Source of the DNA: a virus
Virus record (IMG/VR): IMGVR_UViG_3300036979_001044
Location: 1-64,000 of that record
Reading direction: 5' to 3' (one strand)
Length of the DNA: 64,000 nt
Below the pieces are notes generated by a model that did no database searches, was not told the origin of the DNA, and saw only the letters and a program-made list of their open reading frames with translations. Position numbers and translations under genes: made by a program. How positions within the stretch are numbered: position 1 is the first letter of the stretch; each line of letters starts with the position of its first letter. This document shows positions 1 to 64,000 of the stretch, in pieces.

Positions 1-204
1 CTATCCGCTACCCGCAATAACTCCTGCACTCCGATCGTCACGTTCCATCTCCTTATTACGCGCCTGATCCAGCTTTCCAGCCAATTGCTTCAGTACTCCC
101 TGCTCCTCATCCGTGCAGTCAGCCAAAATGACCTCTGCATGTCGGGTCAGGCTCACCACCCGAACCAGCAATCCCAGCTCCTGGTGATCCAGATCAACCA
201 GCAT
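1..204 (-). CDS. small hypothetical protein, 67 aa
   Basis: A complete short reading frame ending with TAG at the window edge. Its ATG lies inside the last codons of the preceding gene (11-nt overlap), which suggests translational coupling. The protein starts with a hydrophobic segment (MLVDLDHQELGLLV), then a charged acidic and basic helix ending in a Gly/Ser tail. There are no membrane segments and no motif I recognise. It resembles the many short acidic helical proteins found in phage early operons, but no function can be given. Confidence 0.55.
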   Translation of the reverse strand: MLVDLDHQELGLLVRVVSLTRHAEVILADCTDEEQGVLKQLAGKLDQARNKEMERDDRSAGVIAGSG

Positions 205-844
205 GATGCCACACCCGCAAGATCTGACGCAGAGTTATTTCTGGAATAGCTCTTCCGCGCGCTGAAAAGCGCGTAGCTATTTCCAGAAAATTGCATCGAT
301 CCGTTTGCTGGCTCCAGCGTTTGAGTACCATGGTCAGTTCCTTTCCACGGATAGGCAATCCCGCACGGGAGAGGCGACGAGTGTAGCGCTGGTAGCAGCG
401 GAGACATAAACCTTGTGCATAGTGGACGCGGCTGAGCGATCCACACCAACTGCAATTGTACAACCGATGCCGTTTTCCCCAGTAATCTCCTCGCAACCAA
501 GCGATCAACTCATCAGCCTGATCTTCGCATATCAAAAACCTACCACGAGGAGAGGTTCTCTTCCATTTCTGCGCGCACGCTCGCATCGCCCGCCGAAAAT
601 GGCTCACCCCGTAGCCGGTCTCCCGAGAAAGTCGACGCAACGTATATACCCCGCGGGTCAACCCGCCCGCCCCATAGAGCCGGCGAGCTTTGTGGTAGAC
701 CGCCTGCCGAGTGCGCCCCTTGGGAGCCCCGGGCCAATCGCATCCATCGCCGGTGTGATTCTGGAACCAAGAAACCCCGTAAATACCCACCCCATGGAGC
801 AGCGCCTGTTCCTCCTGCTTGGTCCATCGCCGCCCGCGTCCCAT
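194..844 (-). CDS. putative DNA-binding protein: Myb/SANT-like, HTH and zinc-ribbon domains
   Basis: 216 aa; the start follows GAGGAGG with 8-nt spacing and abuts the TAG of the previous gene. Residues about 6-60 have the tryptophan spacing and K/R-rich third helix of a Myb/SANT domain (RRWTKQEEQALL at the start, GRTRQAVYHKARRL at the end). Residues about 65-115 look like a second helix-turn-helix. Residues about 130-155 carry two CxxC pairs, typical of a zinc ribbon. The rest is Arg-rich. Three DNA-binding modules suggest a regulator or a DNA-tethering factor. Family knowledge supports DNA binding only; the target is unknown. The DNA encoding its C-terminus contains an inverted pair of the genome-wide TTCCAGAA motif. 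Confidence 0.6.
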   Translation of the reverse strand: MGRGRRWTKQEEQALLHGVGIYGVSWFQNHTGDGCDWPGAPKGRTRQAVYHKARRLYGAGGLTRGVYTLRRLSRETGYGVSHFRRAMRACAQKWKRTSPRGRFLICEDQADELIAWLRGDYWGKRHRLYNCSWCGSLSRVHYAQGLCLRCYQRYTRRLSRAGLPIRGKELTMVLKRWSQQTDRCNFLEIATRFSARGRAIPEITLRQILRVWHHAG

Positions 845-1564
845 CTAGCAATCCTCCTCTTTATCCGCAGGCTTTTCTTCCGCGTCCCCAGCCGTTTTCT
901 TTCGTAGCTGCTCCCTCCGATGACGCAGAATGGTATCAACCGCCACCCGAGCCTCCTCCTCGGAGAGAGACGCGGCCACCCGCACCGTGTCAGTACGCAC
1001 CCCGCCATTGGATTCGTGAACCACTTCCTTGCTAACCTGCTTTTGCAACTCAGTCTCGTAATCGAGGAGTTTCAGATAAGCGGTCACCAGCCCCTCGTAG
1101 CTACCAACCCGCACCTGCTTGTCGCGGAGCTTTCCCAGAATATCGGCTCCCAGGGACTGCAACTCTTTGAGCGCGAAAAGCTGCTCGCGCATCATCCCCT
1201 GGCCGATCTTGGACTGAATCCGCTGCGAGATTCCGTCATAAAACTTCTGCCGCTTCTCTACCCAGCGATCCTCAGTGCTCCAACGGTTCATCGTATTGTG
1301 CGAAAGATCCTTGTAGAGCGGATCTTTGGCCATCTCTACAATCGTCAACCCCTCCCGGTTGGTGACATACTGAGTCTCAGCCAGCCGCCGCAGCCAAAGG
1401 TATCCAGGGATTTCCGTACCCGGCTCAGCGAGACCAACCGAAGATACCCGTACCGTCGTCGCAACACCGAACTGATTCACCACCTCCTCTTTGAGAGCCG
1501 GCCCCTTATGCTCGGCTTGAATCAGTTTTATCTTTTTCACTTTTTTGGGGTTGGCTACACCCAT
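845..1564 (-). CDS. hypothetical HTH protein, possibly terminase small subunit-like
   Basis: 239 aa, with an ATG 5 nt after GGAGGT. It has a basic N-terminus, then residues about 65-110 that read like a recognition region (LSHNTMNRWSTEDRWVEKR), as in phage proteins whose HTH is followed by a W-x-E-K-R segment, including some terminase small subunits. Long helices follow and the tail is Lys/Glu-rich. The large terminase that would support the small-subunit reading is not in the window, so the assignment is weak. It overlaps the 3' end of the upstream gene by 59 nt. Confidence 0.4.
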   Translation of the reverse strand: MGVANPKKVKKIKLIQAEHKGPALKEEVVNQFGVATTVRVSSVGLAEPGTEIPGYLWLRRLAETQYVTNREGLTIVEMAKDPLYKDLSHNTMNRWSTEDRWVEKRQKFYDGISQRIQSKIGQGMMREQLFALKELQSLGADILGKLRDKQVRVGSYEGLVTAYLKLLDYETELQKQVSKEVVHESNGGVRTDTVRVAASLSEEEARVAVDTILRHRREQLRKKTAGDAEEKPADKEEDC

Positions 1565-1832
1565 AACGTACCTCCAGGAGCCCGCGCAAACGCTCGATCA
1601 ATTCCACCTGCACCCCGCGCCAAACATCGCGCATCAACTGCTCAGTGTACACCTGCTCCAACGCGCCAGCGATCTCTCCCGCCAGCTTGAAGGTCGGAAC
1701 CACCCTCCCATCCTGAATCTCCAGTCGCGCCTCGATCTGCGCTAGACCGATTCCAGATTCTTTGGAAATGCGGAGTCGAGCCAGTTCTATCCCCTCCAGC
1801 AACACTCGTTCCACGTTGAGCAAAAAAATCAT
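1506..1832 (-). CDS. hypothetical helical protein, 108 aa
   Basis: The start codon overlaps the stop of the RuvC-like gene in an ATGA arrangement, so it is probably translated by coupling. The protein is mostly alternating hydrophobic and charged helix (MIFLLNVERVLLEGIELARL), with no Cys cluster or membrane span. The last ~20 residues are encoded in DNA shared with the next gene and are Lys/Asp-rich. I do not recognise the family. Confidence 0.5.
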   Translation of the reverse strand: MIFLLNVERVLLEGIELARLRISKESGIGLAQIEARLEIQDGRVVPTFKLAGEIAGALEQVYTEQLMRDVWRGVQVELIERLRGLLEVRYGCSQPQKSEKDKTDSSRA

Positions 1833-2497
1833 GGCATACCTCGCACAATTTTACGCACCCGATCGATCTCTTCCAGCACCAGGATAGCATGACCCAGCGC
1901 ATCGCCAACGTGCTCGCGGTTGCCCTTGTTCGTAGCCAAGTAGGCAACCGAAGCACCCAGTACCATCGAGGATGCCTCAGAGGCTACCTTCACCTTGGAG
2001 CCCGACTGGTTCCCGCAAAACCGACGCTTCAGGTCCTGGGGGAGGTAGGGCGCGCAGTAGAGATCCTTGCACTTCGCCCAGAACAAAATTCCTCCGTAGA
2101 CCACCGCGGTCTTCCAGCCACTCGTGGCCATCTTGTGCGGGTGATAGGCCTCAACCCCCACAGCGGTAGGGCGAAATCGTTGGCGGATCTCCTCCAGAGC
2201 CTCGTAAATATCGTCGAGCCGCCGCTGATCATCGTTGGTCACCCGCAGGTTCACCCGTTCTTTCTTCTTGGCCTTCTCGGTGCTGATCGTCTCCATGTAC
2301 AAGAGCCGGCTCGATTCCTTCGGGCCCGGTCGACCGATCACCACCACTCCCATCGAGGCAAACCCCGGGTCCAACCCCATCACCACATCCAGCCCCTGGA
2401 TCGCCTGCTCCGCCATTTTCTGGAATGGAGTCTCCTCCCCAGGCTGGGGCAAGGGCGAGGCCGGGGGTTTGGGGTTCCACAGATTCTGCACCGGCAT
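1829..2497 (-). CDS. ruvC: RuvC-like Holliday junction resolvase
   Basis: About 222 aa if started at the ATG at 2497. RNase H-fold resolvase hallmarks are visible: MGLDPGFASMG near residue 40 (first catalytic Asp), AVGVEAY (Glu) and a C-terminal EHVGDALGHA (H-x-x-D-A type acidic pair). Such enzymes cut four-way junctions and branched DNA during recombination and before packaging. The start is uncertain. ATG 2497 lacks a good ribosome-binding site, while ATG 2414-2416 has GGAGGAG but 15 nt away. The first ~90 codons overlap, in another frame, the preceding gene, so a frameshift fusion is also possible. It belongs with SbcC/D and RecA in the recombination block. Confidence 0.8.
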   Translation of the reverse strand: MPVQNLWNPKPPASPLPQPGEETPFQKMAEQAIQGLDVVMGLDPGFASMGVVVIGRPGPKESSRLLYMETISTEKAKKKERVNLRVTNDDQRRLDDIYEALEEIRQRFRPTAVGVEAYHPHKMATSGWKTAVVYGGILFWAKCKDLYCAPYLPQDLKRRFCGNQSGSKVKVASEASSMVLGASVAYLATNKGNREHVGDALGHAILVLEEIDRVRKIVRGMP

Positions 2498-2864
2498 TCT
2501 TTCGGGCAAGGACTTCTCGGGTGACTTGGGCAAGGCCTGCCTCCGCGCGCTTGATCGTCTTCCGCGCTTCCGCGTTCGACATCTTTCGAGCGCGAAGGAA
2601 ATGGATGTTGTGGGTGACCAAAAGAACCGGGCGTTGAGTAGCCTCGTGCAGCCGCTTGCGCAGTGCCTCCGCCGCATTCTGACTGGTCGTGCTGGGTACG
2701 CTCACGATGACGTAATCATCCAGCGTTCCCTGGATAGCGTAACCCTCAGCGGGCAACAGGAGTGCGTCGAACGGGCTCACGCCGGGGGGACTCGACAAGG
2801 GCACCAGCTGGTATACCGTGTGGAGCTTGCGCTGAAGCTGGTTGGCTTTTTTGTGCAGTACCAT
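2229..2864 (-). CDS. hypothetical protein overlapping sbcC and ruvC
   Basis: Starts at an ATG just after AGAGGAGAG. Residues 1 to about 120 look like a real folded protein (hydrophobic strands such as DDYVIVSVPSTT and RPVLLVTHNI, then a basic helix), and its 5' end overlaps the sbcC 3' end by 119 nt. From about residue 135 the sequence becomes Gly/Asp/Pro-rich and is probably only the shadow of ruvC read in another frame. Either it really ends at 2229 with a long tail, or ribosomes shift into the ruvC frame. I cannot name the family. Confidence 0.5.
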   Translation of the reverse strand: MVLHKKANQLQRKLHTVYQLVPLSSPPGVSPFDALLLPAEGYAIQGTLDDYVIVSVPSTTSQNAAEALRKRLHEATQRPVLLVTHNIHFLRARKMSNAEARKTIKRAEAGLAQVTREVLARKNAGAESVEPQTPGLALAPAWGGDSIPENGGAGDPGAGCGDGVGPGVCLDGSGGDRSTGPEGIEPALVHGDDQHREGQEERTGEPAGDQR

Positions 2865-4764
2865 AACTCTCCTCTCTGATCGCACTGCGGCGATTCTTTT
2901 TCTCGATGATGATACGTTGATCGAAAAGACCCTGCATCTCAGCGTCGTGCTCGCTCACGTAAACCGCGCCTTTTTCCTTGGCCAGTTGCTCCAGCATCTC
3001 CACCATGGCCGTCTTACCTGATCGATCCAGGTGGCGGAATACCTCGTCCAGGATGAGCAGATCATAACGCTGCTTGGCCCGGCTGGAGATCAGATGAGAA
3101 AGGCCGAAGTCGATCGGAAAAGAGATACGCTGCTTCTCCCCGCCGCTGAGCGATCGGTAGTTGCGCTCGGTGATGGTGCCGTCCGGGTTCCAGCGGCTCA
3201 CCCGCACCTCGGGGGCATTGACCAGCTTCTTTCCCCGGGTCAACCGCTGCGCCTGGAACTGCACCCAGAATACCCCGCCGGTGAGTAGCCGCACCCAACG
3301 GTTGGCCGCCTGGGTCAACTCGTGCAGCCGGGCGTCCAGGATGTAGCTCTTGAGCCCCGAAGGGCCGAAGCCCTCTTTCCAGAATTCCAGAAAACGCCGG
3401 CGCTCGGTGATCTGCTCCAACTCCGCGCGAACGGTAGCCATGGATTGCTCCAGCTCCTGGATGCGCTGGGCCACCTGGTAGACTTGAGCGGCAAACGGAT
3501 TTGACTCTCCTGCCCGCGCCTGGATCGCCTTCCAGAGCTGCTCCAGATTGCGCTGCTCCTGTTCCACCGCCAACCACTGCCCCCCCAGCAAAGTGTACCG
3601 GGTCTGAGCGGTCTCGAAATGGCGGAGCACTTGCAGATGGCGTTGCGCGGCCTCGGCGCCAGCGATCGCCACCTTGGTCTCCTCGGCGTTGAAAGCCGCC
3701 TGCGCGGCCTGCACTAGCGCGGTTGCGTTCTTGTACGCCTCCTGCATAGCCAGCACATCCTGCTCCAGCGACTGGCGAGCAGCCTGGCGCAGGCTCTCCG
3801 GAACCGGTTGCCCGCACTGGTTGCACACCTCGCCAAGGGGTTTGTGCTTGTTCAACTTCTCCTGGGCATGCTGCAAACGGTAACGGGTGACCTCGTGGGC
3901 CTTCTGCGCCTCAGTCAGTTGATCCCGAAAAGCGGGCAGAACCCTGGGGGGAACAAGCGCCCCGTCGATCTCCTTGCGCAACCGTTCCAGCTCGGCCTTG
4001 GCCGCGGGCATGTGCTCGCGCAGATGTTGCTCCTGGCGTGCCCGTTCTGCCTCACGCGCCTGGTAGTCCATCGTCCATGAGTTTACTTCCAGGGTGCGCC
4101 GTTCCTCCCATACCCTGAGCTGAGCAGAAAAGTCCTGGGACTTGAGCCCATCCAACTCGCCTTGCTGGTAGTCCAACCGCGACGTGCGCTCCACCTCGCT
4201 CTCCTTGAGCCCGGCGAGCATCGTCTTGGTGGTTTCCAGAAATAGGTCGATCTCCTCGAACTGGAGAATGCGGGTCAAGGTCTGCATGCGCTCGCCGTCG
4301 GTCGAATCGGCGTAACGGATGAGATCATTCTGCCCGAAGTAGACCGCGGCGTGAAAGGTATCGCGATCCACCCCCAGCACCCGCTCGATACGCGCCTGGG
4401 TCTCCTTCACATCGAGCGCCTGGAGATCCTCCGTCCCAACCCAGAAGCGCAGGTTGGTCTCCTTGCCCCGCGACCGCTCGATCACCACCGGCTGGCCGGC
4501 GTCGTCGGTCAGCTCCACCCGCACCTGACAGGAACGACTCTCCTCGTTGACCACCGAATCCGCGTGATCCCCGCGAGGCACCCGGCCGAACAACCCCCAG
4601 TCCAGCGAATCAAACAGGCTGCTCTTGCCCGAACCGTTGGAGTCGCATCTCGGATCATCCAGATTCCGTCCGCAGACCAGCACCAACCCTTTTCTGGAAA
4701 AAGAGAAAACGTGATCTCCAAAAAAAGGCCCGTAATTATAAATGACTACCCGGTTTATCTTCAT
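2746..4764 (-). CDS. sbcC: SbcC/Rad50-like ATPase (T4 gp46-like)
   Basis: 672 aa, the size of T4 gp46-type subunits. Walker A is SNGSGKSS at residues 42-49. Long coiled-coil arms flank a Rad50 zinc hook CNQC at 314-317. The ABC signature SLSGGEKQR is at 538-546 and Walker B YDLLILDE at 567-574. With SbcD it forms an ATP-driven nuclease that resects DNA ends for recombination-dependent replication. Its ATG overlaps the stop of the small cysteine-rich gene (ATGA). The C-terminal ~50 residues beyond the usual domain end overlap the next gene and may be a poorly conserved tail. Confidence 0.93.
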   Translation of the reverse strand: MKINRVVIYNYGPFFGDHVFSFSRKGLVLVCGRNLDDPRCDSNGSGKSSLFDSLDWGLFGRVPRGDHADSVVNEESRSCQVRVELTDDAGQPVVIERSRGKETNLRFWVGTEDLQALDVKETQARIERVLGVDRDTFHAAVYFGQNDLIRYADSTDGERMQTLTRILQFEEIDLFLETTKTMLAGLKESEVERTSRLDYQQGELDGLKSQDFSAQLRVWEERRTLEVNSWTMDYQAREAERARQEQHLREHMPAAKAELERLRKEIDGALVPPRVLPAFRDQLTEAQKAHEVTRYRLQHAQEKLNKHKPLGEVCNQCGQPVPESLRQAARQSLEQDVLAMQEAYKNATALVQAAQAAFNAEETKVAIAGAEAAQRHLQVLRHFETAQTRYTLLGGQWLAVEQEQRNLEQLWKAIQARAGESNPFAAQVYQVAQRIQELEQSMATVRAELEQITERRRFLEFWKEGFGPSGLKSYILDARLHELTQAANRWVRLLTGGVFWVQFQAQRLTRGKKLVNAPEVRVSRWNPDGTITERNYRSLSGGEKQRISFPIDFGLSHLISSRAKQRYDLLILDEVFRHLDRSGKTAMVEMLEQLAKEKGAVYVSEHDAEMQGLFDQRIIIEKKNRRSAIREESYGTAQKSQPASAQAPHGIPAGALVESPRREPVRRTPVAR

Positions 4765-4922
4765 GACTCGTTCTCGCTTTCGTCTTCCTCATCAGAATCG
4801 CAGGTGTCGTCTTGGCAGTCCCCCTCACCGCACCCGGGGCAGACGTGCTCCGTGCAATGAGAACATGGGGGGTTGATGTGACAGGAGCAACCCCCGCAAC
4901 CGTTAGGACATTGCGAACTCAT
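4761..4922 (-). CDS. cysteine-rich acidic microprotein between sbcD and sbcC
   Basis: 53 aa. The ATG overlaps the sbcD stop as ATGA, and its own TGA overlaps the sbcC ATG as ATGA, so all three genes are translationally chained. It has ten cysteines in the first 41 residues (C5, C9, C12, C14, C20, C23, C28, C31, C36, C41), followed by an acidic tail (DSDEEDESENES). The cysteine spacing suggests binding of one or more Zn ions or another metal. Position implies a partner or modulator of the SbcCD complex, which is inference only. I know no named homolog. Confidence 0.7.
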   Translation of the reverse strand: MSSQCPNGCGGCSCHINPPCSHCTEHVCPGCGEGDCQDDTCDSDEEDESENES

Positions 4923-5938
4923 GGGTGCACCCCGCCAGTGATTTCCCGGTAGACGGAAAGCAACGCCTCTCGATCCATCTCCGGGGCCAGCTTTCCCACG
5001 TAGGCCCGGGCGTAGTCTTCCATCGAAGCCGTCGATGCCACCTCCAACCGTATCTCAGGATTCTGTTCCGCCGGCGCGACAATGCAACGCACCCCCAGCG
5101 CCTGTAGCTCGCGGGTGAGCGTCTCCGCGTCATAGCCAGCCCCCGACGCCACCCGGACTTCATCCCCCGCATGGATACCCAGATCCTGGATATACTCTTT
5201 GATGTGCGGAATTCCGACCGCAATCACCCCCATGGAGTCGAACTGGTGGTACCGCTTCCCCCAGACGGTATCGACCCAGAAGAACTGCTCGGTGATAGGA
5301 TTCCAACGACCATAGCCCTTGGCCTGCCCGGCCTCACTGGCATCTACCTGGTAGGGCGAACCGACGTAGATGATGTTGCCAAGCTGTTGCCGCTTGTGGA
5401 AGTGCCCACAGAGAACCAGCTTCCAGGGTTGGAACTGGCGAGGCTCCAGCCCGATCTCCCCGAGCACCCCAGGAGCCATCTCTGCCCCCTTGACCCCATG
5501 GTGCATCCAAAGCACCTGGGGTGGAGTAGCCGGCAGCCACGTAGGCTTACGGGCGATCAGCGCTTCCAGAATATCGACCGGGTCCTTTCGGTACGGAATC
5601 CACAGCCCATACTGATTCCAGGCCGGCTCAGTGATGATCTGGACCAGCGGATTGTCGGCGAAGACCTCCAGCGCATGCTCTCCGGCTCCGTTGATCTGAT
5701 CGTGATTCCCAGGAAGGAAGATCAAACTCACTTTCTCTGCCCGGAGTTTGCGCAACCAAGCGGCCACCCGGTTCTGGAGAGCCACTGGGATCTTGTAGCG
5801 GATGTGATAGAAATCACCCAAACAAGCGATCGTCCGATCGGAGTCGTCCTGGACCGCTTCCAGAATTCCCGGAAGGACCTGCTCGAATACCGTCTCCGCA
5901 GTGTCCTCGCACAGATGCAGATCAGAAAAGACGATCAT
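4919..5938 (-). CDS. sbcD: SbcD/Mre11-like nuclease (T4 gp47-like)
   Basis: 339 aa calcineurin-type metallophosphoesterase. Metal-binding motifs appear in order: SDLHL at residues 5-9, GDFYH at 41-45, GNHD at 77-80, MHHG at about 145-148 and GHFHK at 178-182. A C-terminal capping region follows. It is the nuclease subunit that pairs with the SbcC ATPase encoded two genes downstream. The start codon overlaps the stop of the zinc-ribbon gene (ATGA), and its stop overlaps the cysteine-rich gene. Confidence 0.93.
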   Translation of the reverse strand: MIVFSDLHLCEDTAETVFEQVLPGILEAVQDDSDRTIACLGDFYHIRYKIPVALQNRVAAWLRKLRAEKVSLIFLPGNHDQINGAGEHALEVFADNPLVQIITEPAWNQYGLWIPYRKDPVDILEALIARKPTWLPATPPQVLWMHHGVKGAEMAPGVLGEIGLEPRQFQPWKLVLCGHFHKRQQLGNIIYVGSPYQVDASEAGQAKGYGRWNPITEQFFWVDTVWGKRYHQFDSMGVIAVGIPHIKEYIQDLGIHAGDEVRVASGAGYDAETLTRELQALGVRCIVAPAEQNPEIRLEVASTASMEDYARAYVGKLAPEMDREALLSVYREITGGVHP

Positions 5939-6183
5939 GCTTTTCCCTTCCTGTAGAGCGGGGCGCTCTTGCCGAAGTGCCCAGCGACGTGACTGCCGTC
6001 GTTAAGAACCGCCTTCATCTGGTAGCGCTCTTTGCCGAACTTGGGTGCCGCGACGATCACCCGCACCGTGTTGCCCCCCAGGCAGTGCCCGCATAGTACC
6101 GTCGCCGTGTCCCGCTGCTCCAACGGCACCAGGTGCTCCGAGGTGAACCCGCAATCCCGGCACCGGTAATCATAAAGCGGCAT
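5935..6183 (-). CDS. FmdB-type zinc-ribbon protein
   Basis: 82 aa, good GAGGAGG ribosome-binding site. It begins with the typical FmdB sequence MPLYDYRCRDCG, with a second CxxC at residues 31-34. Many phages carry such a protein next to recombination or transcription genes. The role is not known; a regulatory or nucleic-acid-binding function is usual for the family. It is coupled to sbcD by an ATGA overlap. Confidence 0.75.
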   Translation of the reverse strand: MPLYDYRCRDCGFTSEHLVPLEQRDTATVLCGHCLGGNTVRVIVAAPKFGKERYQMKAVLNDGSHVAGHFGKSAPLYRKGKA

Positions 6184-6192
6184 CTGCCCTCC

Positions 6193-7317
6193 TCACCCGA
6201 GCGACTGATAGACCGAAATCAGCCGCGGAAATAGCGTCGGATCTTCCTGGCATTTCCCAGCTAATCCGGACCAGCCCTGAAACTTCATCTCTTTCCCATC
6301 CAAATTAATCGCCGCCCAGCTCCCCGAAACGCTAACCAACTTTGCGTCGGCCAGCCGCTGGTATACGCTCCAGACATTGTTGATCCCGACTCCAGAAAGA
6401 AGGGCCACCCGGGCCTCACCCCATGGATTCCCCAGCCGGTTCTTTACCAGCTTTACCCCGACTTCTCGCCCAATGATCGATCCATCGGAGCGCTTGATCC
6501 AGCCGGCGGGGAACAGCTGCAAACGAATCGACGATAGATGCCGAATGGCCTCACCGCCATAGGTCTCACGCTTCTTGCCGACCTTGTTGGCCTTGAAGCC
6601 CATCTGGATATTCTCGTACTCGTGATTGCAGACAACGAGAGCGATCTTGGTGTTGCCCAATTTCCCAGGCAGCTGTCGACAAGCCGTCCGCAGGATCTTC
6701 GCCGCCTGCGCAGGACGTTCATTCTTCTCTAACCGGCCCTCTAGCTCATCTCGGGTCGCAGTACCGCCTAGCGCATCCCAGCCAATAACGATAGGGGTAT
6801 CCGGTGACTTTGCTTTCCAGAACTCGACCGTTTCAATGATCTTGGTCAGGATATTCTCAATGTGCAGTTGATCCCGATTGAACTCCAGATACTGAAGCCG
6901 TTTAGGATCTACCCCAATAGCATGGGAATACCTCGAATCCCGCGCTCCCTCGGAGTCGATGAGAATGCCCAATCCATCCATCTTCTGAACTGAAGCAAAT
7001 AAATGATCGAGCAAGGTGGATTTGCCGATGTGCGGCGGACCGAAAATCTCGGTTGTTCGCCCACAGGGAATGCCCATCCCATTCAGCAACCGATCCAGCT
7101 CTACTGATTGCGTCGAGATATGCAAAGGCACGTTCGCGAGGCAACCCTCGTCGGCCAAAGTCAGTACCTCTACACAGCCGCTTTTACTGATCGCCTGCTC
7201 ATAGTCCGCTAGCACGTCCCGTTTGATCTTCGGCGCGCGGCTCTCAGCCCTGACTGGAGAGCGCACCGGAAATCTACGCGGCTTATTCCGCGGAACCTTG
7301 CCCGATCCTTTTGCCAC
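6193..7317 (-). CDS. recA: RecA-like recombinase
   Basis: About 374 aa. A basic N-terminal extension of ~30 residues precedes the RecA ATPase core: Walker A GPPHIGKST at about 93-101, then ILIDSEGARDSRYS, and a Walker B-like strand TPIVIGWDALGG. A later KLVKNRLGNPWGEA segment resembles the RecA DNA-binding L2 to C-terminal region. The start is probably the GTG at 7317, 5 nt after GGGAG; another in-frame GTG is at 7329. It catalyses strand exchange and works with the single-strand binding protein encoded immediately upstream. Confidence 0.88.
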   Translation of the reverse strand: MAKGSGKVPRNKPRRFPVRSPVRAESRAPKIKRDVLADYEQAISKSGCVEVLTLADEGCLANVPLHISTQSVELDRLLNGMGIPCGRTTEIFGPPHIGKSTLLDHLFASVQKMDGLGILIDSEGARDSRYSHAIGVDPKRLQYLEFNRDQLHIENILTKIIETVEFWKAKSPDTPIVIGWDALGGTATRDELEGRLEKNERPAQAAKILRTACRQLPGKLGNTKIALVVCNHEYENIQMGFKANKVGKKRETYGGEAIRHLSSIRLQLFPAGWIKRSDGSIIGREVGVKLVKNRLGNPWGEARVALLSGVGINNVWSVYQRLADAKLVSVSGSWAAINLDGKEMKFQGWSGLAGKCQEDPTLFPRLISVYQSLG

Positions 7318-7318
7318 A

Positions 7319-9085
7319 TCAACTCCCACGCAACTGCTGTGACAGTTCCGCTAGACTCGGAGGAGCCACCACCGGTGGTGCCGGAGGAGGCATTCCCGCA
7401 ACTGGCATGCTGCTACCCTGCATCTGCTGAGCAACTCCCGCGCACTGCTCCCGGAGGCCAGGCATGCACTCCTGGCAATAGCGGTCCTGGGGGGAGCACC
7501 GCCCGAAACAACGCTCCCGCCCACCAGGCAAAGCCATCCCAGGCGGCAGAGGGTAGGGGATAGCCCCCACTGTCTGCGCGTTAGCCATCTGCGAGAGAGG
7601 TGGCGGAGGAGGCACCCCCGGGTAACCCCCCGGGCCGGGTTGTGGGGCGTAAGGATTCCCAGCCGGAAGCGGTGCCGATTGCACTGGCGGAGGCATCGGC
7701 ATAGGCGGTGGAGCGCTCGCCGGTATCGACCCGGGAACCGGCGGTGGTGGCATTCCGAAAAATCCCGGGGGCGGGGGCGGAGGCGGAGGTTGCATTCCAG
7801 AAAATGCGGAGGGTGGAGGTTGCATTCCAGAAACTACCGGAGGCGGAGGTGCAAAATTCCCCGGAGGGGGCATCGCCTGTTGCGGGTAGAAATTGGGGGG
7901 CGCAGGAGCCTGCCCAGCACCAACTCCCTGGGCCCCGAATGTCTGCTGGTAGGGTTGAGCCATCATCGGCGGCGGCATGGCCACCGGAGCAGTTGGCGAT
8001 CCCACCGGATAGGGATTGGAATAGGGGTTTGGCCCCACCGGAGACATCGGAGCCCCAGGCATCGGTGCACCCATTGGCATCCCCGCCGCCTCACCCGGGA
8101 TCGGCAAACCAATCTCCTGGACAGCCCGCATCTGCTGCTCGGCGGTGTTCACCTTGTCCTCGGCGTCTAGATCCCACAACGCGCCGAGGGCCGGGTAGAA
8201 ATAAGGCGGGAGCGGCATGGGGTTCATGTCGACCACGCTGTACTCCACATCCATCTCGTTGGTCCCGGTCTTCCGCCGCTTGATCCGCATCGGCCGCCCG
8301 CTCATCGGGTGCACGATATGCAGGAGTCCGCGCTCGGCGATGAAATTCTGGATTGCCTCGTGAAGCATCGCCCCAGCTCCCAGAATGAACGGGCGCATTA
8401 CCCCACTGCGATCGATATGCCCCGTTGGGTTGTCGAGGACCGCCACATTGTAGAGATACTGCGTCCGGGTCTTCCCGTAGTCCTTGGCTCGCTTTTGCAT
8501 CATCATGTCGGACGAATTGATGGCCAAGTCCCGGGCTTTACAGATGAAACAACTCTCCGGTCCCGGGCAGTTCAGGCTCGATCCCCGCGGATGCTGAAAA
8601 GATCGCCAAAAATGCGACCGCACCCGCCGGTAGATGTTCCTCCCCGGCGCCCAAGCTGGTAGCAGATAAATCTGGAGAGCGACCTCATAACCAACCGGAA
8701 CATCATTGCCCCACTTCGGTTGACCCCCCGGGCCAGGAAACTTCACGTACTGCGCCCGAGATCCCCCACTCCTAGCCGCCTCCTCCTGGTACTCGCGGAA
8801 AGAAGCCCGGACCATCTCTTCATCGGGCATGTGAAAGGCCGGAACTCCTCCGGGCATCGTAAAAGTCGACGCCGGAGCCGCTAGAGGTGCGCCCCCGGGG
8901 TAGCCCGGAGGAGTGGCCGGGAACGGGGATGGAGCTGCCCCCGGGTACCCAGGAGCAACTGCCGACGGATAGCTGGGAGCCATCGCGGGGTAAGGCCCCG
9001 GTGCCGTAGGGGCAGGTACCGGAGCGTAACTAGGCCATTGAAAAGGCGCCGGGGGGTACCCGGCGGGATTCCCAAATTGATTCAT
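7319..9085 (-). CDS. gp32-like single-stranded DNA-binding protein with very long Pro-rich arms
   Basis: 588 aa, about twice T4 gp32. The ATG at 9085 follows GGAGGT with 7-nt spacing. Residues 1-85 are Pro/Ala/Tyr/Gly-rich. A folded core spans about 85-320 with a zinc-binding set H158, C173, C179 and C182 (CPGPESCFIC), as in gp32-type proteins. Residues about 335-535 are a long proline-rich region with runs of eight prolines. Near the C-terminus is a second cysteine cluster (RCFGRCSPQDRYCQEC). Assignment to ssDNA binding rests on the zinc motif and on sitting between recA and a UvsY-like gene. A matched promoter-like element lies just upstream. Confidence 0.7.
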   Translation of the reverse strand: MNQFGNPAGYPPAPFQWPSYAPVPAPTAPGPYPAMAPSYPSAVAPGYPGAAPSPFPATPPGYPGGAPLAAPASTFTMPGGVPAFHMPDEEMVRASFREYQEEAARSGGSRAQYVKFPGPGGQPKWGNDVPVGYEVALQIYLLPAWAPGRNIYRRVRSHFWRSFQHPRGSSLNCPGPESCFICKARDLAINSSDMMMQKRAKDYGKTRTQYLYNVAVLDNPTGHIDRSGVMRPFILGAGAMLHEAIQNFIAERGLLHIVHPMSGRPMRIKRRKTGTNEMDVEYSVVDMNPMPLPPYFYPALGALWDLDAEDKVNTAEQQMRAVQEIGLPIPGEAAGMPMGAPMPGAPMSPVGPNPYSNPYPVGSPTAPVAMPPPMMAQPYQQTFGAQGVGAGQAPAPPNFYPQQAMPPPGNFAPPPPVVSGMQPPPSAFSGMQPPPPPPPPGFFGMPPPPVPGSIPASAPPPMPMPPPVQSAPLPAGNPYAPQPGPGGYPGVPPPPPLSQMANAQTVGAIPYPLPPGMALPGGRERCFGRCSPQDRYCQECMPGLREQCAGVAQQMQGSSMPVAGMPPPAPPVVAPPSLAELSQQLRGS

Positions 9086-9102
9086 GTTTGCTACCTCCAT
9101 GG

Positions 9103-9134
9103 GTTAAATACTGGCGATACGACCAAATTGCTAA
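9103..9134 (-). promoter_or_regulatory. promoter-like element A upstream of the ssDNA-binding protein gene
   Basis: On the minus strand, TTAGCAA is followed after 11 nt by CGCCAGTATTTAAC, ending about 18 nt before the gene's start codon. An identical arrangement (same two blocks, same 11-nt spacing) occurs at 22132-22163. The blocks could be a -35 (TTAGCA) and a -10 (TATTTA) separated by 18 nt. The match between copies is seen in the sequence; promoter function is inferred. Confidence 0.5.
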
Positions 9135-9151
9135 GACACCTAGCGAAAAAC

Positions 9152-9670
9152 TCAAACCGAAAGACGAGGAGCCGCATCCTCCTGCGAGCGCACTACCGAT
9201 GTCTTCAGCATTTCCTTCTTCGCGCGAAAACCTTCCAGAATCGCCTGAGCCACGTTGTAGGCCTCCTCGGCCCGTTCCAGTTTCTTCTGGTGCACAAGAT
9301 ACAGCGGATCAGTCCGCATCTGCGCCTCCAGCAAGTACTGCGGCGGCTTCTTTTTCTCGTCGGCGGTACTGGCCAACGCCACGGTGAGCCCGTCTCTCCA
9401 GATCCGGTAGTCGCGTTCCTCGATCTCCCAGACCCGTTTTGCCTGAGCCGTCAACCGACCCCAGCGCATGATCTGGGCGGATACCACCTGAACCTGTTCC
9501 ACCAAACCCGCTTCCCAGATGACCAGCTCGTTCACGATTTTCCCATCAATAATGGGCCCCACTGGCGCCAAATCGCCGGTTCCAGTGACATCGACAATCA
9601 CGACCGGATTGATGAGAGCCAGCCGCTGCACGATTGCTTCAAGCGTCATGTGCTCTACTCGTTTGTTCAT
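9152..9670 (-). CDS. putative recombination mediator, UvsY-like
   Basis: 172 aa. After an N-terminal hydrophobic segment (VVIVDVTGTGDL), the protein is helical. A central block contains KKKPPQYLLEAQMRTDPLY, followed by a helix ending GFRAKKEMLKTS. That pattern (K-P-T/P, then a segment with D-P-x-Y, then K-x-x-x-L) is what I associate with UvsY-type mediators and their relatives. Its place directly before the ssDNA-binding protein and RecA genes fits. I cannot confirm it by alignment, so this is family-pattern inference. Confidence 0.42.
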   Translation of the reverse strand: MNKRVEHMTLEAIVQRLALINPVVIVDVTGTGDLAPVGPIIDGKIVNELVIWEAGLVEQVQVVSAQIMRWGRLTAQAKRVWEIEERDYRIWRDGLTVALASTADEKKKPPQYLLEAQMRTDPLYLVHQKKLERAEEAYNVAQAILEGFRAKKEMLKTSVVRSQEDAAPRLSV

Positions 9671-9671
9671 G

Positions 9672-10097
9672 CTAAGTCTCCCCTTCTGCCAGCAACGCCG
9701 ACTCTGATCCAGGCTCCAAAGCCTCTCGATAACGCCGTCGAGCGATATCCCATTCCGTAGTCAACACGGACAGAGCCTCTCGCTCATCAGCCTCAATCAC
9801 CTGGATGGCCTGGGCGATCTCCTGTTCTACCATCTGGCAGACCCGCGTTTTATCCGCGCTGATAACCCCCATCCGATCTGCGTACTCGCTGTCTAACTGC
9901 TTTCGCGATCGGGCTAGCCATTTCTCGGTGATCTCCTTCTGCTCCTGAAACTCGCGGTGTACCACTGCGATCTTGTCCGTTCCCTTTCGCATCGAAGCCC
10001 GCTTCCGCGCCTCGATATGATCAGTAATGACCAATCTTCGCTGGGTGTAGAGTTTCTCCGCCTCACGTAATTCTTGTTCCTCTGCGGTCAATGCCAT
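9672..10097 (-). CDS. hypothetical coiled-coil protein, 141 aa
   Basis: Almost entirely charged helix (many Glu, Arg, Gln), consistent with a long coiled coil. One cysteine, no membrane segment. ATG after GTAGGAG with 6-nt spacing. It lies between DNA polymerase and the UvsY-like gene, so a replication accessory role is possible but unproven. Confidence 0.55.
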   Translation of the reverse strand: MALTAEEQELREAEKLYTQRRLVITDHIEARKRASMRKGTDKIAVVHREFQEQKEITEKWLARSRKQLDSEYADRMGVISADKTRVCQMVEQEIAQAIQVIEADEREALSVLTTEWDIARRRYREALEPGSESALLAEGET

Positions 10098-10106
10098 GAC
10101 TGTCTC

Positions 10107-12881
10107 CTACGCTTTGGGCAACTTGGTTTTGTCCGACCAACTTCGCACCGTGTAATCACCATCCACTCGAATCGGGATAGGTGAAAATTCCGAATAATCC
10201 TCCATCAGGCGCTTGACCGCGATAGCGACCTCGGGAAGCACCTCTGCCGCACAATCGAGTTGGATCTCATCGTGCACGGTAGAGATGAGCTTGGCCGGAA
10301 GTGCGCGATCCTTGAGGTAGTGGGCAATCCGGACCAGGGACTCCTTGGTCAACTCGGCAGCCGTTCCCTGAATCAAGCTGGCGATGGCCTCTCGCTCAGC
10401 CTTCCCCCGTTCGAAATTATCAGAAATGTTCATCCCCTGTACTCGCCGAGGTCTACCAAACAAATTTTGAAAATAGCCCTTCTGCCGGCGGACCTGGGCC
10501 CAGAAAGTATCCCGAAAATCAACGATACCGTGGTACCGCTCAAAAAATTTGTTGAAATAAGACTCCGCTTCTTCCCTACTCACATGCACTTGGCGAGCGA
10601 ATCCAACCGGAGAAAGTCCGTAGCTGTTCGATACCACCCGCCCCTCTACCGTAAACCGATGCCGGGGCCCCGCGTTAATCAGATCGTAGACTTTCGCCTG
10701 CTGCGATTGAGCAAATTCTCCGAACGAGTCACCAGTCGCAGATTTTCTGGAGAGTAATCCCCATCGTTGTCGGTGCGATCGAAGTCCAATCCCCGGAAAT
10801 CCGATTCTGGAAACTTCCTCAAAGCCCACCGGACAAAATGCTCCCGTGACTTGAACTGAACCTTGATCCCCCGCCCCTTGTAGTTCTTCGAGGAAACGTG
10901 CGTATCCCGCTCGCAGCGCTGCACCATAGCATCGTAACGCCCACCCAAAGTATCTGCGCGCTTGTCGTGGTATTTCCCCTTCTGACAAGCGCAAAAAGAA
11001 TGACCAGCGCGAACATTGTCTACCAAAGACCATTTGATCGCCCCGCAACTCGCGCACCGCAACTCCACCACCCGACGCAGCCTCCCATCGCCCGCTCGAA
11101 TCTTTCCCACCTGCCCGGTCAACCGAAACGAACCGCACAGGCGTTTCGCCAATCGCGCCAACAGCAAGGCGTCGGGAATAAATTGCGGATGCCGCATCCC
11201 GCAAGGTTGCGGCACCCCCGTCTCGTAAATAGACGACATGATCTGGAGTTGCCGTAATCCCGTCATAAGTCAAAACCTCCTCAACACCACGGCACACCAA
11301 ACCATCATGCTTCACCCACTCAACCCCATCCCAAAGAAGATGATGATCTTGCACGCGCTCAATTGGGACCAACCCATCCTGCTGAGTCAACACCCGCTGC
11401 CCCTCCGAGATACAAAGCCCGAAATTAATCACTTTCGCCAGCCGCCGCATAGCTTTCTCAGCGGTCCCAAAAACTTCGATCGAAGTCCGTGTGTGGATAT
11501 CCTCGCCGTTCATGTACGCGGCAACCAAGATGGGATCTTTCGTGTAGTAAGCCAAAACGCGCAATTCGATCTGCGAATAATCAAAAAATAATCGCACCCA
11601 ACCCGGTCGCCCGACCACGTAGGATCTACGGATCGACCAGGGATCAGTACCGCCTTCCTCTAAACTTTTCCCCGAGTGTTTCTTGGCCCGATCGTCATCA
11701 TCTACCGGCTGATTCTGGAAGTTTGGGCTCTTGCAGCTGAGCCTTCCAGAAGTCGTTCCCATCTGCTGAAAATCAGGGTGCAGATAATTTCTGGAATCCA
11801 GTCGATCGAGAATTGATAGGGTATAGGTATTGGCCAGCTTTTCCGCCTCACGCCAGGCGAGGATGCGCTCGATGGCTGGGTGGACGTGGGCGAACTCGGC
11901 GAGTACCTCCTTGTCCACCGCGAACTGCTTAGCCGTACCCTTGGCTCCCCCACGAGTCATTTTATGGAGTCGACAACCGAGATCCTCCAGTAACAATTTC
12001 CGGATTACCGCATCAGAGCCAAGTTCGAGCTTTCTCCCTCCAAGCAATACGGTGATCTCCGCCTCCACCCGTTGCAGCTCCAACTGCAACCGCAACCGCA
12101 ACTTGGAGAGGTACTCGACATCAATGGCGATACCCTGCTCCTCCATGTCACAGATCACGTCCAGAAGATCCATCTCGGTCTTCCAGATTCTGGCGTAGCG
12201 CTGCGAGATAGAACGATGGGTCTGCTCGTAGAAAATATGGAGTCGATTGGTAAACTCTGTATCCCCGCAGGCATATTCCCCAAGTAGCCAGATAGGGACC
12301 TGGGAGTAGCCATACTGCGCTCGGTACGCCTCCACGCCCATCCGCTGCTGCTTGGCCAGGCGGTGGACCATCTCATCTACTCGCCCCTCGCCCACTTTGG
12401 CCTGGCTCTCCCCGAGATCCTCAACTGCCCGAGTCTTCAGCGCCACATACCGATTTTCGTCATAGAGCTTGGCTGCGATCATCGTATCGTACCAGGGAGC
12501 CGCGACCACCCAACCCTCCCGGTTCGCCATGTGCTTATCAAACTTCAGATGATGGCCGATCTTGAACTGAGGACCGGCGAGCAACTTGCGGATGTCCGGG
12601 GAGACCCGTTCGATATCGAGCTGGGCCTCCCCGGTGCAGTGCCGAAAGGGCGTGTAGAAATGATGTGTCTGCCCGTCGACCGTGCCAGCCAACGCCACCC
12701 CGCAGATCCGACTCTCTCTGAACCACTCCAACCCAGAAGTCTCGGTGTCGAATACCAGGATCTTGCTCGATTCCAGAAAACGGATCATTTGCTCGAATCG
12801 ATCCCCGGTCAAAACGATATGGTAATCGGGACGACGACGTTCCAGATCGTAGTCGTTAAATCCCGTCATCTGCACCGACAT
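10107..12881 (-). CDS. polA: family A DNA polymerase interrupted by an intein
   Basis: 924 codons. The 3'-5' exonuclease domain starts with FDTETSGLEW at about 44-53. Polymerase motif A is DYSQIELR (434-441). Motif B is split: RRLAKVINFGL, then a 263-residue intein (490-752), then SYGLSPVGFARQ. Motif C is HDE (870-872). After splicing, a ~661-aa enzyme lacking the 5' nuclease domain remains, as in T7-type and other phage replicative polymerases. The intact exteins on both sides suggest a working gene whose activity depends on protein splicing. Confidence 0.93.
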   Translation of the reverse strand: MSVQMTGFNDYDLERRRPDYHIVLTGDRFEQMIRFLESSKILVFDTETSGLEWFRESRICGVALAGTVDGQTHHFYTPFRHCTGEAQLDIERVSPDIRKLLAGPQFKIGHHLKFDKHMANREGWVVAAPWYDTMIAAKLYDENRYVALKTRAVEDLGESQAKVGEGRVDEMVHRLAKQQRMGVEAYRAQYGYSQVPIWLLGEYACGDTEFTNRLHIFYEQTHRSISQRYARIWKTEMDLLDVICDMEEQGIAIDVEYLSKLRLRLQLELQRVEAEITVLLGGRKLELGSDAVIRKLLLEDLGCRLHKMTRGGAKGTAKQFAVDKEVLAEFAHVHPAIERILAWREAEKLANTYTLSILDRLDSRNYLHPDFQQMGTTSGRLSCKSPNFQNQPVDDDDRAKKHSGKSLEEGGTDPWSIRRSYVVGRPGWVRLFFDYSQIELRVLAYYTKDPILVAAYMNGEDIHTRTSIEVFGTAEKAMRRLAKVINFGLCISEGQRVLTQQDGLVPIERVQDHHLLWDGVEWVKHDGLVCRGVEEVLTYDGITATPDHVVYLRDGGAATLRDAASAIYSRRLAVGAIGETPVRFVSVDRAGGKDSSGRWEAASGGGVAVRELRGDQMVFGRQCSRWSFFLRLSEGEIPRQARRYFGWALRCYGAALRAGYARFLEELQGAGDQGSVQVTGAFCPVGFEEVSRIGFPGIGLRSHRQRWGLLSRKSATGDSFGEFAQSQQAKVYDLINAGPRHRFTVEGRVVSNSYGLSPVGFARQVHVSREEAESYFNKFFERYHGIVDFRDTFWAQVRRQKGYFQNLFGRPRRVQGMNISDNFERGKAEREAIASLIQGTAAELTKESLVRIAHYLKDRALPAKLISTVHDEIQLDCAAEVLPEVAIAVKRLMEDYSEFSPIPIRVDGDYTVRSWSDKTKLPKA
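10626..11414 (-). mobile_element. intein in polymerase motif B, carrying an out-of-frame HNH gene
   Basis: 263 residues from Cys1 (TGT at 11412-11414) to Asn263 (AAC at 10626-10628), with Ser as +1 extein residue. Block A is CISEGQRVLTQQ. Block B is ATPDHVVYL with the T-x-x-H signature. Block F is KVYDLINAGPRHRFTVEGR. Block G ends VVSN, so the usual penultimate His is Ser; other inteins tolerate this. The insertion splits NFGL and SYGLS in the most conserved part of the polymerase, a typical intein site. The middle of the intein has no recognisable in-frame endonuclease; its DNA instead encodes one in another frame. Confidence 0.9.
10679..11266 (-). CDS. HNH homing endonuclease in an alternative frame inside the intein
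   Basis: 195 aa, read one base over from the polymerase frame. It has its own AGGAGG nine bases before the ATG, embedded in the intein codons for EEV. Cysteines at C71-C74 and C92-C94 form a likely zinc site. Residues 109-147 match the YDAMVQRC...NYKGRGI block of phage HNH enzymes. The HNH core is DFDRTDNDGDYSPENLRLVT at 161-180, followed by an N-rich basic end. Such enzymes make a site-specific cut that copies the surrounding element into intein-free alleles. Both frames remain open for 588 nt, which indicates overprinting under selection. Confidence 0.85.
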   Translation of the reverse strand: MTGLRQLQIMSSIYETGVPQPCGMRHPQFIPDALLLARLAKRLCGSFRLTGQVGKIRAGDGRLRRVVELRCASCGAIKWSLVDNVRAGHSFCACQKGKYHDKRADTLGGRYDAMVQRCERDTHVSSKNYKGRGIKVQFKSREHFVRWALRKFPESDFRGLDFDRTDNDGDYSPENLRLVTRSENLLNRSRRKSTI

Positions 12882-12890
12882 CCCGTACCC

Positions 12891-13136
12891 CTATCCCGGA
12901 AAAATAAGCGAAAGAGCTGGGAGAAGCGGGGAACCTCTATCGACCATCTGGGCCAGGAACTCCACCTCAGAAAAAGTCAGATTGACCGTTCCCCCGTCCT
13001 TGCTGGCCCCCTGAGAGCCAACCCGAACCCAACAATTGAGCCCTGGTATCCAGGCCACAATCTGCATGATCTGCGCCCCGCTGGGCAACACCGCCACCGG
13101 AGGAAGCCCCGGCCAGTTGACCTTGGTCAACTGCAT
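12891..13136 (-). CDS. small hypothetical protein, about 81 aa
   Basis: The protein (start MQLTKVNWPGLPP) has regular hydrophobic strands (PVAVLPSGAQIMQIVAW) and ends PALSLIFPG just before the polymerase start. The ATG at 13136 lacks a strong ribosome-binding site, and a GTG 18 nt upstream is an alternative. Reading further upstream runs into the shadow of the preceding gene, so I limit it to this part. Function unknown. Confidence 0.45.
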   Translation of the reverse strand: MQLTKVNWPGLPPVAVLPSGAQIMQIVAWIPGLNCWVRVGSQGASKDGGTVNLTFSEVEFLAQMVDRGSPLLPALSLIFPG

Positions 13137-13180
13137 CAAGGTCAGGTTCCACACCCACTGCGGGCCAACTGGTTGCGCCG

Positions 13181-14254
13181 TTAGGTGCGCCCCTTGCGTC
13201 CCCCGATGATCCAAGGGAGCCGAAAGAACCTCGGCGCGCTCCAGTTGAGAATTTGCCTCGTCCCCGTAGGCATACTCCCATCCGCCCTCTTCTGCTTCGC
13301 CCGCGGGATCGTTCCCACAATCTCCCGGACTACCGAGTACAGCGTCGGATAGAGCTGGCCCTGGAACTTGTAGCCCCCCTTCAGCACCACCACCTGAAGG
13401 GTTTTGCCCTGCCAAATACGGCTGAGCTTCATTCCGGGGCGCAACTGGGCTATGAGAGCACTGCGCTCCCGCTCCCGTTGCCACCGGCTGCGATTGTACC
13501 GTGCATGCCACCGTCGCACCTCCTCCTGCGCCTTCCGCTTGCGCGACTTGTTTTCTTCCTGTGCCCTGACAGGCTGCGCAGCAGCCCGTCCCTTTCTGGC
13601 CGCTACCCTGGCACTCTGTACAGTAGCGGCCAGCTTGGGGCGGAGTTTTATCGGCTTATCCGCCCCCTTCTTCTGTGCTCCCCGAGGGAGCTTGCCCTTG
13701 GGCTCCGCCTTTGCTTTGCCCCTTCCTTTCTTCTTCGCCATTCCTGCCACCTCCTCTAGCGCCGCCGCCGCAGGCCCGGTAATCGGGATCACCTCGGCGA
13801 GAGGCGGATCTACCAGCACCTCTTTGCTATCCGACTCATAGAACTGCTTCACCTCCGTAGGCGAAAGAGCCCGATCAATGATCCTTGAATAAGTACCCAC
13901 CGCCTGTTCTGCCGCCGGCTCAACGCCTAACCGCACCAGCTTCTTCGGATCAGTTTCCGGAACCAACGGCATCGTCTGCTCTGCCGGAGGAGGAATAACC
14001 GCCGGCTTGAGGAACGGGATAATCCCCGCCGATTTCTGGAACTCCAATGCGCGCTCGATAGCCGCCGTCTTGACAGCTGTCGCCTGGACGAGCTGCTCAA
14101 CCGTGACATCTTCGCCGAGCTTACGTTGCCAGTCGACCAGCACCCCGCTCGCGAAACGCATGAGGCAGTCGTCGATCACCCCGCACCCCTGATCCACGCA
14201 AAGAGACCCGGCAACCCCCTCCCATACCTGTCCGTAACATGCTGGCATTGGCAT
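13181..14254 (-). CDS. DUF2924-domain protein with N-terminal cysteine motif
   Basis: 357 aa; the ATG follows AAAGGA by 7 nt. The N-terminus has a CYG followed by C-x4-C-x5-C cluster. The middle (about 180-265) is Lys/Arg/Ala-rich and probably disordered. The C-terminal ~90 residues fit the DUF2924 pattern (LRPGMKLSRIWQGKTLQVVV, then GYKFQGQLYPTLYSVVREI and NWSAPRFF). That domain is common in phages and prophages with no fixed role. Located between the polymerase and the CobT-like gene. Confidence 0.6.
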   Translation of the reverse strand: MPMPACYGQVWEGVAGSLCVDQGCGVIDDCLMRFASGVLVDWQRKLGEDVTVEQLVQATAVKTAAIERALEFQKSAGIIPFLKPAVIPPPAEQTMPLVPETDPKKLVRLGVEPAAEQAVGTYSRIIDRALSPTEVKQFYESDSKEVLVDPPLAEVIPITGPAAAALEEVAGMAKKKGRGKAKAEPKGKLPRGAQKKGADKPIKLRPKLAATVQSARVAARKGRAAAQPVRAQEENKSRKRKAQEEVRRWHARYNRSRWQRERERSALIAQLRPGMKLSRIWQGKTLQVVVLKGGYKFQGQLYPTLYSVVREIVGTIPRAKQKRADGSMPTGTRQILNWSAPRFFRLPWIIGGRKGRT

Positions 14255-14327
14255 AACTGATTCCTTTCTGGATTTTTCTGGAGCACATACGAATTGGAAT
14301 AGCCCAAACCGTTCCAGAAATCCAGAC

Positions 14328-14849
14328 TTATTTCCCCCGCAAAATATCTCTCGCTCGATCACGAGCAGAGTAGATCATCGCCCGATATGTCACCAACGCT
14401 TTCCGACGAGGATCTCGCAAGCGAATTGCCTGAGCAGCAGCAGTAACAGACCCTTCCTCGACGATAGACATAAGCAAATCGAAGTCCTGAGCGCTCAACC
14501 GCTCCCGCAAAAGGCACAAATCCGATCGAGCCTCTAGCTGCCCGATAGGATCGAAATGAACAGGGTGCTTAGCTGTCTCCACCAGTAGCAGCCACTTAGA
14601 CCAGCGTCGAATGACCGTCTCGTAGACGAAATTGCTTTCCAGCCAGATCGATTTGTAAATCCAGCGTTCAAAATCCCGTTCCCCAATTTCTGGACAGCGT
14701 AGCGCCGAGATACAGCCGATCGAATACAACCGTGCGTAGAACTCGTTGTCCACGGGCTGTCCTCGTTCACCGACCCATCTATGCAAGCGTTTTGATCCCC
14801 ATGTAGCCCACTTCTCAATAATCTGTAGCCTCTCTGGTTGCACTTCCAC
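14328..14849 (-). CDS. HTH protein with sigma-factor-like C-terminus
   Basis: 173 aa starting at GTG 14849, 6 nt after AAGGAG and inside the end of the CobT-like gene (35-nt overlap). Residues about 118-173 read like a sigma-70 region 4 or related HTH: RLSAQDFDLLMSIVEEGSVT, then AAAQAIRLRDPRRKALVTYR. The N-terminal part is Trp-rich helix with one Cys pair. It could be a phage sigma-like factor or another DNA-binding regulator; the match is to the fold pattern only. Confidence 0.45.
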   Translation of the reverse strand: MEVQPERLQIIEKWATWGSKRLHRWVGERGQPVDNEFYARLYSIGCISALRCPEIGERDFERWIYKSIWLESNFVYETVIRRWSKWLLLVETAKHPVHFDPIGQLEARSDLCLLRERLSAQDFDLLMSIVEEGSVTAAAQAIRLRDPRRKALVTYRAMIYSARDRARDILRGK

Positions 14850-16557
14850 GGCGTGCTCCTTTGTTAAGTAGTAGGTCAGTCAACTCCCGCATGACTACCC
14901 CCGGAAGCGCCGAAATTTTTTTCAGCACCACCGAACACGGATAAAATTCCTCCACTGATGAGTCATTGATGCCAATGCCGATCACCTCGATTCCCGCCTC
15001 GATGATCCGCTCCACTATTTGTTTCAGATACCGGCACTCAGTGCGCATATACTCGGCACCCTGCGGGCGCCCATCTGATCCAACAATCAAAATCTTTCTG
15101 CGCTCGGGTCGCGCAGCAAGTCTCCGGGCTGCCCAAAGTACGCACTCCCCATCCCGGTTAGCCGCCGTTCCGTTGATCGCGCAGATAGCGCGTCCATCGG
15201 TTCCAGAAAATGGGACAAGTACCATTCGGTTGTCGATCTCAACGGTACGACTAAATCTCTGCAAATCCTCCCCACGGTCCTTGGCCTGGCGTACCCGATT
15301 CACTAGCTCTGCCGGAGGAATCATCCCCGTATTGAACCCGAGAACCTCGTGAGGGACCTGGGAGCGGAGCAATGCCTCGTGAAAGGCCACTGCCGCCAAT
15401 CGAGCAAGATAGCTCTTAGACCCCGCAATCCCCGATCGACCCATCGAACCGGAACAATCCCAGAGCAAGGATACCGCGCAGTCCAGTGCCTCCCCCTCCT
15501 CGCGTCGAGAGAACACTCGATCATCTTCCGAGCCCAGGTACCAACCGGGCAGTTTACGTCGATCCCACTTACGCCCTTTCCGCGCTCCTCCCACCCAGCG
15601 CACCTGAGCGCGATCAGCCAAGGCCAACTCCAACATGGTGCTCATGCTGCCGATGTACTCAGCGACCTCGGTTCGTGTTTCCCGATAGACCTTGGACCAA
15701 TCCAACCGCTCCTTGGCAGTAAAAACATGATCGAAGTCAAACTCGGTAGAGTAGACCAAGTATTCTTCAGGGTCGCCTTTTTCTGGAACGAATTTTTCCG
15801 AACAATCGTTGAACAGCCACTCGGCATCACAACGCGGAACGTCCCCCATCAGCAACTCACCCAGGAATTCCATTCCGCGCGATCCTTCCTCCTTGGCGCC
15901 CCACTCCTTCGGAATCCCCACATTAGGAATTTCTGGAACTTTTTCTGGAACTGGCGGGAGAGGTAACAAAATCTTGTCGGCAATCTTTTGCGCCAATACT
16001 ACCGCCGATTCCGTGCTGTCTACCCGGTCCGCGCAAGATAGTTCAGTCGAGATCGATCTCACCAAATCCCCGATCTCTGGATCAGCGCAAAACCGCCCCA
16101 ACGTCCTCCCATCTCGGGAGCAGCACGATATCGCAAAAAGGAGCTTTGAAGCGATCGAGATCGCCGCCCACTGCCCCTGCACCTTGGCGCAAACTCGCTC
16201 AGTCAGATTGGACAGATTTTCTGCGCAGCCGCGATAAACTATTCCCATCTTCCGTTCGATCCAAGCATCTTCGATCGCATTCCAGAAAGATCGCACCGGT
16301 TCGCGCAATCGACTCGTCCGATCAAACTCAGTAAACAACAGATGCGCGCATTCGTGATCCAAAAACCCGTCCAGTACCTCGGACAGCGCCGCCAACTCCT
16401 TGCTGGAAAGATTGGGCAGAACGATTTCCCTCGCCGCACTATCCACGTAAGCCAGAGACCCTTCCACCCGCACACGCACACCGTACTGGCGGGTGATCAT
16501 CCGAGCAATTCGCTCAGCAGTGGATTCCAATGCAGCTTCAGTGGGGAGCAGAGGCAT
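14815..16557 (-). CDS. cobT: CobT-like VWA-domain protein
   Basis: 580 aa. The N-terminal part has HECAH at 68-72 (an H-E-x-x-H type zinc site usual in CobT relatives) and EDAWIERKM at about 98-106. A Pro/Glu-rich linker follows. A C-terminal von Willebrand A domain has the MIDAS motif DCSGSMG at 367-373, with a strand ILIVGSDG later. In bacteria CobT pairs with the AAA+ CobS; the CobS-like gene lies 0.6 kb upstream in the same operon. In phages the pair is likely a remodelling machine rather than cobalt chelatase, because no CobN is visible. Confidence 0.8.
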   Translation of the reverse strand: MPLLPTEAALESTAERIARMITRQYGVRVRVEGSLAYVDSAAREIVLPNLSSKELAALSEVLDGFLDHECAHLLFTEFDRTSRLREPVRSFWNAIEDAWIERKMGIVYRGCAENLSNLTERVCAKVQGQWAAISIASKLLFAISCCSRDGRTLGRFCADPEIGDLVRSISTELSCADRVDSTESAVVLAQKIADKILLPLPPVPEKVPEIPNVGIPKEWGAKEEGSRGMEFLGELLMGDVPRCDAEWLFNDCSEKFVPEKGDPEEYLVYSTEFDFDHVFTAKERLDWSKVYRETRTEVAEYIGSMSTMLELALADRAQVRWVGGARKGRKWDRRKLPGWYLGSEDDRVFSRREEGEALDCAVSLLWDCSGSMGRSGIAGSKSYLARLAAVAFHEALLRSQVPHEVLGFNTGMIPPAELVNRVRQAKDRGEDLQRFSRTVEIDNRMVLVPFSGTDGRAICAINGTAANRDGECVLWAARRLAARPERRKILIVGSDGRPQGAEYMRTECRYLKQIVERIIEAGIEVIGIGINDSSVEEFYPCSVVLKKISALPGVVMRELTDLLLNKGARRGSATREATDY

Positions 16558-16564
16558 AAAACGC

Positions 16565-17131
16565 TCAGTTCACAAGTTGTTTGGGTGGATTCTGATTCTC
16601 AAGAATGAACTTTTGCCCCTTGGCACACTGGGTAAGCCCTGGGCAAACAAAACACTCCTCCCCAGGATCATGCCCAGTCTCCCCAAGTGTATCGTCCATT
16701 TTCTGAGTCATCAGCGTATCCAAATTCAGCCAAGCGCGTTCCGTTTCCGCCACACAACTGAACAGTAGCGCCAAAGATCCAGGAGTAAGGCCCAAGGAAC
16801 GTAGCGCCGGCCGCACACGGGCCAGCTCCCATCCCATCCGGAATCGCAAAAAGTTAAATTTAGAATAGGTGTACCAGGACGAAAAAATCGGGGACTCCTG
16901 ATCCGCGGTACCGATTATCTTGTTAAATTCCTCCCGATTGTAGAGTGAGACCTCTTTCGGATCGAAAGGTATTGGGACCTTATTCCTCTTGGCCTGTTCC
17001 ACAATCTTCGCAAGAAGTCGTTGCGCCCACTGCGTTGCAGTCACCTTGCAATCAGTTACCACCATAAGCACCGGGATAACATATTCCCCATTCCGCGCCA
17101 CCATGAACCACTCTTCCTTGTATAGTTCCAC
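16565..17131 (-). CDS. hypothetical protein between the CobS- and CobT-like genes
   Basis: About 188 aa from GTG 17131, immediately after the CobS-like stop codon. The start is strand-like (YVIPVLMVVTDCKVTATQWA), then helical, and the C-terminal part has a C-x2-C-x5-C motif (ECFVCPGLTQC). Being placed between the AAA+ and VWA partners suggests it is part of the same complex or its substrate adaptor. Function unknown. Confidence 0.6.
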   Translation of the reverse strand: MELYKEEWFMVARNGEYVIPVLMVVTDCKVTATQWAQRLLAKIVEQAKRNKVPIPFDPKEVSLYNREEFNKIIGTADQESPIFSSWYTYSKFNFLRFRMGWELARVRPALRSLGLTPGSLALLFSCVAETERAWLNLDTLMTQKMDDTLGETGHDPGEECFVCPGLTQCAKGQKFILENQNPPKQLVN

Positions 17132-17132
17132 G

Positions 17133-18053
17133 TCATTTCCCTTTCTTGACCCCAAAATATCTCTGCACCACCCCCTCCAGCACCCGGTAATCGTCCTCCG
17201 CCAGCTTGTTCAAAACGGTAAGTTTGGCCGCCCGTAAAGGATGAAACCTGGTCATGGCCTGAGCCCATTGCAGGCACCGCCGGGTCGAGAAGGAACAGGC
17301 GATGCGATCGTTGGACAGATCTTTGCGCGCCTCCTGCGCTATACGCACGATGGCCTCTACAAAATCCATATCCAGGTTGGGAACCCTAGCATGGATCACC
17401 TGCTCCTCTATCGCGACATCCATGGGCCCGACATGGATCACCACCCCAAATCGATCCAGCGTAGCCTCGTTCATCCTGGCCATTGTCCCGGTGTAGAGCA
17501 GTCGATTCCTGGATGCAATCCCCACCGAATTAGCAGTAGCGAAAAAACGAAACGCAGGATGGGGTTTGATCACCGTTCCTTCGGTGTCTTCCAGCACGAG
17601 CTTGCCACCTTCTTCCAGCAGTTGCTGGAGGCAAAAGAGCACCGGCTGGAGAGCCGCGTCGATCTCGTCAACCAGGAACCAGTAGCCACGCTCGACCGCA
17701 AGCGGAAGCGGGCCCGGGCGAAAGGTCAACGTCCTTGTCCCGTCCTCGGCGAGCGTCGGGTAGTCGCGACCCAGGAGCACAGTGGTATCGCTTTCCCCGT
17801 GCATGTTCATCCGTCGCAGAGGCCGATTGAGCTGGGCGGCGAGCTGCTCGATGACCGAACTTTTCCCGGTGCCGGTATCTCCGACCAGCAAACAGTTGAC
17901 CCCCTCCTCCAGGCAATAAGCGATCTCCTCCACCAGGTCCTTTCGAAAATGGTATTCAGAGATCACCGGCGGAATCAGCGAGTGCTCGATCCCTTCCACC
18001 CGATCGAGGTAAATTCCCGTTCCCGGAATCTCATGCTTTACGACTTGCACCAT
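17133..18053 (-). CDS. cobS: CobS/MoxR-like AAA+ ATPase
   Basis: 306 aa; the ATG at 18053 is 6 nt after GAGGAG. Walker A GDTGTGKSS is at 58-66, Walker B LVDEID at 127-132, then a sensor strand FRFFATANS and an arginine-finger region (TLDRF). This is the MoxR/CobS group, which works with VWA-domain partners to remodel proteins or insert metals. It is the first gene after a likely promoter-operator (18079-18107) and an upstream terminator, so it heads its own transcription unit with the following genes. Confidence 0.87.
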   Translation of the reverse strand: MVQVVKHEIPGTGIYLDRVEGIEHSLIPPVISEYHFRKDLVEEIAYCLEEGVNCLLVGDTGTGKSSVIEQLAAQLNRPLRRMNMHGESDTTVLLGRDYPTLAEDGTRTLTFRPGPLPLAVERGYWFLVDEIDAALQPVLFCLQQLLEEGGKLVLEDTEGTVIKPHPAFRFFATANSVGIASRNRLLYTGTMARMNEATLDRFGVVIHVGPMDVAIEEQVIHARVPNLDMDFVEAIVRIAQEARKDLSNDRIACSFSTRRCLQWAQAMTRFHPLRAAKLTVLNKLAEDDYRVLEGVVQRYFGVKKGK

Positions 18054-18078
18054 GGTTGACTCCTCGCAGAGATATTCC

Positions 18079-18107
18079 CCAATACGGCAGCATGCCGTAT
18101 TTGTCAA
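18079..18107 (-). promoter_or_regulatory. sigma70-type promoter for the CobS operon
   Basis: On the minus strand TTGACA (18107-18102) is followed after 17 nt by TATTGG (18084-18079), a good -35 and a weak -10. The element lies between the terminator at 18111-18146 and the cobS-like start, about 25 nt upstream of the gene. The 17-nt spacer lies entirely within a 21-bp palindrome, so a repressor could block it. Confidence 0.55.
18081..18101. promoter_or_regulatory. palindromic operator AATACGGCA-GCA-TGCCGTATT
   Basis: Perfect 9-bp arms around a 3-nt centre, sitting in the promoter spacer. A related dyad (TACGGCA-ATA-TGCCGCA) occurs at 19026-19040 inside the primase gene, and a half-site lies at 25626-25633. 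The ribbon-helix-helix protein encoded just upstream is an obvious candidate to bind it, which is inference. Confidence 0.55.
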
Positions 18108-18110
18108 TGC

Positions 18111-18146
18111 AAAAAAGAGCATTTGTTTCTACAAAAATAAATGCTC
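18111..18146 (-). terminator. Rho-independent terminator after the RHH gene
   Basis: Minus-strand stem GAGCATTT / AAATGCTC (arms 18139-18146 and 18117-18124) followed at once by TTTTTT (18116-18111). It lies directly downstream of the ribbon-helix-helix gene and just before the CobS promoter, separating two transcription units. Confidence 0.8.
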
Positions 18147-18160
18147 CCAAAACCGCTCGT

Positions 18161-18415
18161 TTACAGGGTCTTTGCAATCTCGGCGAGGATTTTCTGGAAC
18201 AGATCTTGGACGATCATGATTAATTGTTTGCGCTGCTTGATCCTAACCAGCGGGGACAGTTGCAGCGTCAACAACCCCGCCGCAAGGACGAAAAAAGCGT
18301 TCTTAGGAATGCCCAACGCCACGCAGACCTCATCTACTTTGTCCAGCAACTCGGGTGGGAATCGAAGGTCAGTTTTGATCCTCCCCTCCATGGTCCCCAA
18401 CAAAGACTTCTTCAT
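18161..18415 (-). CDS. ribbon-helix-helix DNA-binding protein, 84 aa
   Basis: Residues 10-50 fit an Arc/CopG-type ribbon-helix-helix: a basic beta strand (RIKTDLRFP), then helix PELLDKVDEVCVALG and helix IPKNAFFVLAAGLL. A second helical stretch follows. Strong AAAGGAG ribosome-binding site 7 nt before the ATG. Such dimers bind short palindromes. The gene is followed by a terminator and a promoter that contains a 21-bp palindrome, suggesting it regulates the cobS operon or itself. Confidence 0.65.
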   Translation of the reverse strand: MKKSLLGTMEGRIKTDLRFPPELLDKVDEVCVALGIPKNAFFVLAAGLLTLQLSPLVRIKQRKQLIMIVQDLFQKILAEIAKTL

Positions 18416-18435
18416 GCCCGCTCTCCTTTCAACCG

Positions 18436-19455
18436 CTACAACGTCCCCAATCGGGACACCTGCCCGATGGGCTGTGCCGTCCGCCTGAAGGCCTCCAGCT
18501 CGTTCCGGCTGTACTCCCCTGGGTCTCCCTGGGGAAGCCGCACCACCCGCACGTCAAAGAGCCCAGCGAGCTTGGGAGCAGCCTGGACCATCTCTGGCCA
18601 AGCCCCCATCGGCTCGTTCTCGCTCGGCCCATCCCACATCAGATCCACCGCCCGCACCCCGGCCTGGCGGAGCTTGAGCATCTGCACCAGCGTGATCTTC
18701 TTCCCGAAGGTCGCCACCGCCGAGGGCCCGCTATGAATACAATCTATCGGGCCCTCGACAATGGCCACCCGCGGAAAATTCCGCGCTACATCCAGATTCA
18801 TCAGCACCTCCCCGGATGTTGCCATCCCCGCCGTCGCCGGAGGATTGAGCGCTTTCTGGAACCGTTCTCCGGGAGCTGGTTCCCACATCGCCCTAGCCTG
18901 GTAGTACACCATGCGACTGCCCTCGTACACGGGAAACAAAACCCGATTGGCGTAGCGCCCACTGGAACACCAGAAAAGACCGAACGCCCGCACATCTTCT
19001 TCCATTATACCGCGTTTCTGAAGATACGGCAATATGCCGCATATTGGCGTAGCCCCTGGGGGCGGGGGAATAATCGGTAGTACCGGAAGATCAAAAGATT
19101 GCGGTAACTGATCCAGCGGAGCATCACTGCGCATCCATGCCGCCTCGCCAAGCAGCCCCGCCTGGGAGCGCACCAGCTCCGCCGCTTGCTCGCGGCCGAT
19201 TCCTTCCAGCATGGAGATGAGCCCCAGAAGTCCCCCAGCCCCGCGCACTGCCCGGCGTTGCCCGGTGGTGTAGTCGATGGCGAACTCCTCGCAGACCCAA
19301 CAATGCCAAGTGCGCCGCTGGGTGTTCACGGTCAGTTTGTTCTTCCCGCAATTGGGGCACCGGATCAACCACTCATCAGCCTGCAATCGACGAGCTGAAA
19401 ATCTTTCGAGGTATGCCGCCAGATCAAATCTGTCGATCGCTTCCCATTGGGTCAT
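18436..19455 (-). CDS. DnaG-type primase with zinc finger and TOPRIM domain
   Basis: 339 aa. The N-terminal zinc-binding domain has C33, C36, C52 and C55 (CPNCG, then HCWVC). The TOPRIM domain has IVEGPIDCI (Glu233) and VDLMWDG (Asp270/274). A Pro-rich linker at about 125-135 separates the two. It makes RNA primers for lagging-strand synthesis. Its start overlaps the helicase stop (ATGA), so primase and helicase are coupled, as in many phage primosomes. Confidence 0.85.
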   Translation of the reverse strand: MTQWEAIDRFDLAAYLERFSARRLQADEWLIRCPNCGKNKLTVNTQRRTWHCWVCEEFAIDYTTGQRRAVRGAGGLLGLISMLEGIGREQAAELVRSQAGLLGEAAWMRSDAPLDQLPQSFDLPVLPIIPPPPGATPICGILPYLQKRGIMEEDVRAFGLFWCSSGRYANRVLFPVYEGSRMVYYQARAMWEPAPGERFQKALNPPATAGMATSGEVLMNLDVARNFPRVAIVEGPIDCIHSGPSAVATFGKKITLVQMLKLRQAGVRAVDLMWDGPSENEPMGAWPEMVQAAPKLAGLFDVRVVRLPQGDPGEYSRNELEAFRRTAQPIGQVSRLGTL

Positions 19456-20912
19456 ATCGGTGCCCTCAGCTGGCTTGGGTTGGGGGGTTTGACGTATCCA
19501 AGCGGCACCACCGGGGCCACTCCAGCCACCGCGCCGATCGGAAGATTTCCAGAAAAAGATCCAGCCGAGGCAATGGTCATCCGCTGAAAGTCGGCGTAGA
19601 CCAGGATCACCTGCCCGGCGGCGTTGTCTCGGTACAACTCAGCGAAAAGCCGCGCCTGCTTGCACTGCCGTTCTTCCTGAGTCTGGTTGATGGTTCCCAG
19701 GAAGTCGGCCACGCGGACCTTGTCGTAGCAGTCGGCTATTTTCCGGCTCTGCAACACCTCGGTGCTGGTCTCCAGATCCTCCTTGGGCCGTTGCGCCTGG
19801 GAAGCCGTCCAGAGCGCGTACCCACGGTTGGACAAGGTCTTCAGGTCGCGAAAAGCCGACCGCTGCACCTCTACCTCGGTGTGCAAGTGCTCCTCCCGAG
19901 CCCGCAACAAATCACCGTAGTCGACAATCAGGGCGTCGGGGTCCCAGTTGAAGCGCTGTTTCAGTTCCCGCATCTCCTCCTGAATATCAGCGACCGAATA
20001 GGTCCACCGTTCAGTGAGACCTCGGATGATGAGCTTCTGGCGGTATGCCTGGTATTCGTACTGAAGCCGTTGCCAGGAGTCAGTGGTCAAGGAACCATCT
20101 TTGATCCGGCTATACTCCTCCTGCGCGAAAATCGAGTCGTAGCGGTTCTCGACCATCCGCCGAGAACCCTCCAGCACGAAATGGAGAACCTTGAAGTCCC
20201 CGCGACGGACCGCCTGAGCCCCATGATTAACCAGGAGGGTACTCTTGCCTCGTTTCGGATAGGCAATCCACACCCCCATCTCGCCTTTGCGTAATCCACC
20301 AGCCAGAATATGGTCCAGTTCAGGGATTCCAGTTGGGACCGCATCCGTAAGTGATCCATCTCCCATCCGATGCGCCATGCGCTGAGGAAGCTCCTCGAAG
20401 AAAAAGCTGCGGTCGACCGTATCCCATTGGCTATGAAAGATCTGATCCATGGCCTGGTACATCGACTTGTAACTCTGATCGACGTTGCCCGCGTTGAAAA
20501 ATGCCTTTGACTCGTGGAATGCGGCCACGAACAAGTGCCGCTTGATGAAATCGATGACCGTATCTCGAAGCCACTTCTCCGCCGATAGATCAGCCTCCAT
20601 CACCCGCTCCAGAGTGAGCCGAAAGAATTCCCTGGCCCGAACGTCAAGGGATCGGGTGTATTCACAGACCAACCGCAACGAAGGCATGCTCTCATAGCGC
20701 TGGCGGTACTCCTGCATCCGCGCGAATGCCCAACCGTAAACCTCATTTTCAAAATAGCCCGGTTGCAAATGCGGCATCACCGCGCTGGCAAAAGAGACAT
20801 CCTGCGCCAGAAGCTTGAGCAGGCTCGCCTGGTAGTCGACTCCGAAAGGAAAGCGATCCCCCGCTGAAGGAACCCCCGCCGAAGCGGGCACCGGGGTTCG
20901 CTCAATTGGCAT
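19452..20912 (-). CDS. dnaB: DnaB-like replicative helicase
   Basis: 486 aa with an N-terminal helical domain and a C-terminal RecA-fold motor. Walker A is AYPKRGKST at 217-225; the usual first Gly is Ala. Walker B is ALIVDYGDL with Asp331, and a sensor strand YALWTASQAQRP follows at about 360-371. The C-terminal ~45 residues are Gly/Val/Pro-rich and likely flexible. It unwinds the fork and recruits the primase encoded directly downstream. Confidence 0.87.
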   Translation of the reverse strand: MPIERTPVPASAGVPSAGDRFPFGVDYQASLLKLLAQDVSFASAVMPHLQPGYFENEVYGWAFARMQEYRQRYESMPSLRLVCEYTRSLDVRAREFFRLTLERVMEADLSAEKWLRDTVIDFIKRHLFVAAFHESKAFFNAGNVDQSYKSMYQAMDQIFHSQWDTVDRSFFFEELPQRMAHRMGDGSLTDAVPTGIPELDHILAGGLRKGEMGVWIAYPKRGKSTLLVNHGAQAVRRGDFKVLHFVLEGSRRMVENRYDSIFAQEEYSRIKDGSLTTDSWQRLQYEYQAYRQKLIIRGLTERWTYSVADIQEEMRELKQRFNWDPDALIVDYGDLLRAREEHLHTEVEVQRSAFRDLKTLSNRGYALWTASQAQRPKEDLETSTEVLQSRKIADCYDKVRVADFLGTINQTQEERQCKQARLFAELYRDNAAGQVILVYADFQRMTIASAGSFSGNLPIGAVAGVAPVVPLGYVKPPNPSQLRAPI

Positions 20913-21540
20913 ACCGGTTGACTCCCATCCGAGCTACGTTCTGGGCCTGGGCGGAAGTGATCTCTCCACGGCGCAAAGCCAGGATGTCGAAGTTCACCAG
21001 TCCAATCAGTTCCTGCGCGCAAGCCACCTGAGCAGAGCAACTCTTACAAACGTGGCTGCGCGGGTGGTACCCATACGTCTGGGAGGAAATCCCCACGCGG
21101 CACCGGTCGACCTGCCCGCGCGCCACGAGCGACCCTTTTAGCAGCTCCACGCCGTAACTCAAATCTCGATTGGGGTCCCAGCTGTGCTCTAGCCCGACGG
21201 CCTCCGTCGCGTTAGCCGTCTCGCAAAGTCTTTTCTGGAAAAAATCGTACCCCTTCCAACCCGCATAGCCGGGAAGAGCTTTCTCGGAGAGCAGATTGGT
21301 CCGATTGCAGCCCGGCGGGAAGAGCCACCGCCGCCGGGCGAAGAGATAGTACAGCCATTGCCGGGGTGGAACCAGTTTACCTCGGCACCAGGAGACCAGC
21401 TCCTCCAGCACCTGTCGGTGCGCTTCGGTGAACCGGGGTTCCTTCAGGTGTGCTCCACGGTTGCGCAAATTCTGGAAATGCGCGGTCTGTCGGCGGTAAT
21501 GGCAATAGTCCGAAAATAGCTGCCGGATCAGGTCTGACAT
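20902..21540 (-). CDS. hypothetical protein with a cysteine cluster, next to the helicase
   Basis: 212 aa; its stop overlaps the helicase start by 11 nt. Rich in Arg, Trp and Tyr in the first half. A C-terminal C-x2-C-x5-C motif (HVCKSCSAQVACAQE) resembles that in the gene between cobS and cobT. The position before dnaB is where helicase-loader or ssDNA-annealing factors often sit, but I see no sequence proof. Confidence 0.55.
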   Translation of the reverse strand: MSDLIRQLFSDYCHYRRQTAHFQNLRNRGAHLKEPRFTEAHRQVLEELVSWCRGKLVPPRQWLYYLFARRRWLFPPGCNRTNLLSEKALPGYAGWKGYDFFQKRLCETANATEAVGLEHSWDPNRDLSYGVELLKGSLVARGQVDRCRVGISSQTYGYHPRSHVCKSCSAQVACAQELIGLVNFDILALRRGEITSAQAQNVARMGVNRYAN

Positions 21541-21573
21541 GCTCGCTCTCCACGTCTACCTGTTTTGGCGTCG

Positions 21574-21987
21574 CTAACGCGATACCGTGTCTAGTCTCCA
21601 GGCGGGATCGCGTTCCACGATCTGGCGGATCAAGTACCGCACCACCTGCTCCATTTCATCCAGCTCCAGATTTTCTCCCTTGGCCACGGGTACCTCCACC
21701 GGCACGCCCAGCGTCGGGTCCAACAGTGACTCGATGCGCCCGGTAACTATCGCCCTACGATGGTCCCGATAGCATGCGATGAGCTGGATCAGGCTGTCAA
21801 CACCCCCTGGAAAAGGTAAAGAATCCACCAGCTCTAGCGCGTCGAAGATGAGCCAGCGGCGACCAGTCTCTCGCAACCACGACTTCAGATGCTGCGGATC
21901 GGACATCGAAACCCGCTGCACGCAGTCGTATTTCTCTTTACAGTCCAGCCCTTGGATATCAGGGCGCAGCACCACTTTCTCCGCCAT
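21574..21987 (-). CDS. hypothetical protein, 137 aa
   Basis: Good GGAG ribosome-binding site. It contains a strand RWLIFDALELVDSLPF that looks like a buried beta strand followed by acidic residues, and a second strand RRAIVTGRIESLL, as in a fragment of a P-loop or nucleotide-binding fold without a visible Walker A. The C-terminus is acidic then basic helix. No family recognised. Confidence 0.5.
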   Translation of the reverse strand: MAEKVVLRPDIQGLDCKEKYDCVQRVSMSDPQHLKSWLRETGRRWLIFDALELVDSLPFPGGVDSLIQLIACYRDHRRAIVTGRIESLLDPTLGVPVEVPVAKGENLELDEMEQVVRYLIRQIVERDPAWRLDTVSR

Positions 21988-22025
21988 AAAACTCCGCTCC
22001 TTTCCAGAAATGGGCGCAAGCCCGC

Positions 22026-22062
22026 AAAAAAGCAGGGCCCCGAGCGGGAATACTCGGAGCCC
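22026..22062 (-). terminator. Rho-independent terminator downstream of the UvsW-like helicase
   Basis: Minus strand: GGGCTCCGAG (22062-22053), loop TATTCCCG, then CTCGGGGCCC (22044-22035), a 10-bp stem with one G-U pair, followed by TGC and TTTTTT (22031-22026). It stands about 70 nt after promoter-like element B, so it ends either the helicase operon or a short RNA from that promoter. Confidence 0.8.
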
Positions 22063-22125
22063 TGGGGCGTGACCAACGCAATCCGTAGTAGTGCGAGGTC
22101 ACGGTACCATACGCCGGCGTACCCA
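22026..22125 (-). ncRNA. candidate ~100-nt structured RNA
   Basis: Between promoter-like element B and a strong terminator there is no reading frame of note. The minus strand can form three hairpins: a 12-bp palindrome TACGCCGGCGTA (22110-22121), a stem CGTGACC/GGTCACG with a 22-nt loop (22068-22103), and the terminator stem. Boundaries are estimated from the -10 and the T-run. It could be a free small RNA or an attenuating leader for the gene at 21574-21987. Confidence 0.4.
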
Positions 22126-22131
22126 GCACCT

Positions 22132-22163
22132 GTTAAATACTGGCGGAGAGGTTATTTTGCTAA
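22132..22163 (-). promoter_or_regulatory. promoter-like element B
   Basis: Same blocks and spacing as element A at 9103-9134: TTAGCAA, 11 nt, then CGCCAGTATTTAAC on the minus strand. The TTAGCAA part lies within the last codons of the UvsW-like helicase. It is followed by the candidate small RNA and terminator. Confidence 0.5.
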
Positions 22164-23633
22164 ACCCTCGACCCAAGAAACAAACGAACGAGCATCACGC
22201 ATCACCTCAACGCGGAAGATAGGCTCCTCGTAATAGATACGCAATCTCTCCATGGCATGCGCCAAAAGTTTCTTGTGGTGGCGGTCTGCAAAGTCGATGA
22301 GCACCGCCTCGCTCTTACCCTCGATGGCCGTGCAGATCCGATAGATGGCCTGGGTGAGGCTCACCTCGGCCTTTTCCCCCTTGGCGTAAACCAGCGCATC
22401 TACCGCGGGAAGATCGACTCCCTCGCCGAGGATGGAAGTGCCGAGGAGCACCTTGACCTCAGCGCCGTCGGAGAAAGATCTCATGATCCTTCCCTGCCGC
22501 GAGCGATCGATGTCGGTAGAGACGAACTCTGCCGCCTGAAACTCCGCTCGATCTGGCGACTGGGGAAGCGAGCGCAAGAGCAGCTCCCGGATGATCTTCC
22601 CCTGTGCCTTGGTGCCCACCAGGATGAGCACCTTCCGGCCGCGAGACAGCAGCGCGTGAGCAGCATAAGCCGCCCACTGATTGCGCAAACTGTGCTCATG
22701 GATACCCTTTTTGCCGTGCTCGGAGAAGAAGTTGGCCGACTTCGCGGGAATCTTCCCCGCGGCTACCGGAATGAAGATCGCCTTGACCGGCACCAACCAG
22801 CCCCGGCCGAGCATGTCCTCCGATGTTGCCTTGTAAATAGTTCCAGAAATAACCGCGTGCATCGCCAGGGCGTCTCCCGCCGAACGGAAATAGGTCCCGG
22901 TCATCCCGTAGCGATGGTAGATATGATCGCAATAGCTGAAAATCTTTCGGTAGCTCGCCGCCGCACTATGGTGGTGCTCGTCTACAGCAATCACTTTTCT
23001 GGAAGCGTAGAAAGCAGCCGGAAGGTTCGCGGCAGTCGCCGCTGTAGCGATTACCACCCGTTTTCTGGAAGCCTCCAGCCAGCCGGCCGAACCAATCAGG
23101 TGAACGCTGTAGTGCGCCCCGAAAAAGTCCTCCAGCACCTCCTGGGTCTGCTGAACGATGCGATCGGTCGGCGCGATCCAGATGGTCGGGAGCGCAAGTC
23201 TCCGGGTGATTTCGCACATCACTCTAGTTTTTCCGCTGCGAGGCGGTAAATCAAGCACCCCCATACCGCGCTCGACTGCCAGAGATACCGCCTCCAGTTG
23301 GTAGTCGCGCAGCGGTATCTTCACCGGGTCAGGAACATCCCCGACTGGGCGGATGCGCAAATCCTCGACCCGAACCTCGTAACCAAATTTTCTGGAAAAG
23401 TAGCAAACCCGGTCCAGCAATCCGCTGGGTACCCAGGCTGGGGCAGCCTTGGGCTGATGAAGAAGCCGCACCCAACCGTCCCAACCCCGCATCGCATCGT
23501 CCGGCAACGATATCCCGCTTTCCAGGAGTTGCACCATCTGGGTCGGATAGCGCAACTCCTGGTCAAGGATGTGCAGGATGAATGGATCGGTATGGTATAA
23601 CTCAGTGCGGCTGTTTTGTACGCGCAGAAGCAC
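22152..23633 (-). CDS. UvsW-like superfamily 2 helicase
   Basis: About 493 aa. The start is taken as GTG 23633, overlapping the previous stop as TAGTG with AGGAG 8 nt away. SF2 motifs: LRDYQLEAV, Walker A LPPRSGKTR at about 129-137, DEHH at about 218-221, MTGTY (motif III) and TSILGEGVDLP (motif V). Motif VI reads QAIYRICTA rather than the usual Q-x-x-G-R-x-x-R. UvsW-type helicases process R-loops and branched DNA and help switch T4 from origin- to recombination-primed replication. Confidence 0.85.
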   Translation of the reverse strand: MLLRVQNSRTELYHTDPFILHILDQELRYPTQMVQLLESGISLPDDAMRGWDGWVRLLHQPKAAPAWVPSGLLDRVCYFSRKFGYEVRVEDLRIRPVGDVPDPVKIPLRDYQLEAVSLAVERGMGVLDLPPRSGKTRVMCEITRRLALPTIWIAPTDRIVQQTQEVLEDFFGAHYSVHLIGSAGWLEASRKRVVIATAATAANLPAAFYASRKVIAVDEHHHSAAASYRKIFSYCDHIYHRYGMTGTYFRSAGDALAMHAVISGTIYKATSEDMLGRGWLVPVKAIFIPVAAGKIPAKSANFFSEHGKKGIHEHSLRNQWAAYAAHALLSRGRKVLILVGTKAQGKIIRELLLRSLPQSPDRAEFQAAEFVSTDIDRSRQGRIMRSFSDGAEVKVLLGTSILGEGVDLPAVDALVYAKGEKAEVSLTQAIYRICTAIEGKSEAVLIDFADRHHKKLLAHAMERLRIYYEEPIFRVEVMRDARSFVSWVEGLAK

Positions 23634-23848
23634 TAATCCCACTCCTCCGCGTAAGCCTCCAAGCCCTTCTCCAGAACCAGCCACTTGGGGGCCAGTACCG
23701 TGCTCGATTTCTCACGCACCGGCGCTTCCTCCAGTTGCTCCAGCTGACTCTTGGGAAACCACTCCTTGGTGCCCCCGCCGAAGTCCAGAAGCAACGCCAG
23801 GCCGCTGTCACTCTCGCGGACTACCCGGTCAAATGTCACTATCATCAT
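23633..23848 (-). CDS. small conserved-type phage protein, about 71 aa
   Basis: Two adjacent ATGs (23848, 23845) precede IVTFDRVVRESDSGLALLLD. The core pattern TKEWFPKSQLEQL followed later by APKWLVLEKGL is one I associate with short proteins found beside phage replication genes (W-L/F-P-K-S-Q ... P-x-W-L). Its stop codon overlaps the helicase start (TAGTG). The role is unknown. Confidence 0.55.
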   Translation of the reverse strand: MMIVTFDRVVRESDSGLALLLDFGGGTKEWFPKSQLEQLEEAPVREKSSTVLAPKWLVLEKGLEAYAEEWD

Positions 23849-23993
23849 CTCGCGAGGCAACGCGGCTTCTCCTTTTTTTGGGTTGATCGTCTTTGGAGAC
23901 TTTTTCGCCCTTGGGGGGACGACCGCGGCGAATGACCTTGGTCTTGGGACTGGCGGACTTCTTGGTCTCGATCTTCTTTTTTCTGGGGGACAT
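23829..23993 (-). CDS. basic AT-hook-like microprotein, 54 aa
   Basis: ATG at 23993 after AAGGAAC. About one third Lys/Arg. The centre has IRRGRPPKG, matching the AT-hook core R-G-R-P that binds the minor groove of AT-rich DNA. It ends in an acidic DDDSDI. It is too short for a fold, so probably a disordered DNA-binding accessory protein. It overlaps the start of the next gene by about 20 nt. Confidence 0.55.
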   Translation of the reverse strand: MSPRKKKIETKKSASPKTKVIRRGRPPKGEKVSKDDQPKKRRSRVASRDDDSDI

Positions 23994-24088
23994 TATTGTT
24001 CCTTTCCGGTTGAAGTAGCTATGCCCTAAACGGACAAGAACCCTTCTACCGGGAAAGTTCCAGAAAAAGCAATAGGAATTTTCGATCA

Positions 24089-24325
24089 TTATTTTCTGGA
24101 ACACCAGCCGACCGATCGCACTGAAATCTCCCCATAAAAAAATGACCCCAACTTACGCTCCGCATGTTTGAGAACGAGGTATCTCCAGCCTAGTAAAATC
24201 CGGGTCCAGGGAGCAAATCGAATGTACACCCGCATCATCGCGTCGTCCGCGGTTGGGGGATTGATGGTCATCCCACGTACTCCGGGCAGCACCATGACCA
24301 CATTAACCACATCGCTATCCATCAT
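24089..24325 (-). CDS. hypothetical protein, 78 aa
   Basis: The start overlaps the previous stop (ATGA). The first 35 residues are hydrophobic beta-like (VVNVVMVLPGVRGMTI), followed by MRVYIRFAPWTRILLGWRYLVLKHAERK, a basic amphipathic part. No recognised family. One copy of the genome-wide motif lies at its 3' end. Confidence 0.45.
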   Translation of the reverse strand: MMDSDVVNVVMVLPGVRGMTINPPTADDAMMRVYIRFAPWTRILLGWRYLVLKHAERKLGSFFYGEISVRSVGWCSRK

Positions 24326-24678
24326 CGGCCCCCCCGATCAACTCCCGCCAACTCGTCGCACTCCGCCAGGTAGGTGTCCCGCCAGAGTTTGGCAACCCCC
24401 TCCGCCTCCTCGTTGAAACGGCACATGTCCTCCGTATCCGGAGCCCCTCGGCCACGTTTGATAAATTCCTGGGACTGGACCGCGATGGACGCTGCACGGA
24501 TTGCGATCATCATGTCCCGGCGCCAACGAAATTTGCTCTCCAGTCGATTCTTTCGCCGCCTGGGAATCTCCTGCTCCTCCTCCTCGGACAGCGACTTCTG
24601 CTCCGGAGGCTTGATAATCGGCAGCCTTCCCTCATTCAATTCCTCCACCCGACCCCAGAATTCTTTTAACTCCATCAT
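24322..24678 (-). CDS. hypothetical acidic/basic helical protein, 118 aa
   Basis: ATG after AAAGGAGCGAGC, with two consecutive Met codons. Highly charged: an acidic stretch SLSEEEEQE next to PRRRKNRLESKFRWRRD, then helices with RGRGAPDTEDMCRF. No known motif. Part of a run of small genes before the helicase operon. Confidence 0.5.
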   Translation of the reverse strand: MMELKEFWGRVEELNEGRLPIIKPPEQKSLSEEEEQEIPRRRKNRLESKFRWRRDMMIAIRAASIAVQSQEFIKRGRGAPDTEDMCRFNEEAEGVAKLWRDTYLAECDELAGVDRGGR

Positions 24679-24710
24679 GCTCGCTCCTTTCTATTCTGCG
24701 CCCAAAGGAC

Positions 24711-24983
24711 TCAGGGAATGATGACGATTGAACCCCTTAAACCCGGGATAGAACCGTCGTCTTCCTCAGCGGTCAACTCGGTAATCTCGGCGTTCTCGCA
24801 CTCCCCATTGCACTGGTGGCAAAGGTTCACGTCAAGGTCGAGTTGCTTACTCATGTTCGCCCAAGCGATCTCCTCGGCTTCCTCCTTGCTATCCGCCTCG
24901 ATGGTCCCGCAGTACTTGCCGCCAGTCACAGTTCCGAATATGGAGAACTTCTTCTTGGGTTTCTTTTTCCTAACCGCACTCAT
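24711..24983 (-). CDS. small CxxC protein, 90 aa
   Basis: Start at ATG 24983, 8 nt after AAGGAG; a further 37 in-frame codons upstream lack a ribosome-binding site. Lys-rich N-terminus (RKKKPKKK), then a beta region FSIFGTVTGGKYCGTIEADS, and LCHQCNGEC that could bind zinc. It ends with an acidic linker and hydrophobic SIVIIP. First gene after the non-coding control region. Confidence 0.55.
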   Translation of the reverse strand: MSAVRKKKPKKKFSIFGTVTGGKYCGTIEADSKEEAEEIAWANMSKQLDLDVNLCHQCNGECENAEITELTAEEDDGSIPGLRGSIVIIP

Positions 24984-25175
24984 CTCGCTCTCTCCTTTTC
25001 GTTTGTAAACGGCTGTAAAATTGTTCCAGCCTCTCCTTTCTCGCCCCTTCCTGGGCCCTATATTCTTTTTGGGCATAGAATCCCATTTGCCCATCAGGCG
25101 CGCTCTCGCTCTTTAACCACCCTCACCCTTTGGACGCTCTCGCTCATCTATATTCCGTTTTTGCTGGCCGGAGAA

Positions 25176-25273
25176 TTTTGCTGGCTGGAGAAAGTTTTGA
25201 TCTACCCCCTAATCTAGCGAACTTCAGTTTTTGCTGGCTGGAGAAAGTTTTGATCTACCCCCTAGCCTAGCGA
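25176..25273. repeat. two 45-bp direct repeats (53-bp period) plus a partial third
   Basis: Copies at 25176-25220 and 25229-25273 differ at two positions and begin TTTTGCTGGCTGGAGAAAG. A partial copy, TTTTGCTGGCCGGAGAA, lies at 25159-25175. On the minus strand they precede the small CxxC gene by about 200 nt. They may be binding sites for a phage protein. Confidence 0.8.
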
Positions 25274-25366
25274 GATTCGTTTTGATTGACTTCCCCAGCG
25301 CGTTTTTTGGATCTTTGGACTTCAGGAACTTCTCCCAGTCCAATAAAACGAAGTTGAAGCATCTCA

Positions 25367-25432
25367 CCCCCAGTCGGCCCCCGAAGGGGGCCAGCTGGGG
25401 GGCGGGATTGAGAGCAGCCGCGAAGCGGCTGC
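25367..25432. other. pair of very stable GAA-loop hairpins
   Basis: First hairpin 25367-25401: CCCCCAG and CTGGGGG enclose GGCCCCC-GAA-GGGGGCC, near-continuous 16-bp pairing. Second hairpin 25414-25432: GCAGCCGC-GAA-GCGGCTGC, an 8-bp perfect stem. On the minus strand both loops read TTC with flanking bases that can form UUCG-type turns. No T-run follows on either strand, so they are not simple terminators. Confidence 0.75.
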
Positions 25433-25678
25433 GAACTCTAAGCCCCCAAAATACTTCTTGCCTTTGATGCCCCCTTGCAGTATGAAGAAATTCCCGACAG
25501 GGATATTTCTGATCTTAAAGCATGATGTAGGCCCGCTGGTCAAGTTAAAAATTTCAGCCGAAAATCAAAAAATTTACCAAATAAATTCAGTACTGTTAGA
25601 TACTGAACAAAACAAACCAGGAAAAATGCCGTATATTCGCCAGACACGTTGACATGCGAGTCAACAATTTCCGATTTT

Positions 25679-25748
25679 GCACAGAAATTGTGCGTTTGCA
25701 CAGAAACTGTGCAGATGCACAGAAACTGTGCATGCCCAGAATCTGTGC
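25679..25748. repeat. four tandem 15-bp dyads, GCACAGAAACTGTGC type
   Basis: Dyads at 25679-25693 (GCACAGAAATTGTGC), 25698-25712 and 25717-25731 (both GCACAGAAACTGTGC) and 25734-25748 (GCCCAGAATCTGTGC). Centres are 19, 19 and 17 bp apart, about two helical turns, so bound dimers would sit on one DNA face. They look like operators or origin iterons. They are not CRISPR repeats, because the gaps are only 2-4 nt. Confidence 0.85.
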
Positions 25749-25749
25749 T

Positions 25750-25787
25750 TTCCAGACAAATTCCAGACATTATCCAGAATTCCAGAA
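25750..25787. repeat. cluster of four TTCCAGA elements
   Basis: TTCCAGAC, TTCCAGAC, ATCCAGAA and TTCCAGAA follow each other at 8-11 bp spacing, directly beside the four dyads. The last one is a full copy of the motif repeated across the whole window. The dyads share the CAGAA core. Confidence 0.7.
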
Positions 25788-25791
25788 AAGT

Positions 25792-26292
25792 TCACCTAGA
25801 GATAATAGCCATTGTTAGCAGGCTGAAAGTGATTCCAGAGGCCAAAAGGATGAAGGTTGGTTCGCGGTACCATTTATGTGCTTTTTCGATTTCTTGAAGG
25901 TAGCGCTCCTCCTGTTGCTTCCAGCTCTTCGCCTCCAGCTGGCGGAGCTTGCGCTCCAGATCCAGGTCCACCCGGGAAAGCGACCGTTCTCGCTCCTTCT
26001 CCAGCTCCAGTTGGATTTCAAACCGCTCCACCTTCTGCCCCAGCTCGATGGCCAACTTGGTGGTCAGGAGCTGGCCGGAGAAGGGGGCCACTTGCCCTTC
26101 CTGGAGGGCTGTAGCGCACTTGCCCGAGTCTTTCGGGTCACAGGGGAAGGGCTGGTCGCCTCCTCTTACCAGCGGGCTCCAGAGGAGCCACCAGAGGCTA
26201 ACCAGTAAGGCGGGTGCCCATTTTGACCAAATAACGGGCAAGAGCCGCCGGATCTCTGGCCAATAGGTTGGCCTGGGCCTTCTGTTGGGCAT
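25792..26292 (-). CDS. membrane coiled-coil protein, spanin-like candidate
   Basis: 166 aa. ATG at 26292 lies inside the previous gene, 6 nt after GGAGG. N-terminal membrane segment APALLVSLWWLLWSPLV (about 27-43), then CDPKDSGKCATALQEGQVAP with two Cys, a long charged coiled coil (about 85-145), and a C-terminal membrane segment FILLASGITFSLLTMAII. Overlap with another small membrane gene resembles Rz/Rz1 cassettes, but two membrane spans are not classical for a spanin. Likely envelope-located. Confidence 0.55.
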   Translation of the reverse strand: MPNRRPRPTYWPEIRRLLPVIWSKWAPALLVSLWWLLWSPLVRGGDQPFPCDPKDSGKCATALQEGQVAPFSGQLLTTKLAIELGQKVERFEIQLELEKERERSLSRVDLDLERKLRQLEAKSWKQQEERYLQEIEKAHKWYREPTFILLASGITFSLLTMAIISR

Positions 26293-26545
26293 TGAGCGCC
26301 TCCAGCTGAATGGAATACTTGGCTACCACCTCCGCTTTGGCCACTGTGGCCCCTTCCCGGGCCAGGGTCTGGGCAGCCTCCAACCCCGCCTTTTCCTCCC
26401 GGGCCTTGCCTCGCAGCCAGTCGATGATCTTGGTCCCTCGTCCGGGAAAGAGCGGCCACAGGAAGAGCAGCACTGCAACCACCACCGCGGCCACCCCAAT
26501 CCAGAATCCCGCCCGGCCGATGGTCCCCCAGATCTTCACGGACAT
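26198..26545 (-). CDS. small membrane protein, Rz-like candidate
   Basis: 115 aa; ATG after GAGGAG with 8-nt spacing, overlapping the previous stop. One N-terminal membrane span (FWIGVAAVVVAVLLFLWPLF, residues 14-33), then a helical Ala/Lys/Glu-rich domain (about 45-115) that could reach into the periplasm. Single-span plus coiled coil is the architecture of inner-membrane spanins. It overlaps the next membrane gene by 95 nt. Confidence 0.55.
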   Translation of the reverse strand: MSVKIWGTIGRAGFWIGVAAVVVAVLLFLWPLFPGRGTKIIDWLRGKAREEKAGLEAAQTLAREGATVAKAEVVAKYSIQLEALNAQQKAQANLLARDPAALARYLVKMGTRLTG

Positions 26546-26898
26546 GTCGGCGGCTCCTCATCTGGCCTGGGCGGTAGGAGGGACGGACGTTTGCGCTTCA
26601 CCAGCGCTTCCGCTCCCGCGCGAACGATCTTGGTGCCCAGCACGTAGGCGGCGAGGGTGTAGAAGACTTCCAGAAGCCCCGGCGGCGCCTCGGTCACGAT
26701 TCCAGAAAATAGCGTCCGGTGCCAGAGGATGAAGAACTGCACCAGCACGGCGAAGAAGGCTAGCCGGCCCAGCGAGACTACCGGCTTCTTCTCCTCGTCC
26801 TTCTCCATGATCAACCGCAGCCCGAAGCGGTAGAACCAGCGGCCCAGCGTGCGCAGGGCAATCCAGAACCAGCCCAACAAGAGCTTGATGGTCGGCAT
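26536..26898 (-). CDS. holin-like membrane protein
   Basis: 120 aa. Two likely membrane segments (LGRLAFFAVLVQFFILW at about 43-59 and LLEVFYTLAAYVLGTKIV at about 75-92), a Trp/Phe-rich N-terminal amphipathic part and a basic, Pro-rich tail (KRKRPSLLPPRPDEEPP). Size, charged tail and neighbours fit a holin. No endolysin gene is adjacent. Its ribosome-binding site touches a perfect 11-bp hairpin. Confidence 0.55.
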   Translation of the reverse strand: MPTIKLLLGWFWIALRTLGRWFYRFGLRLIMEKDEEKKPVVSLGRLAFFAVLVQFFILWHRTLFSGIVTEAPPGLLEVFYTLAAYVLGTKIVRAGAEALVKRKRPSLLPPRPDEEPPTCP

Positions 26899-26907
26899 CA
26901 GCCACCT

Positions 26908-26933
26908 CCTAGTGGAAAGGGGTTTCCACTAGG
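26908..26933 (-). promoter_or_regulatory. hairpin overlapping the ribosome-binding site of the holin-like gene
   Basis: Minus strand CCTAGTGGAAA-CCCC-TTTCCACTAGG, a perfect 11-bp stem; the last three bases of the stem are the first three of the AGGAGG site. Folding would partly hide the site, so translation may be throttled or temperature/time dependent. This is inference from structure. Confidence 0.5.
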
Positions 26934-26961
26934 CTAACGCAACTGACAGGTGAAAGGGAAA

Positions 26962-27354
26962 TCAGGGGGTAGGAAATATTAGCTTGGGATCGCTCAGCGT
27001 AATAATGTTGTTGTCTTCCGGAACCTCTTTGGTGTCCTTGTCCCAGTACTGCAAATCGGCTACGTGGCCGTTGTGATCCCCCTCCAGATTGGCTTGCCTC
27101 TGCCGTAGGGAATGGAGTTGGGTCTCTAGCTGCTGGATCTGCTGAGTGGTTTGCTCATAGTCCTTTCTGGTAGCACGAATCCGTTGCACTAGGTACTCCA
27201 CTATTTCATTGGGCGGGGCGATCTCTCCAGTAACCAGCGAGGCGGCCCGAGAGTTTTTCTCCTTCAACCTTTTTTGCCGAAACTCTTCCGCTCGGCGCAA
27301 CATCATTGCTTCATTGTTGTCGGATGCTACTATTTTACTTGGTTCTAGGTTCAT
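26962..27354 (-). CDS. hypothetical coiled-coil protein, 130 aa
   Basis: ATG after GGAGAGCGAGC. A charged N-terminal half (FRQKRLKEKNSRAASL) leads to EIAPPNEIVEYLVQRIRA and a Gln/Leu-rich coiled coil (QQIQQLETQLHSLRQRQANL), then an acidic end. Located at the end of the fibre genes; might be a tail-fibre accessory or lysis regulator. Function unknown. Confidence 0.55.
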   Translation of the reverse strand: MNLEPSKIVASDNNEAMMLRRAEEFRQKRLKEKNSRAASLVTGEIAPPNEIVEYLVQRIRATRKDYEQTTQQIQQLETQLHSLRQRQANLEGDHNGHVADLQYWDKDTKEVPEDNNIITLSDPKLIFPTP

Positions 27355-27387
27355 GCTCGCTCTCCTTTTCTCGGTTACAGTTCTCGG

Positions 27388-27648
27388 TTACAGCATGTTG
27401 TACTCTGGGTAGTCCAAATGCTTCCCGCACATTCCGATATGCCAATCGCGAGAGAGATACCCGATCTTTACCGCGTCGGGTTTACCAATACTGAAGGTGC
27501 TCATAATGTTCTCTAGTTCTGGGATCTCATGCGCCTTAATGTAGCTGAACACAGTGGCCGCATCCAGAATCACTGAAATCAAGCGATCTAGTTTAGCTTG
27601 GTACTTAGGAACATTGATCTGAAAATTTTCTGGAATAGCGATAGGCAT
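27388..27648 (-). CDS. hypothetical protein, about 86 aa
   Basis: Start at ATG 27648, nine bases after AAGGAG; an ATG at 27654 is only three bases away. Begins MPIAIPENFQINVPKYQ and continues with helices (AKLDRLISVILDAATVF). Two copies of I-P-E-type turns. Sits directly after the repetitive fibre gene; could be a chaperone for it, which is a guess from position. Confidence 0.5.
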   Translation of the reverse strand: MPIAIPENFQINVPKYQAKLDRLISVILDAATVFSYIKAHEIPELENIMSTFSIGKPDAVKIGYLSRDWHIGMCGKHLDYPEYNML

Positions 27649-27676
27649 GGGCATGGGCTCCTTGCTCGTAGACGAC

Positions 27677-30148
27677 TTAGGTTTCCAGATCAGAGCTATA
27701 CCAGACAGGTATAACATATTCCACATCAGTAAAACGTAAAGTAATAAATCCTCGATTGACGACACTGCCAAGCCCATGGATAGCGCTAACATTGTTACCT
27801 ACATGCGCGGTATATGCTTCGCCGATAAGGACCTGACCATTGACAATAATGGGAATGAGTCCTCCGAATTTAGTCCAGTACTGAGTGTATAGCCCAACAG
27901 CATAGGATGATTCACAATCCGAGTACAACACGATCCAGGGAGACCAGGTTCCACCCTCTGCCCATTCCCATTGCAACTCCCGGCCATGAGCACCAGAAAA
28001 CCCTGGAAGCAGCAAAGTACCAGCGAACGTGCCGGTGGTGCCGCTCACCGCCCCTTCCGCATCCACAGCCCCACTAGCGTAAACAGTCGTTGCGTGCAGC
28101 GTATTGATATACCCATCAGCAAATCGAGCGCCAGTCACCCCTACGCTGCCACCACCATCCGATAACGGTTGAAGGAAAGCAGTTATTAATCCCATTCCAG
28201 CCGAAAACGTCATGTAAGTGGGAGAAGTTCCTGATCTCGAAATGGTAAACACGTCTATGGCGTTGGCCCAAGATCCATCATAAGTTCTCAACCGCAACAC
28301 TGTATCCGCAGTGAACCCCCAATTACGATCCGCCGCAGTTCCAGAACCCATTAGCAAATTCACTGTTGCAGCAGTCGGAGCATCAATAGAAATCTGGGTG
28401 CCAAAACATCCGTAAGCCCACCGATAATTAGTACCCCCCAAACTTAGAGTATTATCTTCGGTGGGCATGGCGCTAGTCGCAACCCCATGTCCGGCGGCAA
28501 CTGCTAAATATATTGTATCCGCAGTCAGGTTCCCAAAGAACCCTTCCCACCTCCTACCAGTGCGCCCAATAGTCCGTGCGGCTGAATCAGGAATGAGGTT
28601 GCTGGCAACCTTGTCATCCACCACGCTCAAGCCTAGGTAGACGTTGAGATAGTCGAAGTACCCATTATTGATTCGTTCATCCACCGTCGCAGATCCGATA
28701 ACCAAACTTTGGCCAGAAATAGGTAAGATTGCGCCACGGATGAGTACGTTCACATCTACTTCTGTTTCGCCTTTGATAGTGAGAGAGGTACTTCTGATCG
28801 TACTCGCGTACAGCGTAGTAAAGAACCCATTCACCCAACGTTCAGCAGTCTTGCCTAGACTTCCACTGGTGCCGTCGCCGCAGAGTGAGTAATTTGCCAC
28901 GTCATAGTAGAATCCGTTGGGCAAGGTGAACTTGGTGATGGTTCCGGCATCGACCGCCCTGGTGATGGAAAGCGCAGCAGCGAAGCTACTCCAGGCATCG
29001 TTCTGTGAACCAATCTGGAAAGTCTCAAAGCCGCCCACGTCCGCGATGGAGAGTTGCCAGTTGCGCTCTCCAGCTCCAGCCGCCGCACGACTCATTCGGA
29101 GGGAATCGGACAAAGTAAGGGAGCTGCCTTTGATAGATCCTGTCGAATCAAGAGAACCGGAAAGATAAAGATTAGCATAACGCTTGTCGGTCTTGCCTAA
29201 ATCGACCGTGTTGGTGGTCTCTGGAGACTGAGAGACCGCATCCCAGTTGTGAATCGCCGCGCCAATGGACATGGTAAACACGTTAGACGTGCTGTTGAAA
29301 GATAGGCTGTCATTGACATCGAACTGCCAGCGTTTGTTGGAACCTCCTTCAAAATAGTAGTTGGCATCCCCGAGTGCCAGTCGGCCCTCTACCGGGTTAC
29401 CGTCAAACCCCAGGTTAAGCCCACCAATGCTTCGATCCCACCAGCGCCGGAGCCCGCGGCCCTTGATGTCCTCCAGGCACTGGCGGGTAGCAGCCACAAA
29501 TTGATGAAAATCAGTTACCCCGTAGGTCTTGCGATCGGCGCTGCGATCATTGGCCCCTCCGCCTCCGTCGGTCGACCAGCCGCTCTTGTAGCTGTCGTCG
29601 ACCGGGCCTTCGAAGTAGAAGTCGCGCATGTCGACCAGGGCCATGTCCGCTCGATTAACCGTGCCGATCTGGAGCCATTCATCTCCGGGACTCGTCGCCT
29701 CGATTCGTACTGACCAGCTGGCCAGGTAGCGGGTGGCGATGGTCTCGGTGTACTCCGATCCCAGCCCGGAGGCATTCCAGAAAATGCGCGGCTGGAAATT
29801 CCCCTCCACCTCATCGAAGCGAACGTAAACACCGTAGAGCCCAGTCGGATAGGTGTTGATGTCGACGATTTTGGTGGCATCGCCCTCAGTGGTGAGAATG
29901 CCGTAGTTGACTTCACCTGAACGGGTTTCAGCGAAGAGCCCGCGGCCCTTGGTCACCTGCACCTGGGTGCCAGTCGGGCTGGTGATGGCGAACCCGGATA
30001 GCACCCACTTGCGTTCCCGATCTGGCGAGCAGATGAGCTGGGAGAGCAGCTGGCGGTGGACGGCAAGCGTTTGGTCCCCGAGCGAGAACTGAAAATCAGC
30101 CAGATCCATCCGCTCGTTTCCTTCAACTCGTAGCCTGTCAGTAGCCAT
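27677..30148 (-). CDS. repetitive tail fibre protein
   Basis: 823 aa; ATG 30148 is nine bases after GGAG. The N-terminal ~240 residues look like a virion-attachment domain (FSLGDQTLAVHRQLLSQLI, then AITSPTGTQVQVTKG). Then come at least five repeats of ~80-90 residues built on L-G-x-T-x-x-R-W/Y-x-x-x-F/Y (DLGKTDKRYANLYLSG, SLGKTAERWVNGFFTTLYA, TIGRTGRRWEGFFGNLTA, SLGGTNYRWAYGCFG, SVGVTGARFADGYINTLHA). Such repeats occur in phage fibres and chaperoned tail spikes. The C-terminal ~120 residues are likely the receptor-binding tip. Confidence 0.75.
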   Translation of the reverse strand: MATDRLRVEGNERMDLADFQFSLGDQTLAVHRQLLSQLICSPDRERKWVLSGFAITSPTGTQVQVTKGRGLFAETRSGEVNYGILTTEGDATKIVDINTYPTGLYGVYVRFDEVEGNFQPRIFWNASGLGSEYTETIATRYLASWSVRIEATSPGDEWLQIGTVNRADMALVDMRDFYFEGPVDDSYKSGWSTDGGGGANDRSADRKTYGVTDFHQFVAATRQCLEDIKGRGLRRWWDRSIGGLNLGFDGNPVEGRLALGDANYYFEGGSNKRWQFDVNDSLSFNSTSNVFTMSIGAAIHNWDAVSQSPETTNTVDLGKTDKRYANLYLSGSLDSTGSIKGSSLTLSDSLRMSRAAAGAGERNWQLSIADVGGFETFQIGSQNDAWSSFAAALSITRAVDAGTITKFTLPNGFYYDVANYSLCGDGTSGSLGKTAERWVNGFFTTLYASTIRSTSLTIKGETEVDVNVLIRGAILPISGQSLVIGSATVDERINNGYFDYLNVYLGLSVVDDKVASNLIPDSAARTIGRTGRRWEGFFGNLTADTIYLAVAAGHGVATSAMPTEDNTLSLGGTNYRWAYGCFGTQISIDAPTAATVNLLMGSGTAADRNWGFTADTVLRLRTYDGSWANAIDVFTISRSGTSPTYMTFSAGMGLITAFLQPLSDGGGSVGVTGARFADGYINTLHATTVYASGAVDAEGAVSGTTGTFAGTLLLPGFSGAHGRELQWEWAEGGTWSPWIVLYSDCESSYAVGLYTQYWTKFGGLIPIIVNGQVLIGEAYTAHVGNNVSAIHGLGSVVNRGFITLRFTDVEYVIPVWYSSDLET

Positions 30149-33100
30149 ATAGCTCATCTCCTATGAAGTATTCGGGCACCACGCCGGCTGCCGTGAGTTG
30201 ATCCACGAACCGTCTCAACATACCCAAAGGATCGACCACATACCAAGGATAATAGGTGTAGGTCGGCGGAGGCCCTTCAGAATTGGCCAAGGTTATGCAG
30301 TTCTGGTTGAGCAACATCTGCGAGGCGTGCTCATCGATCGCCAGTATTTCCATGATCAGATCGTTCTTCCAAAGTGGCTCGCGCAAAGTCAAAACCGTTC
30401 CAGAAAAGCTCCCGGTCCCGCTTTGTCCAAAATCAAGTCCGGACTCGGTCACAAAATTCGGGCGCAACTCCCAGGTCAGCCCGATCTCGGTTACGAAAGT
30501 GGCCGCGGCCACCTGGCAGGTGCGGGCGAGCGCCGTTCCAGAAATATGCTCGGTGGCGTAGTCGGCGTCGGTGTCCGGATCGAAGAGTTTGGTGATCAGG
30601 TAGGTGCCGTCTTTACCGTGGTCAGACCCTGAAATCACGATACTTTTGCCCAGGTCGTCGGGGTAGACAAAAGGCCCCCGGCCGTCGACCAGGGGAACGG
30701 TGATCTTGGTCGGGGTTCCAGAACTGGTCTGGGCGTCCGCGTTCTCAACCCCCCGCAAGGTCACCTCGGTTGCACTCACGTAGGTCGCCACCCGCCAGCG
30801 GCCGTTGTTGTTCCCGCCCTGAGCGTTGGCCGCGGCCGACCCGTAGGTGCGCAGCGGCTTGCCCACGTCCCCGGCCAGGAAGGCGTGAGTCGCCCCGCCG
30901 ATGGTGAGCGTCGCCGGGCTCGCCGTGGCTACGCTACCATCTGCCCCCCGGCCGCTCCAGTAGTCGGTCATGGTCTGGATGGAAGCTCGCAGTTGCTTCA
31001 GCCAGAGGACCATTCCAGAATTCGGTACTCCGCGGATGCCCAGCTCGATCTGGTGGTCGGTGGTCGTGGCCCCAGCGAAGTCGGCGTAAGCCACCCGCGA
31101 GATGAGCTGGCCGTTGACGCTCAGCTCCACCCAGCTCCCGGCCTTCTTCAGCTCGACGGTGTAGTAGGTATCTCGGGCTAGAGTCACGGTCGTTCCCAGG
31201 AACCCACCGCCCGAGGTAGCGAATAATCCGAACCCAAGGGTGCTGGAAAGTCCCGCGCTCATCCGGCAGGCGCCGTCGAATACCGCAAGCGAGGCCTGTT
31301 CCAGCTCCCCGACCTTCAGGCTGGCCGCCGTAGGAATGGCCAGGAGCGCAGCCACCACCCAGTCCGACTCCGCGGTGGCGCGGGCCCCTTGGGTGTCAAG
31401 CATGCGGTAGAAGACCGTCCCGGCGCTCCCGGCGCTGAGCTTGGTTTGCCCACCCTCCACGGTGACCGATGCGCCCTCGCTGAGCGCGCCGGCGTAGGTG
31501 AAGGCCGCTGCTGGGGTGACACCCGGGTAGTAGGGGTAGACCACGTCGCTCGGCTTCTCTTCTCGAAAGTCGAAGACCTCCTGGAGGGCTTTGAGCTGCA
31601 CTCCATAAACAAAGAGTGGAGTCGCTGATAGGTCCAATGTCTCGGCCGTGCCCCGCAGCGCATCGTAGTACCGGTCGGTCATCCAGGCCTTTCCGGTGCC
31701 CTTCTGGGCGGAATGGATGATCGCTTCTCCAGTGAGCTTCACGAACACCTGGCAGGGGTAGCGGATGAGATCTTCGTAGATCTCGAAGTTGCCCGCTCCA
31801 GCCATTCCGGTCAGCGCCAGCTCCAACCCGAGCATCGATCCCTTGGGATTGTAGGCTATCCCCCGGATGACCTCGCGGTAGACAGCATCCTCAGTGAAGA
31901 CCGGGTGGCGAATGAGTCCGAAATTTCTCCCGATGACATTCAGGTCTTCCTCGGCGGCGTAATCGAGAAGTAGCGCCCGGCGAAGTTTGTCGAGGTAGCT
32001 TCTCTCGCGAGAGATGTCGGTCACGACCGATTCAATGTGGTGCAGTATTGCTGTCCCGACCTGCACCTCGCCACCGCGGATGAACTGGATACCAGTCAAG
32101 GTGGTGATGGTCTTTCCAGAATAGGTATAGGGCACACCCTCTACCGCGCATTTTCCAGAATTCGCCCAGCCTTCGGTGGTCTCGACCAGAAAGGTAGTCG
32201 CGCCAGCTGCTGCTACCGCAGTGAGCTTGGTGGAAATCAACCCGCCCATCTCGGTCGCCGCCTCGCCGATCGTTCCGGTGAGCGCCTCGATGAGCCCTTG
32301 GGATTGAGAGAGGGCAGCGTAGGAACCAGTAGGCATGTACCCGGTGAAGTCTAAACTATCGTGATCAGGATCGATCGGTCCGCCAACCAGGTCAGTGATC
32401 CCGCTGGCCACCACCGTATAATCAGCATCTGTGGTCTGCTGGTTGGTGTGCAGCACGTACTGGTGCAGCGTCTCGTTGTGCAGGTGCACCGAAGAGATCA
32501 CCAGCCCAACGATCTCGTAGTTGTCCGGATCGTCGGCGCCAAGCACCGGCTCGCTGAACTCAACCAACACCCGGAACAGACCGATAGCCACCGTAGCGGT
32601 GAGCTGAGGCATTTCGCCCAGTCCGATGAAGGTTTTCGCGCGGTTTACCGGATCAATGGTCCGCAGATCCTCGGCCTGTATCGTTGCAGCCGCGGTCGCA
32701 GTGTAACTCTCCCCGGCCGTTCCCTCTCCGTCTAGGGTGATGTCGATGATGGTCGGGGAAGTCTGGAAGAGCGCAATTGACTGCGCAACCACTGGGTGGG
32801 CCAAGGTGTCGAAGTCCCAGTTGGCCGGAACCAACACGTCGGTGCTGTCTCCCTCGCCCAGTCGAAGGGTTTGGTTGAAGGTGGCCCGCACCCTATCTTT
32901 GGCCGTGGCTACGCAGGCGGTGAGTTGTGCTCGATCCAACTCCTGGGTGATGGAGTTGGTCTGCACCGCAACTGAATAGGTATGGTATGTGTCGTAGGAA
33001 AATATCGAATAGTAGTACAGCTCGGCTGGATCGAGATCGCTATCGAGGAATCCTTCATCCGTTCCCTGATACGCCAGATCACCTGATCCTGGAGAACCCG

Positions 33101-34004
33101 GGTAACCAATTTTGGAACGACGAACGATGACACTCACGAATTCTGGATTGACCGGATTGTCCCAGGAAAGAGTGATCTGCTTCTGGGCTGGCCCGGGAAT
33201 CGCCACGAAATTGGTCACCGGCTCAAAGGTAGCGCTTAGCTCCATCTGCGCTAGGTTCTGGAAATCTTCTAACGCGCTCGCGCCGGTAAGCACAAGCGAC
33301 TCCGCAAGTACCTCTTCGTACCGTAACGGATAACCGGTGTGGTAGAGATCGAGAACTTCAGCTGGCGTCCAGGCACGAGCGGAAATAGCGACCTCGTCCT
33401 GCCGACCATTCAACTGATCTGCTCTACCAGTCCAAGGTGTAGCCCCGTCCGCCCTTGCTCCGATCACGCAAGGATAGGCCTTTGAGTGAATTGCCCCAGC
33501 ACCGGCCACTACCTTGTTCAAGTACCCATTGAGGTAGATCCTCGCGTCGATGCCATCGTAGACGCACGCGACATGGTACCAAGTAGAAACAGCTAGCACT
33601 GAAGCCGAGAGCAAAGTGACGCCAGTGCTGTCTGACAGTCCAACCTCAAACCGGATCTTCCGTGCGCTATCTATCGCCGCTGCCCACTGTAGATCTGCCC
33701 AGGTTGAGAACGCTGTTTGTTTGGTAATGATCGAGTACAGTCCAGAAGGGGTGCCTGCCAGGTACACCCAAGTCGAGATAGAAAGTACCGTTGGGTTGAA
33801 AAGCGCATCGGTTCCCAGGTTGATATACTGGGAAGACCCGTTGGTCTGAACTCCCTGTCTCAGTAGCGCCGTGGGCCAGGTGGGTGTTCCAATAGCGGTA
33901 CCATGTAAAAGATTGGTGTGCGCGTCGTTGGCGTTGCCGTCCAACTTGTAATAAGCAATCAATCCATCGAGCAAGGTCAGATGTGTTTTGATCGAATTGC
34001 CCAT
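30138..34004 (-). CDS. large multidomain tail protein: LamG, FN3-like and tail protein I-like parts
   Basis: 1288 aa from ATG 34004. Residues ~10-220 form a LamG/concanavalin-like domain (GLIAYYKLDGNANDAHTN, then STWYHVACVYDGIDARIYLN), probably sugar binding. About 255-360 is fibronectin III-like. A middle region has SYAALSQSQGLIEALTGTIG, then an ALLLDYAAEEDLNVIGRNFG block typical of baseplate wedge protein I families. The C-terminal ~450 residues contain a second jelly-roll-like domain and other strands. It likely links baseplate to fibre and binds the host. The LamG part is duplicated in the adjacent upstream gene. Confidence 0.7.
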   Translation of the reverse strand: MGNSIKTHLTLLDGLIAYYKLDGNANDAHTNLLHGTAIGTPTWPTALLRQGVQTNGSSQYINLGTDALFNPTVLSISTWVYLAGTPSGLYSIITKQTAFSTWADLQWAAAIDSARKIRFEVGLSDSTGVTLLSASVLAVSTWYHVACVYDGIDARIYLNGYLNKVVAGAGAIHSKAYPCVIGARADGATPWTGRADQLNGRQDEVAISARAWTPAEVLDLYHTGYPLRYEEVLAESLVLTGASALEDFQNLAQMELSATFEPVTNFVAIPGPAQKQITLSWDNPVNPEFVSVIVRRSKIGYPGSPGSGDLAYQGTDEGFLDSDLDPAELYYYSIFSYDTYHTYSVAVQTNSITQELDRAQLTACVATAKDRVRATFNQTLRLGEGDSTDVLVPANWDFDTLAHPVVAQSIALFQTSPTIIDITLDGEGTAGESYTATAAATIQAEDLRTIDPVNRAKTFIGLGEMPQLTATVAIGLFRVLVEFSEPVLGADDPDNYEIVGLVISSVHLHNETLHQYVLHTNQQTTDADYTVVASGITDLVGGPIDPDHDSLDFTGYMPTGSYAALSQSQGLIEALTGTIGEAATEMGGLISTKLTAVAAAGATTFLVETTEGWANSGKCAVEGVPYTYSGKTITTLTGIQFIRGGEVQVGTAILHHIESVVTDISRERSYLDKLRRALLLDYAAEEDLNVIGRNFGLIRHPVFTEDAVYREVIRGIAYNPKGSMLGLELALTGMAGAGNFEIYEDLIRYPCQVFVKLTGEAIIHSAQKGTGKAWMTDRYYDALRGTAETLDLSATPLFVYGVQLKALQEVFDFREEKPSDVVYPYYPGVTPAAAFTYAGALSEGASVTVEGGQTKLSAGSAGTVFYRMLDTQGARATAESDWVVAALLAIPTAASLKVGELEQASLAVFDGACRMSAGLSSTLGFGLFATSGGGFLGTTVTLARDTYYTVELKKAGSWVELSVNGQLISRVAYADFAGATTTDHQIELGIRGVPNSGMVLWLKQLRASIQTMTDYWSGRGADGSVATASPATLTIGGATHAFLAGDVGKPLRTYGSAAANAQGGNNNGRWRVATYVSATEVTLRGVENADAQTSSGTPTKITVPLVDGRGPFVYPDDLGKSIVISGSDHGKDGTYLITKLFDPDTDADYATEHISGTALARTCQVAAATFVTEIGLTWELRPNFVTESGLDFGQSGTGSFSGTVLTLREPLWKNDLIMEILAIDEHASQMLLNQNCITLANSEGPPPTYTYYPWYVVDPLGMLRRFVDQLTAAGVVPEYFIGDELYGY

Positions 34005-34005
34005 A

Positions 34006-34992
34006 TCAACCTCTCTTGCCCTTACGATGGAATCCACTACCGACCCCTGCTTCGCGGGGCCAGATAGGGTGTGGTTGATGGGTCAGTTCATTAACATCGG
34101 GGTTGGTCCTAAGCAACGACGGGAACGCCAGCACTCCAGCAGTATCATCGAGCGTTCTTGCGAGGGCAAAGGACCAACTTGTTTTGTCAATTGCATATTG
34201 ACTTGGATGCGGATTGCGGATCAACGCCCGCACCTCTGAACTTGCTCCTTGAACGGGTTGAGGTAGGTTGATGATCGATGCGCCTTGCAGGGAGTCTACA
34301 TATTGCTCCTCATAGCGGAGCGGATATCCGGTGTGGAACAGGTCGATCACTTCGGCCACTGTCCAAGCACGACCTGCAATGGCAACCTCGTCCATCCTCC
34401 CATTCAGATAGCTTGCCCTGCCAGTCCAAGGGGTAGATCCATTTGCTCGCGCACCGATAACGCAGGGATAGGTCTTCGAGTGAATGGTGCCAGCACCGGT
34501 CGCAGTGTTATTCAAATAGCCGTTTAGATATACTCTCGCATCCGTGCCGTCGTAGACACACGCGACATGATACCAGGTAGAAAGAGTCAGCGCCGAAGCA
34601 GAAAGAACCGTTACACCCGTGCTGTCTGATAGCCCCACCTCGAACCGGATCTTCCGTGCGCTATCCACCTCAGCCGTCCACTGAAGGTCTGCCCAAGTGG
34701 AGAATGCCGTGCGCTTGGTCACAAGCGAAAAGACGCCACTAGGTGTTGCCGCCAGATATACCCAAGCCGAGATAGAAATCGCCGTTGGGCTGAAGAGAGC
34801 ATCAGTTCCCAGATCGATGTACTGGGAAGATCCGTTGGCCTGAAATCCCGTCTTGAGCATGGCCGTGGGCCAGGTCGGAGTGCCTATCGCTGTTCCATTG
34901 AGGACGTTGGTGTGCGAATCGTTCGCGTTCCCATCCAGCTTGTAGTAGGCCAGCAAACCACTCAGCAAGGTCGGGTGCGTTTTGATGTCCAT
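34006..34992 (-). CDS. LamG-domain tail protein, tandem paralog of the next gene
   Basis: 328 aa. Residues 1-235 align by eye over their whole length, about three quarters identical, with the start of the 1288-aa protein downstream (GLLAYYKLDGNANDSHTN versus GLIAYYKLDGNANDAHTN). The last ~90 residues are unrelated and look less structured. It probably arose by tandem duplication and could give an alternative or additional carbohydrate-binding tip. Confidence 0.7.
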   Translation of the reverse strand: MDIKTHPTLLSGLLAYYKLDGNANDSHTNVLNGTAIGTPTWPTAMLKTGFQANGSSQYIDLGTDALFSPTAISISAWVYLAATPSGVFSLVTKRTAFSTWADLQWTAEVDSARKIRFEVGLSDSTGVTVLSASALTLSTWYHVACVYDGTDARVYLNGYLNNTATGAGTIHSKTYPCVIGARANGSTPWTGRASYLNGRMDEVAIAGRAWTVAEVIDLFHTGYPLRYEEQYVDSLQGASIINLPQPVQGASSEVRALIRNPHPSQYAIDKTSWSFALARTLDDTAGVLAFPSLLRTNPDVNELTHQPHPIWPREAGVGSGFHRKGKRG

Positions 34993-35024
34993 TGTTTCAG
35001 CGCCTTTCTAGCAACCATCCAACG

Positions 35025-36908
35025 TCAATCGGTCTCAGGCCCCATCGCCACCCATTGTCCGCTGTCGGTGCAGTAGAACAGGCGGAAGGTTTGGTAGACT
35101 CCTTGAAAGCGGACCTTGATGGTATCCTCGTTGACTGCGTTCCAGACGTTGGAAACTGAGCGGACGTGCGGGATGTAGCCAGGTCGCTTTTGATGGTCCT
35201 GCCCCATGCCTCTGTAGTCTGAGTCGCTATAGGTCTTCATGCGCCATGGAACAAGGAACAGTGCGCCCGTGGCTGCTTCTGGATGCAGGTCAACGCAGTT
35301 GAGGAAGTCAGTTTGTTTGTCGGAGACAACCCACTGGGCGTATTGAAAGTCGGCTTGCCATGGTTTGACGGACCCAAGTGGCTGGAAGCTGCTTACACCT
35401 GCGGAGCAGCGCCACTTGATGCGGTGGACCGGCATGAAGGGGGAGATGAAGACTCTGTCGTTGCGGGCTGAGTGCCACACGGTGGCGTTTCCGTACCCTA
35501 CGCCCCCAAATTGAACCGACTCCTCTCCACCAGAGGCGCCCTGTTGCGGTCCGACGTGGCATCGGATGGCCTCTCCGATTAAGGCGCCGGCCATGTAAGA
35601 GTAAGCTGTGCCGAAGTGAAGAGTCAGGACGTTGGTGACTTCGTTGACGTCTGTCACTAGCACGGGCTCGAAGATCGCCTCATCTGCGTCCAGTTGAGGC
35701 CAGGAGTTGGACCCCCCTCCACCCGGGGCGCCCTGGTAGGTGTTGCTGACTTGGTTGCGGTTATTGTGCCAATCGGTACCCGGGTTGCAGGAGAGCAGCA
35801 TGTACCGCCCACCCTTGGTGAACAGGTTGGCGTCTGCTACTTTGATCTGTGTGGCTCCAGCGGCTATGTTGCCGTCTCCCGTTGAGGTGGCGGTAGTCAT
35901 GTCTGTGCTGCCGAAGGGGGTGTAAAGGCCGACGTAGTTGACTAGGTAGTTGTTGTTGCCCATCATGCAGATGATGGCTACACCGTCTTTGGAGCCATAG
36001 AACCAGCAGTCTCTTGGCGAGGAGATCAGGTTGTAGCGCAGGCCTGGACATCTGCGGTTGGATACCCCGGCAAGGGTCTGGTGTCTGCTGGCCTGCGGGT
36101 GCATGGCGGGGGAGAGGATTTGGATGTGCTGCGCTCCAGGTGAGGTGAAGAAGGGTGTGTAGGAGGTAAGGCGTAGTTTGCCGGTTGTCTCGACTGTTTG
36201 CCCGGTAATCCAGCGCATCTTGCCGTCTGCTGTCTTCAGCAGGGAGCAGTAGTTGAGTTTGTTGTCGTCGTAGGTGGTGTTGAGGTCGCTGGAGTCCATC
36301 ACGATGTCGTCGGTGCAGGCTGTGTCTCCAAGGGACCAGAGTACGGTGCCCGTGCTTGACATGAGCGGGTTGACCAGCTCTCTCAGGCCTGAGATGGTCG
36401 TTGTGGGGTAGCTGTTGGTGATGCGGACAGCTACGTCCTTTACGTCGTGTACGGCGGCGGTGGTGCCGTACATGCCTCTAACGCATGAGGTGAGCGTTGT
36501 GCCTATGACCCCTACCTGGATCAGCTCGTCGCCTATTTGGATGATTTCTCCGTTGGCCAGGTTGGGGATGGCGGCTTTGAGCGTGATTGAGGTGTCGGTT
36601 GCCAGGATGCCGGCGGCCAGGTAGGCAAGGTCTGGGCACCACCCTTGTGGTGACTGGATGCTCATGGTGCCAAGGTGGAGGGGGATGTTCTGGTTGCCGT
36701 CCTCCCCGTTGGACTTCAGGAACCAGCCCAGTATGTGGGCGTGTTTGTCGTCTTGGGCGATTCTGAGGGAGTCATCCCCACCGGGACCGTCGCGTGTCGG
36801 ACTTGCTGGATCGTGAATCCAGCCGCAGTCGGTGACGAGAAAATCTTTCAGCTTCTTTGCGAAATCAGCTGTCGAGTTGCACAGGACATGCTTGCCCTTG
36901 AAGGCCAT
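35025..36908 (-). CDS. putative virion protein of foreign origin
   Basis: 627 aa, beta-rich with Thr/Ser/Gly, Cys present, no coiled coil (for example MYGTTAAVHDVKDVAVRIT, then WSLGDTACTDDIVMDSSDLN). N-terminus MAFKGKHVLCNSTADFAKKL. It follows GAGGAG and sits among tail-fibre genes, so probably an adsorption or fibre protein. The plus strand here is G/T-rich while flanking genes give a C-rich plus strand, and the gene contains no copy of the genome-wide TTCCAGAA motif. Both suggest recent acquisition. Confidence 0.6.
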   Translation of the reverse strand: MAFKGKHVLCNSTADFAKKLKDFLVTDCGWIHDPASPTRDGPGGDDSLRIAQDDKHAHILGWFLKSNGEDGNQNIPLHLGTMSIQSPQGWCPDLAYLAAGILATDTSITLKAAIPNLANGEIIQIGDELIQVGVIGTTLTSCVRGMYGTTAAVHDVKDVAVRITNSYPTTTISGLRELVNPLMSSTGTVLWSLGDTACTDDIVMDSSDLNTTYDDNKLNYCSLLKTADGKMRWITGQTVETTGKLRLTSYTPFFTSPGAQHIQILSPAMHPQASRHQTLAGVSNRRCPGLRYNLISSPRDCWFYGSKDGVAIICMMGNNNYLVNYVGLYTPFGSTDMTTATSTGDGNIAAGATQIKVADANLFTKGGRYMLLSCNPGTDWHNNRNQVSNTYQGAPGGGGSNSWPQLDADEAIFEPVLVTDVNEVTNVLTLHFGTAYSYMAGALIGEAIRCHVGPQQGASGGEESVQFGGVGYGNATVWHSARNDRVFISPFMPVHRIKWRCSAGVSSFQPLGSVKPWQADFQYAQWVVSDKQTDFLNCVDLHPEAATGALFLVPWRMKTYSDSDYRGMGQDHQKRPGYIPHVRSVSNVWNAVNEDTIKVRFQGVYQTFRLFYCTDSGQWVAMGPETD

Positions 36909-36911
36909 GGC

Positions 36912-37148
36912 TCACTCCTCCACGGATGCAATATGGTCGTTGATTTGGGTAATGATGTCGAAGAGAAGTTCTCCATCGACGTTCTCGACTTGAAGTGGCT
37001 TGGCCAGCATCTCCGCCGTGAGCGGAATCGAAAAAACGGTAGTTCCCTTGGAAGTCTCCAAGCTCGCATTGACGTGCGAAAGTCGCTCGGGAGGCGCAGT
37101 CGTAATTCTGGGAAGATTGAGAGTGATGGAGTGAATTTGGATTGGCAT
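36912..37148 (-). CDS. small structural-type protein, 78 aa
   Basis: ATG after AAAGGACCAGGGC. Short beta-rich N-terminus (IQIHSITLNLPRITTAPPERL), then a Lys/Thr segment and a C-terminal helix (ELLFDIITQINDHIASVEE). Its stop is followed by the ribosome-binding site and start of the foreign-looking gene. Function unknown. Confidence 0.5.
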   Translation of the reverse strand: MPIQIHSITLNLPRITTAPPERLSHVNASLETSKGTTVFSIPLTAEMLAKPLQVENVDGELLFDIITQINDHIASVEE

Positions 37149-37211
37149 GCCCTGGTCCTTTCAAAAAATTTACTTTACCCAATTCAATATGGCCGACACG
37201 AATTCCCTTTC

Positions 37212-37631
37212 TCAACCAACAGATTTTTCTAGATCAACATCTCGGGCTCCGGTCAGATAATGCAACGGCAAAACTTTGCGCATCAAATAGGTCGCATCGG
37301 CGTACAGTCGTGGCCAGACATTAATCGACTCCATTAGCAGTTCCTGCTCCAGCGTCTCCAGATCGCTCACCACCAAAGAATAGGGAGTCCCAGAACCAGC
37401 CGAAGGGCGCAGATAAGGTGAATATGCTCGAATGATGCCCGCAGTAAAAGGGTAAAGGATATTTGTGCTACCCGGAATCCCGCTGTAGAGGGCTGGATCA
37501 AATGGCATCATAGTATTCCCGATCCGAGCCCGGTAGCGGTGGTTGATCACAAACGTGCCGTAGACCTCCACCAGCACCCCTCCAGCTCCGGATAGGTTTG
37601 GATGAGAGAATCCAGTCAACGTAAGTGCCAT
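37212..37631 (-). CDS. hypothetical baseplate-region protein, 139 aa
   Basis: Starts MALTLTGFSHPNLSGAGG; compact beta-strand-rich part (VLVEVYGTFVINHRYRARIG), then two proline-containing loops and a helix (TLEQELLMESINVWPRLYAD). Located right after the baseplate J gene and before fibre genes, so likely a baseplate or fibre-attachment component. No family recognised. Confidence 0.5.
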   Translation of the reverse strand: MALTLTGFSHPNLSGAGGVLVEVYGTFVINHRYRARIGNTMMPFDPALYSGIPGSTNILYPFTAGIIRAYSPYLRPSAGSGTPYSLVVSDLETLEQELLMESINVWPRLYADATYLMRKVLPLHYLTGARDVDLEKSVG

Positions 37632-37640
37632 ATCCGTCTC

Positions 37641-39053
37641 CTAGCTAATCACGATGTTTTCATCCGTAGTCCGTGCGATCTGATCGTCAAGCAGGATGAT
37701 GTCAGTGCTGGGTGTTACCAGGTTCACGTTGTAGACCCCAGCAACGCTCATCACCTTCTTGATCAACATCGCCCGCAGCACGTCCCCGGAAATGCCCAGT
37801 GTATTGATGTAGTCGCGGATAGCGGTCTTGATTGTCGCACGTACCTCCGCATTATCGTAACCGTCAAGCACGGTAATGATTGCGTTTACCGTCTGGATAA
37901 GGACCTGGGGAGTTGTCACAATCACTAGCACTCCAGCTGCCCGGTACCCTGGATAATTCACGCGATCCGCGGCAACCCCGTCAATGATCTTCTGGGCCAA
38001 CGCAATCAACCCAGTGTACCGGGTATAATTCGCCGTGATGATCTCGCCAGTGACCAATGCTGGGTAAAAGACGATCTGACCCGAAGCAGGATTCAGCCAG
38101 AAATCTACCCCTCGATCCAGCATCCCACGATTGTTGCTCTCCAAAGTGAAAGTCACCGTCCCTTTGATTGCTATGTAGTTCAGGTTCAGCCGTGTTTCAC
38201 CCCCAACCGCTGATCCGGCTGGAGGGCCAGAGAGCCCCTCGGTCACAATCTCGTCGACCACTTCCGCGGTAGACTCCGCCGCCCCAGTACCGTCGTCGAT
38301 ATAGACGGTAACGAGCCCCGGATTCACGATGTCCTCTACCGCCTTTATGAACATGATGGTTGCGCCGGTATCCAGATCGACTGCCCCGCGCACCGCCTCT
38401 TCAATGGCTTCGATGGTCGAACGCCCCAGCGAAGAAACAAATCGCTTGATCCGATTTCGGAAACTGTCGTCGGTTTCCTTATCCGATCCCCAGGAGAAGG
38501 AGCTTGGGTTGGTGACACTGTCGACTCCCGCCGGGCGGGACACAAAGCGGATGATGGTCGAAGCTACCACGTTTCCAGAAATTCCAGGAAGCACCGCCTG
38601 GGTGGCGATCTGCCCGCTATCCTTCCCGACCCCATGCCCGCTGATCTGTTCTGGACTGGTGGGGGTGATGGTTCCAGAAACTGTGGTGATGAACTCAGTT
38701 CCTACCGATGTGCGAACCTTGGTCCCAAGCGGGATGGTCACCGTTCCGACCGTCGTATTTCTGGAAAATACCAAGAGCCCAGTCGACTTTGCCGCCGCAT
38801 TTCTGGAAATGAGTCCGGGTTGGATCTCTCGCGACCGCTCGTCCAGGTCCTCCCCAGTCGCGGTGTCGATGGAGAACACCTGGCGCAGCAGGTACATCTG
38901 GTAGGAGATCTCATCGAGCTGGCGCGCAGTAGCGGCAATGATGTGCTTGACGACCGAGGTGTCGGAGATATCCGAGAGTTTGGTGCGGGTGACTATCTTT
39001 GCAATCATCTGAGCCAGAAACTGCTCATAGCGCTTGGTGGTGAAAACCGGCAT
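37641..39053 (-). CDS. baseplate J-like protein
   Basis: 470 aa matching the baseplate J pattern: an N-terminal helical part (DISDTSVVKHIIAATARQLD), then DLDERSREIQPGLISRNAA, GTVTIPLGTKVRTSVGTEF, and GKDSGQIATQAVLPGISGNV, the typical turn-rich core. Then SWGSDKETDDSFRNRIKRF and a C-terminal domain with YNVNLVTP. Related proteins (P2 gpJ, T4 gp6) build the baseplate wedge, so this supports a contractile tail. Confidence 0.85.
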   Translation of the reverse strand: MPVFTTKRYEQFLAQMIAKIVTRTKLSDISDTSVVKHIIAATARQLDEISYQMYLLRQVFSIDTATGEDLDERSREIQPGLISRNAAAKSTGLLVFSRNTTVGTVTIPLGTKVRTSVGTEFITTVSGTITPTSPEQISGHGVGKDSGQIATQAVLPGISGNVVASTIIRFVSRPAGVDSVTNPSSFSWGSDKETDDSFRNRIKRFVSSLGRSTIEAIEEAVRGAVDLDTGATIMFIKAVEDIVNPGLVTVYIDDGTGAAESTAEVVDEIVTEGLSGPPAGSAVGGETRLNLNYIAIKGTVTFTLESNNRGMLDRGVDFWLNPASGQIVFYPALVTGEIITANYTRYTGLIALAQKIIDGVAADRVNYPGYRAAGVLVIVTTPQVLIQTVNAIITVLDGYDNAEVRATIKTAIRDYINTLGISGDVLRAMLIKKVMSVAGVYNVNLVTPSTDIILLDDQIARTTDENIVIS

Positions 39054-39064
39054 CGCTCTCTCCT

Positions 39065-41053
39065 TTAGACCGCAGCCTTCAGCATGAATATATCCGCAGA
39101 TCCACGTACCGCCACCGTAAGGTCGGCGGACAAGGTATCGTCGGTTTGATCGAACGTTACATCCTCTATGGAACTGATCCGTGGATCAGCCCGTATCGCT
39201 TCGACGATCCGAAATCGAGCCAACTCGATATCGACTTCCGTGAATCCGAGTCCGACCACTCTCTGGAGTCCGACGTTCTTGTACAACGTATCAGTGCCTT
39301 TGTCGGTTACCAAGCGTTGGAGTACAGCCTGCGTGATGTTGGCCTTGCCCTCAACGATCTTGGCGTCAACCGAACCCATCTCGGTGTTTACGGGGATATC
39401 GTAGCGCGCTCCATGTTCCCCGGTATAGCCTACCGCTACCTCCAGAGCCAGGTCTACCCCCAGGAGTTGATTCTCAGCTGGTTCGTCGAGTTGTACCCCA
39501 GCGACTGGAAGAATCGGAAGATCCAGGGTGGAGACCTGATTCGAGGGAATGAGAATCTTGGACCCGATCCCGAGCGCCTGGGGAAAGGGGCTGCTGTCCG
39601 CGCCACTAGCTGTTCCAGAAATACGGCTTCCCACCAGCGGGGCCGATGCCTGATCGTTGATGAAGGGCGGTTGCAGCCCATTCATCGTGGCAATGTGCTG
39701 CCAGAGCCGTGCATCCCCCAGGTGCTGGGCAGACAGCGACATGAGCGTGTCCCCCTGCCCGATGATCACCTGTTTGGCCGAGCGAAATTTGAATACCTGG
39801 CCGCCATTGACAATCTCGCCGTCGATGGCGATTTCCTCCCCGGGAGTGAGCTTGCTGCCCCAGTTGCGCAGATCGGAGAAAGTCGAAGGCGCCGTCGACT
39901 GCCGCGCCTCCTCCCGGCGGTCCGCACTCACCCGACGGCGCATCTCCTGATAGCTGCGGATATCGTCCATGACCTTGTCGTGGCCGCGCTCCCACTTCGC
40001 GGGCGCAGTGCCCAGCCGCTCCAACCCATCTTGCACCTGGCGGAGCTTCTGCCGAGGGATCTCGGGAAAATCGAGAGTCGCATTGGTAGCATCCCGAAGA
40101 TCTTTCGCGGAGCTTTCGATGGCCAGCGCGTTCTCCAGCATCTCGATAGTGGTTTCCAGAAAAGCGTAAGGGGCCTGGATGAGCGCGGTAGCTCCGTCCA
40201 GAAAATCCTTGGTCGCCTCCATGATGGTGTTGACGTTGTCCAGAATGGTGTTGATGTTGGCGATGAACAGCCGCACCTCATTGATCATCGAGGTCAGATC
40301 GTTTATCGCCCCCTGCACCCAGCTCACCGCTGATTGAATCCAAGCCATGATGTCCTTGAGCTTGTCGTAGAGGCTCTGGTCTTCGGAGAAGTCCGCCTTG
40401 GCGTCGGTGGCCGGGCCTACAGCGAGCAGCTCGATGTCGTAGCGGTAGAGCAGCGGCTGGCCGGAATCGCGGGTGAGCGTGAATCTCTGGGGCACTACTT
40501 CCCAATCCTCTTGGTCCCGCGGGTTGTGGAAAAAAAGTTTGGTGTCGGCGGAGGTCTCCGGGTTCTTCTTCAAATCTGCGTAGGTCCGGAAGACCGAATC
40601 CTGGAGGTACTGGAAGTGGCGCTGTCCAGAAAGAGCGCCTATCCAGGTTTTTTGAAGCTCGCGAGAGTAGCTCCGGTCGGGAAGTTTCATCGAAGGGACC
40701 ACGGTCTTCTTCAGCGGTAGGGTCCTCGGCCTCCAGCCGGTGTGCCCGGAGATCCGGATGGTGCGCTGGACGATGCCGTTCTCTTCGACATAAAGCCCGC
40801 CCCCTTGAGTCGGGGTCACCTCGACGGTAAAGGGTTCCTCCATGCTGTAGCTCTGCGGGGGCAGAACCAGGGGAAAAATGAAAACGGTATCCCCGGCGTT
40901 CATGGCCGTAGCGACCTTCGCAGGGATTCGAAGTTCGAAGTAGTAGAGGAGTTTCTTGATGAAGAAGTCGTCTTTGTTCTGGATCTGCCGGGTCATCTCC
41001 TTGAAGACCGCGATCGCTCCCCCCGCAGCCGCAGGAATATTAGGCAGTGCCAT
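39065..41053 (-). CDS. LysM and gp25/GPW-like baseplate protein fusion
   Basis: 662 aa, good GAGGAGG start. The N-terminal ~220 residues are a tail-tube-end-like domain (PAKVATAMNAGDTVFIFPLV). About 225-400 is helical coiled coil. About 430-490 carries a LysM-like motif (VIIGQGDTLMSLSAQHLGDA). The last ~115 residues resemble gp25/GPW (ITQAVLQRLVTDKGTDTLY, then DIELARFRIVEAIRADPRIS). In most phages the LysM tail protein and the gp25 protein are separate. It likely joins tail tube and baseplate. Confidence 0.75.
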   Translation of the reverse strand: MALPNIPAAAGGAIAVFKEMTRQIQNKDDFFIKKLLYYFELRIPAKVATAMNAGDTVFIFPLVLPPQSYSMEEPFTVEVTPTQGGGLYVEENGIVQRTIRISGHTGWRPRTLPLKKTVVPSMKLPDRSYSRELQKTWIGALSGQRHFQYLQDSVFRTYADLKKNPETSADTKLFFHNPRDQEDWEVVPQRFTLTRDSGQPLLYRYDIELLAVGPATDAKADFSEDQSLYDKLKDIMAWIQSAVSWVQGAINDLTSMINEVRLFIANINTILDNVNTIMEATKDFLDGATALIQAPYAFLETTIEMLENALAIESSAKDLRDATNATLDFPEIPRQKLRQVQDGLERLGTAPAKWERGHDKVMDDIRSYQEMRRRVSADRREEARQSTAPSTFSDLRNWGSKLTPGEEIAIDGEIVNGGQVFKFRSAKQVIIGQGDTLMSLSAQHLGDARLWQHIATMNGLQPPFINDQASAPLVGSRISGTASGADSSPFPQALGIGSKILIPSNQVSTLDLPILPVAGVQLDEPAENQLLGVDLALEVAVGYTGEHGARYDIPVNTEMGSVDAKIVEGKANITQAVLQRLVTDKGTDTLYKNVGLQRVVGLGFTEVDIELARFRIVEAIRADPRISSIEDVTFDQTDDTLSADLTVAVRGSADIFMLKAAV

Positions 41054-41079
41054 GGCGCCTCCTCATGATGCCCGTCGAC

Positions 41080-41113
41080 CCCCTGGTGCTGCCGTGGACA
41101 ACAGCACCAGGGG
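41080..41113. other. strong 12-bp hairpin upstream of the LysM-gp25 gene
   Basis: CCCCTGGTGCTG and CAGCACCAGGGG pair perfectly around a 10-nt loop. It lies between a 35-codon frame and the ribosome-binding site at 41055-41061. No T-run follows, so it is not a clear terminator; it may protect or process the mRNA. Confidence 0.6.
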
Positions 41114-41122
41114 ATCGAACAC

Positions 41123-41230
41123 TCAAAATCGCGGGAGACTCGGCTGGCAATAGCCGATGACCAAAGGCCACTCCAGTATACCGCCCGCAATGAAGGTGTA
41201 AAGATCCCATCCGCGCACTCTCCTAACCAT
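41123..41230 (-). CDS. 35-aa hydrophobic microprotein
   Basis: ATG overlaps the stop of the spike gene. Basic start (MVRRVRGW), then DLYTFIAGGILEWPLVIGYC, ending QPSLPRF. The aromatic and Pro pattern (W-D-L-Y-T-F-I-A-G ... W-P-L-V) looks non-random, and no other frame in these 170 nt is open. It could be a baseplate peptide, or it may not be translated; no strong ribosome-binding site is visible. Confidence 0.35.
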   Translation of the reverse strand: MVRRVRGWDLYTFIAGGILEWPLVIGYCQPSLPRF

Positions 41231-42275
41231 CTGGAAAGAGTAACTTACTGGACTCGATGCCGCTATCCCAGGCCGGGGCACCCACTGGAACCGACGGCGG
41301 AGCAGTCGGCCCGCTGTGGGTGTGCAAGTCGGCCGCATCCAGTTTTGTTTTCAATGAGTTATAGAGGGTCTTGAGGTGCCCAGCGATGGCCGCCTTCACC
41401 GCTCCGTTGCCCAGGGTGAGCTTCGCCGTGGCAGCTTTTCCCTCTACCAGCAGCTCGGTCTCTTCCGCCAGGGTCACCTTGAATCCCGTTTTCTGGAACG
41501 ATAACCTAGCGATTTCCGTAGGGGTATCCGGAGCCGCCATGTCGTAGATGACCACCTGGAGCTTGGCCTCCTTGGGTAGGTTCAGGGTCTGGTTCCCCTT
41601 GGCCGCATCCGTCGGGTAGAGCTTCTCCTGGCCGGTGCTCTCCAGCTTTCCATCGTTCCCCCGGCGGGTATCGATCAGGAAGTTCCCCAGCCCGTCCACT
41701 CCCCAGTGCACCCCGTTGTGCCGGCGGAGGTCGGGGTTCCCGTCGGCGACCTTCAGCCCCATCCGCACCCCGAGGTCCCCTTGCGCTCGGCCCAAATCCA
41801 GAACTGGGTGGGGCAGAGAACCCAGAATGATGGGCATCTCCGGGGAATCATTCATGAATCCTATGAGTACATGGTCTCCATCGACGTAGGCAGGATCGGA
41901 CTTCGAGGACAGCTCTTGGTTGATGTCCATGGTCGTGGCCCGTGGAATCCAGATCCTTCCCGCATGAATCCCAGTCCCCCCTTCCTGGAGAACCATCACG
42001 TTCTTGAGCCCATGCCAGCGTTCTCCAGGGATCGAAGGGTAGACCAGCACGTCGCAGTAGACCCCCACCGGAGTGGCAGCCTTGGTACCGCTCTGTAGGG
42101 CCCCTTCTGGGCCATAGGGATGCTGGGGGGCATCCTGGGTATAGCTCGCGACCACCACGCCCCGCAGGAGCAGCCCGTTTGCTCGGAGCGAGGGTCCAGC
42201 GCTCTTGGGCGTAGCCGACTGGAGGAGGGTGCCCGCGCGGGTGCGATGGGGCCGGAAGTTTTCGTCTACGCTCAT
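41223..42275 (-). CDS. baseplate spike protein (gpV/gp5 type)
   Basis: 350 aa. The N-terminal region has an OB-fold pattern (LLLRGVVVASYT, then VGVYCDVLVYPSIPGERW). A central segment has VLIGFMNDSPEMPIILGSLP, as in VgrG/gpV-like spike OB domains. The C-terminal third is repetitive beta (KLTLGNGAVKAAIAGHL, then HTHSGPTAPPSVPVG), with the H-x-H motif often seen at spike tips that bind metal. It forms the membrane-piercing needle below the hub. Confidence 0.7.
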   Translation of the reverse strand: MSVDENFRPHRTRAGTLLQSATPKSAGPSLRANGLLLRGVVVASYTQDAPQHPYGPEGALQSGTKAATPVGVYCDVLVYPSIPGERWHGLKNVMVLQEGGTGIHAGRIWIPRATTMDINQELSSKSDPAYVDGDHVLIGFMNDSPEMPIILGSLPHPVLDLGRAQGDLGVRMGLKVADGNPDLRRHNGVHWGVDGLGNFLIDTRRGNDGKLESTGQEKLYPTDAAKGNQTLNLPKEAKLQVVIYDMAAPDTPTEIARLSFQKTGFKVTLAEETELLVEGKAATAKLTLGNGAVKAAIAGHLKTLYNSLKTKLDAADLHTHSGPTAPPSVPVGAPAWDSGIESSKLLFPDG

Positions 42276-42286
42276 CGGTCCCTCAC

Positions 42287-43780
42287 CTACGCCCAGTCAT
42301 ATTGTGGCATTTCCGGCTCTTTGAACCGGCTAGAGATTTTCTGGAGGGCCTCCAGCATCGACCAGTCTGAGCCAATCCAGCCCCGGGTGATCCCGAGGTT
42401 GGTGCGTGTGCCCTGGCCGAAGCTCCAGCTGTGCCCGACCGACTCCAGGTAATAGGTCTCCTGGTCCTCCTCGCCGCGAGATCCAGGGATACGAACCTTG
42501 CATCCAATCTTGAGGTCCGGGCGGCCCACCCCGAGCCCCAGCGTTCCAGAAAGGAAGTAGGGATTGAGGGCGTGCCAGTCCTTGGCGATGAGCCTCTGCT
42601 GGTAGCAGAGCTTCGAGAAATCGAGATTGGATTCGTCGGGGGCGATTGAACTCTGAATATCGAATCGACGCAACCCATGCTGGTGGATCGACTCAGCGTC
42701 AATAAGGGGAACGATGATGTTGAGCGAGTTTCCGCCAAACGCCTCCTGGTGCAGCATGCTCGCGGTGTAGAAGGCGTTGAAGCGCTCCAGTCCTGAGCGG
42801 CCCACGTTGGCCGTGATGATCTGCTGGCGGGGCACGATGAACATGGGCAAGTTATCCCAGTCCTGGTTATAGGCGTCGATGTTCTTGTCCACGATCGGGA
42901 AGGGCCTATCGCGGATAACCACAGTCATCTGGGTGTCCTTGGGCTCCAGAGCTGAACCAGCTTCCAACTTGGGACTGAATGGGTCGCCGTCGGGGAACAG
43001 ATCGGTGTACAGCTCCACAAACGCCGGATCGGAATGCTGTTGCGCCGTGGCCCAAAGCGTTCCGTTCATCTCCATGTAGTTGGCGTTGAAGCATTTACGT
43101 TTGGGCACGTTCTGGAAATGGTCCTCGCTATATTTCACCCAGCCGAGGAAATTCCCGCCCCCATTGGGCATTGATAGAGGCATGCTCCAATCTATCCCCG
43201 CATGGGTGGTGATGGCGTTCATGAAGCTCCACAGGTAAGCCTTCACCGCGACGTTGGGCGCCCCTTGGATTTTTGGCAGAGCGTTGAATACTGCCGAAGC
43301 CGTAGCATCCGAGATGAGGTCGTTGGTCATGTACGGCGAAAACCAGATCGGGGTGATTTCCCAGATCTTGCCGAAATCCTTACCCACGATGGTATAGGAT
43401 TCGACCGTTGCTCCGGTACCGCCCACCGCCTGATTTCTGCGGATCTCGTCAACCAACCCGCGCATCACATGCCAAGGCTGATCCTTGCGGTAGAAGGTGA
43501 TGTCGATCCAGTCATCATCGCAGACATGCTTGAACAACTCGAAGGCCGACCGCGACGGTTTGAGATCGATCTGGAAGGAACCACTCGCCGCCCCGAGCAG
43601 CTTTTGGGTGGACACCGCTACCAACGAAGGGCTCTTTGCATCGGCGCGTTTTCCAGAAAATGGGTAGGCGCTGGCATTCCCTGGGGTCATGATGATCGGA
43701 TCATCTCCGCGCGAGTAAAGAGTCACCGCAACCCAACTGGTCTCGCTACCCTGAAAACCTGGTTTGTACCCAGTGTCCAT
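42287..43780 (-). CDS. baseplate hub or tail tube-cap protein
   Basis: About 497 aa starting at ATG 43780, which overlaps the tape measure stop (TAATG). Beta-rich N-terminus (WVAVTLYSRGDDPIIMTPG), then FQIDLKPSRSAFELFKHVCDDDWIDITFYR, and a C-terminal part with KIGCKVRIPGSRGEEDQETYYLES. This order and position right after the tape measure match gp27/XkdQ-type hub proteins. Assigned by position and pattern. Confidence 0.65.
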   Translation of the reverse strand: MDTGYKPGFQGSETSWVAVTLYSRGDDPIIMTPGNASAYPFSGKRADAKSPSLVAVSTQKLLGAASGSFQIDLKPSRSAFELFKHVCDDDWIDITFYRKDQPWHVMRGLVDEIRRNQAVGGTGATVESYTIVGKDFGKIWEITPIWFSPYMTNDLISDATASAVFNALPKIQGAPNVAVKAYLWSFMNAITTHAGIDWSMPLSMPNGGGNFLGWVKYSEDHFQNVPKRKCFNANYMEMNGTLWATAQQHSDPAFVELYTDLFPDGDPFSPKLEAGSALEPKDTQMTVVIRDRPFPIVDKNIDAYNQDWDNLPMFIVPRQQIITANVGRSGLERFNAFYTASMLHQEAFGGNSLNIIVPLIDAESIHQHGLRRFDIQSSIAPDESNLDFSKLCYQQRLIAKDWHALNPYFLSGTLGLGVGRPDLKIGCKVRIPGSRGEEDQETYYLESVGHSWSFGQGTRTNLGITRGWIGSDWSMLEALQKISSRFKEPEMPQYDWA

Positions 43781-46158
43781 TAACCACCCAATCCAGTCTG
43801 TACTTTTATCAGACCCCAAAGATCTTTAAGAGACGCTCCCTCTTTCCCGCTCAGTACTTCGATAGCGCCAGCCAGCTCCTTAAATTTATTAGTCAGACTC
43901 ACCACTGCGCCGGCGTCGCCGGTCAAGTTGGCGAAGGACTTGACCAGTGTAGCCGCGGCCATGTCCATGGTGTTGACCACCCCGATCATCTTCTCCCCGG
44001 CGGCAATCTGCTTGTTCTGGATGGCGGCTTGTGTCTTCAATTCTTCAGGTACCATCCCCTTGGCTTCTCCTATCAATCCCCCTGGAGTGCCAACCTTCCC
44101 CGCCTCTATTGCCCCCGACTTTCGTCGAGCAGCTTCCTGATCCACCATCGTCTGTTCTTCTGGCGTGAGCTTTTCTCCCGAAAGTTGCTTGTCCAGCATC
44201 ACCATCTCTTGCTGGCTCATGCTCACGTTCATCTGGTTCTGCATCAAATTTCGCAGCATGAGGCGACCCGCGGCCTTATCTCCGCCAGTCATGCTCATGA
44301 TGCGTTGCATTACCCCACCCATCGGGCCGGACATAGCCCCGCCTACGCCCTGATCTCGCATCTGCTGACCAGCAGCCTCCATCTTGATGAGTGTCTGCTC
44401 GTACTCTGCGGCTCCTCCCTTGCCGGTGAAGCCAAAGGCCTGGAGGGTCATATAGTCCATCCCCGTCGCGGGCCCTCCTTTCGCGCCCATGCCTTGCACG
44501 TACTGCCCAACCCCCTTAGCCATTTGCACCGCGCGGGTTCCAGCGATACCTGCTTTCGAGAAGCTCTCAGCCATGCCCTTGATCGCGTCGGGCGCGATCG
44601 GAATTCCAGTCGTCTCCCACTGCTTGATCCCTTCAGCCATCGACTGCATGTAATCGACTAGCTCGCTCCCTTCCAACCCCAGCTTGAGCCCATCGCCTAT
44701 CGCCCGAGTCATCATGGTATCGGCTTTTCCAGGGCCCCCGACTATCCCGCCCCGCCGGCCGGCTTGCAGGAAGGCACCCGAAGTTTCAGGACCAACACCG
44801 TAGAGCGTCTTGGCTGCAAAACCAGTTCCCAGCATTCCCTGCTTCATCATTTCTCGCGCGCCACCCCCGCCCGCCTGGATAATTCCGGTCATGGCCTGGA
44901 GCGCTTGGTCCTTGGCCATGCCGTACTGAACGCCCTCGCGGGTGGCTGCGTAAACCGGTTCGTTCATTTTTCTACGAGCAGCAGCAACGGCACGTTGCCG
45001 GGATTCTTTTGCTTGCTGTTCCGATGCGCGATTGTCGGCCGCCCCCATCGCCTGCCAGTTGCCTTGTTGCTGGACGGTAAATTGGGTGAATTCTTTCTCG
45101 TCGATCATCTTCCTAGCATTTTGGGCCCATTTATATTTTTCATAGCCGCGGGGGATACGAGTCGCGTAGCCCCCACCCTCGGGGTTAGCGCGGGCCGCGC
45201 GTTCAGCGGCTTCCGGGTTGTTGGCGTTGAAGCGATTGCGCATCCCTGGAATCATTTTCTGGAATTCTGCATCCGAGTAGATTGCTGCATTTTGCTTGCG
45301 GGACCGAGATACTTCCGCCTGGTACCGAGTACCTGCGGCGCCTTGCGCCTGCATCATCCCAACCCCACCGCCCAGGAAGGGCAATGCTTCCAGTTGCTGC
45401 CGGCGCCACTCCATCGCCCGGCCGGCGTAGCCGACCGCGGTCCCCATCATCCCGCCGATGATTCCACCCCCGGGAAGCGCGCTGGCCATCTGGGCCAAGC
45501 CCTGGGCGCCCTGGAAAGGTGCTTGCGCCATAGCTCCAGCAACCCGGCCAGCCATGCGGAACGGCGCCGCCGCTGCTCCGCCGATCATCTGGCCGATCAT
45601 CTGCCGGCGCATCCCCGGGCCACGTTCCAGAAATAGCGGGGGCATGCCTGGAACCGCTCCCTGCGCCATGCCCTGGAGGAGCGCGCCCTTGGCTCGTTGC
45701 TCGTAATTCTTCTTCCTGTCTTCTTCCCGCCGGGCAGCATCCTCTGTTGCCTGCTTGCGCTTTTCATCGGTCTTGAGGAGTTGTTCGTTGGCCCGGTTCA
45801 GCTCCTGAGCGGCCTTGGCCTCTGACTGGTAGGCTTTCTCCAGGTTCTTGACCGCCCCCTCCAGCCCGGAGGATTCTTCCTGGGCGAGTTTCAGCGAGAC
45901 GGCCATTGCCTTGTAGATGTTGGTGGACTTGTCCTTCATCCCCGACATGACTTCGAACAGCTGGGCCTGGGTCTTGGCGAGCTTGCTGATCTGGTTTTCG
46001 AGCCCCTGGACCTTGGTCTGCGAGTCCTGATAGCTCTTGGCCTGTTCCTTCATCCCCCGCAGGGAGTTTTCATTGACCTTGAGGATTTTCTGGAGCGCCT
46101 CGTCAAAGCCCTTGGTATCCGCAGTGATGACTACGCCAGTTCGGACTTCGCCTGCCAT
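43780..46158 (-). CDS. tape measure protein
   Basis: 792 aa. N-terminal coiled coil (GFDEALQKILKVNENSLRG, then SKLAKTQAQLFEVMSGMKDK). The middle is Gly/Ala/Met/Gln-rich (GGGIIGGMMGTAVGYAG). The rest is helical with a hydrophobic stretch. At about 1.5 angstrom per residue this would set a tail of roughly 115-120 nm, which fits a mid-size myovirus. Preceded by a chaperone-like gene pair, the usual location of tape measure genes. Confidence 0.8.
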   Translation of the reverse strand: MAGEVRTGVVITADTKGFDEALQKILKVNENSLRGMKEQAKSYQDSQTKVQGLENQISKLAKTQAQLFEVMSGMKDKSTNIYKAMAVSLKLAQEESSGLEGAVKNLEKAYQSEAKAAQELNRANEQLLKTDEKRKQATEDAARREEDRKKNYEQRAKGALLQGMAQGAVPGMPPLFLERGPGMRRQMIGQMIGGAAAAPFRMAGRVAGAMAQAPFQGAQGLAQMASALPGGGIIGGMMGTAVGYAGRAMEWRRQQLEALPFLGGGVGMMQAQGAAGTRYQAEVSRSRKQNAAIYSDAEFQKMIPGMRNRFNANNPEAAERAARANPEGGGYATRIPRGYEKYKWAQNARKMIDEKEFTQFTVQQQGNWQAMGAADNRASEQQAKESRQRAVAAARRKMNEPVYAATREGVQYGMAKDQALQAMTGIIQAGGGGAREMMKQGMLGTGFAAKTLYGVGPETSGAFLQAGRRGGIVGGPGKADTMMTRAIGDGLKLGLEGSELVDYMQSMAEGIKQWETTGIPIAPDAIKGMAESFSKAGIAGTRAVQMAKGVGQYVQGMGAKGGPATGMDYMTLQAFGFTGKGGAAEYEQTLIKMEAAGQQMRDQGVGGAMSGPMGGVMQRIMSMTGGDKAAGRLMLRNLMQNQMNVSMSQQEMVMLDKQLSGEKLTPEEQTMVDQEAARRKSGAIEAGKVGTPGGLIGEAKGMVPEELKTQAAIQNKQIAAGEKMIGVVNTMDMAAATLVKSFANLTGDAGAVVSLTNKFKELAGAIEVLSGKEGASLKDLWGLIKVQTGLGG

Positions 46159-46159
46159 T

Positions 46160-46573
46160 TCAGTCCTCCAGGTTGGGCACCCGCCCCTCCTCCAGGTCCT
46201 GCTCCCATTGATCGATCAGATCGTCTTCTCTCTCCTGCGGATCTCCGAGCGCCTCGTTGAGCGACTTCAACTGCCGCGCCAGCACCTGCCTCTCCTGCAT
46301 CCGGGTATCTTCGCTCTCCAGCTCGGCCACAACTTCCCGCTTCCGGATGAGGAGGTCCTCGATCATCTCCTGATTCAACTCCGCCACGGTCTGTTCCAGA
46401 AAAAGCGGGTGATTCGTCGGCAACTTGTACTTCTGGCTCCACCAACGTCGTAACCCGGTGAGCCCACTTGCGACTTCGCGCTCAGCTCGTCGCCGTACCC
46501 TTCCCGTATCCGAGAAAGGTGCTTTCGTGATTTGCCACCTCCATGTACAGCTCCTGGAGCAAACGCACGTCAT
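46160..46573 (-). CDS. tail assembly chaperone, second frame (probably made by frameshift)
   Basis: The first ~24 residues of this frame are only the shadow of the upstream gene and there is no ribosome-binding site at the ATG. From RVRRRAEREVASGL onward it looks real: GLRRWWSQKYKLPTNHPLFLE, then an acidic helical tail. The frame relative to the first gene is +1 (or -2). Paired chaperones made by frameshifting just upstream of the tape measure are a conserved feature of tailed phages; -2 shifting is known in Mu. Confidence 0.6.
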   Translation of the reverse strand: MTCVCSRSCTWRWQITKAPFSDTGRVRRRAEREVASGLTGLRRWWSQKYKLPTNHPLFLEQTVAELNQEMIEDLLIRKREVVAELESEDTRMQERQVLARQLKSLNEALGDPQEREDDLIDQWEQDLEEGRVPNLED

Positions 46574-46994
46574 CGAGCACCAATAGATCCTCGGCCCACT
46601 TCGGCCGCGCAGCGAGACTGAAAGAGAGATGCGCGATCATCAAGTTGATTTCGCAGGTGTAGGCGTCCAGATTCGACGGCGAGATCCCCGCAGCCAGGTT
46701 CGACCGCATGATCCCAACCAGCTGCCGATCCCGGATGGAAAGCACCTTGTTGGTGAATTTCCCTTTCCAGATTTTGCCCCGCCCGTCTTTCCAGTTGAAA
46801 TCGAAGGTGTACTCGCGCTGAGATTTCAACGTATCGGATGGAGTTTCTGGAATTTCCTCCGCCACCAGGTCCTCGACCTTTTGGCTGATCGCTTCCTTCA
46901 GGCTCTCGATTTCCTCGGGCACCAGCTTTCGCAGATGCGCTGGGTTGGTTAATTTTTCATAGGTCCCCGGGGGTATCCCGATTTTTTCGTTCAT
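46482..46994 (-). CDS. tail assembly chaperone, first frame
   Basis: 170 aa; ATG after AGGAGAGCGAGCC. Helical and acidic with DWKD-like beta insert (EYTFDFNWKDGRGKIWKGKF), then ATGIS-type turns and QLVGIMRSNLAAGISPSNLD. Ends EVANHESTFLGYGKGTATS just before the likely shift site. Gene order tube - chaperones - tape measure supports the assignment. Confidence 0.6.
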   Translation of the reverse strand: MNEKIGIPPGTYEKLTNPAHLRKLVPEEIESLKEAISQKVEDLVAEEIPETPSDTLKSQREYTFDFNWKDGRGKIWKGKFTNKVLSIRDRQLVGIMRSNLAAGISPSNLDAYTCEINLMIAHLSFSLAARPKWAEDLLVLDDVRLLQELYMEVANHESTFLGYGKGTATS

Positions 46995-47062
46995 GGCTCG
47001 CTCTCCTATCTTCTGGTTCTGGAGTCGAGAATACGGGATGGAGGAAGAGGAGGCAATATCTC

Positions 47063-47106
47063 AAAAAGAAAGGGCCGCCAGATGTGGGGGGGAACACCTG
47101 AGACCC
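47063..47106 (-). terminator. Rho-independent terminator after the tail tube gene
   Basis: Minus strand GGGTCTCAGGTGT and ACATCTGGCGGCCC can pair (with G-U and one mismatch) around a C-rich loop, followed by TTTCTTTTT. It lies 36 nt after the tube stop codon. A partial stop here would keep tube and sheath transcripts abundant relative to downstream genes. Confidence 0.65.
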
Positions 47107-47141
47107 TTTGCTAGCTCAGACTATCATGTCCAAGCATTCTA

Positions 47142-47591
47142 TCAGATCATTTCGCTCTCGTCTTTGACTCGAATGGCGACGAACTCCATCTCCTCGCCAA
47201 CGATCCCGCGAGCGTCGATCGTCCAGTTGTGGCTGGCTATCTTGACCTGGTCGAGATAGCAAATCACCTTGTTGGTCTTGGTGTCCTCAACCTGCGCGTA
47301 CAGAACGCCGGTGGTGAGGATGTTGCTGAGGTGGTCGTCGGTCGTCTTTCCCGTCGCAGGGAACCAGCCCTTGCTCTTGAGCGTCTCGCCGACGATGCGA
47401 AACATCGAAGCGGTGAACCGCACCCGGTAGGCAACCGGGACGTGCTCCTCCACCTCGATGTTGTCGAGCACCTCGACCGGCTGGTACTCGATCTCCTCGG
47501 TGATCGCGACGTTCCTGGCGTAACCGACCTTGACGCCCTCGATGGAGAATCGAGCGCGCGCACCCGTCAAAAGGTTTCCTTTGGAAGCCAT
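47142..47591 (-). CDS. tail tube protein
   Basis: 149 aa; ATG after AAGGAGTGATCC. Beta-barrel-like sequence: TGARARFSIEGVKVGYARNV, then YQPVEVLDNIEVEEHVPV and FTASMFRIVGETLKSKGWFP, ending EEMEFVAIRVKDESEMI. This matches the XkdM/T4 gp19-like tube family found immediately after the sheath gene. Forms the inner tube enclosed by the sheath. Confidence 0.75.
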   Translation of the reverse strand: MASKGNLLTGARARFSIEGVKVGYARNVAITEEIEYQPVEVLDNIEVEEHVPVAYRVRFTASMFRIVGETLKSKGWFPATGKTTDDHLSNILTTGVLYAQVEDTKTNKVICYLDQVKIASHNWTIDARGIVGEEMEFVAIRVKDESEMI

Positions 47592-47601
47592 GGATCACTC
47601 C

Positions 47602-49908
47602 TTATGCCGTCTGGCGGATCGTCACCAGGTGAACGGTGTTTTTCACGAAGTTGACGGGAATTACCGGGGCCATCTCGACCTCTACGTCGAGCACATCGAC
47701 CGCCAGCTCTACCCCCAAGCTCCTCCAGGCCACCAGCACCAGAGAGTCCACCAGCAATCCAAGGGTGCTCAGCGCGATTCCCCTGGCGGCGTTGATGGTC
47801 CCAGCGAATCCTCGCTTGCCCACCGCAAACTCCATGTTGGTTCGGAAATTGAAGCAACTGAAGTTGACCGCGGCATTCACCGAGCCCTCGGTATAGGCCA
47901 GGTTGTTGGAGGATAGGTGAGTGGTCACGTTGCGGACGAACCGCCGGCCCACGCCCTCGACGTTTTCCAGAAAACAGAGCCCGCCCTGGATCATCTCCTC
48001 GGAGTCGTCGGTGGGGTTCCACGAAACATCCTGGCGAATGGCCAGCACGTTCGCGTACTTGAAGGTCAGCGAGGTACCGACCGGAGCGCCCGCTTGCATG
48101 CCCGCAGCGATGGCCGCGGCGAAGGGCGGCAGGAACTCTTGGCGCTCGCCGGCAGTGTTGTAGCGCTCAATGGCCTGGGGGAACGCTCGGATGTGGCGGG
48201 TGTTCAGGTCAACCGCCTGCTCCTTGGCCTCGTCCTTGGTGGGGACATCGGTGAGCCCAGCGTTGAGCAACCCGACGAACCCATCGCGCTCCGAACGGCC
48301 GATGCCGCACATGTACGCGCAATGGGCGTCCAGCGCAGAGGCTACCGCCGGATCTCCGCTCAGCACCACGATCGAGTTGACCCCGATCTTCTTCAGCAGG
48401 TTGAGCGCATTCTGCCAGTGGGTGAAGAGGGTTGTCCCCTCGCTCCCGCCGGAAAGGAAGGTCGCGGCCACGGTGTTGACCGGAGCGCCGCCCTTGGCCC
48501 CTGAAGCCTTCGCCGCAGAGATATACTGCGAGCTGGTGTTGATCCACTCGATGCAGGACCAGAGATTGGCGTAGAAGGCCGGATTGGCGGGAGAGAGGCA
48601 GTTTTGCACTCCCTGGGCTCCGGTGGTCACATCCAGATCGGCCGGAGAGAAAGTCGTCTTCCCGGTGACCAGGGTGAAGACGAACCCGGCCGCGGAAGCG
48701 TACCGGGCGTTGAAGTAGTCGGCGCATTTCTGGAGCGTCGACTGCACCGCTACTGTCGTGCGCCCGGCGTTGGCCGAGAAGGTGATGGTCTGGGCCGCTT
48801 CCACCTCTCCGAGCGCGAGGTATTGCAGCTCGGAAAAACTGCCCACGCCGACCGCGGGGGTGGTGCCAGTCAGCGTGATCTTCTCCAGCTGGGTTGCCCC
48901 GGCAGGGCTCAGGCCGATGAGCATCAGCCGCTTGGTACTTGCCCCGCTGGAGACCGAGGTCACTGCCAGGTTGCCCACGTAGCCGCAGGCGAACTTGGCC
49001 AGACCCTTGACCGGATTCGCTCCAGCCGCCAGAGTGAGTATCGTGGTCCCGCCAGTGTTCTTGGTCACGGTCACCGTTCCGACGATGGTGCCGATGACGC
49101 GCGCCCCAAGAATCTTGGAGAAGGTCAGCACGCCATTGACCAGTGTGGTGCCGGCGAGGGTGATGGTCTCGCTGATAGCCGCCGCGGAGGCATCCAGTCC
49201 GTAGACGAGGAGCAAGAGCCCCGTGTCGGATGCGCTGGAGGATACCGCGTTGACCAGTCCGTCCACGGTGAGCTGGCTGGCGATATCTCCATCCAGGCCC
49301 AGATTCGCCCGGGTGGCCTTGGCCACGATCGCCCCGCTCGACTCGACCTCCGCGGTCATCGTGTCCCAGCCGTTGGTGGGCTTCACGTACTTCAGGTGGA
49401 AGAACACGTCCCCGCCCACGTCATCCCCGGCCTCGACCTGGTCCTCGAAGGCGATGGTGATGAGTTTGCCCTGCACCGTTCCGTCGGCGATTGAGATGTT
49501 GATCTGGGAGGTGAAGGCGCCGTAGTCGATGCTGGAGAGCGAGAGGGAATTGCCGTAGCTGTTGCCCAGCGAGGCGGCGGACTGGGTGGCTGGGTTGATC
49601 TTCATCGCCACCACTTCCTGCGCCCCAGCTGTGATGTCCGGATCTTTGGAGGGGGCGAACAGCATGTCCGCCACCTCGCGCAGATCGCCGGAGCGGAACA
49701 GCTGCTTGCCTTTCTCGGGCTTGGTCAGCCGCAAGAACTCCTTGGGCTCGGTCATTGCCGATGCCGGTTTCCCGCCAACTGCCGTTCCGAGGACTGCTAC
49801 GATTCCAGAAGCCCCTAGCCCTACTTGCTCCAGGCCCGAAGCATCGACCTGCGAGTAGCTTCCCGGCACGCTGATCAGCCGTCCGTTGAAAAAGATGCTG
49901 GTTGCCAT
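47602..49908 (-). CDS. tail sheath protein
   Basis: 768 aa, larger than T4 gp18 (659). Starts MATSIFFNGRLISVPGSYSQ, typical of sheath N-termini that form the intersubunit arm, then GASGIVAVLGTAVGGKPAS. Repeated Ig-like insert domains with G-T-T and TLTGTTPAVGVGSF make up the middle. The C-terminus has RQDVSWNPTDDSEEMIQGGL and FVRNVTTHLSSNN, as in sheath C-terminal domains. Confirms a contractile tail. Confidence 0.88.
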   Translation of the reverse strand: MATSIFFNGRLISVPGSYSQVDASGLEQVGLGASGIVAVLGTAVGGKPASAMTEPKEFLRLTKPEKGKQLFRSGDLREVADMLFAPSKDPDITAGAQEVVAMKINPATQSAASLGNSYGNSLSLSSIDYGAFTSQINISIADGTVQGKLITIAFEDQVEAGDDVGGDVFFHLKYVKPTNGWDTMTAEVESSGAIVAKATRANLGLDGDIASQLTVDGLVNAVSSSASDTGLLLLVYGLDASAAAISETITLAGTTLVNGVLTFSKILGARVIGTIVGTVTVTKNTGGTTILTLAAGANPVKGLAKFACGYVGNLAVTSVSSGASTKRLMLIGLSPAGATQLEKITLTGTTPAVGVGSFSELQYLALGEVEAAQTITFSANAGRTTVAVQSTLQKCADYFNARYASAAGFVFTLVTGKTTFSPADLDVTTGAQGVQNCLSPANPAFYANLWSCIEWINTSSQYISAAKASGAKGGAPVNTVAATFLSGGSEGTTLFTHWQNALNLLKKIGVNSIVVLSGDPAVASALDAHCAYMCGIGRSERDGFVGLLNAGLTDVPTKDEAKEQAVDLNTRHIRAFPQAIERYNTAGERQEFLPPFAAAIAAGMQAGAPVGTSLTFKYANVLAIRQDVSWNPTDDSEEMIQGGLCFLENVEGVGRRFVRNVTTHLSSNNLAYTEGSVNAAVNFSCFNFRTNMEFAVGKRGFAGTINAARGIALSTLGLLVDSLVLVAWRSLGVELAVDVLDVEVEMAPVIPVNFVKNTVHLVTIRQTA

Positions 49909-49917
49909 GATCGCTCC

Positions 49918-50187
49918 TTAGTTGGTGGGGGTCGCCATGAATTTCTGGAACGCCTCGCGCCACCCCAGGACGGTCAGCGGGCCTAGCTTCATGCGCTTGA
50001 CGTGATTGCGGAACCCAGCCAATTGGTCGAAGCGCTTTCCTGAGAGCCGAGCCCAGACATCAAAGCTCACCGACACCTTGGGGCCAGGCTTCTCGGCTTC
50101 TGGAGCGGGTTGAGTAGCGGCGGCAGGCTCCTCAACCGGATCGGCGGGAGCATCGGCCTCGAAAATTTCAGGTTTGGTCTCCGGCAT
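49918..50187 (-). CDS. small tail-region protein, 89 aa
   Basis: Start at ATG 50187 after GAGGAAACCG, inside the end of the previous gene. Acidic, Pro/Ala-rich N-terminal half (IFEADAPADPVEEPAAATQP), then a basic half (VSFDVWARLSGKRFDQLAG). The basic half recalls small proteins encoded before sheath genes. Function unknown. Confidence 0.5.
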   Translation of the reverse strand: MPETKPEIFEADAPADPVEEPAAATQPAPEAEKPGPKVSVSFDVWARLSGKRFDQLAGFRNHVKRMKLGPLTVLGWREAFQKFMATPTN

Positions 50188-50857
50188 CGGTTTCCTCTCC
50201 GTCGTAGTATATGGATACGTTGGTATTGACCTCCCCAACATCACTCGGGCTTCCGCTTTTGTCAACGGCAATGCCCGAAACCCTGAAGGCCTTAGTCAAG
50301 CGAGAATCCCGAGAGATCTGCTGCAACTCGCGCTCGCAGTAGAAGATGATCCGCCGCAAAAAAAGATGCTCGGGCATGTAAGCCGGATCGAGCATCAGCT
50401 CCTCTCCAGAAACCTTGATGCTGGCCAAGCCTTTCTCGGTGAGCTGCTCCAGTCCGGCGAGCAAGATGGCCTTGGCCATCTCGTAGTAGTAGGCGGTGGT
50501 GTCGGGATGCTCGGAGATGACGGTCAGAAAATAGGTGTGCTCCCAGATGGCTGTGTTGATGTCGCAATGATAGTATTTATCGCTCTCGTCCATCACCATG
50601 CCGCCGTCATCGCCGAGGACGGTCTGGCTTTCGCCCTCACTGCCCAAGGTAACAGCAATGGCCGGGTACCTGTTATCCTGGCGGGAGTAGCCGTTGACCA
50701 GAACGATCGGGTGGGCCGCGAAAAAGATTTTTATCGCTGCGACCTCGGCGTCGGATAAACCGTAGTTTTCCAGAAAAATATCTTCCAGAATGAGCGGGTC
50801 AGCGACGATAGCGTCAAAGCCCTCTTGGAGCAGATCGATTAGGTACCGTTGAATCAT
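50168..50857 (-). CDS. hypothetical neck/tail-terminator-region protein
   Basis: 229 aa. Begins MIQRYLIDLLQEGFDAIVAD with helices, then GYSRQDNRYPAIAVTLGSEG and YYHCDINTAIWEHTYFLTVI, a beta pattern seen in tail terminator or neck proteins. Overlaps the upstream stop (ATGA-type). Position upstream of sheath and tube supports a tail-completion role, not proven. Confidence 0.55.
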   Translation of the reverse strand: MIQRYLIDLLQEGFDAIVADPLILEDIFLENYGLSDAEVAAIKIFFAAHPIVLVNGYSRQDNRYPAIAVTLGSEGESQTVLGDDGGMVMDESDKYYHCDINTAIWEHTYFLTVISEHPDTTAYYYEMAKAILLAGLEQLTEKGLASIKVSGEELMLDPAYMPEHLFLRRIIFYCERELQQISRDSRLTKAFRVSGIAVDKSGSPSDVGEVNTNVSIYYDGEETDAGDQT

Positions 50858-51672
50858 TTTGAACCCTCAAAATAAGCCGCAAAAGCCTCTGGAGCAATTT
50901 TTTGCACGTAATCGGCTACCTGCTTCGCCAGGTGCTGGGCGGGGATAGCCTTGCGTATCCAGCCAGTAGTGACCCGGGTCGAGATGGTCCGAAAAGTCAT
51001 GTAGGAATTCTGGGTTGCTTTCTCGTAGGTCTTCTCCATCTTCACCATGCCCGAGTAGATATCGGTCTTGTGGTGCGGCTTGAGCAACGGGATACCCATG
51101 TCCGCGGTATCGAGTCGCGATCCCCAGTTGGTATTTCCGGAGGCCCCGCCGAAAGATCCGGTCAGCTGTTTCGCTGCTCCGTAGACCTCCTTGCCTAGCT
51201 TCTTGGCGTTGGCTACTGCCTGATTCCCGCCATAAGCCGATCCCATTGGTTGCCCGATTTGATTGGTCGAGCCAGGAGTGGTGTGGCGGAAGGGGATAGC
51301 CCGATAGTAGCCAGGCTTGCTCCCGCCCTGTGCCTTGGTCGCGCGCTTTCCCTTCTGCCCGAAGGGAGCAACCGGAACACTCGAACCCAACAGGATCTTG
51401 CGCAGATCAACTTGTGGAGATCCGTCTTCCAGCATATGGGGGATCTCACCCACCAGCGCGATTACCGCCATTCCGGGCGAAGATTCTATCGGCTGGATGC
51501 CTCGGATGTAGTCATTGCGAAAACTAGATTTGAGCCCAGAAGCGAGTTTGATCCAATGGGCACGGGCAGCCCCGGCAATTCCCCCGATCACGCTATCGAC
51601 GGCCTCCTTGGAGAGCCCAGCGGCCAAGTGAGGCGGGATCAATGCCCCCACCATTTCTACTTTGATGCTCAT
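50854..51672 (-). CDS. neck protein candidate
   Basis: 272 aa. N-terminal helices (SKEAVDSVIGGIAGAARAHW), then IALVGEIPHMLEDGSPQVDL, a pattern like minor head-tail joining proteins (HK97 gp10-type: E-x-G-x-x-P-x-x-D-L). A Gly/Lys-rich middle (GQKGKRATKAQGGSKPGYY) and a C-terminal helix. Couples to the next gene by overlapping stop and start. Confidence 0.55.
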   Translation of the reverse strand: MSIKVEMVGALIPPHLAAGLSKEAVDSVIGGIAGAARAHWIKLASGLKSSFRNDYIRGIQPIESSPGMAVIALVGEIPHMLEDGSPQVDLRKILLGSSVPVAPFGQKGKRATKAQGGSKPGYYRAIPFRHTTPGSTNQIGQPMGSAYGGNQAVANAKKLGKEVYGAAKQLTGSFGGASGNTNWGSRLDTADMGIPLLKPHHKTDIYSGMVKMEKTYEKATQNSYMTFRTISTRVTTGWIRKAIPAQHLAKQVADYVQKIAPEAFAAYFEGSK

Positions 51673-52493
51673 CCGTGCGCCTCCGGGATGAAGTCGTAAC
51701 GCACCAGGGCCTGGATGGGCAATCCTTTGGGATCTCCACGCGGTGTTTTGGGATTCGACACTTTGAACTTCTTCGAGGTCTGCCGGATGATGTGCGGGTG
51801 CTCCACCACCAGGACCACGGGGTGGCAGAGGTAGTGGAGAGAAAGTTTGGTGCCGCTTTCTGGAATAGCAGCGGGACGGAACTTCACCTTGCCCAGCTCG
51901 ATGAAAAAATCCTGATCGGGTTTGTAGGTGCGCGAGAACGATCGAAAATAATTCACCCCAGCCACTGGATACCGACCAGTTACCGTGTCGGTACCATCGG
52001 AGTTGACCGTCTCCACGTAGACGACCTCGCTCTCCAGAATGGTCAGCTTGTCGTAGTAGCCTATCTTGTTTTCGTGGCGGGTGGTCAGCATCATCGACCC
52101 AGCCATCCAGTTGCCAATTTTGTCCCAGGGGCTGTACTCGTTCTGGATAGAAGTGATCACCCCGCGGATGGTCATCGCGTTGTTGGTCTCGATGATCTTC
52201 TTTTGCACCTCATCCATGTTGCCAATCTCATCGTAGTTCGGCGGGAGATCTCCCCCGAAGTAGTGCCAGCCCGATCCCTTGCACAGCGGGCAATTCGGGT
52301 CGGGTTGCTCGGTCTGGGTGACCACCGGGCGGCAAGGACAGATAGACGCCCGCTCCCAGGCCAGCAAGTACCCTTTGGTCTCGACCAAGAGGGCGAAGGC
52401 GTCGGGCAGGAAGTCCGCCCGGGACATCGACTCCTTCATCCCCACCGGGGTTCCAGAAACTGGAAAAGTCGGACGGGTCGGGGTGATGGTCAT
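51669..52493 (-). CDS. virion protein with zinc-binding CxC/CxxC
   Basis: 274 aa. A cysteine set at about 52-72 (SICPCRPVV, then PNCPLCKGSGWHYFGG) fits a zinc ribbon; the remainder is beta-rich (DKLTILESEVVYVETVNSDG). A similar cysteine set occurs in connector or head-completion proteins of other phages. Overlaps both neighbours by 4 nt. Confidence 0.55.
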   Translation of the reverse strand: MTITPTRPTFPVSGTPVGMKESMSRADFLPDAFALLVETKGYLLAWERASICPCRPVVTQTEQPDPNCPLCKGSGWHYFGGDLPPNYDEIGNMDEVQKKIIETNNAMTIRGVITSIQNEYSPWDKIGNWMAGSMMLTTRHENKIGYYDKLTILESEVVYVETVNSDGTDTVTGRYPVAGVNYFRSFSRTYKPDQDFFIELGKVKFRPAAIPESGTKLSLHYLCHPVVLVVEHPHIIRQTSKKFKVSNPKTPRGDPKGLPIQALVRYDFIPEAHG

Positions 52494-53518
52494 GCCACCA
52501 CCATCCGCAAACCTTTGTAGTATTTCTCAAGGGTTGGGATTACTTGCTTGATTTCCTTCTCGTATTGGGCGAGCCGGGCGCCATAACCCGCGTACATCGC
52601 CGAAGAAGTTGTGGTATATCCTTGACTTAGCCCGTCGATGCTCAAATTCTGGGACGCAATACCCGCACCCCCTAGTAAATCGCCTAGGGGGTTTAATGGC
52701 CCGAAAGACGCCAGCTTAGCGATGGCGTCGCGCAACACCGGCGGGAGGGTCCCGCTCTCGAACCCGGCGGTGTAGTCGATCTGGAAAACCCCAGGGATGA
52801 AGCGCCGGGCGCCGTAGAGATAAGGCAACCACGGCCCCGTCGTCCCCATCACCACCACACCCGACCCCGCGACGCCCGGCACTACCTGAACGTGACCGGC
52901 CTCTCGTTCGACCTGGAGGAACTCCCGCCCGAAGGTCTGGACGGTGTTGCCCCCCGCTCCGGGGATGACGATGCGAAGCTCATCCACGTCGATGATCGGA
53001 TAGTCCTTGGTCTTGATGAACACGTACTCGCGGAAGTCCTCTGCGTAGTAGTCGTGCAGCTCGGAGGTGATTGGCTTGGGGCGCAGCGAGAGTTGCAGGC
53101 GGTGTTCAAACCAGGAGACCGCTGACTTGATGAACCACTCGTAGAGCGAGTCGGGCATCGGTTCCCCGGCATCGTTGGTCAGATCGAGCCCAAAGAGGTA
53201 GTTATTCTTCAGTTCGGCCACCGAAACGATGTCGAGAGCGAAGTCCCCTTCACCTTGTTGCGCATCGGAAAGAGAGGATTCCAGGAGAGAGACCGAATGG
53301 AAGTAGCTAGATTTGTAGTAGTATCCAGCAGCTCCAGCGCTGTCGGTGCATTCGTAGACCATCTTCCCCGATTCCAGCGCGATTCTCGTGCTGGGGTCGG
53401 TGACCTCAACGTAAACGCCGTCGAGCCCAGTGATGGAGCGGTAGATCTTGATCCGGTTGAAGGTCCGTTGGACTACTTCCAGATTCGCGACCACGACTTT
53501 CAGGGTGATGACTGCCAT
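52490..53518 (-). CDS. head-tail connector candidate
   Basis: 342 aa. N-terminal FN3-like domain (NRIKIYRSITGLDGVYVEVT), then LYEWFIKSAVSWFEHRLQLS, a helix pattern of adaptor proteins, YPIIDVDELRIVIPG and FQIDYTAGFESGTLPPVLRDAI, as in gp6/gp15-type adaptors. A Tyr/Gly loop near the C-terminus. Likely joins portal to neck. Confidence 0.55.
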   Translation of the reverse strand: MAVITLKVVVANLEVVQRTFNRIKIYRSITGLDGVYVEVTDPSTRIALESGKMVYECTDSAGAAGYYYKSSYFHSVSLLESSLSDAQQGEGDFALDIVSVAELKNNYLFGLDLTNDAGEPMPDSLYEWFIKSAVSWFEHRLQLSLRPKPITSELHDYYAEDFREYVFIKTKDYPIIDVDELRIVIPGAGGNTVQTFGREFLQVEREAGHVQVVPGVAGSGVVVMGTTGPWLPYLYGARRFIPGVFQIDYTAGFESGTLPPVLRDAIAKLASFGPLNPLGDLLGGAGIASQNLSIDGLSQGYTTTSSAMYAGYGARLAQYEKEIKQVIPTLEKYYKGLRMVVA

Positions 53519-53962
53519 CTAGTCCTCCTCGGACATCGAGGTGAAAAGGGTTGGTCGCTCCGACTGCGATACGATCACCGGGGACAGCTCGGCTTGCGCC
53601 GACAAGAAGGATTCCAATTCCTCGCTGCCCAGCCCCGGGATGTCCTCTCCCGTTAGGGTGTCTGGTTGGATGATACGGGTCTCCGGGGCACTGGGGCAAC
53701 CCCCATCCGCGCCGCCTCCAGTATGCACATTGGAGTGATACTCGATTTCCAGAGAATCTCCCGCGAGTGGAACCTCCTTCATCACCACCTTGCGGTTGCC
53801 CTGCACAAAAAATCCGTCATCCCAGGAACGGACCTTCAGCCGCCCATTGACGAACACCTGCACCGTCTCCGGCGTGAAGTCGAAGGAGACGTAGAACTCG
53901 GTATTGACCCCATCGACTGCGCCGATCAGCGTGTCTCCAGCGGTCTCCTTGAGCGTGATCAT
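53519..53962 (-). CDS. small virion protein, paralog of the preceding gene
   Basis: 147 aa. Residues 10-75 (GVNTEFYVSFDFTPETVQVF, then VVMKEVPLAGDSLEIEY) match the upstream 80-aa protein over the same pattern: V-N-x-x-F, T-V-x-V-x-x-N-G, K-E-x-P-L-x-G-D-S-L. The C-terminal ~70 residues are an acidic extension with one Cys. The pair arose by duplication; the domain is a short beta sandwich often found in tail/neck or fibre proteins. Confidence 0.55.
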   Translation of the reverse strand: MITLKETAGDTLIGAVDGVNTEFYVSFDFTPETVQVFVNGRLKVRSWDDGFFVQGNRKVVMKEVPLAGDSLEIEYHSNVHTGGGADGGCPSAPETRIIQPDTLTGEDIPGLGSEELESFLSAQAELSPVIVSQSERPTLFTSMSEED

Positions 53963-54201
53963 GGGACCTCGTACTGGACGGATAGGCTATCCCCGGTGAG
54001 AGGTGCTTCCTTCATCTGGATCTGCCGGCTGCCCAGCTCTTCGTACCCGGTGTCCCAGCCAGGTACCAGCCGCACACCATTTTTCCAGACCGACACCGTT
54101 CCAGAAAAGTATTCGGCACTCGTCCAGAAAATCCGATTCACCCCATCCGGCTCAGGGGTGACCAGTTCGCGCATCAAGTCCCTCGCGATCATAATGGCCA
54201 T
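53959..54201 (-). CDS. small virion protein, 80 aa, paralog of the next gene
   Basis: Beta domain GVNRIFWTSAEYFSGTVSVW, then QMKEAPLTGDSLSVQYEVP, shared with the 147-aa protein encoded immediately downstream. ATGA overlap with it. No further domain. See the paralog entry for the shared pattern. Confidence 0.55.
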   Translation of the reverse strand: MAIMIARDLMRELVTPEPDGVNRIFWTSAEYFSGTVSVWKNGVRLVPGWDTGYEELGSRQIQMKEAPLTGDSLSVQYEVP

Positions 54202-54419
54202 CGGCTAGCATCCACCCTGGTGCTCGCGTACCAGTCCAAATCCAACCCGTCGCAGCTCAAACGAAGTCGCTGGATATCCCCGAGCAGGTCTTCCAGTACT
54301 CCGCACAGATCATCCATGTGGCGGAAGGTCTCCGCGTGAAAGCGCAATGGACTGTACCGCTTTCCGGTCGTTTCCTCTAAAGAGATCTCGCGGGCGGTGT
54401 CATCCAGGTCGCCGCACAT
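54189..54419 (-). CDS. hypothetical protein, 76 aa
   Basis: Start placed at ATG 54419, overlapping the end of the preceding membrane gene. Acidic helical, with two Cys-containing stretches (MCGDLDDTAREISLEETTG, then MDDLCGVLEDLLGDIQRLR). It ends WYASTRVDASRWPL. No family recognised. Confidence 0.45.
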   Translation of the reverse strand: MCGDLDDTAREISLEETTGKRYSPLRFHAETFRHMDDLCGVLEDLLGDIQRLRLSCDGLDLDWYASTRVDASRWPL

Positions 54420-54876
54420 CCCCGGTATTTTCAGACAATTCCCGCACATAATCGCGTAGCTCCTGGTGCAAGTCCGTCTTGCTCCGGTTGTGCAGATCTT
54501 CCAGGCGCTGGAGGAGCGCGGGGCGTAACTGGCGCATTTCGTCGCGGATGTGATCAACTACGTTGAACAACGCATCCACTTTACGTCCGCGCGTAGACTC
54601 CATCGCCGTGTCCTCACGCACAAACTGCTCCCAGCGATCGCGCAACTTCTCCATGGTCTCGTCAAGTCGCATCACCACCCGCAACTCGCGTTCTTCGCAT
54701 TCCTTCCGCTGCACGATGAGCCCCGAGATAATATTGGCCAACTCCTGATATTTCTGTTCAGTTTTTTCGCGGTAGGTCTGAAGGAGTGAACGCATCAAGA
54801 ACCCGACGATCGAGAAGATCAATCCCACCGCGCCGCCTACGATCGCCAGGACGGTCTCAATGCTGATCGACGGCAT
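54400..54876 (-). CDS. membrane-anchored coiled-coil protein
   Basis: 158 aa from ATG 54876. N-terminal membrane segment (VLAIVGGAVGLIFSIVGFLM, about 9-28), then a long charged coiled coil (KTEQKYQELANIISGLIVQR and onward to EQFVREDTAMESTRG). Position next to a receiver-domain gene and a hydrolase gene suggests an envelope-associated accessory or spanin-like function. Not assigned. Confidence 0.5.
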   Translation of the reverse strand: MPSISIETVLAIVGGAVGLIFSIVGFLMRSLLQTYREKTEQKYQELANIISGLIVQRKECEERELRVVMRLDETMEKLRDRWEQFVREDTAMESTRGRKVDALFNVVDHIRDEMRQLRPALLQRLEDLHNRSKTDLHQELRDYVRELSENTGDVRRPG

Positions 54877-55258
54877 CCGCTTGCCCTTTCTCCCCGAGGA
54901 GGGTCCAGATTCGCGCCAACAATCGAGCCAATGGTTTGACCGGCTTGCCCAGCCAATCGTTGACATCATGGCGCAAATAATCCAACTGTATATCCACTCC
55001 TTCTACCGCGCTCAGCACAATGATGGGGAGATCTAGCGTACTGCGCTTCAACTCTTTTCTGGCGTATTCGATCACTTGCCAATTGCATGCCTTTGCCAGG
55101 CCGATGTCAATCACCAGAACATCTACCTCGAAGCTCACCAGGTGCTCCAGCGCTCCTTCCACTGTTGCCGCTTCCAGAATCTGGAACCCATAACGACTCA
55201 GGTACTCTCGGTGCACGACCTGGGCTTGTGCATCCTCGTCCACAAGCAACACCCGCAT
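54857..55258 (-). CDS. stand-alone response-regulator receiver (CheY-like) domain
   Basis: 133 aa from ATG 55258, 5 nt after AGGAGG. All receiver-domain landmarks are present: acidic pair at MRVLLVDED (D7, E8, D9), phospho-acceptor Asp51 in VLVIDIG, Ser83 in IIVLSAV and Lys105 in LGKPVK. No output domain follows. Receiver domains take a phosphate from a host histidine kinase. In a late phage operon it could intercept host two-component signalling or act as a phosphate sink. No kinase is in the window. Confidence 0.8.
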   Translation of the reverse strand: MRVLLVDEDAQAQVVHREYLSRYGFQILEAATVEGALEHLVSFEVDVLVIDIGLAKACNWQVIEYARKELKRSTLDLPIIVLSAVEGVDIQLDYLRHDVNDWLGKPVKPLARLLARIWTLLGEKGQADAVDQH

Positions 55259-55271
55259 ATCGGCCTCCTGG

Positions 55272-55775
55272 CTAGACCGGCGCGTCCAACTCTTCGAAGA
55301 AGGTTTCCGAATTCTTAAGGCAGATAGCCCATATAGCGCGGACATCGACATACTGCGGGTCCTCAAAATATTTTCCGATACCATTGAGCACCATCGCCAG
55401 GTACTCCGAGCAGAAAAGGCCCTTGTAAGTACGCAGCGGGTGGCGGACCTTGAGCTTCAGATAGCGCCAGCAGATCAGCAGCAGCCCGATGACCACCAGG
55501 CCCTGGTAGTCGTACTGCTCGCCAAAATGCGAAGACGTGGCACGCATCGCTTCCCAGATCTTCGGGTGCTCGATCCGGAAGCGCTTCCGCCAGATACGCT
55601 TCTTTTGCGGAATGGCGCGTACCCCTTTGGTCATTGCTTCAGCCACCCACAGCGCATCCCAGTCATTCGATTCGTAGACCAGAACCACATGGTTGAATTC
55701 GAATCCACTCACCTTGCGCACCAGCCACGCAGGAAAACCTTTATCCCGCTCAAATGCGATCCATACCTTGTTCAC
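55272..55775 (-). CDS. papain-like (NlpC/P60 superfamily, YiiX-type) hydrolase
   Basis: 167 aa starting at GTG after AAAGGAG. Pattern FEFNHVVLVYESNDWDALWVAE with a His at the strand end, then HFGEQYDYQGL, a hydrophobic stretch, and TYKGLFCSEYLAMVL with the catalytic Cys. This order (His before Cys) is the permuted papain-like amidase fold. It may cleave peptidoglycan peptides or lipid/amide bonds. It is the only likely cell-wall hydrolase in the window. Confidence 0.6.
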   Translation of the reverse strand: MNKVWIAFERDKGFPAWLVRKVSGFEFNHVVLVYESNDWDALWVAEAMTKGVRAIPQKKRIWRKRFRIEHPKIWEAMRATSSHFGEQYDYQGLVVIGLLLICWRYLKLKVRHPLRTYKGLFCSEYLAMVLNGIGKYFEDPQYVDVRAIWAICLKNSETFFEELDAPV

Positions 55776-55784
55776 GGATCTCCT

Positions 55785-55982
55785 TTAACGCCCGAACAGC
55801 GCTCGCCCCACGTTGGTCGGAACAAAATTCCCGTTCTCATCCTTTCCTACCCATTTCAACTTCAGGCACTCCCGCATAGCCTCTTGGCAGATCACCGATT
55901 CAGGAGCAACGGGCCCCGTGTTGACCACATTCTTCAGCTCCTCCATGACCTTCCGCATCCGTTCTTTTTTCTCTTCGGACAT
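55785..55982 (-). CDS. small hypothetical protein, 65 aa
   Basis: ATG 4 nt after GAGGAGTAAA. Charged helix MSEEKKERMRKVMEELKNV, then AMRECLKLKWVGKDENGNFV. A short beta hairpin closes it (PTNVGRALFGR). The last part, V-P-T-x-x-G-R-x-L, resembles the winged-helix ends of small regulators; weak. Function unknown. Confidence 0.5.
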   Translation of the reverse strand: MSEEKKERMRKVMEELKNVVNTGPVAPESVICQEAMRECLKLKWVGKDENGNFVPTNVGRALFGR

Positions 55983-55983
55983 T

Positions 55984-56832
55984 TTACTCCTCGTCTTTCC
56001 GGCCAAAGAACGAAGCCGCTCCCATCTCGCCCGCAAACGGAATGTCATTTTCCAGCCAGCAGCGAATCTCCATTGAATAGACACCCTGGAGGGCGTTCGC
56101 CGCCCGGGCAGTGTAGTCGTAGTAGAGGAACACCCGGGGCTGAGTTGGCATTCTCCAAGCATCGTAATCCCCGCCCCCACCACTCTCGATGGCATCTTCC
56201 CACTCGATACGGGAAGCGTCCTTCTTCAGGTCATCAAGCGTCTGGTAAATCTCGGGACTGGATAACGGCATCATCCCGTAGCCAACATCTCCCCAGAGCT
56301 GAAAGAACACGCTGTCCCGCATTCCGATATTCTTCGAGTACATGACCTTGACCGTGTTGCTGGTCCAGACGTATCCCGTGGGGGCCTGGGCCTTGAACAG
56401 GCTGGTCCGGACGTAGGAGTAGTCGGCGGTCACCACCTCAGTTCCAGAAAGTGCGCTGTTGAAGGTCACCGCGCCGGTCACGTAGTTGATGGAAAAATCT
56501 CCACTGGTCCTGCCTGCCGGGTTCTCGGTCTTGATAGTGCCGTCTACCTTGACCACCGGGGCGTAGTTTTCCCGCAGTTCACACTCTCGGAAGATTTTCC
56601 CGTGCATCACGTCAACCCAGTAGCGGGAGGTTGCTGGGGTGTAGATTGTGTGATTTCCAGAATCGGTCAAGGTCTCGCCAGTCACCCGAGCGGAGTCCTG
56701 CCACCACGTTTCTTTTTTACAGAAGTCCGAAGTGTAGCACTCGTGTCTCCGACCCTCCAACGGCATCTGGCGCACGTCGCCGAAAATCGGAATCTCTTCC
56801 CCTTCTGCGATCCGGATCGGCATGATCGCCAT
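55984..56832 (-). CDS. virion structural protein, 282 aa
   Basis: Starts by TAATG coupling, with AAGGAG inside the previous gene. Beta-rich: GRRHECYTSDFCKKETWW, then YVTGAVTFNSALSGTEVVTA and SNTVKVMYSKNIGMRD. C-terminal part aromatic with a charged end (FFGRKDEE). Probably a minor capsid, neck or fibre-base protein. Not assigned to a family. Confidence 0.5.
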   Translation of the reverse strand: MAIMPIRIAEGEEIPIFGDVRQMPLEGRRHECYTSDFCKKETWWQDSARVTGETLTDSGNHTIYTPATSRYWVDVMHGKIFRECELRENYAPVVKVDGTIKTENPAGRTSGDFSINYVTGAVTFNSALSGTEVVTADYSYVRTSLFKAQAPTGYVWTSNTVKVMYSKNIGMRDSVFFQLWGDVGYGMMPLSSPEIYQTLDDLKKDASRIEWEDAIESGGGGDYDAWRMPTQPRVFLYYDYTARAANALQGVYSMEIRCWLENDIPFAGEMGAASFFGRKDEE

Positions 56833-57518
56833 TAGATGATCTCCTTGCCGCAGAACACCGCGCTCACATGATCCAGCCCAGAAATATTATCCCACACCGT
56901 GATCCGCACATAGTCAGGAGTGGCGTAGGTCCCGGCCTTCATAAATTTGATCCCACCCAATCCAATCAACACTTTTGCCAAGTCGGGGGTTGCGCTGTAC
57001 AACTCAAAACCACCAGACGACGTGAACTGAACAACCTCACGGGTGCGCTTGAAATTGGCGATGTTGTATACTCGATCCTGGGCTTTCGCCTCGATCAATA
57101 ACCCGTTGGTCAATAGAGTGACTCCAAAAAATGAATCCCCAAACGAGATCGTCGGCTCCTCGATTACCAAGTTCAGGCTGCTACCTTCAACGTCGTAGGA
57201 CGCACCTGGAGACCAAGAAAAAACAACCGGAGTGACCGACCCATTGACATTCATGTTTCTGGAAGATCCGTTCAACAAATCAGCATAAAGGACTCCGACC
57301 CCGCTTGCGGAAATGGTCGCTTGCACCGAGAGCTTCCCGTCCGAGAGGATGTCTATCTCGTGACCAGAAGCATCAACAATCCGGACCTTGCCCAGCGTAT
57401 TGGTGCCAGCCTCCAGCCGAGATTCGACCCGAAGCCTCCGAACTCCTGAGTCGTCGATAACGCTGATGGGTGTCACCCCATCTGGGCCGTACAAAATTGT
57501 TGCCGGAGACAAACTCAT
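56832..57518 (-). CDS. virion structural protein, 228 aa
   Basis: Beta-sandwich-like throughout (GVTPISVIDDSGVRRLRVES, then KVRIVDASGHEIDILSDGKL and SWSPGASYDVEGSSLNLVIE). No Cys cluster; a single Cys near the C-terminus. Sits between two other late proteins with overlapping stops and starts. Possibly a decoration, fibre or collar protein. Confidence 0.5.
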   Translation of the reverse strand: MSLSPATILYGPDGVTPISVIDDSGVRRLRVESRLEAGTNTLGKVRIVDASGHEIDILSDGKLSVQATISASGVGVLYADLLNGSSRNMNVNGSVTPVVFSWSPGASYDVEGSSLNLVIEEPTISFGDSFFGVTLLTNGLLIEAKAQDRVYNIANFKRTREVVQFTSSGGFELYSATPDLAKVLIGLGGIKFMKAGTYATPDYVRITVWDNISGLDHVSAVFCGKEII

Positions 57519-58079
57519 TTAACTCACCACAATCGCCCGAGACCGAGAGGTCTCGAAGATGCCCGAGTAGGTGATGGTGTCGGTGACCGTGGCTAGCACC
57601 GTCGATCCATCAGTGTCATAGATTTTCCAGACAATGGTAGTCGGCGAGATGCCAGTCCAGGTAATCAGCCTCTCAACGATCTTCTTGAGCTTCTCGCTGC
57701 TCTCCCACCAGATGATGGCCGTCGGAAATACCCATGTGCCAGTAACCTCGCGATAGGCTCCGGTCGCAAATCCCTCGGCAGGCCCCTCGTCGATGAAATG
57801 GATAAGCTGACGAAGCGCTTTATGGGTACTGGTGGTGATTCCCCCACCCAACTCGCTCAACTTCCAGCTCCCCGCGACTGGGTCGGTGAGTACCAGGTTG
57901 TCTTCGGCGTCGCGCTCGGAGGTCACTGCCTCATCATCGGAAGTTGCATTCTGGAAAGTCATTCCCCGAGCGTCAACGTAATCCTCATTCTGATCCATCG
58001 CAGTGGGGAATTCGTCCGTCTCGACCCCACCACTGGCAGGGTCCTCGAATTTTAGGGGGTGGACGCGATCCTTGACCAT
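57519..58079 (-). CDS. virion-region protein, about 186 aa
   Basis: Start taken at ATG 58079, after GGGGGCA. Acidic N-terminal half (EDPASGGVETDEFPTAMDQN), then HKALRQLIHFIDEGPAEGF and a beta-rich C-terminal half (EVTGTWVFPTAIIWWESSEK, TDTITYSGIFETSRSRAIVV). The SWKLSEL and alternating strand pattern suggest a fibre- or baseplate-like beta domain. Family unknown. Confidence 0.5.
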   Translation of the reverse strand: MVKDRVHPLKFEDPASGGVETDEFPTAMDQNEDYVDARGMTFQNATSDDEAVTSERDAEDNLVLTDPVAGSWKLSELGGGITTSTHKALRQLIHFIDEGPAEGFATGAYREVTGTWVFPTAIIWWESSEKLKKIVERLITWTGISPTTIVWKIYDTDGSTVLATVTDTITYSGIFETSRSRAIVVS

Positions 58080-58129
58080 TGCCCCCAACCTAACTCAAAT
58101 CGGCATTAGGGACAAGCCGCTGGAGAAGA

Positions 58130-58172
58130 AAGCAGTGGCCCCAATGCTCAGAAAAATCGGGGGCCACTGCTT
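58130..58172. terminator. strong 13-bp hairpin, possible terminator
   Basis: AAGCAGTGGCCCC (58130-58142) pairs perfectly with GGGGCCACTGCTT (58160-58172). On the minus strand it stands 58 nt after the fibre-like gene and is followed by TCTTCTCC, a poor U-tract. Several TCCAGAAA elements crowd the flank. It may end the transcript or mark an mRNA processing point. Confidence 0.5.
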
Positions 58173-58229
58173 CCAGAAAAAGCGGAGTCCCTCCAGAAAG
58201 GGGAAATCCAGAAAAACCCCGCTACTATC

Positions 58230-59834
58230 TTAGGCGGACTTCTTGCCCAGATCCGTGATTTGAACGAACAGATCGCTCGCGCTGGCCGCGTAGCCAATGC
58301 GGATGACTCGCTTCGCTCCCGTGGGAATTGCGGTGACCAGGCCACCGCCGTCTCCCAGGTAGTAGGGGGTGTTGACCAGCGCGGTGGTGAGCACGCCGGA
58401 GCACAGCCCGGAGAAGCACACCGGACCGCTGCCGCTGGGGATAGCGATACGGGCGATACCGACCGTCCGCGCTTCCACATCCACCCCAGCGTCGGCCTTG
58501 GAGACCGTGTCGTTGGCCGAGAAGTAGACCGGATCGCCCTTGGCGATGGCCTCGCCCACGGCGTAGTCTTTCTCCAGTCTCTCGGACTCCGCCACCGCGG
58601 CAACCAACTGGTTGGAGCCGTTGATGGTGATGGTCGACCCATCGACTTTCGCCCCGAGCCCACTGGCGGTCAGCTCCAGTCCTCCGAGCGTGATCAGATT
58701 GACCTGGAACGCGCCCGACCCGTTGAACGCCAAACCGCCCGTTCCCACGCCCGCCGCGGCGAGCTTGGCCGAGACCACGCCCGCGGCGATTGCGAGACCC
58801 TTGTCGGTGTCGTAGGTAGCCTTGCCCTTGATGGTCCCACCGCCAGAGCCGCCATTCGCATCGGGGATGCTGTTCGGGCCCGTAAAAGCGGTCCAGGCCG
58901 AGGTGTCATAGACGAACCCGTAGTTTTCGTAGATGCCATTTTCACCCGCCACCAGAACAGCGTCTCCGTCGATCGGGGCGACAAACGACCAAGCGTTGGT
59001 GGTCGAGTTGTACGTCCCGAATTTGTTCTCCTGGCTGGCGAACGGGGCAGCCGCTCCGGTCCCGATGACCACCACCCGAGTCCCGTTGGGCGGCTCGGAG
59101 CCGGAGTTGGCGAGAACCACAACCCACGCCGTCCCGCTCCATTCCACGATGTCGCCGTTGGCGTAACCGGTGCCCCAGCCATTCACCAGCCAGGCTTCGC
59201 CAGCTGCGCCGGCGGTGGGCACGTCGTTGGTGCCAGCGTCGGTAGCATCGTCGATACCCAGCTCCAGCCAGTTCGCATGCGCCGACGTGATGGCAACGGT
59301 CGAACCCGTTCCTGTGGTGTTGCTCTGGATGTCGATCTGGTTGGCGGCGCCTTCTACCGCGATGGTTCCGCCGAGACCGCCACCGGTGCCGTACAGCGTG
59401 TTGATGGCCGTGATCGCTGCCGCGCGATCTACCGGGGCCGAAGCCAGGGTGATGACCACCGGGGTCTCGCCGTCGATCGCCACGGTGAAGGAGTTTCCGG
59501 TTGTCAAATTGACGATCCCAGTTCCACCCGACCCCACGACGAGCGCGCCGGTGGGCGTGCGCGCCGTACCGCTCTTCATCTTCAGGACCGAGACCGGGGA
59601 CTTCCAGCTGTAGCCAGCGATGGCTGCATCGAGCTGGGCCTTGTTGACGGCGTCGCCAGCGTCGGCGCCATTGGCCAAGCCGATGACCTTGCCGGTCCCG
59701 GAAAGCTGGATGTTGCCAGCCGACTCTGATCCGGCGCCGATCACCATGGAGGCGACCTTTACTCCATCGCTCGCTCCCTGCTCTTCGTTGTACCCGTCGG
59801 TACCGTTCAGAAATAGAAATTTCTTGATTGCCAT
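58230..59834 (-). CDS. head-fibre or decoration-type repetitive protein
   Basis: 534 aa; ATG after AAGGAGACCCGC. Gly/Ala/Thr/Ser-rich with repeated beta turns (GTARTPTGALVVGSGGTGIV, then GTGSTVAITSAHANWLELG). Start MAIKKFLFLNGTDGYNEE and VNKAQLDAAIAG are typical of fibre attachment regions. The C-terminal ~100 residues contain an AEAIAKGDPVYFS-like module (EAIAKGDPVYFSAND) seen in capsid-associated or decoration proteins. It is flanked by head genes rather than tail genes, so I favour a head fibre. Confidence 0.6.
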   Translation of the reverse strand: MAIKKFLFLNGTDGYNEEQGASDGVKVASMVIGAGSESAGNIQLSGTGKVIGLANGADAGDAVNKAQLDAAIAGYSWKSPVSVLKMKSGTARTPTGALVVGSGGTGIVNLTTGNSFTVAIDGETPVVITLASAPVDRAAAITAINTLYGTGGGLGGTIAVEGAANQIDIQSNTTGTGSTVAITSAHANWLELGIDDATDAGTNDVPTAGAAGEAWLVNGWGTGYANGDIVEWSGTAWVVVLANSGSEPPNGTRVVVIGTGAAAPFASQENKFGTYNSTTNAWSFVAPIDGDAVLVAGENGIYENYGFVYDTSAWTAFTGPNSIPDANGGSGGGTIKGKATYDTDKGLAIAAGVVSAKLAAAGVGTGGLAFNGSGAFQVNLITLGGLELTASGLGAKVDGSTITINGSNQLVAAVAESERLEKDYAVGEAIAKGDPVYFSANDTVSKADAGVDVEARTVGIARIAIPSGSGPVCFSGLCSGVLTTALVNTPYYLGDGGGLVTAIPTGAKRVIRIGYAASASDLFVQITDLGKKSA

Positions 59835-59948
59835 GCGGGTCTCCTTATTTCGGGTTGGATGTGCGGATGCTTAATGCAGTCTCCTGCATGTGAGCTAATG
59901 GTGGAACACTCAGCCGTCGAGACCAAGTGACAGCTAGATTGATGTGCC

Positions 59949-60365
59949 CTAACTGGGCAGCAGGCTCAAGGTCCCGGTGGCTTCATCGTATGAGTACAAG
60001 GATAGGTCTATCCCGTGTTTCTGCGCCAGAAATTCCTTGACCATTTTTATTTCCGCAATGTTTTCTGATTCTTCCTGGCTCAGACGTTGCATGGCTTTGT
60101 TGCGATCAGCCTGCACTTGCTGGATGGCCTGGGCCACTCGCGCCTCGAACCAAGCTGGGCGGGTTTGCTTCTCGACCAGGATTCGTTTCATCCGTTCTTC
60201 CAGAAAAACCAAGCGCAACACCGTGGCCGGATCGTCGATGCGCGTCTTGGCTTCCACCCGCTTTTCCAGTTCCTCCAGATTTTCTGGAATGGCTTCCTCG
60301 TCATTTTCATTTTCTGGAACATCCGCTGGGTCTAAACGACGTAGGGGGGTTCGCAGATCGTCCAT
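59949..60365 (-). CDS. hypothetical acidic coiled-coil protein, 138 aa
   Basis: ATG after GAGGAGACCT. Acidic N-terminus (ENENDEEAIPENLEELEKRV), then a long helix (FLEERMKRILVEKQTRPAWF, VQADRNKAMQRLSQEESEN) and a short beta end. Possibly a scaffold or internal protein given its place near capsid genes; no proof. Confidence 0.5.
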   Translation of the reverse strand: MDDLRTPLRRLDPADVPENENDEEAIPENLEELEKRVEAKTRIDDPATVLRLVFLEERMKRILVEKQTRPAWFEARVAQAIQQVQADRNKAMQRLSQEESENIAEIKMVKEFLAQKHGIDLSLYSYDEATGTLSLLPS

Positions 60366-60393
60366 AGGTCTCCTCCGCGAAAAGGGTTACCAG

Positions 60394-60993
60394 CTAATCG
60401 GTACGGACCAACTTGGTCAAATGCGGGGAAGGGGTCAGAGCGATAATGCTCTCACCAATGGCCGCGCCCATATGCTGAAGCCAAGCTGGGCGCCCGGTGT
60501 CCGCAGTCGGAACCGCATGAGTGAGGCCTCCGTCTGATCCCAGAAAGACGGGCAAGGGTCGCTCCAGCCCACCGTAAACCCCGCTCAAAACCCCGCCGTA
60601 TTGCACCACGCAACTGGTCGCTGAAGCCTTGGATACGATGATCCCGATAGCAGGGAGAGTGGAATAGTCGTAGAGATCGCACTTGGTCACCTGGATGATT
60701 CCGCCCACCGGTGCCTCGCGCGAATAGATGCAGTCCCCTACCCGATCGGTCCCCAGGCATTGGGCCGGGAAGGCGTGCTGGGAAGCGAGTAGCTGCGAAA
60801 TGCTGATCGGTACCGGATCGTACCACTTGTTGGTTCCGATGATCTGCCGGATCTGGGAGAGCATGTACTCCAGAAAATCCTGATGGGTCTGGGAGGCGCT
60901 CTCGGACAGCTCTATCTGCTCGGGGGTTTTCTGATCGTCGAAGGATTGCGATTTGCGCGTCTCATAGAGGCGTAGGAGCTGGCGCGGAGCCAA
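60394..60993 (-). CDS. virion protein, 199 aa
   Basis: Starts at TTG 60993, 5 nt after GGGAGGT, an unusual but well supported start codon. Helical N-terminus (LSESASQTHQDFLEYMLSQI), then a beta region with VGDCIYSREAPVGGIIQVTK and ATSCVVQYGGVLSGVYGGLE, typical of small beta-barrel capsid-associated proteins. The F-L-G-S-D-G-G-L-T turn is also found in phage decoration proteins. Family not certain. Confidence 0.55.
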   Translation of the reverse strand: MAPRQLLRLYETRKSQSFDDQKTPEQIELSESASQTHQDFLEYMLSQIRQIIGTNKWYDPVPISISQLLASQHAFPAQCLGTDRVGDCIYSREAPVGGIIQVTKCDLYDYSTLPAIGIIVSKASATSCVVQYGGVLSGVYGGLERPLPVFLGSDGGLTHAVPTADTGRPAWLQHMGAAIGESIIALTPSPHLTKLVRTD

Positions 60994-61028
60994 AAGGCAC
61001 CTCCCGGAGAATCGGGTGTAGGCCTAGT

Positions 61029-61340
61029 CTATCCGCGACGCTGAAAAGCTACCAGCTCTATCGCACTGCTGCCGCCACTTCCGCGCAACCAGATTTTGCT
61101 CCCTTCCACTGGCCCGTCCCATTCCCCGTTGGGAGTGGAAGTGCTGGCCACCGGAACAAGCACGTAATTGGCGTCGGCAGTGAAATCCTCGACGGTGAAG
61201 TACAGCTTGCAGGGGTTGCTTGTGGCGCGCACCTTCAGGTACTTCGACACGAACGGAAACTGGTGCACCCGTCCCGCCGAGTTGTCGATGGTATCGCGGA
61301 ACACATGCGGTGCCCCGCCTCTGGATTCCATAAGGCTCAT
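61029..61340 (-). CDS. small beta-rich virion protein, 103 aa
   Basis: AAAGGAG before ATG. Beta pattern YLKVRATSNPCKLYFTVEDF, then YVLVPVASTSTPNGEWDGPV and IWLRGSGGSSAIELVAFQR. Sequence with alternating hydrophobic strands suits a single-sandwich decoration or fibre subunit. Function unknown. Confidence 0.55.
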   Translation of the reverse strand: MSLMESRGGAPHVFRDTIDNSAGRVHQFPFVSKYLKVRATSNPCKLYFTVEDFTADANYVLVPVASTSTPNGEWDGPVEGSKIWLRGSGGSSAIELVAFQRRG

Positions 61341-61362
61341 GCCCCGCTCCTTTCAGGCGCGC

Positions 61363-61704
61363 TTAGGCCGTCTGCCCCTTCAGCTTGCCGAAGAGCACCA
61401 CGTCCAGCACCTCGGACGTGGCCGGACCGACGATGGTGATCTGGGTGGTCTTGCGGTCGGACAGCGCCACCTTGCCCTGCTTCGACTCGGTGGTGTGATT
61501 GTGAATCTGCACCGCGTAGCTGGTGTCGGCCATGTCGCTCATCCCATGGGTCGCGAACACCACGATGCCGTCGGCGGGCATCTCCACCTGGTGGACCTGG
61601 ATGGACACTCCGTTCTTGAAGGAGCCGACCAGGTTGGGAATCCCCTGATCCTTCAGATAGGGGATGTACTCCTGTGCTTTTTTCGGCATGGTACTCGTTG
61701 CCAT
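61363..61704 (-). CDS. small virion protein, 113 aa
   Basis: ATG after AGGAGAGAGAA. Basic N-terminal (KKAQEYIPYLKDQGI), then NGVSIQVHQVEMPADGIVVF, DTSYAVQIHNHTTESKQGKV and EVLDVVLFGKLKGQTA. Its I-x-V-x-x-V strand pattern fits a beta-barrel subunit, probably capsid- or neck-associated. Not assigned. Confidence 0.5.
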   Translation of the reverse strand: MATSTMPKKAQEYIPYLKDQGIPNLVGSFKNGVSIQVHQVEMPADGIVVFATHGMSDMADTSYAVQIHNHTTESKQGKVALSDRKTTQITIVGPATSEVLDVVLFGKLKGQTA

Positions 61705-61757
61705 TTCTCTCTCCTATCAGCCCCGGGGGCCGTCTGGATTTTATGTAGCTCTGGACA

Positions 61758-62093
61758 CTACCGCCGGCGAGGCTTCCCAACAGGCGGCCTGAACTCCGGC
61801 ACCGGCAACGGATCAGGCGTGACCACCGGCTCGGGCCGTGGCTTGTCCGGAATCGTGATCGGCCGCTCCACCGGAAGTTCCACTGGTTTCTCCTCGGCTT
61901 TCTCGACCGGTTTTACCTCCGGCACCGCCTGGCGATCGATGTGCACCCTCCAGGCCGCCCGGTTGAGCAACATCTTCTGGGCGTCGGCGTCGGCGACATT
62001 TCGGACGATGCCCTGTGCATCGGTTTTGTACTCATGCCCGTTGACCAGCACCGAAGCGTTGGCCATGTGCGGGAGTACGTTTTGGATGTCCAT
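61758..62093 (-). CDS. Pro-rich hypothetical protein, 111 aa
   Basis: ATG after AAGGAGAGCGAGC. Short N-terminal fold (VLVNGHEYKTDAQGIVRNVA), then a disordered tail rich in Pro, Glu, Val and Lys (PVEKAEEKPVELPVERPITI). The V-x-x-G-x-x-x-x-T-D-x-x-G-x-V motif often marks small structural or carbohydrate-binding domains in phages. Function unknown. Confidence 0.5.
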   Translation of the reverse strand: MDIQNVLPHMANASVLVNGHEYKTDAQGIVRNVADADAQKMLLNRAAWRVHIDRQAVPEVKPVEKAEEKPVELPVERPITIPDKPRPEPVVTPDPLPVPEFRPPVGKPRRR

Positions 62094-62113
62094 GCTCGCT
62101 CTCCTTCCCCGGG

Positions 62114-62728
62114 CTAGACCCGCGCCGTGGGCTGGATGATGGCGTGCAGCACCTTGGCCCCGTTGTACGTCCCAGCGCTCGCGTCGATGCCGCTGATGGA
62201 GGTACCGATGGCCACCGTCGGGGTGGCGATGCGCGTGCCTCCCAGATAGACGTGGCGCACAGCGTCCACGTCGGGCACGTCGTAGGGCACGCCGATGACG
62301 TTGCCCACGCCGACCACCAGCATGTCCACGTCGACCTCAGCGCCGCTTGCCCCACTGACCACCACCGAGTCGATCAGGGCGAAGATCTTGGTGCCGGTCA
62401 GCGTCTTGCCCGCGCCCTCGCCGTCGGGGGCCATGGTCTCGACGATCGTCCGGCCCATCATGTCCTTGCCCGTGATGGTCAGCAGACCCACCACGCTATC
62501 GTCGGCGTCGGTCAGGGTGGCGGTGATGTTGCGCGGGCAGTCGGGCTGCGCCGCAATGGTCTTGGTGCCGTTGTTGAACAGGATCGTGGTAACGATCCGA
62601 TCGGCGTCGGCAAGGACCGGCTGGCCCATGAACAACGAGACCGAGCCGGCCAGGCTCTTGTGGATGAACTCTTCTTCCTCCTCGGAGGGGATGCGGGCTT
62701 TGACCGCATCGCTGATCGTGTTCTCCAT
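62114..62728 (-). CDS. capsid-associated protein candidate
   Basis: 204 aa from ATG 62728; the in-frame ATG at 62788 would need a start inside the upstream terminator. Beta-rich sequence RIVTTILFNNGTKTIAAQPD, then TATLTDADDSVVGLLTITGK and KTLTGTKIFALIDSVVVSG. Immediately follows the major capsid gene and terminator, the usual place of decoration or minor capsid proteins. Confidence 0.6.
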   Translation of the reverse strand: MENTISDAVKARIPSEEEEEFIHKSLAGSVSLFMGQPVLADADRIVTTILFNNGTKTIAAQPDCPRNITATLTDADDSVVGLLTITGKDMMGRTIVETMAPDGEGAGKTLTGTKIFALIDSVVVSGASGAEVDVDMLVVGVGNVIGVPYDVPDVDAVRHVYLGGTRIATPTVAIGTSISGIDASAGTYNGAKVLHAIIQPTARV

Positions 62729-62753
62729 GGCTTGCTCTCTTTCTGGAATCTGG

Positions 62754-62798
62754 AAAAGGCGCCGGAGAACGCGGAGGGTAGCCGGCACTACTCCGGCG
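62754..62798 (-). terminator. Rho-independent terminator after the capsid gene
   Basis: Minus strand CGCCGGAG (62798-62791) and CTCCGGCG (62767-62760) form an 8-bp stem, followed by CCTTTTCC (T-run 62757-62754). It lies 41 nt after the capsid stop codon, so it would let the capsid mRNA accumulate on its own. Confidence 0.6.
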
Positions 62799-62838
62799 TC
62801 TCTTCCAGAAATGCTGTTTGTTCAGTCAACTCAACCGC

Positions 62839-64000
62839 TTAGGCGGCTCCCACGTACCCCGTCGCCCGGCCGATGTTCCTGTAGAGAACATTCTTGCCAG
62901 GTGTGTAAAGTACGGGAGTTCCGTACAGTAGCTGCATCCAGCGGATGCTGGAGTCGACGGTCGCGAGCGGGATCTTGATCATCGGGGCTAACTGCTTGAA
63001 ACTCATCGACTCCAGGTTGAGCTGCCAGAGGAAGGCGCTCGTGCACCCGGGCAGGTTCTCGTTGAAGTCGTTGATGATGGTCTCGCCCGCGCCGGCGGCG
63101 TTGGGCACCCGGAGGATGAGTCGCTCGGTGCCGGCCGCGCCGTTCTTCGCCGTCCGATAGATCTCGTACCACCCGGTCGAAGCCGAGGAAGGGGTCAGAC
63201 CGAAAGTGACCTTGTCACCCGCCTGCACGGTCACCGCGGCGGAGAGGGTCAGCGGAGCCGAGCGGCCGAAGCGATTCACCGCGACGACCTTGTAGCGGTA
63301 GTCGCCGGCATCGTCGGAGGAGAACTTGCCCAGCGCCTCGGTCGGGGCAGTGGCGCCAATGGTGTTGCTCGGGATGCCCGGGCGCTTGGTCTGGTCGCCC
63401 AAGGCTGCGGCGTTGGGGCCACCACCGTCGGTGATGAACACGTCGGGTTCGAACAGCACATCACCGGCTGGGCTGGTGAAACCCTTGACATCGAGGCCGA
63501 TGAAGCCGCCCTGTTTCTGGAAAGTGTCGTGGCGTTCCTTGGGGAAGAACGTCTTGACCAAGTCGGCCTTGGTCTTGGGATTGAGGTAGAGGTGAGTTGG
63601 TGTTCCGTAGTTCGGCGCGTCCTGGACCGTGAGCGCGCCGTCGGTGAGCAGATCCTCGCTCAGCGGCAGACCGCGGAGGTCGATGATGTTGGTCGCCGGG
63701 CACAGATCCTTCATCAGCTTCTCCATGCCGTCGAACTGGAGGGCGGACAGGGAGCTGTCCCCGTAGAACAGCGCCCGCTCCATGATCCGGAGCAGGTGCA
63801 TGGTGCCGTTGACCGTTTCCTGGGCCACAACATTCCCATGGGCCGGTTTCACTAAGCTCATGACATGACTGACTTTTCTCGTCGTCCCGAGGTACTTCAC
63901 GATGTGGTACTTCCGGGTGTAGATCGCGTCGTCCTCTTCGGGGAGATCTCCTTCGGAAATGAAGCCAGCGTCGGGGTTCGCCCCGTACTGGCTCATTTCA
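62839..64000 (-). CDS. major capsid protein, 5' end outside the window
   Basis: At least 386 aa; the frame stays open to the window edge and the internal sequence SQYGANPDAGFISEGDLPEE looks like the E-loop region of HK97-fold capsids, so the true start is beyond 64000. It has the fold's hallmarks: ISEGDLPEE, then VSHVMSLVKPA and MERALFYGDSS (helix with F-Y-G-D). Residues about 215-310 of the visible part form an Ig/FN3-like insertion (YRYKVVAVNRFGRSAPLTLS). The C-terminus is SSIRWMQLLYGTPVLYTPG. Confidence 0.8.
   Translation of the reverse strand, partial: EMSQYGANPDAGFISEGDLPEEDDAIYTRKYHIVKYLGTTRKVSHVMSLVKPAHGNVVAQETVNGTMHLLRIMERALFYGDSSLSALQFDGMEKLMKDLCPATNIIDLRGLPLSEDLLTDGALTVQDAPNYGTPTHLYLNPKTKADLVKTFFPKERHDTFQKQGGFIGLDVKGFTSPAGDVLFEPDVFITDGGGPNAAALGDQTKRPGIPSNTIGATAPTEALGKFSSDDAGDYRYKVVAVNRFGRSAPLTLSAAVTVQAGDKVTFGLTPSSASTGWYEIYRTAKNGAAGTERLILRVPNAAGAGETIINDFNENLPGCTSAFLWQLNLESMSFKQLAPMIKIPLATVDSSIRWMQLLYGTPVLYTPGKNVLYRNIGRATGYVGAA

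Follow-up and report, generated by a model that had tools for sequence, protein, structure and literature searches.

The DNA that we analyzed, hereafter the window, consists of bases 1 to 64,000 of an IMG/VR virus record that is 96,810 bases long. The record represents a phage whose tail is contractile and in which we identified genes for tail sheath, baseplate, portal, terminase, and capsid. SPO1-type Herelleviridae are distant kin of this phage, with 37% identity in the major capsid protein and up to 45% in the portal. The mapped genes lie on the minus strand, and a replication and recombination module occupies the first 25 kb of the window, a region without a nucleotide-level match among the records of the phage collection searched. 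On the minus strand, this region encodes a putative DNA-binding protein of 216 amino acids (194 to 844), a protein with weak similarity to terminase small subunits and other DNA-binding proteins (845 to 1564; phrog_5110, E = 0.004; phrog_4151, E = 0.009), a RuvC-like Holliday-junction resolvase (1829 to 2677), SbcC-like (2746 to 4764) and SbcD-like (4919 to 5938) nuclease subunits, a UvsX/RecA-like recombinase (6193 to 7329), a protein weakly matching single-strand-binding proteins (7319 to 9100; phrog_1192, E = 3e-7), a DNA polymerase I-like polymerase (10107 to 12881), a DNA primase (18436 to 19455), a DnaB-like replicative helicase (19452 to 20912), and an SF2 (ResIII-type) helicase (22152 to 23684). 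An earlier note on this DNA had attributed to the phage its own SbcCD, RecA, and resolvase, and proteins resembling all of these were found in the module. We identified no AddAB/RecBCD-type gene, whose product would be a Chi reader, among the phage proteins scanned, and no HU/IHF-like gene among the subset of proteins scanned.

Dispersed across the window are 85 copies of a single octamer, which was the most frequent of all 8-mers in the window. Between positions 239 and 63522, there are 50 copies of TTCCAGAA on the plus strand and 35 copies of its complement TTCTGGAA on the minus strand, with the first at 239 and the last at 63515, or about one per 0.75 kb. This exact count agrees with the earlier note, which had reported about 85 repeats in both orientations where base composition predicts one or two; we computed an expectation of 1.29 copies in the window. 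Enrichment also held under the Markov-chain and codon models. Dinucleotide Markov simulation of the window gave an expectation of 2.5 copies, with a maximum of 6 in 30 runs. Shuffling synonymous codons, a procedure that preserves every protein along with codon usage, gave 11.7 ± 2.7 copies for 61 window genes (maximum of 20 in 300 shuffles), compared to 76 observed. The latter test is conservative because codons made by the word itself stay in the pool. In the whole record, we counted 141 copies (75 plus and 66 minus) against 5.4 expected from a trinucleotide model, while the reversed pattern occurred 6 times. The resulting density of 1.46 per kb, equivalent to a mean spacing of 0.67 kb, is approximately 26-fold above that model. 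The repeat is thus real, and it is stronger than a reading of the sequence alone could tell.

The enriched word has a polarity and extends beyond the octamer. Its consensus is TTCCAGAAA(A/T)nG, within which TCCAGA is nearly invariant, and the refined word can be written as (T)TCCAGA(A)(A), with a footprint of about 10 bp and graded A/T flanks. TCCAGA alone occurred 314 times. A looser profile recovered 255 to 320 sites per genome, compared to 33 to 86 in a simulated genome at the same thresholds. We rejected a generic TTCNNGAA site, because the other TTCNNGAA forms were not enriched, with 0 to 3 occurrences each.

Polarity separates the word from HIP1 of cyanobacteria (GCGATCGC), a palindromic, highly iterated octamer that is found throughout coding DNA and is tied to methylation. 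Both are highly iterated octamers in coding DNA, but TTCCAGAA is not equal to its own complement, which rejects a HIP1-type palindromic octamer, and no methylase was found in the phage by motif scan. The word could nevertheless be recognized by a DNA methyltransferase of another type or serve in restriction/modification. Type III and BREX-like targets resemble the nonpalindromic 6-bp core in form, and a genome fragment from one relative (G044) ends in a gene for a methyltransferase-like DPAY protein. However, the footprint exceeds a typical methylase site and has graded A/T flanks, and a regular-expression scan of six-frame open reading frames revealed no convincing methyltransferase catalytic motif in the phage or in three of its relatives (G003, G015, and G016). 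We consider a methylation mark very improbable.

To describe the placement of the word, we used all 141 sites in the record. The gaps between sites were Poisson distributed, indicating random rather than even spacing. There was no strand bias (75 versus 66, P = 0.5) and no favored relative orientation of adjacent sites. Orientation showed no positional trend along the record, although a phage with two-ended breaks may need no bias. The closest pair, two back-to-back copies (TTCCAGAATTCCAGAA), lies at 3377 to 3392 on the plus strand. Nearly all sites were intragenic, with 12 of the 141 falling outside conserved genes compared to 10.4 expected, and they showed neither closeness to start codons nor avoidance of genes. 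Given the lack of preference for gene starts or intergenic DNA, we rejected a function as promoter, terminator, ribosome site, or other fixed positional signal. The largest word-free gap spans 5.3 kb (33264 to 38572; P of about 0.05) and is centered on three tail-fiber/LamG-type genes (34006 to 37631), whose orthologs in G003 likewise lack the word. Possibly, these are host-range genes that are exchanged too often to gather words.

Placement also bears on whether the copies could be stoperator-type sites, at which a repressor halts transcription. Cluster A mycobacteriophages carry about 20 to 30 stoperators per genome (about 26), mostly oriented along transcription in promoters and short intergenic gaps; the repressor recognizes these sites through two DNA-binding domains (PMC9283540, PMC6550527). 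Like these phage-owned sites, the word is short, asymmetric, and dispersed, and its sequence diverges along with the phage among relatives. In contrast to stoperators, it is present in 141 to approximately 300 sites per genome, is intragenic, and occurs in both orientations even though the mapped genes run one way, such that its orientation is independent of transcription. The classical form of stoperator is refuted by both orientation and location, and we regard the stoperator reading as a whole as extremely improbable.

The word occurs in all three frames and in both orientations relative to the coding strand, as the earlier note had claimed. We then compared the phage with G003, a 109-kb relative that shares approximately 71% nucleotide identity in alignable DNA. 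Sixty of 100 alignable sites were letter-for-letter identical, whereas background retention was 9.6% for all 8-mers, 12.2% for composition-matched 8-mers, and 9.3% for the flanks. Elevated conservation was limited to about −1 to +8 of the word. Among codons that lay wholly inside the word and encoded an identical amino acid, 127 of 153 (83%) were kept, compared to 49% outside words and a codon-matched expectation of 65. Because synonymous codons are kept so much more often within the word, selection acts on DNA rather than through protein, as the earlier note had also concluded. Together, the use of all frames, the codon shuffle, and synonymous conservation reject an explanation based on protein or codons. 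A mutational or gene-conversion bias, like very-short-patch repair for CCWGG, could in principle create a functionless word. Yet retention of 60% of sites versus roughly 10% of 8-mers argues against such a bias, which would also need to be word specific over about 10 bp, polar, and able to shift its flanks among relatives. We judge this explanation to be very improbable.

A search based on the portal protein recovered 80 viral relatives with 39 to 94% identity. The phage's own clade (L154 to L157, L161, and G001 to G004) carries the same word at approximately 1.2 per kb or more. Relatives at a greater distance carry variants that were enriched over expectation: TCCAGAAA in G009 (40 versus 2.5); TCCAGAAA (87 versus 9) and TCCAGCAA (52 versus 7) in G015, whose dialect is RTCCAGMAAWT (RTCCAGMAA); TCCAGCAA in G016 (50 versus 3.6); TTTCCAGA (23 versus 0.5) and TCCAGACT (29 versus 1.3) in G044, whose dialect can also be given as TTTCCAGACT; and TCCAGACT in 14 kb of G025 (33 versus 0.6). 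The dialect of G010 is WTTCCAGA, and TTACAGAGA in G021 is a possible one-base variant. The relatives thus have the core TCCAG(A) in common, while the flanks drift into dialects. No such word was found in G013, G031, G038, and further portal relatives, or in relatives recovered by DNA polymerase, which were too distant. Individual sites also turn over. In the comparison with G015, only 2 of 86 own sites were kept, which is the background level, even though G015 is dense in its own dialect. Because the sites have moved entirely while density was maintained, it is density, and not single sites, that is kept in the long term. On a portal tree with 18 labeled rows, many of them short fragments and one (L219) with a different weak word (GTCCAGGT), phages with and without the word alternate, and well-supported branches force at least five changes in the "word" label. 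Patchiness of this kind is also expected if the word is host driven.

Of the known systems, the word behaves most like the uptake sequences in the DNA of Neisseriaceae, where a polar word of about 10 bp that is read by ComP makes up approximately 1% of the genome and forms dialects (PMC3630211). The phage word is similarly polar, about 10 bp long, and dispersed, taking up a similar share of the genome (1.17%), with an essential core, graded flanks, dialects that differ by a few bases around a common core, and maintenance at the level of density. But uptake sequences belong to bacterial chromosomes and natural transformation, whereas here the word is a different one, without a link to transformation. 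As the word sits in a tailed phage, for which we identified capsid, portal, sheath, and terminase, we rejected the uptake sequence of a transformable bacterium with a competence receptor.

We also looked for the word outside the family. A portal alignment scan of genome contigs yielded only a distant Nitrosomonas locus (32%), and we chose the Pseudomonadota as the phylum around it. In 398 genomes from this phylum, the 9-mer TTCCAGAAA reached at most approximately 0.045 per kb, compared to approximately 1.08 in the phage, and the host may belong elsewhere. The earlier note had called for counts in host genomes; these genomes, which represent one phylum, lack such a density. Among the matches listed for about 200 viral contigs with two neighboring copies, dispersed two-strand enrichment was clear only in the phage's own clade, and the other listed contigs were mostly AT-rich chance matches or one-strand protein repeats. 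In 10-kb stretches from 154 other viral contigs, which were not a random sample since most were picked via word or portal searches, the top dispersed two-strand 8-mer had a median z of 4.9. Only three of these contigs exceeded a z of 10, one being the family relative G025/L186; by the same measure, the window's genome scored 6.6 to 18.1 per 10 kb. Nothing comparable was found in the 50 kb examined of SPO1, phiT5282EW, and MTATph1. Literature searches for the octamer and its extensions as whole words returned unrelated papers only, and searches for over-represented phage words returned only work on Chi and stoperators.

The leading interpretation in the earlier note was a Chi-like or replication-priming site. 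Priming is unlikely because DnaG-type primases read about three bases, whereas the word covers about 10 bp, 6 of which form an invariant core. A Chi-like role is one of several possible functions. In its favor, the word and a shared module coincide in four near-complete genomes, and the structurally similar G038 is without both; against a simple version of it, G047 has SbcCD and RecA without the word, and no Chi reader was identified. A related explanation is that the word is the Chi of the host, or a Chi-like stop signal for a host AddAB/RecBCD-type nuclease, which the phage has accumulated so that its broken DNA is repaired rather than degraded. Dialects would then reflect different hosts. 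The Chi sequence of Escherichia coli, GCTGGTGG, contains CTGG, which is common to TCTGGA. Host Chi is accumulated by phages without RecBCD inhibitors (PMC3784561), and the phage word resembles Chi in being short, polar, over-represented, and lineage specific, with recombination genes nearby. Moreover, two-ended breaks would need a polar word in both orientations, and the failure to identify an AddAB/RecBCD-like gene among the phage proteins scanned would suit a nuclease supplied by the host. However, the enrichment of Chi in lambdoid phages amounts to only 2- to 3-fold, at 0.2 per kb, and in some phages Chi is concentrated between the origin and the packaging site (PMC3784561), whereas enrichment of the uniformly distributed phage word is about ten times greater. 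The phage also encodes RecA-like, SbcCD, and RuvC-like proteins itself, and the low density in the sampled Pseudomonadota and the restriction of clear enrichment to one clade in the viral matches listed also speak against a host signal. On balance, we find a host Chi unlikely.

A reader encoded by the phage is likely, judging from the genes that accompany the word, while a host-encoded reader is possible. Four near-complete, word-bearing genomes (the present phage, G003, G015, and G016) share the module, including the proteins encoded at 194 to 844, 845 to 1564, 1829 to 2677, and 9152 to 9670. G038 has homologous structural genes but almost none of the module, and lacks both the protein encoded at 194 to 844 and the word. 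G047 has homologs of SbcCD, the RecA-like protein, polymerase I, primase, and DnaB, yet it is without those four proteins and without the word. Among viral contigs, the protein encoded at 194 to 844 was matched only in G003, G015, and G016; its link to the word draws on four genomes, which have the entire module in common, since most word-bearing relatives are fragments outside of it. Inspection by eye pointed to a Myb/SANT-like N terminus and a CxxC...CxxC (Cys4) zinc-ribbon-like motif in the protein, which also has a putative MerR/excisionase-like winged helix. In a structure model of moderate quality built from four sequences (pLDDT of 72, pTM of 0.41), the winged-helix part resembles the DNA-binding domains of MerR, RacA, and pSK1 Par, with no significant fold match (Foldseek E of 0.2 or worse). 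Nominated by the shared module, this Myb-like/MerR-like/Zn-ribbon protein is the best candidate for the reader, and the protein encoded at 845 to 1564 is our second choice.

These same candidates would fit a protein that organizes phage DNA, in a nucleoid-like, packaging, or segregation role, with the word as its binding site and no recombination signal involved. Many random, intragenic sites on two strands suit a coating or bridging protein, and the partial resemblance of the first candidate to RacA and pSK1 Par domains and of the second, weakly, to TerS points in the same direction. Nucleoid proteins are, however, usually loose in specificity, whereas the 6-bp core is nearly invariant here, and an HU/IHF-like gene was not seen in the subset of proteins scanned. 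We consider a purely DNA-organizing role rather unlikely, if somewhat less so than a host Chi.

The interpretation that we favor, and to which we give about an even chance, is that TTCCAGAAA serves this phage lineage specifically as a recognition word spread over the whole genome and read by a protein of the module, with the product of 194 to 844 as best candidate. A sequence-specific protein, most likely encoded by the phage within its replication and recombination module, would read the asymmetric word. With many interchangeable sites on both strands, a DNA end, a fork, or a stretch being packaged would meet one within about 1 kb. The word may in this way mark DNA as the phage's own during recombination-dependent replication, end protection, or DNA organization. 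It would act like Chi or a DNA-uptake word, with membership in neither class implied. More tentatively, and with a little less confidence than in the interpretation just given, we suggest that word and phage-encoded reader form a self-address system in which the two coevolve into dialects, discriminating the phage's own DNA from that of the host or rival phages in recombination, replication, or packaging.

Genome-wide words with dialects are known from the DNA uptake sequences of transformable bacteria and from Chi; dispersed words owned by phages are known chiefly as stoperators. A uniform, two-strand word that is under selection, makes up about 1% of a tailed-phage genome, and drifts in dialects within a single phage family would bring such systems into a new setting. 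The word offers a handle on how phages may discriminate their own DNA from that of the host or organize recombination-dependent replication, and further cases could be found through word counting.

A separate word was found among the viral relatives retrieved by the portal-based search. The records L214, L216, and L219 (G047, G048, and G049; 59 to 108 kb) form a distinct clade with a two-strand word of their own, AGGATAATG. In this clade, AGGATAAT occurs in 20 to 26 copies, compared with 0.1 to 0.2 expected. When G047 was compared with G049, 13 of 25 aligned copies of the AGGATAATG word were retained (background, 27%).

Elsewhere on the portal tree, TCCAGA, the core of the word, appears to be depleted in L178 (20.6 kb; 3 copies versus 9.5 expected from base composition), unlike in its word-bearing sister, L175. 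Dispersed words were also observed in two phage contigs that were retrieved solely by the scan for neighboring word copies, among the matches listed. Within stretches of up to 10 kb, L082 (IMGVR_UViG_3300049198_000021; 176.5 kb) has its own word, TAACCTTA (12 copies versus 0.22 expected), and L087 (IMGVR_UViG_3300027320_000006; 92 kb) has AGCCTAAC (8 versus 0.15).

Several proteins were also recorded. The G044 fragment (L208 record), which carries the word in the TTTCCAGACT dialect, encodes at its end a methyltransferase-like protein with a DPAY motif (69394-70143). The minus strand of L001 encodes a 1,442-aa protein (11436-15764) in which an intein/Hint region occurs together with a domain resembling inorganic pyrophosphatase and the head domain of a poly(A) polymerase. 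A 2,685-aa protein on the same strand (2684-10741), found in several relatives, matched no Pfam family.

Because many minus-strand copies of the AGGATAATG word in G047 lie immediately upstream of start codons, and because copies are grouped in clusters, part of this word may act in ribosome binding or as a promoter element.

Follow-up and report, generated by a model that had tools for sequence, protein, structure and literature searches.

An HNH endonuclease gene nested out of frame in the intein of a viral family A DNA polymerase gene

The window analysed (bases 1 to 64,000 of a virus record of 96,810 bases) carries on its minus strand a family A DNA polymerase gene (PolA) interrupted by an intein, the DNA of which in turn contains an HNH endonuclease gene in another frame (Table 1). 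Pfam DNA_pol_A matched the polymerase at 7.2e-83 in two stretches flanking the insert, with the break at motif B, and a 3'-5' exonuclease domain was located at the N-terminus. The extein junction reads NFGL/SYGL. The insert contains Cys1, block B T56-x-x-H59 (TATPDH), block F VYDLINAGPRHRFTV (with G249-P250-R251), the terminal Asn263 and a +1 Ser, and the splicing residues were invariant or nearly so across the intein family surveyed below. Both intein halves are located on one continuous frame, so that the gene is neither a fractured gene nor one encoding a split intein. The HNH open reading frame (ORF) starts 148 nucleotides past the start of the intein, which places it in the +1 frame, and its end also falls within the intein. 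A 593-aa ORF near the polymerase (positions 7319-9100, minus strand) combines a Cys-rich core (NCPGPESCFICKA) with a long tail rich in Pro and Met; its product resembles a single-stranded DNA-binding protein, apart from the unusual tail.

Table 1. Coordinates of the polymerase gene, the intein and the nested HNH gene in the window
Feature	Position	Strand	Remarks
Family A DNA polymerase (PolA) with intein	10107..12881	-	Single open frame, 924 aa
Intein, 263 aa	10626..11414	-	PolA residues 490-752, in motif B, NFGL / C...N / SYGL; model and Foldseek
Intein N-terminal splicing half, residues 1-93 (Cys1, block B T56-x-x-H59)	11136..11414	-	Invariant columns; pLDDT 83-98
Overprinted linker, intein frame, predicted disordered	10695..11135	-	pLDDT mostly 36-56; identity no better than in the unread third frame
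Intein C-terminal splicing half (VYDLINAGPRHRFTVEGRVVSN)	10626..10694	-	Invariant columns; pLDDT about 95-97
HNH endonuclease gene, 195 aa	10679..11266	-	+1 frame relative to polymerase/intein; wholly inside the intein DNA
Shine-Dalgarno-like GAGGAGG	11276..11282	-	Within the V-E-E-V codons of the intein, 9 nt upstream of the HNH ATG
Likely HNH start codon ATG	11264..11266	-	Spans intein codons Y50-D51

In the AlphaFold model of the intein, residues 1-93 and 238-263 were predicted with confidence (pLDDT about 95-98 at the ends), while the linker had values of mostly 36-56. Foldseek searches with this model returned the Npu DnaE, Ssp DnaB, RecA and gp41-1 inteins as top matches (probability about 1, E-values from 2.7e-3); a profile search against the sequences of solved structures gave a single, weak match, to a DnaE intein. 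The confidently modelled ends and the intein matches together identify a HINT fold, and with a full set of splicing blocks in polymerase motif B the insert is an intein, as the original prediction had held. PHROG 26005, labelled as being of unknown function, matched the N-terminal block of the window intein (2e-11) as well as most of the intein at one HNH-less locus (L043), and is probably an intein family.

The HNH protein was modelled by AlphaFold2 with a mean pLDDT of 88.6, confidently so for residues 28 to 186 approximately. This folded part covers intein residues 76-234 or thereabouts, and consequently both frames specify confidently folded protein over only about 18 codons. Foldseek found no confident match to the HNH model in the PDB, and the HNH profile gave only weak zinc-binding matches among the sequences of solved structures. 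Profile matches were obtained to the phage HNH families PHROG 374 (2.5e-23) and PHROG 3377 (1.8e-19), and Pfam HNH_3 matched at 0.0027, below the Pfam cut-off. The zinc cysteines and core residues were invariant among the aligned HNH proteins. In the HNH motif (D163-R164...N175...N184), Asp163 was present in 51, Asn175 in 55 and Asn184 in 42 of the 55 aligned members, and Arg164, next to the conserved D163, in all 55. The position of Arg164 is that of the catalytic His in HNH homing enzymes such as I-HmuI; activity of the HNH protein cannot be taken for granted, because an Arg replaces this His in every aligned member.

A first scan yielded a phage locus (L018) whose polymerase is 24-26% identical to that of the window and which has the same intein with the same HNH gene in the same wrong frame; all other first-scan loci with an intein N-block also had an out-of-frame HNH gene. 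Searches with the intein alignment retrieved 80 viral loci and 13 loci in bacterial genomes, to which isolated phages were added, and all six frames were scanned with profiles for the intein N-block, the intein C-block and the HNH core. Loci were thus selected by their intein blocks and not by their open frames. After removal of identical inteins, 101 distinct inteins from IMG/VR, bacterial genomes and isolated phages were available, 88 of which contained an out-of-frame HNH gene (73 in the +1 and 15 in the +2 frame), while 13 had no HNH. In none of the 88 was the HNH found in the intein frame by the six-frame profiles, as it would be in the canonical arrangement. An N-block with its C-block in another segment was encountered only once (L098), and two contigs ended before the C-block. 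The recurrence of this HNH family out of frame in 88 of 101 inteins, and never in frame, excludes a chance origin of the nested gene.

The arrangement spans very divergent inteins from many phages and from several bacterial phyla (prophages or contigs of metagenome-assembled genomes), with insertion points at several places in PolA motif B, in motif A (DSSQIE/C), at GGK/CENVVQ and in SF2 helicases. The double-coded layout is therefore real, widespread and old, a variant of known mobile inteins, and the observation of an intein combined with an out-of-frame HNH gene was confirmed, both in the window, where the 195-codon ORF predicts a separate endonuclease and lies over the intein linker, and by the original prediction's proposed search for the same arrangement in other phages. 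The accompanying suggestion that the arrangement is young did not hold, given this spread over hosts and sites and the multiple register origins described below. Several loci carried more than one intein or had other peculiarities. One PolA ORF of 1493 aa (L091:1413-5891) apparently contains three, namely LNC/FSAGHELLTPDGW...VVHQ, one in motif A with an overprinted HNH gene, and an HNH-less one further down. A PolA fragment (L110:1751-4297) has two inteins of the family in different polymerase parts, the first HNH-less and the second with a +2 HNH gene. At L055:945-4979, PolA and a uracil-DNA glycosylase superfamily domain share an ORF whose intein bears an overprinted HNH gene, and in Salmonella phage vB-SeS-01 an intein is annotated in the helicase gene that immediately follows the polymerase as well (L119:5893-7180).

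Candidate HNH start sites were associated with Shine-Dalgarno (SD) sequences more strongly than expected, the best SD-antiSD energy being on average -8.7 kcal/mol relative to -4.4 (sd 0.26) in a null of matched host-gene regions. Many +1 loci had AGGAGGT in (K/R)-E-V codons, followed by an ATG straddling Y-D/G of a recurrent KEVITYDG at intein residue 49-50; others had AAGGAG with GATGTC at intein residue 44-45. GAG was used at the E-V codons in 38 of 42 cases (25.5 expected from host-gene usage, z 4.3). By a simple pattern, 17 of the 73 +1 members lacked an SD. Initiation sites are conserved across much of the +1 class. Two candidate lines of evidence were dropped: the SD of the window taken by itself, as AGGAGG plus ATG arises in about 20% of random synonymous codings, and the SD-like site of the +2 class, which is forced by conserved WDGVEW codons. 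A start codon was also present at the aligned position in eight of the 13 HNH-less mini-inteins, several of them with an SD, and the SD/ATG site may for this reason predate the HNH gene.

Selection on the two frames was assessed by permuting synonymous codons within each HNH core, which preserved both the HNH protein and codon usage. No stop codons were observed in the intein frame, as compared to 508 (+1) and 42 (+2) expected, and the third frame of the HNH cores contained 637 (+1) and 169 (+2) stops. In the window, permutation introduced on average about nine stops into the intein frame, the actual count being zero. Among 18 pairs of related loci, polymerase codon position 3 received 52% of the substitutions outside the overlap (+1 pairs), whereas inside it the HNH third codon position took 54% (+1) and 51% (+2); this shift was significant by chi-square (p 4e-120 and 7e-18, respectively). 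Comparison of the window overlap with nine relatives gave identities of 61-67% in the HNH frame, 27-41% in the intein frame and 26-38% in the third frame. The pattern recurred over short distances among isolated Salmonella phages; between SETP3 and vB-SeS-01, for example, differences at codon positions 1/2/3 numbered 3/2/38 in the exteins and 4/28/11 in the HNH core (+2 register). Apparent stops in two further sequences were excluded from the Salmonella phage comparison, one (L121, phage SS3e) differing from its relatives by two single-base insertions and the other (L126) representing a stretch that began out of phase. From the codon-position shift and the frame identities it follows that the HNH protein, where present, is under purifying selection and that nothing beyond openness and phase is maintained in the overlapping intein frame; the polymerase gene is indeed held open in two frames, as had been proposed.

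In an HNH tree built by a quick method, the +2 members formed one group (support 93), while the +1 members were split into a large group including the window (69 members) and a small group (four members, among them APSE-1 and Caulobacter phage GB2A), which branched with the +2 group (support 97). This position of the small group implies two capture or register events as a minimum, and probably three. HNH-less inteins were scattered in the intein tree (11 changes for 12 rows, in a tree of few columns and weak resolution), which suggests repeated loss of the HNH gene. One row from each of two loci (L069 and L110), pairing an outer N-block with an inner C-block, was left out of the trees. Some mini-inteins (for example, L060, L092 and L102) retained pieces alignable with the overprinted linker. 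In two loci from one metagenome (L069 and L075), the flanks were 99.5-99.8% identical and a clean in-frame deletion had removed 531 bp (177 codons) from the HNH region of L069, the deletion ends sharing 4 bp of sequence. At both loci a single PolA contains two inteins (N-blocks at 3501/4422 and 3265/4186, respectively), the HNH deletion in the second intein amounting to a natural knockout.

Intein-free polymerase relatives, which the original prediction had proposed as a check, do exist: closely related Salmonella phages occur with and without the intein at one site. A probe made of the joined flanks matched many Salmonella and Escherichia phages in two pieces (with intein) and many in one piece (without) at similar identity (94.8% for skrot, for example). 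Such patchy presence, as judged from sequence comparison, is the pattern of a mobile element. The HNH-less relatives, the 531-bp deletion and the intein-free Salmonella phages all fit a homing cycle. Conservation of the intein in relatives that have lost the HNH frame had been put forward as evidence against the arrangement; such relatives do occur, but a homing cycle predicts them, and the HNH genes that are present are under purifying selection.

Taken together, the locus very probably represents a mobile intein whose homing endonuclease is a separate, internally initiated HNH protein read in the +1 frame inside the polymerase intein. According to this model, the whole polymerase-intein ORF would be translated, and the N- and C-terminal intein halves would fold around the disordered linker, excise themselves and restore motif B, as the motifs and the structure model indicate. 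Ribosomes would also initiate within the intein coding region at the internal SD and ATG, yielding the HNH protein, whose most likely action is to cut or nick polymerase genes lacking the intein, at the insertion site or close to it; repair of the cut gene would then copy the intein together with its passenger HNH gene. The intein frame across the HNH gene would be selected only for being stop-free and in phase, and once homing no longer pays, the HNH gene could be lost by in-frame deletion, leaving a mini-intein. We infer that an intein can accommodate an endonuclease gene complete with its stop codon only if that gene is out of frame, since an in-frame HNH stop would truncate the polymerase. 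This argument accounts for the absence of in-frame cases in the present intein family and is silent on other intein families.

It is unlikely that the HNH protein, translated and active, acts less in intein homing than in regulation or in phage competition (by cutting rivals or by marker exclusion). Phages commonly encode free-standing HNH enzymes of the same families, but at these loci the HNH gene is always located inside the intein and shares its loss or retention, and the inteins show the scatter over sites and hosts that is typical of homing elements; homing and exclusion are, moreover, not mutually exclusive. Production of the HNH protein by programmed ribosomal frameshifting, as a fusion to the N-terminal polymerase/intein part, appears very unlikely. 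The shared strand and forward offset would allow it, and in several loci the HNH frame is open for some distance upstream of the proposed start, but strong internal SDs and starts recur at the same positions in many +1 loci, and the HNH frame often opens only just upstream of the start (in the window, it runs stop-to-stop from 11269 to 10682, with the ATG at 11266), leaving little room for a shift site. That the HNH gene is a decayed relic whose second frame stayed open by chance is highly improbable: the HNH-less fraction of the inteins, the two short HNH genes of 139 aa (L051 and L101, the former without a start codon upstream of the core) and the missing catalytic His would agree with decay, but the HNH frame is under purifying selection in the +1 and +2 registers alike and also over the recent divergence of the Salmonella phages, and the zinc cysteines and core residues have remained invariant. 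Finally, a group I intron, which phage polymerase genes often carry together with HNH genes (PMC3428280), or a ShiLan-type insertion, which is not spliced, leaves the host frame open and contains an out-of-frame HNH gene (PMC11855218), can practically be dismissed, since no Rfam match was found up to an E-value of 1 in window positions 9000-13000 and the insert has both the full set of splicing blocks and, in the model, the HINT fold.

The internally initiated, overprinted HNH gene shares features with several known systems. Canonical large inteins likewise combine a splicing domain with a homing-type endonuclease between blocks B and F, but there the LAGLIDADG or HNH domain is in frame, whereas the endonuclease of the window is a separate polypeptide in another frame. 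The HNH genes for I-HmuI, I-BasI, I-TslI and I-PfoP3I similarly overlap self-splicing elements of phage DNA polymerase genes (PMC3428280), the splicing element being RNA in those group I intron systems and protein in the window. Out-of-frame HNH genes have been described in phage methylase insertions (the ShiLan domain and Pacc40; Arsenault, Gosselin and Gogarten 2025, PMC11855218), which also leave the host frame open and have a patchy distribution. The authors found no intein or intron, splicing motifs or ribosome-binding site in these insertions, whereas that of the window is an intein with splicing domains and many members of its family have an SD. In the records of phage APSE-1 (NC_000935), P46 (HNH) is annotated inside P45 (DNA polymerase), and as in the window the HNH gene is in the +1 frame inside an intein-bearing polymerase gene. 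The intein site differs from that of the window (GGKS/C...N/CENICQ), and the APSE-1 HNH protein, unlike that of the window, belongs to the small separate group (with L075, L107 and L117) branching with the +2 class.

A literature search largely confined to published open-access papers found no description of a class of inteins with overprinted HNH genes. In PMC11855218, two works are cited on overlapping reading frames in phages: the preprint by Gosselin et al. (bioRxiv 2025.01.02.630785), concerned with 'non-canonical architecture' in inteins of actinobacteriophages, and Gorbalenya 1998 ('Non-canonical inteins'). Both may, judging from that context, describe the same arrangement; whether the class has so far gone undescribed is about an even call. 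Equally balanced is the broader proposal that phage polymerases and helicases harbour a large class of mobile inteins, hitherto without a name, in which the endonuclease exists only in overprinted, internally initiated form on a disordered linker and was captured out of frame at least twice, probably three times, in two registers.

The arrangement would represent a second way to build a mobile intein, with endonuclease and splicing domain as separate proteins on shared DNA, so that each can vary in amount and evolve independently of the other, and the enzyme escapes annotation pipelines. It also provides a natural and replicated example of long overprinting on one strand, with the rule that a folded protein in one frame lies over a disordered linker in the other, and offers a reason for the choice of frame. 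The layout is present in culturable phages (of Salmonella and Escherichia, with intein-plus and intein-free relatives, and of Caulobacter and Shewanella), which makes homing, dual translation and loss directly testable. In one of the Salmonella phages, SS3e (L121:610-3710), an HNH coding sequence is annotated between two polymerase coding sequences, the frame being broken by the two single-base insertions, which are possibly sequencing errors.
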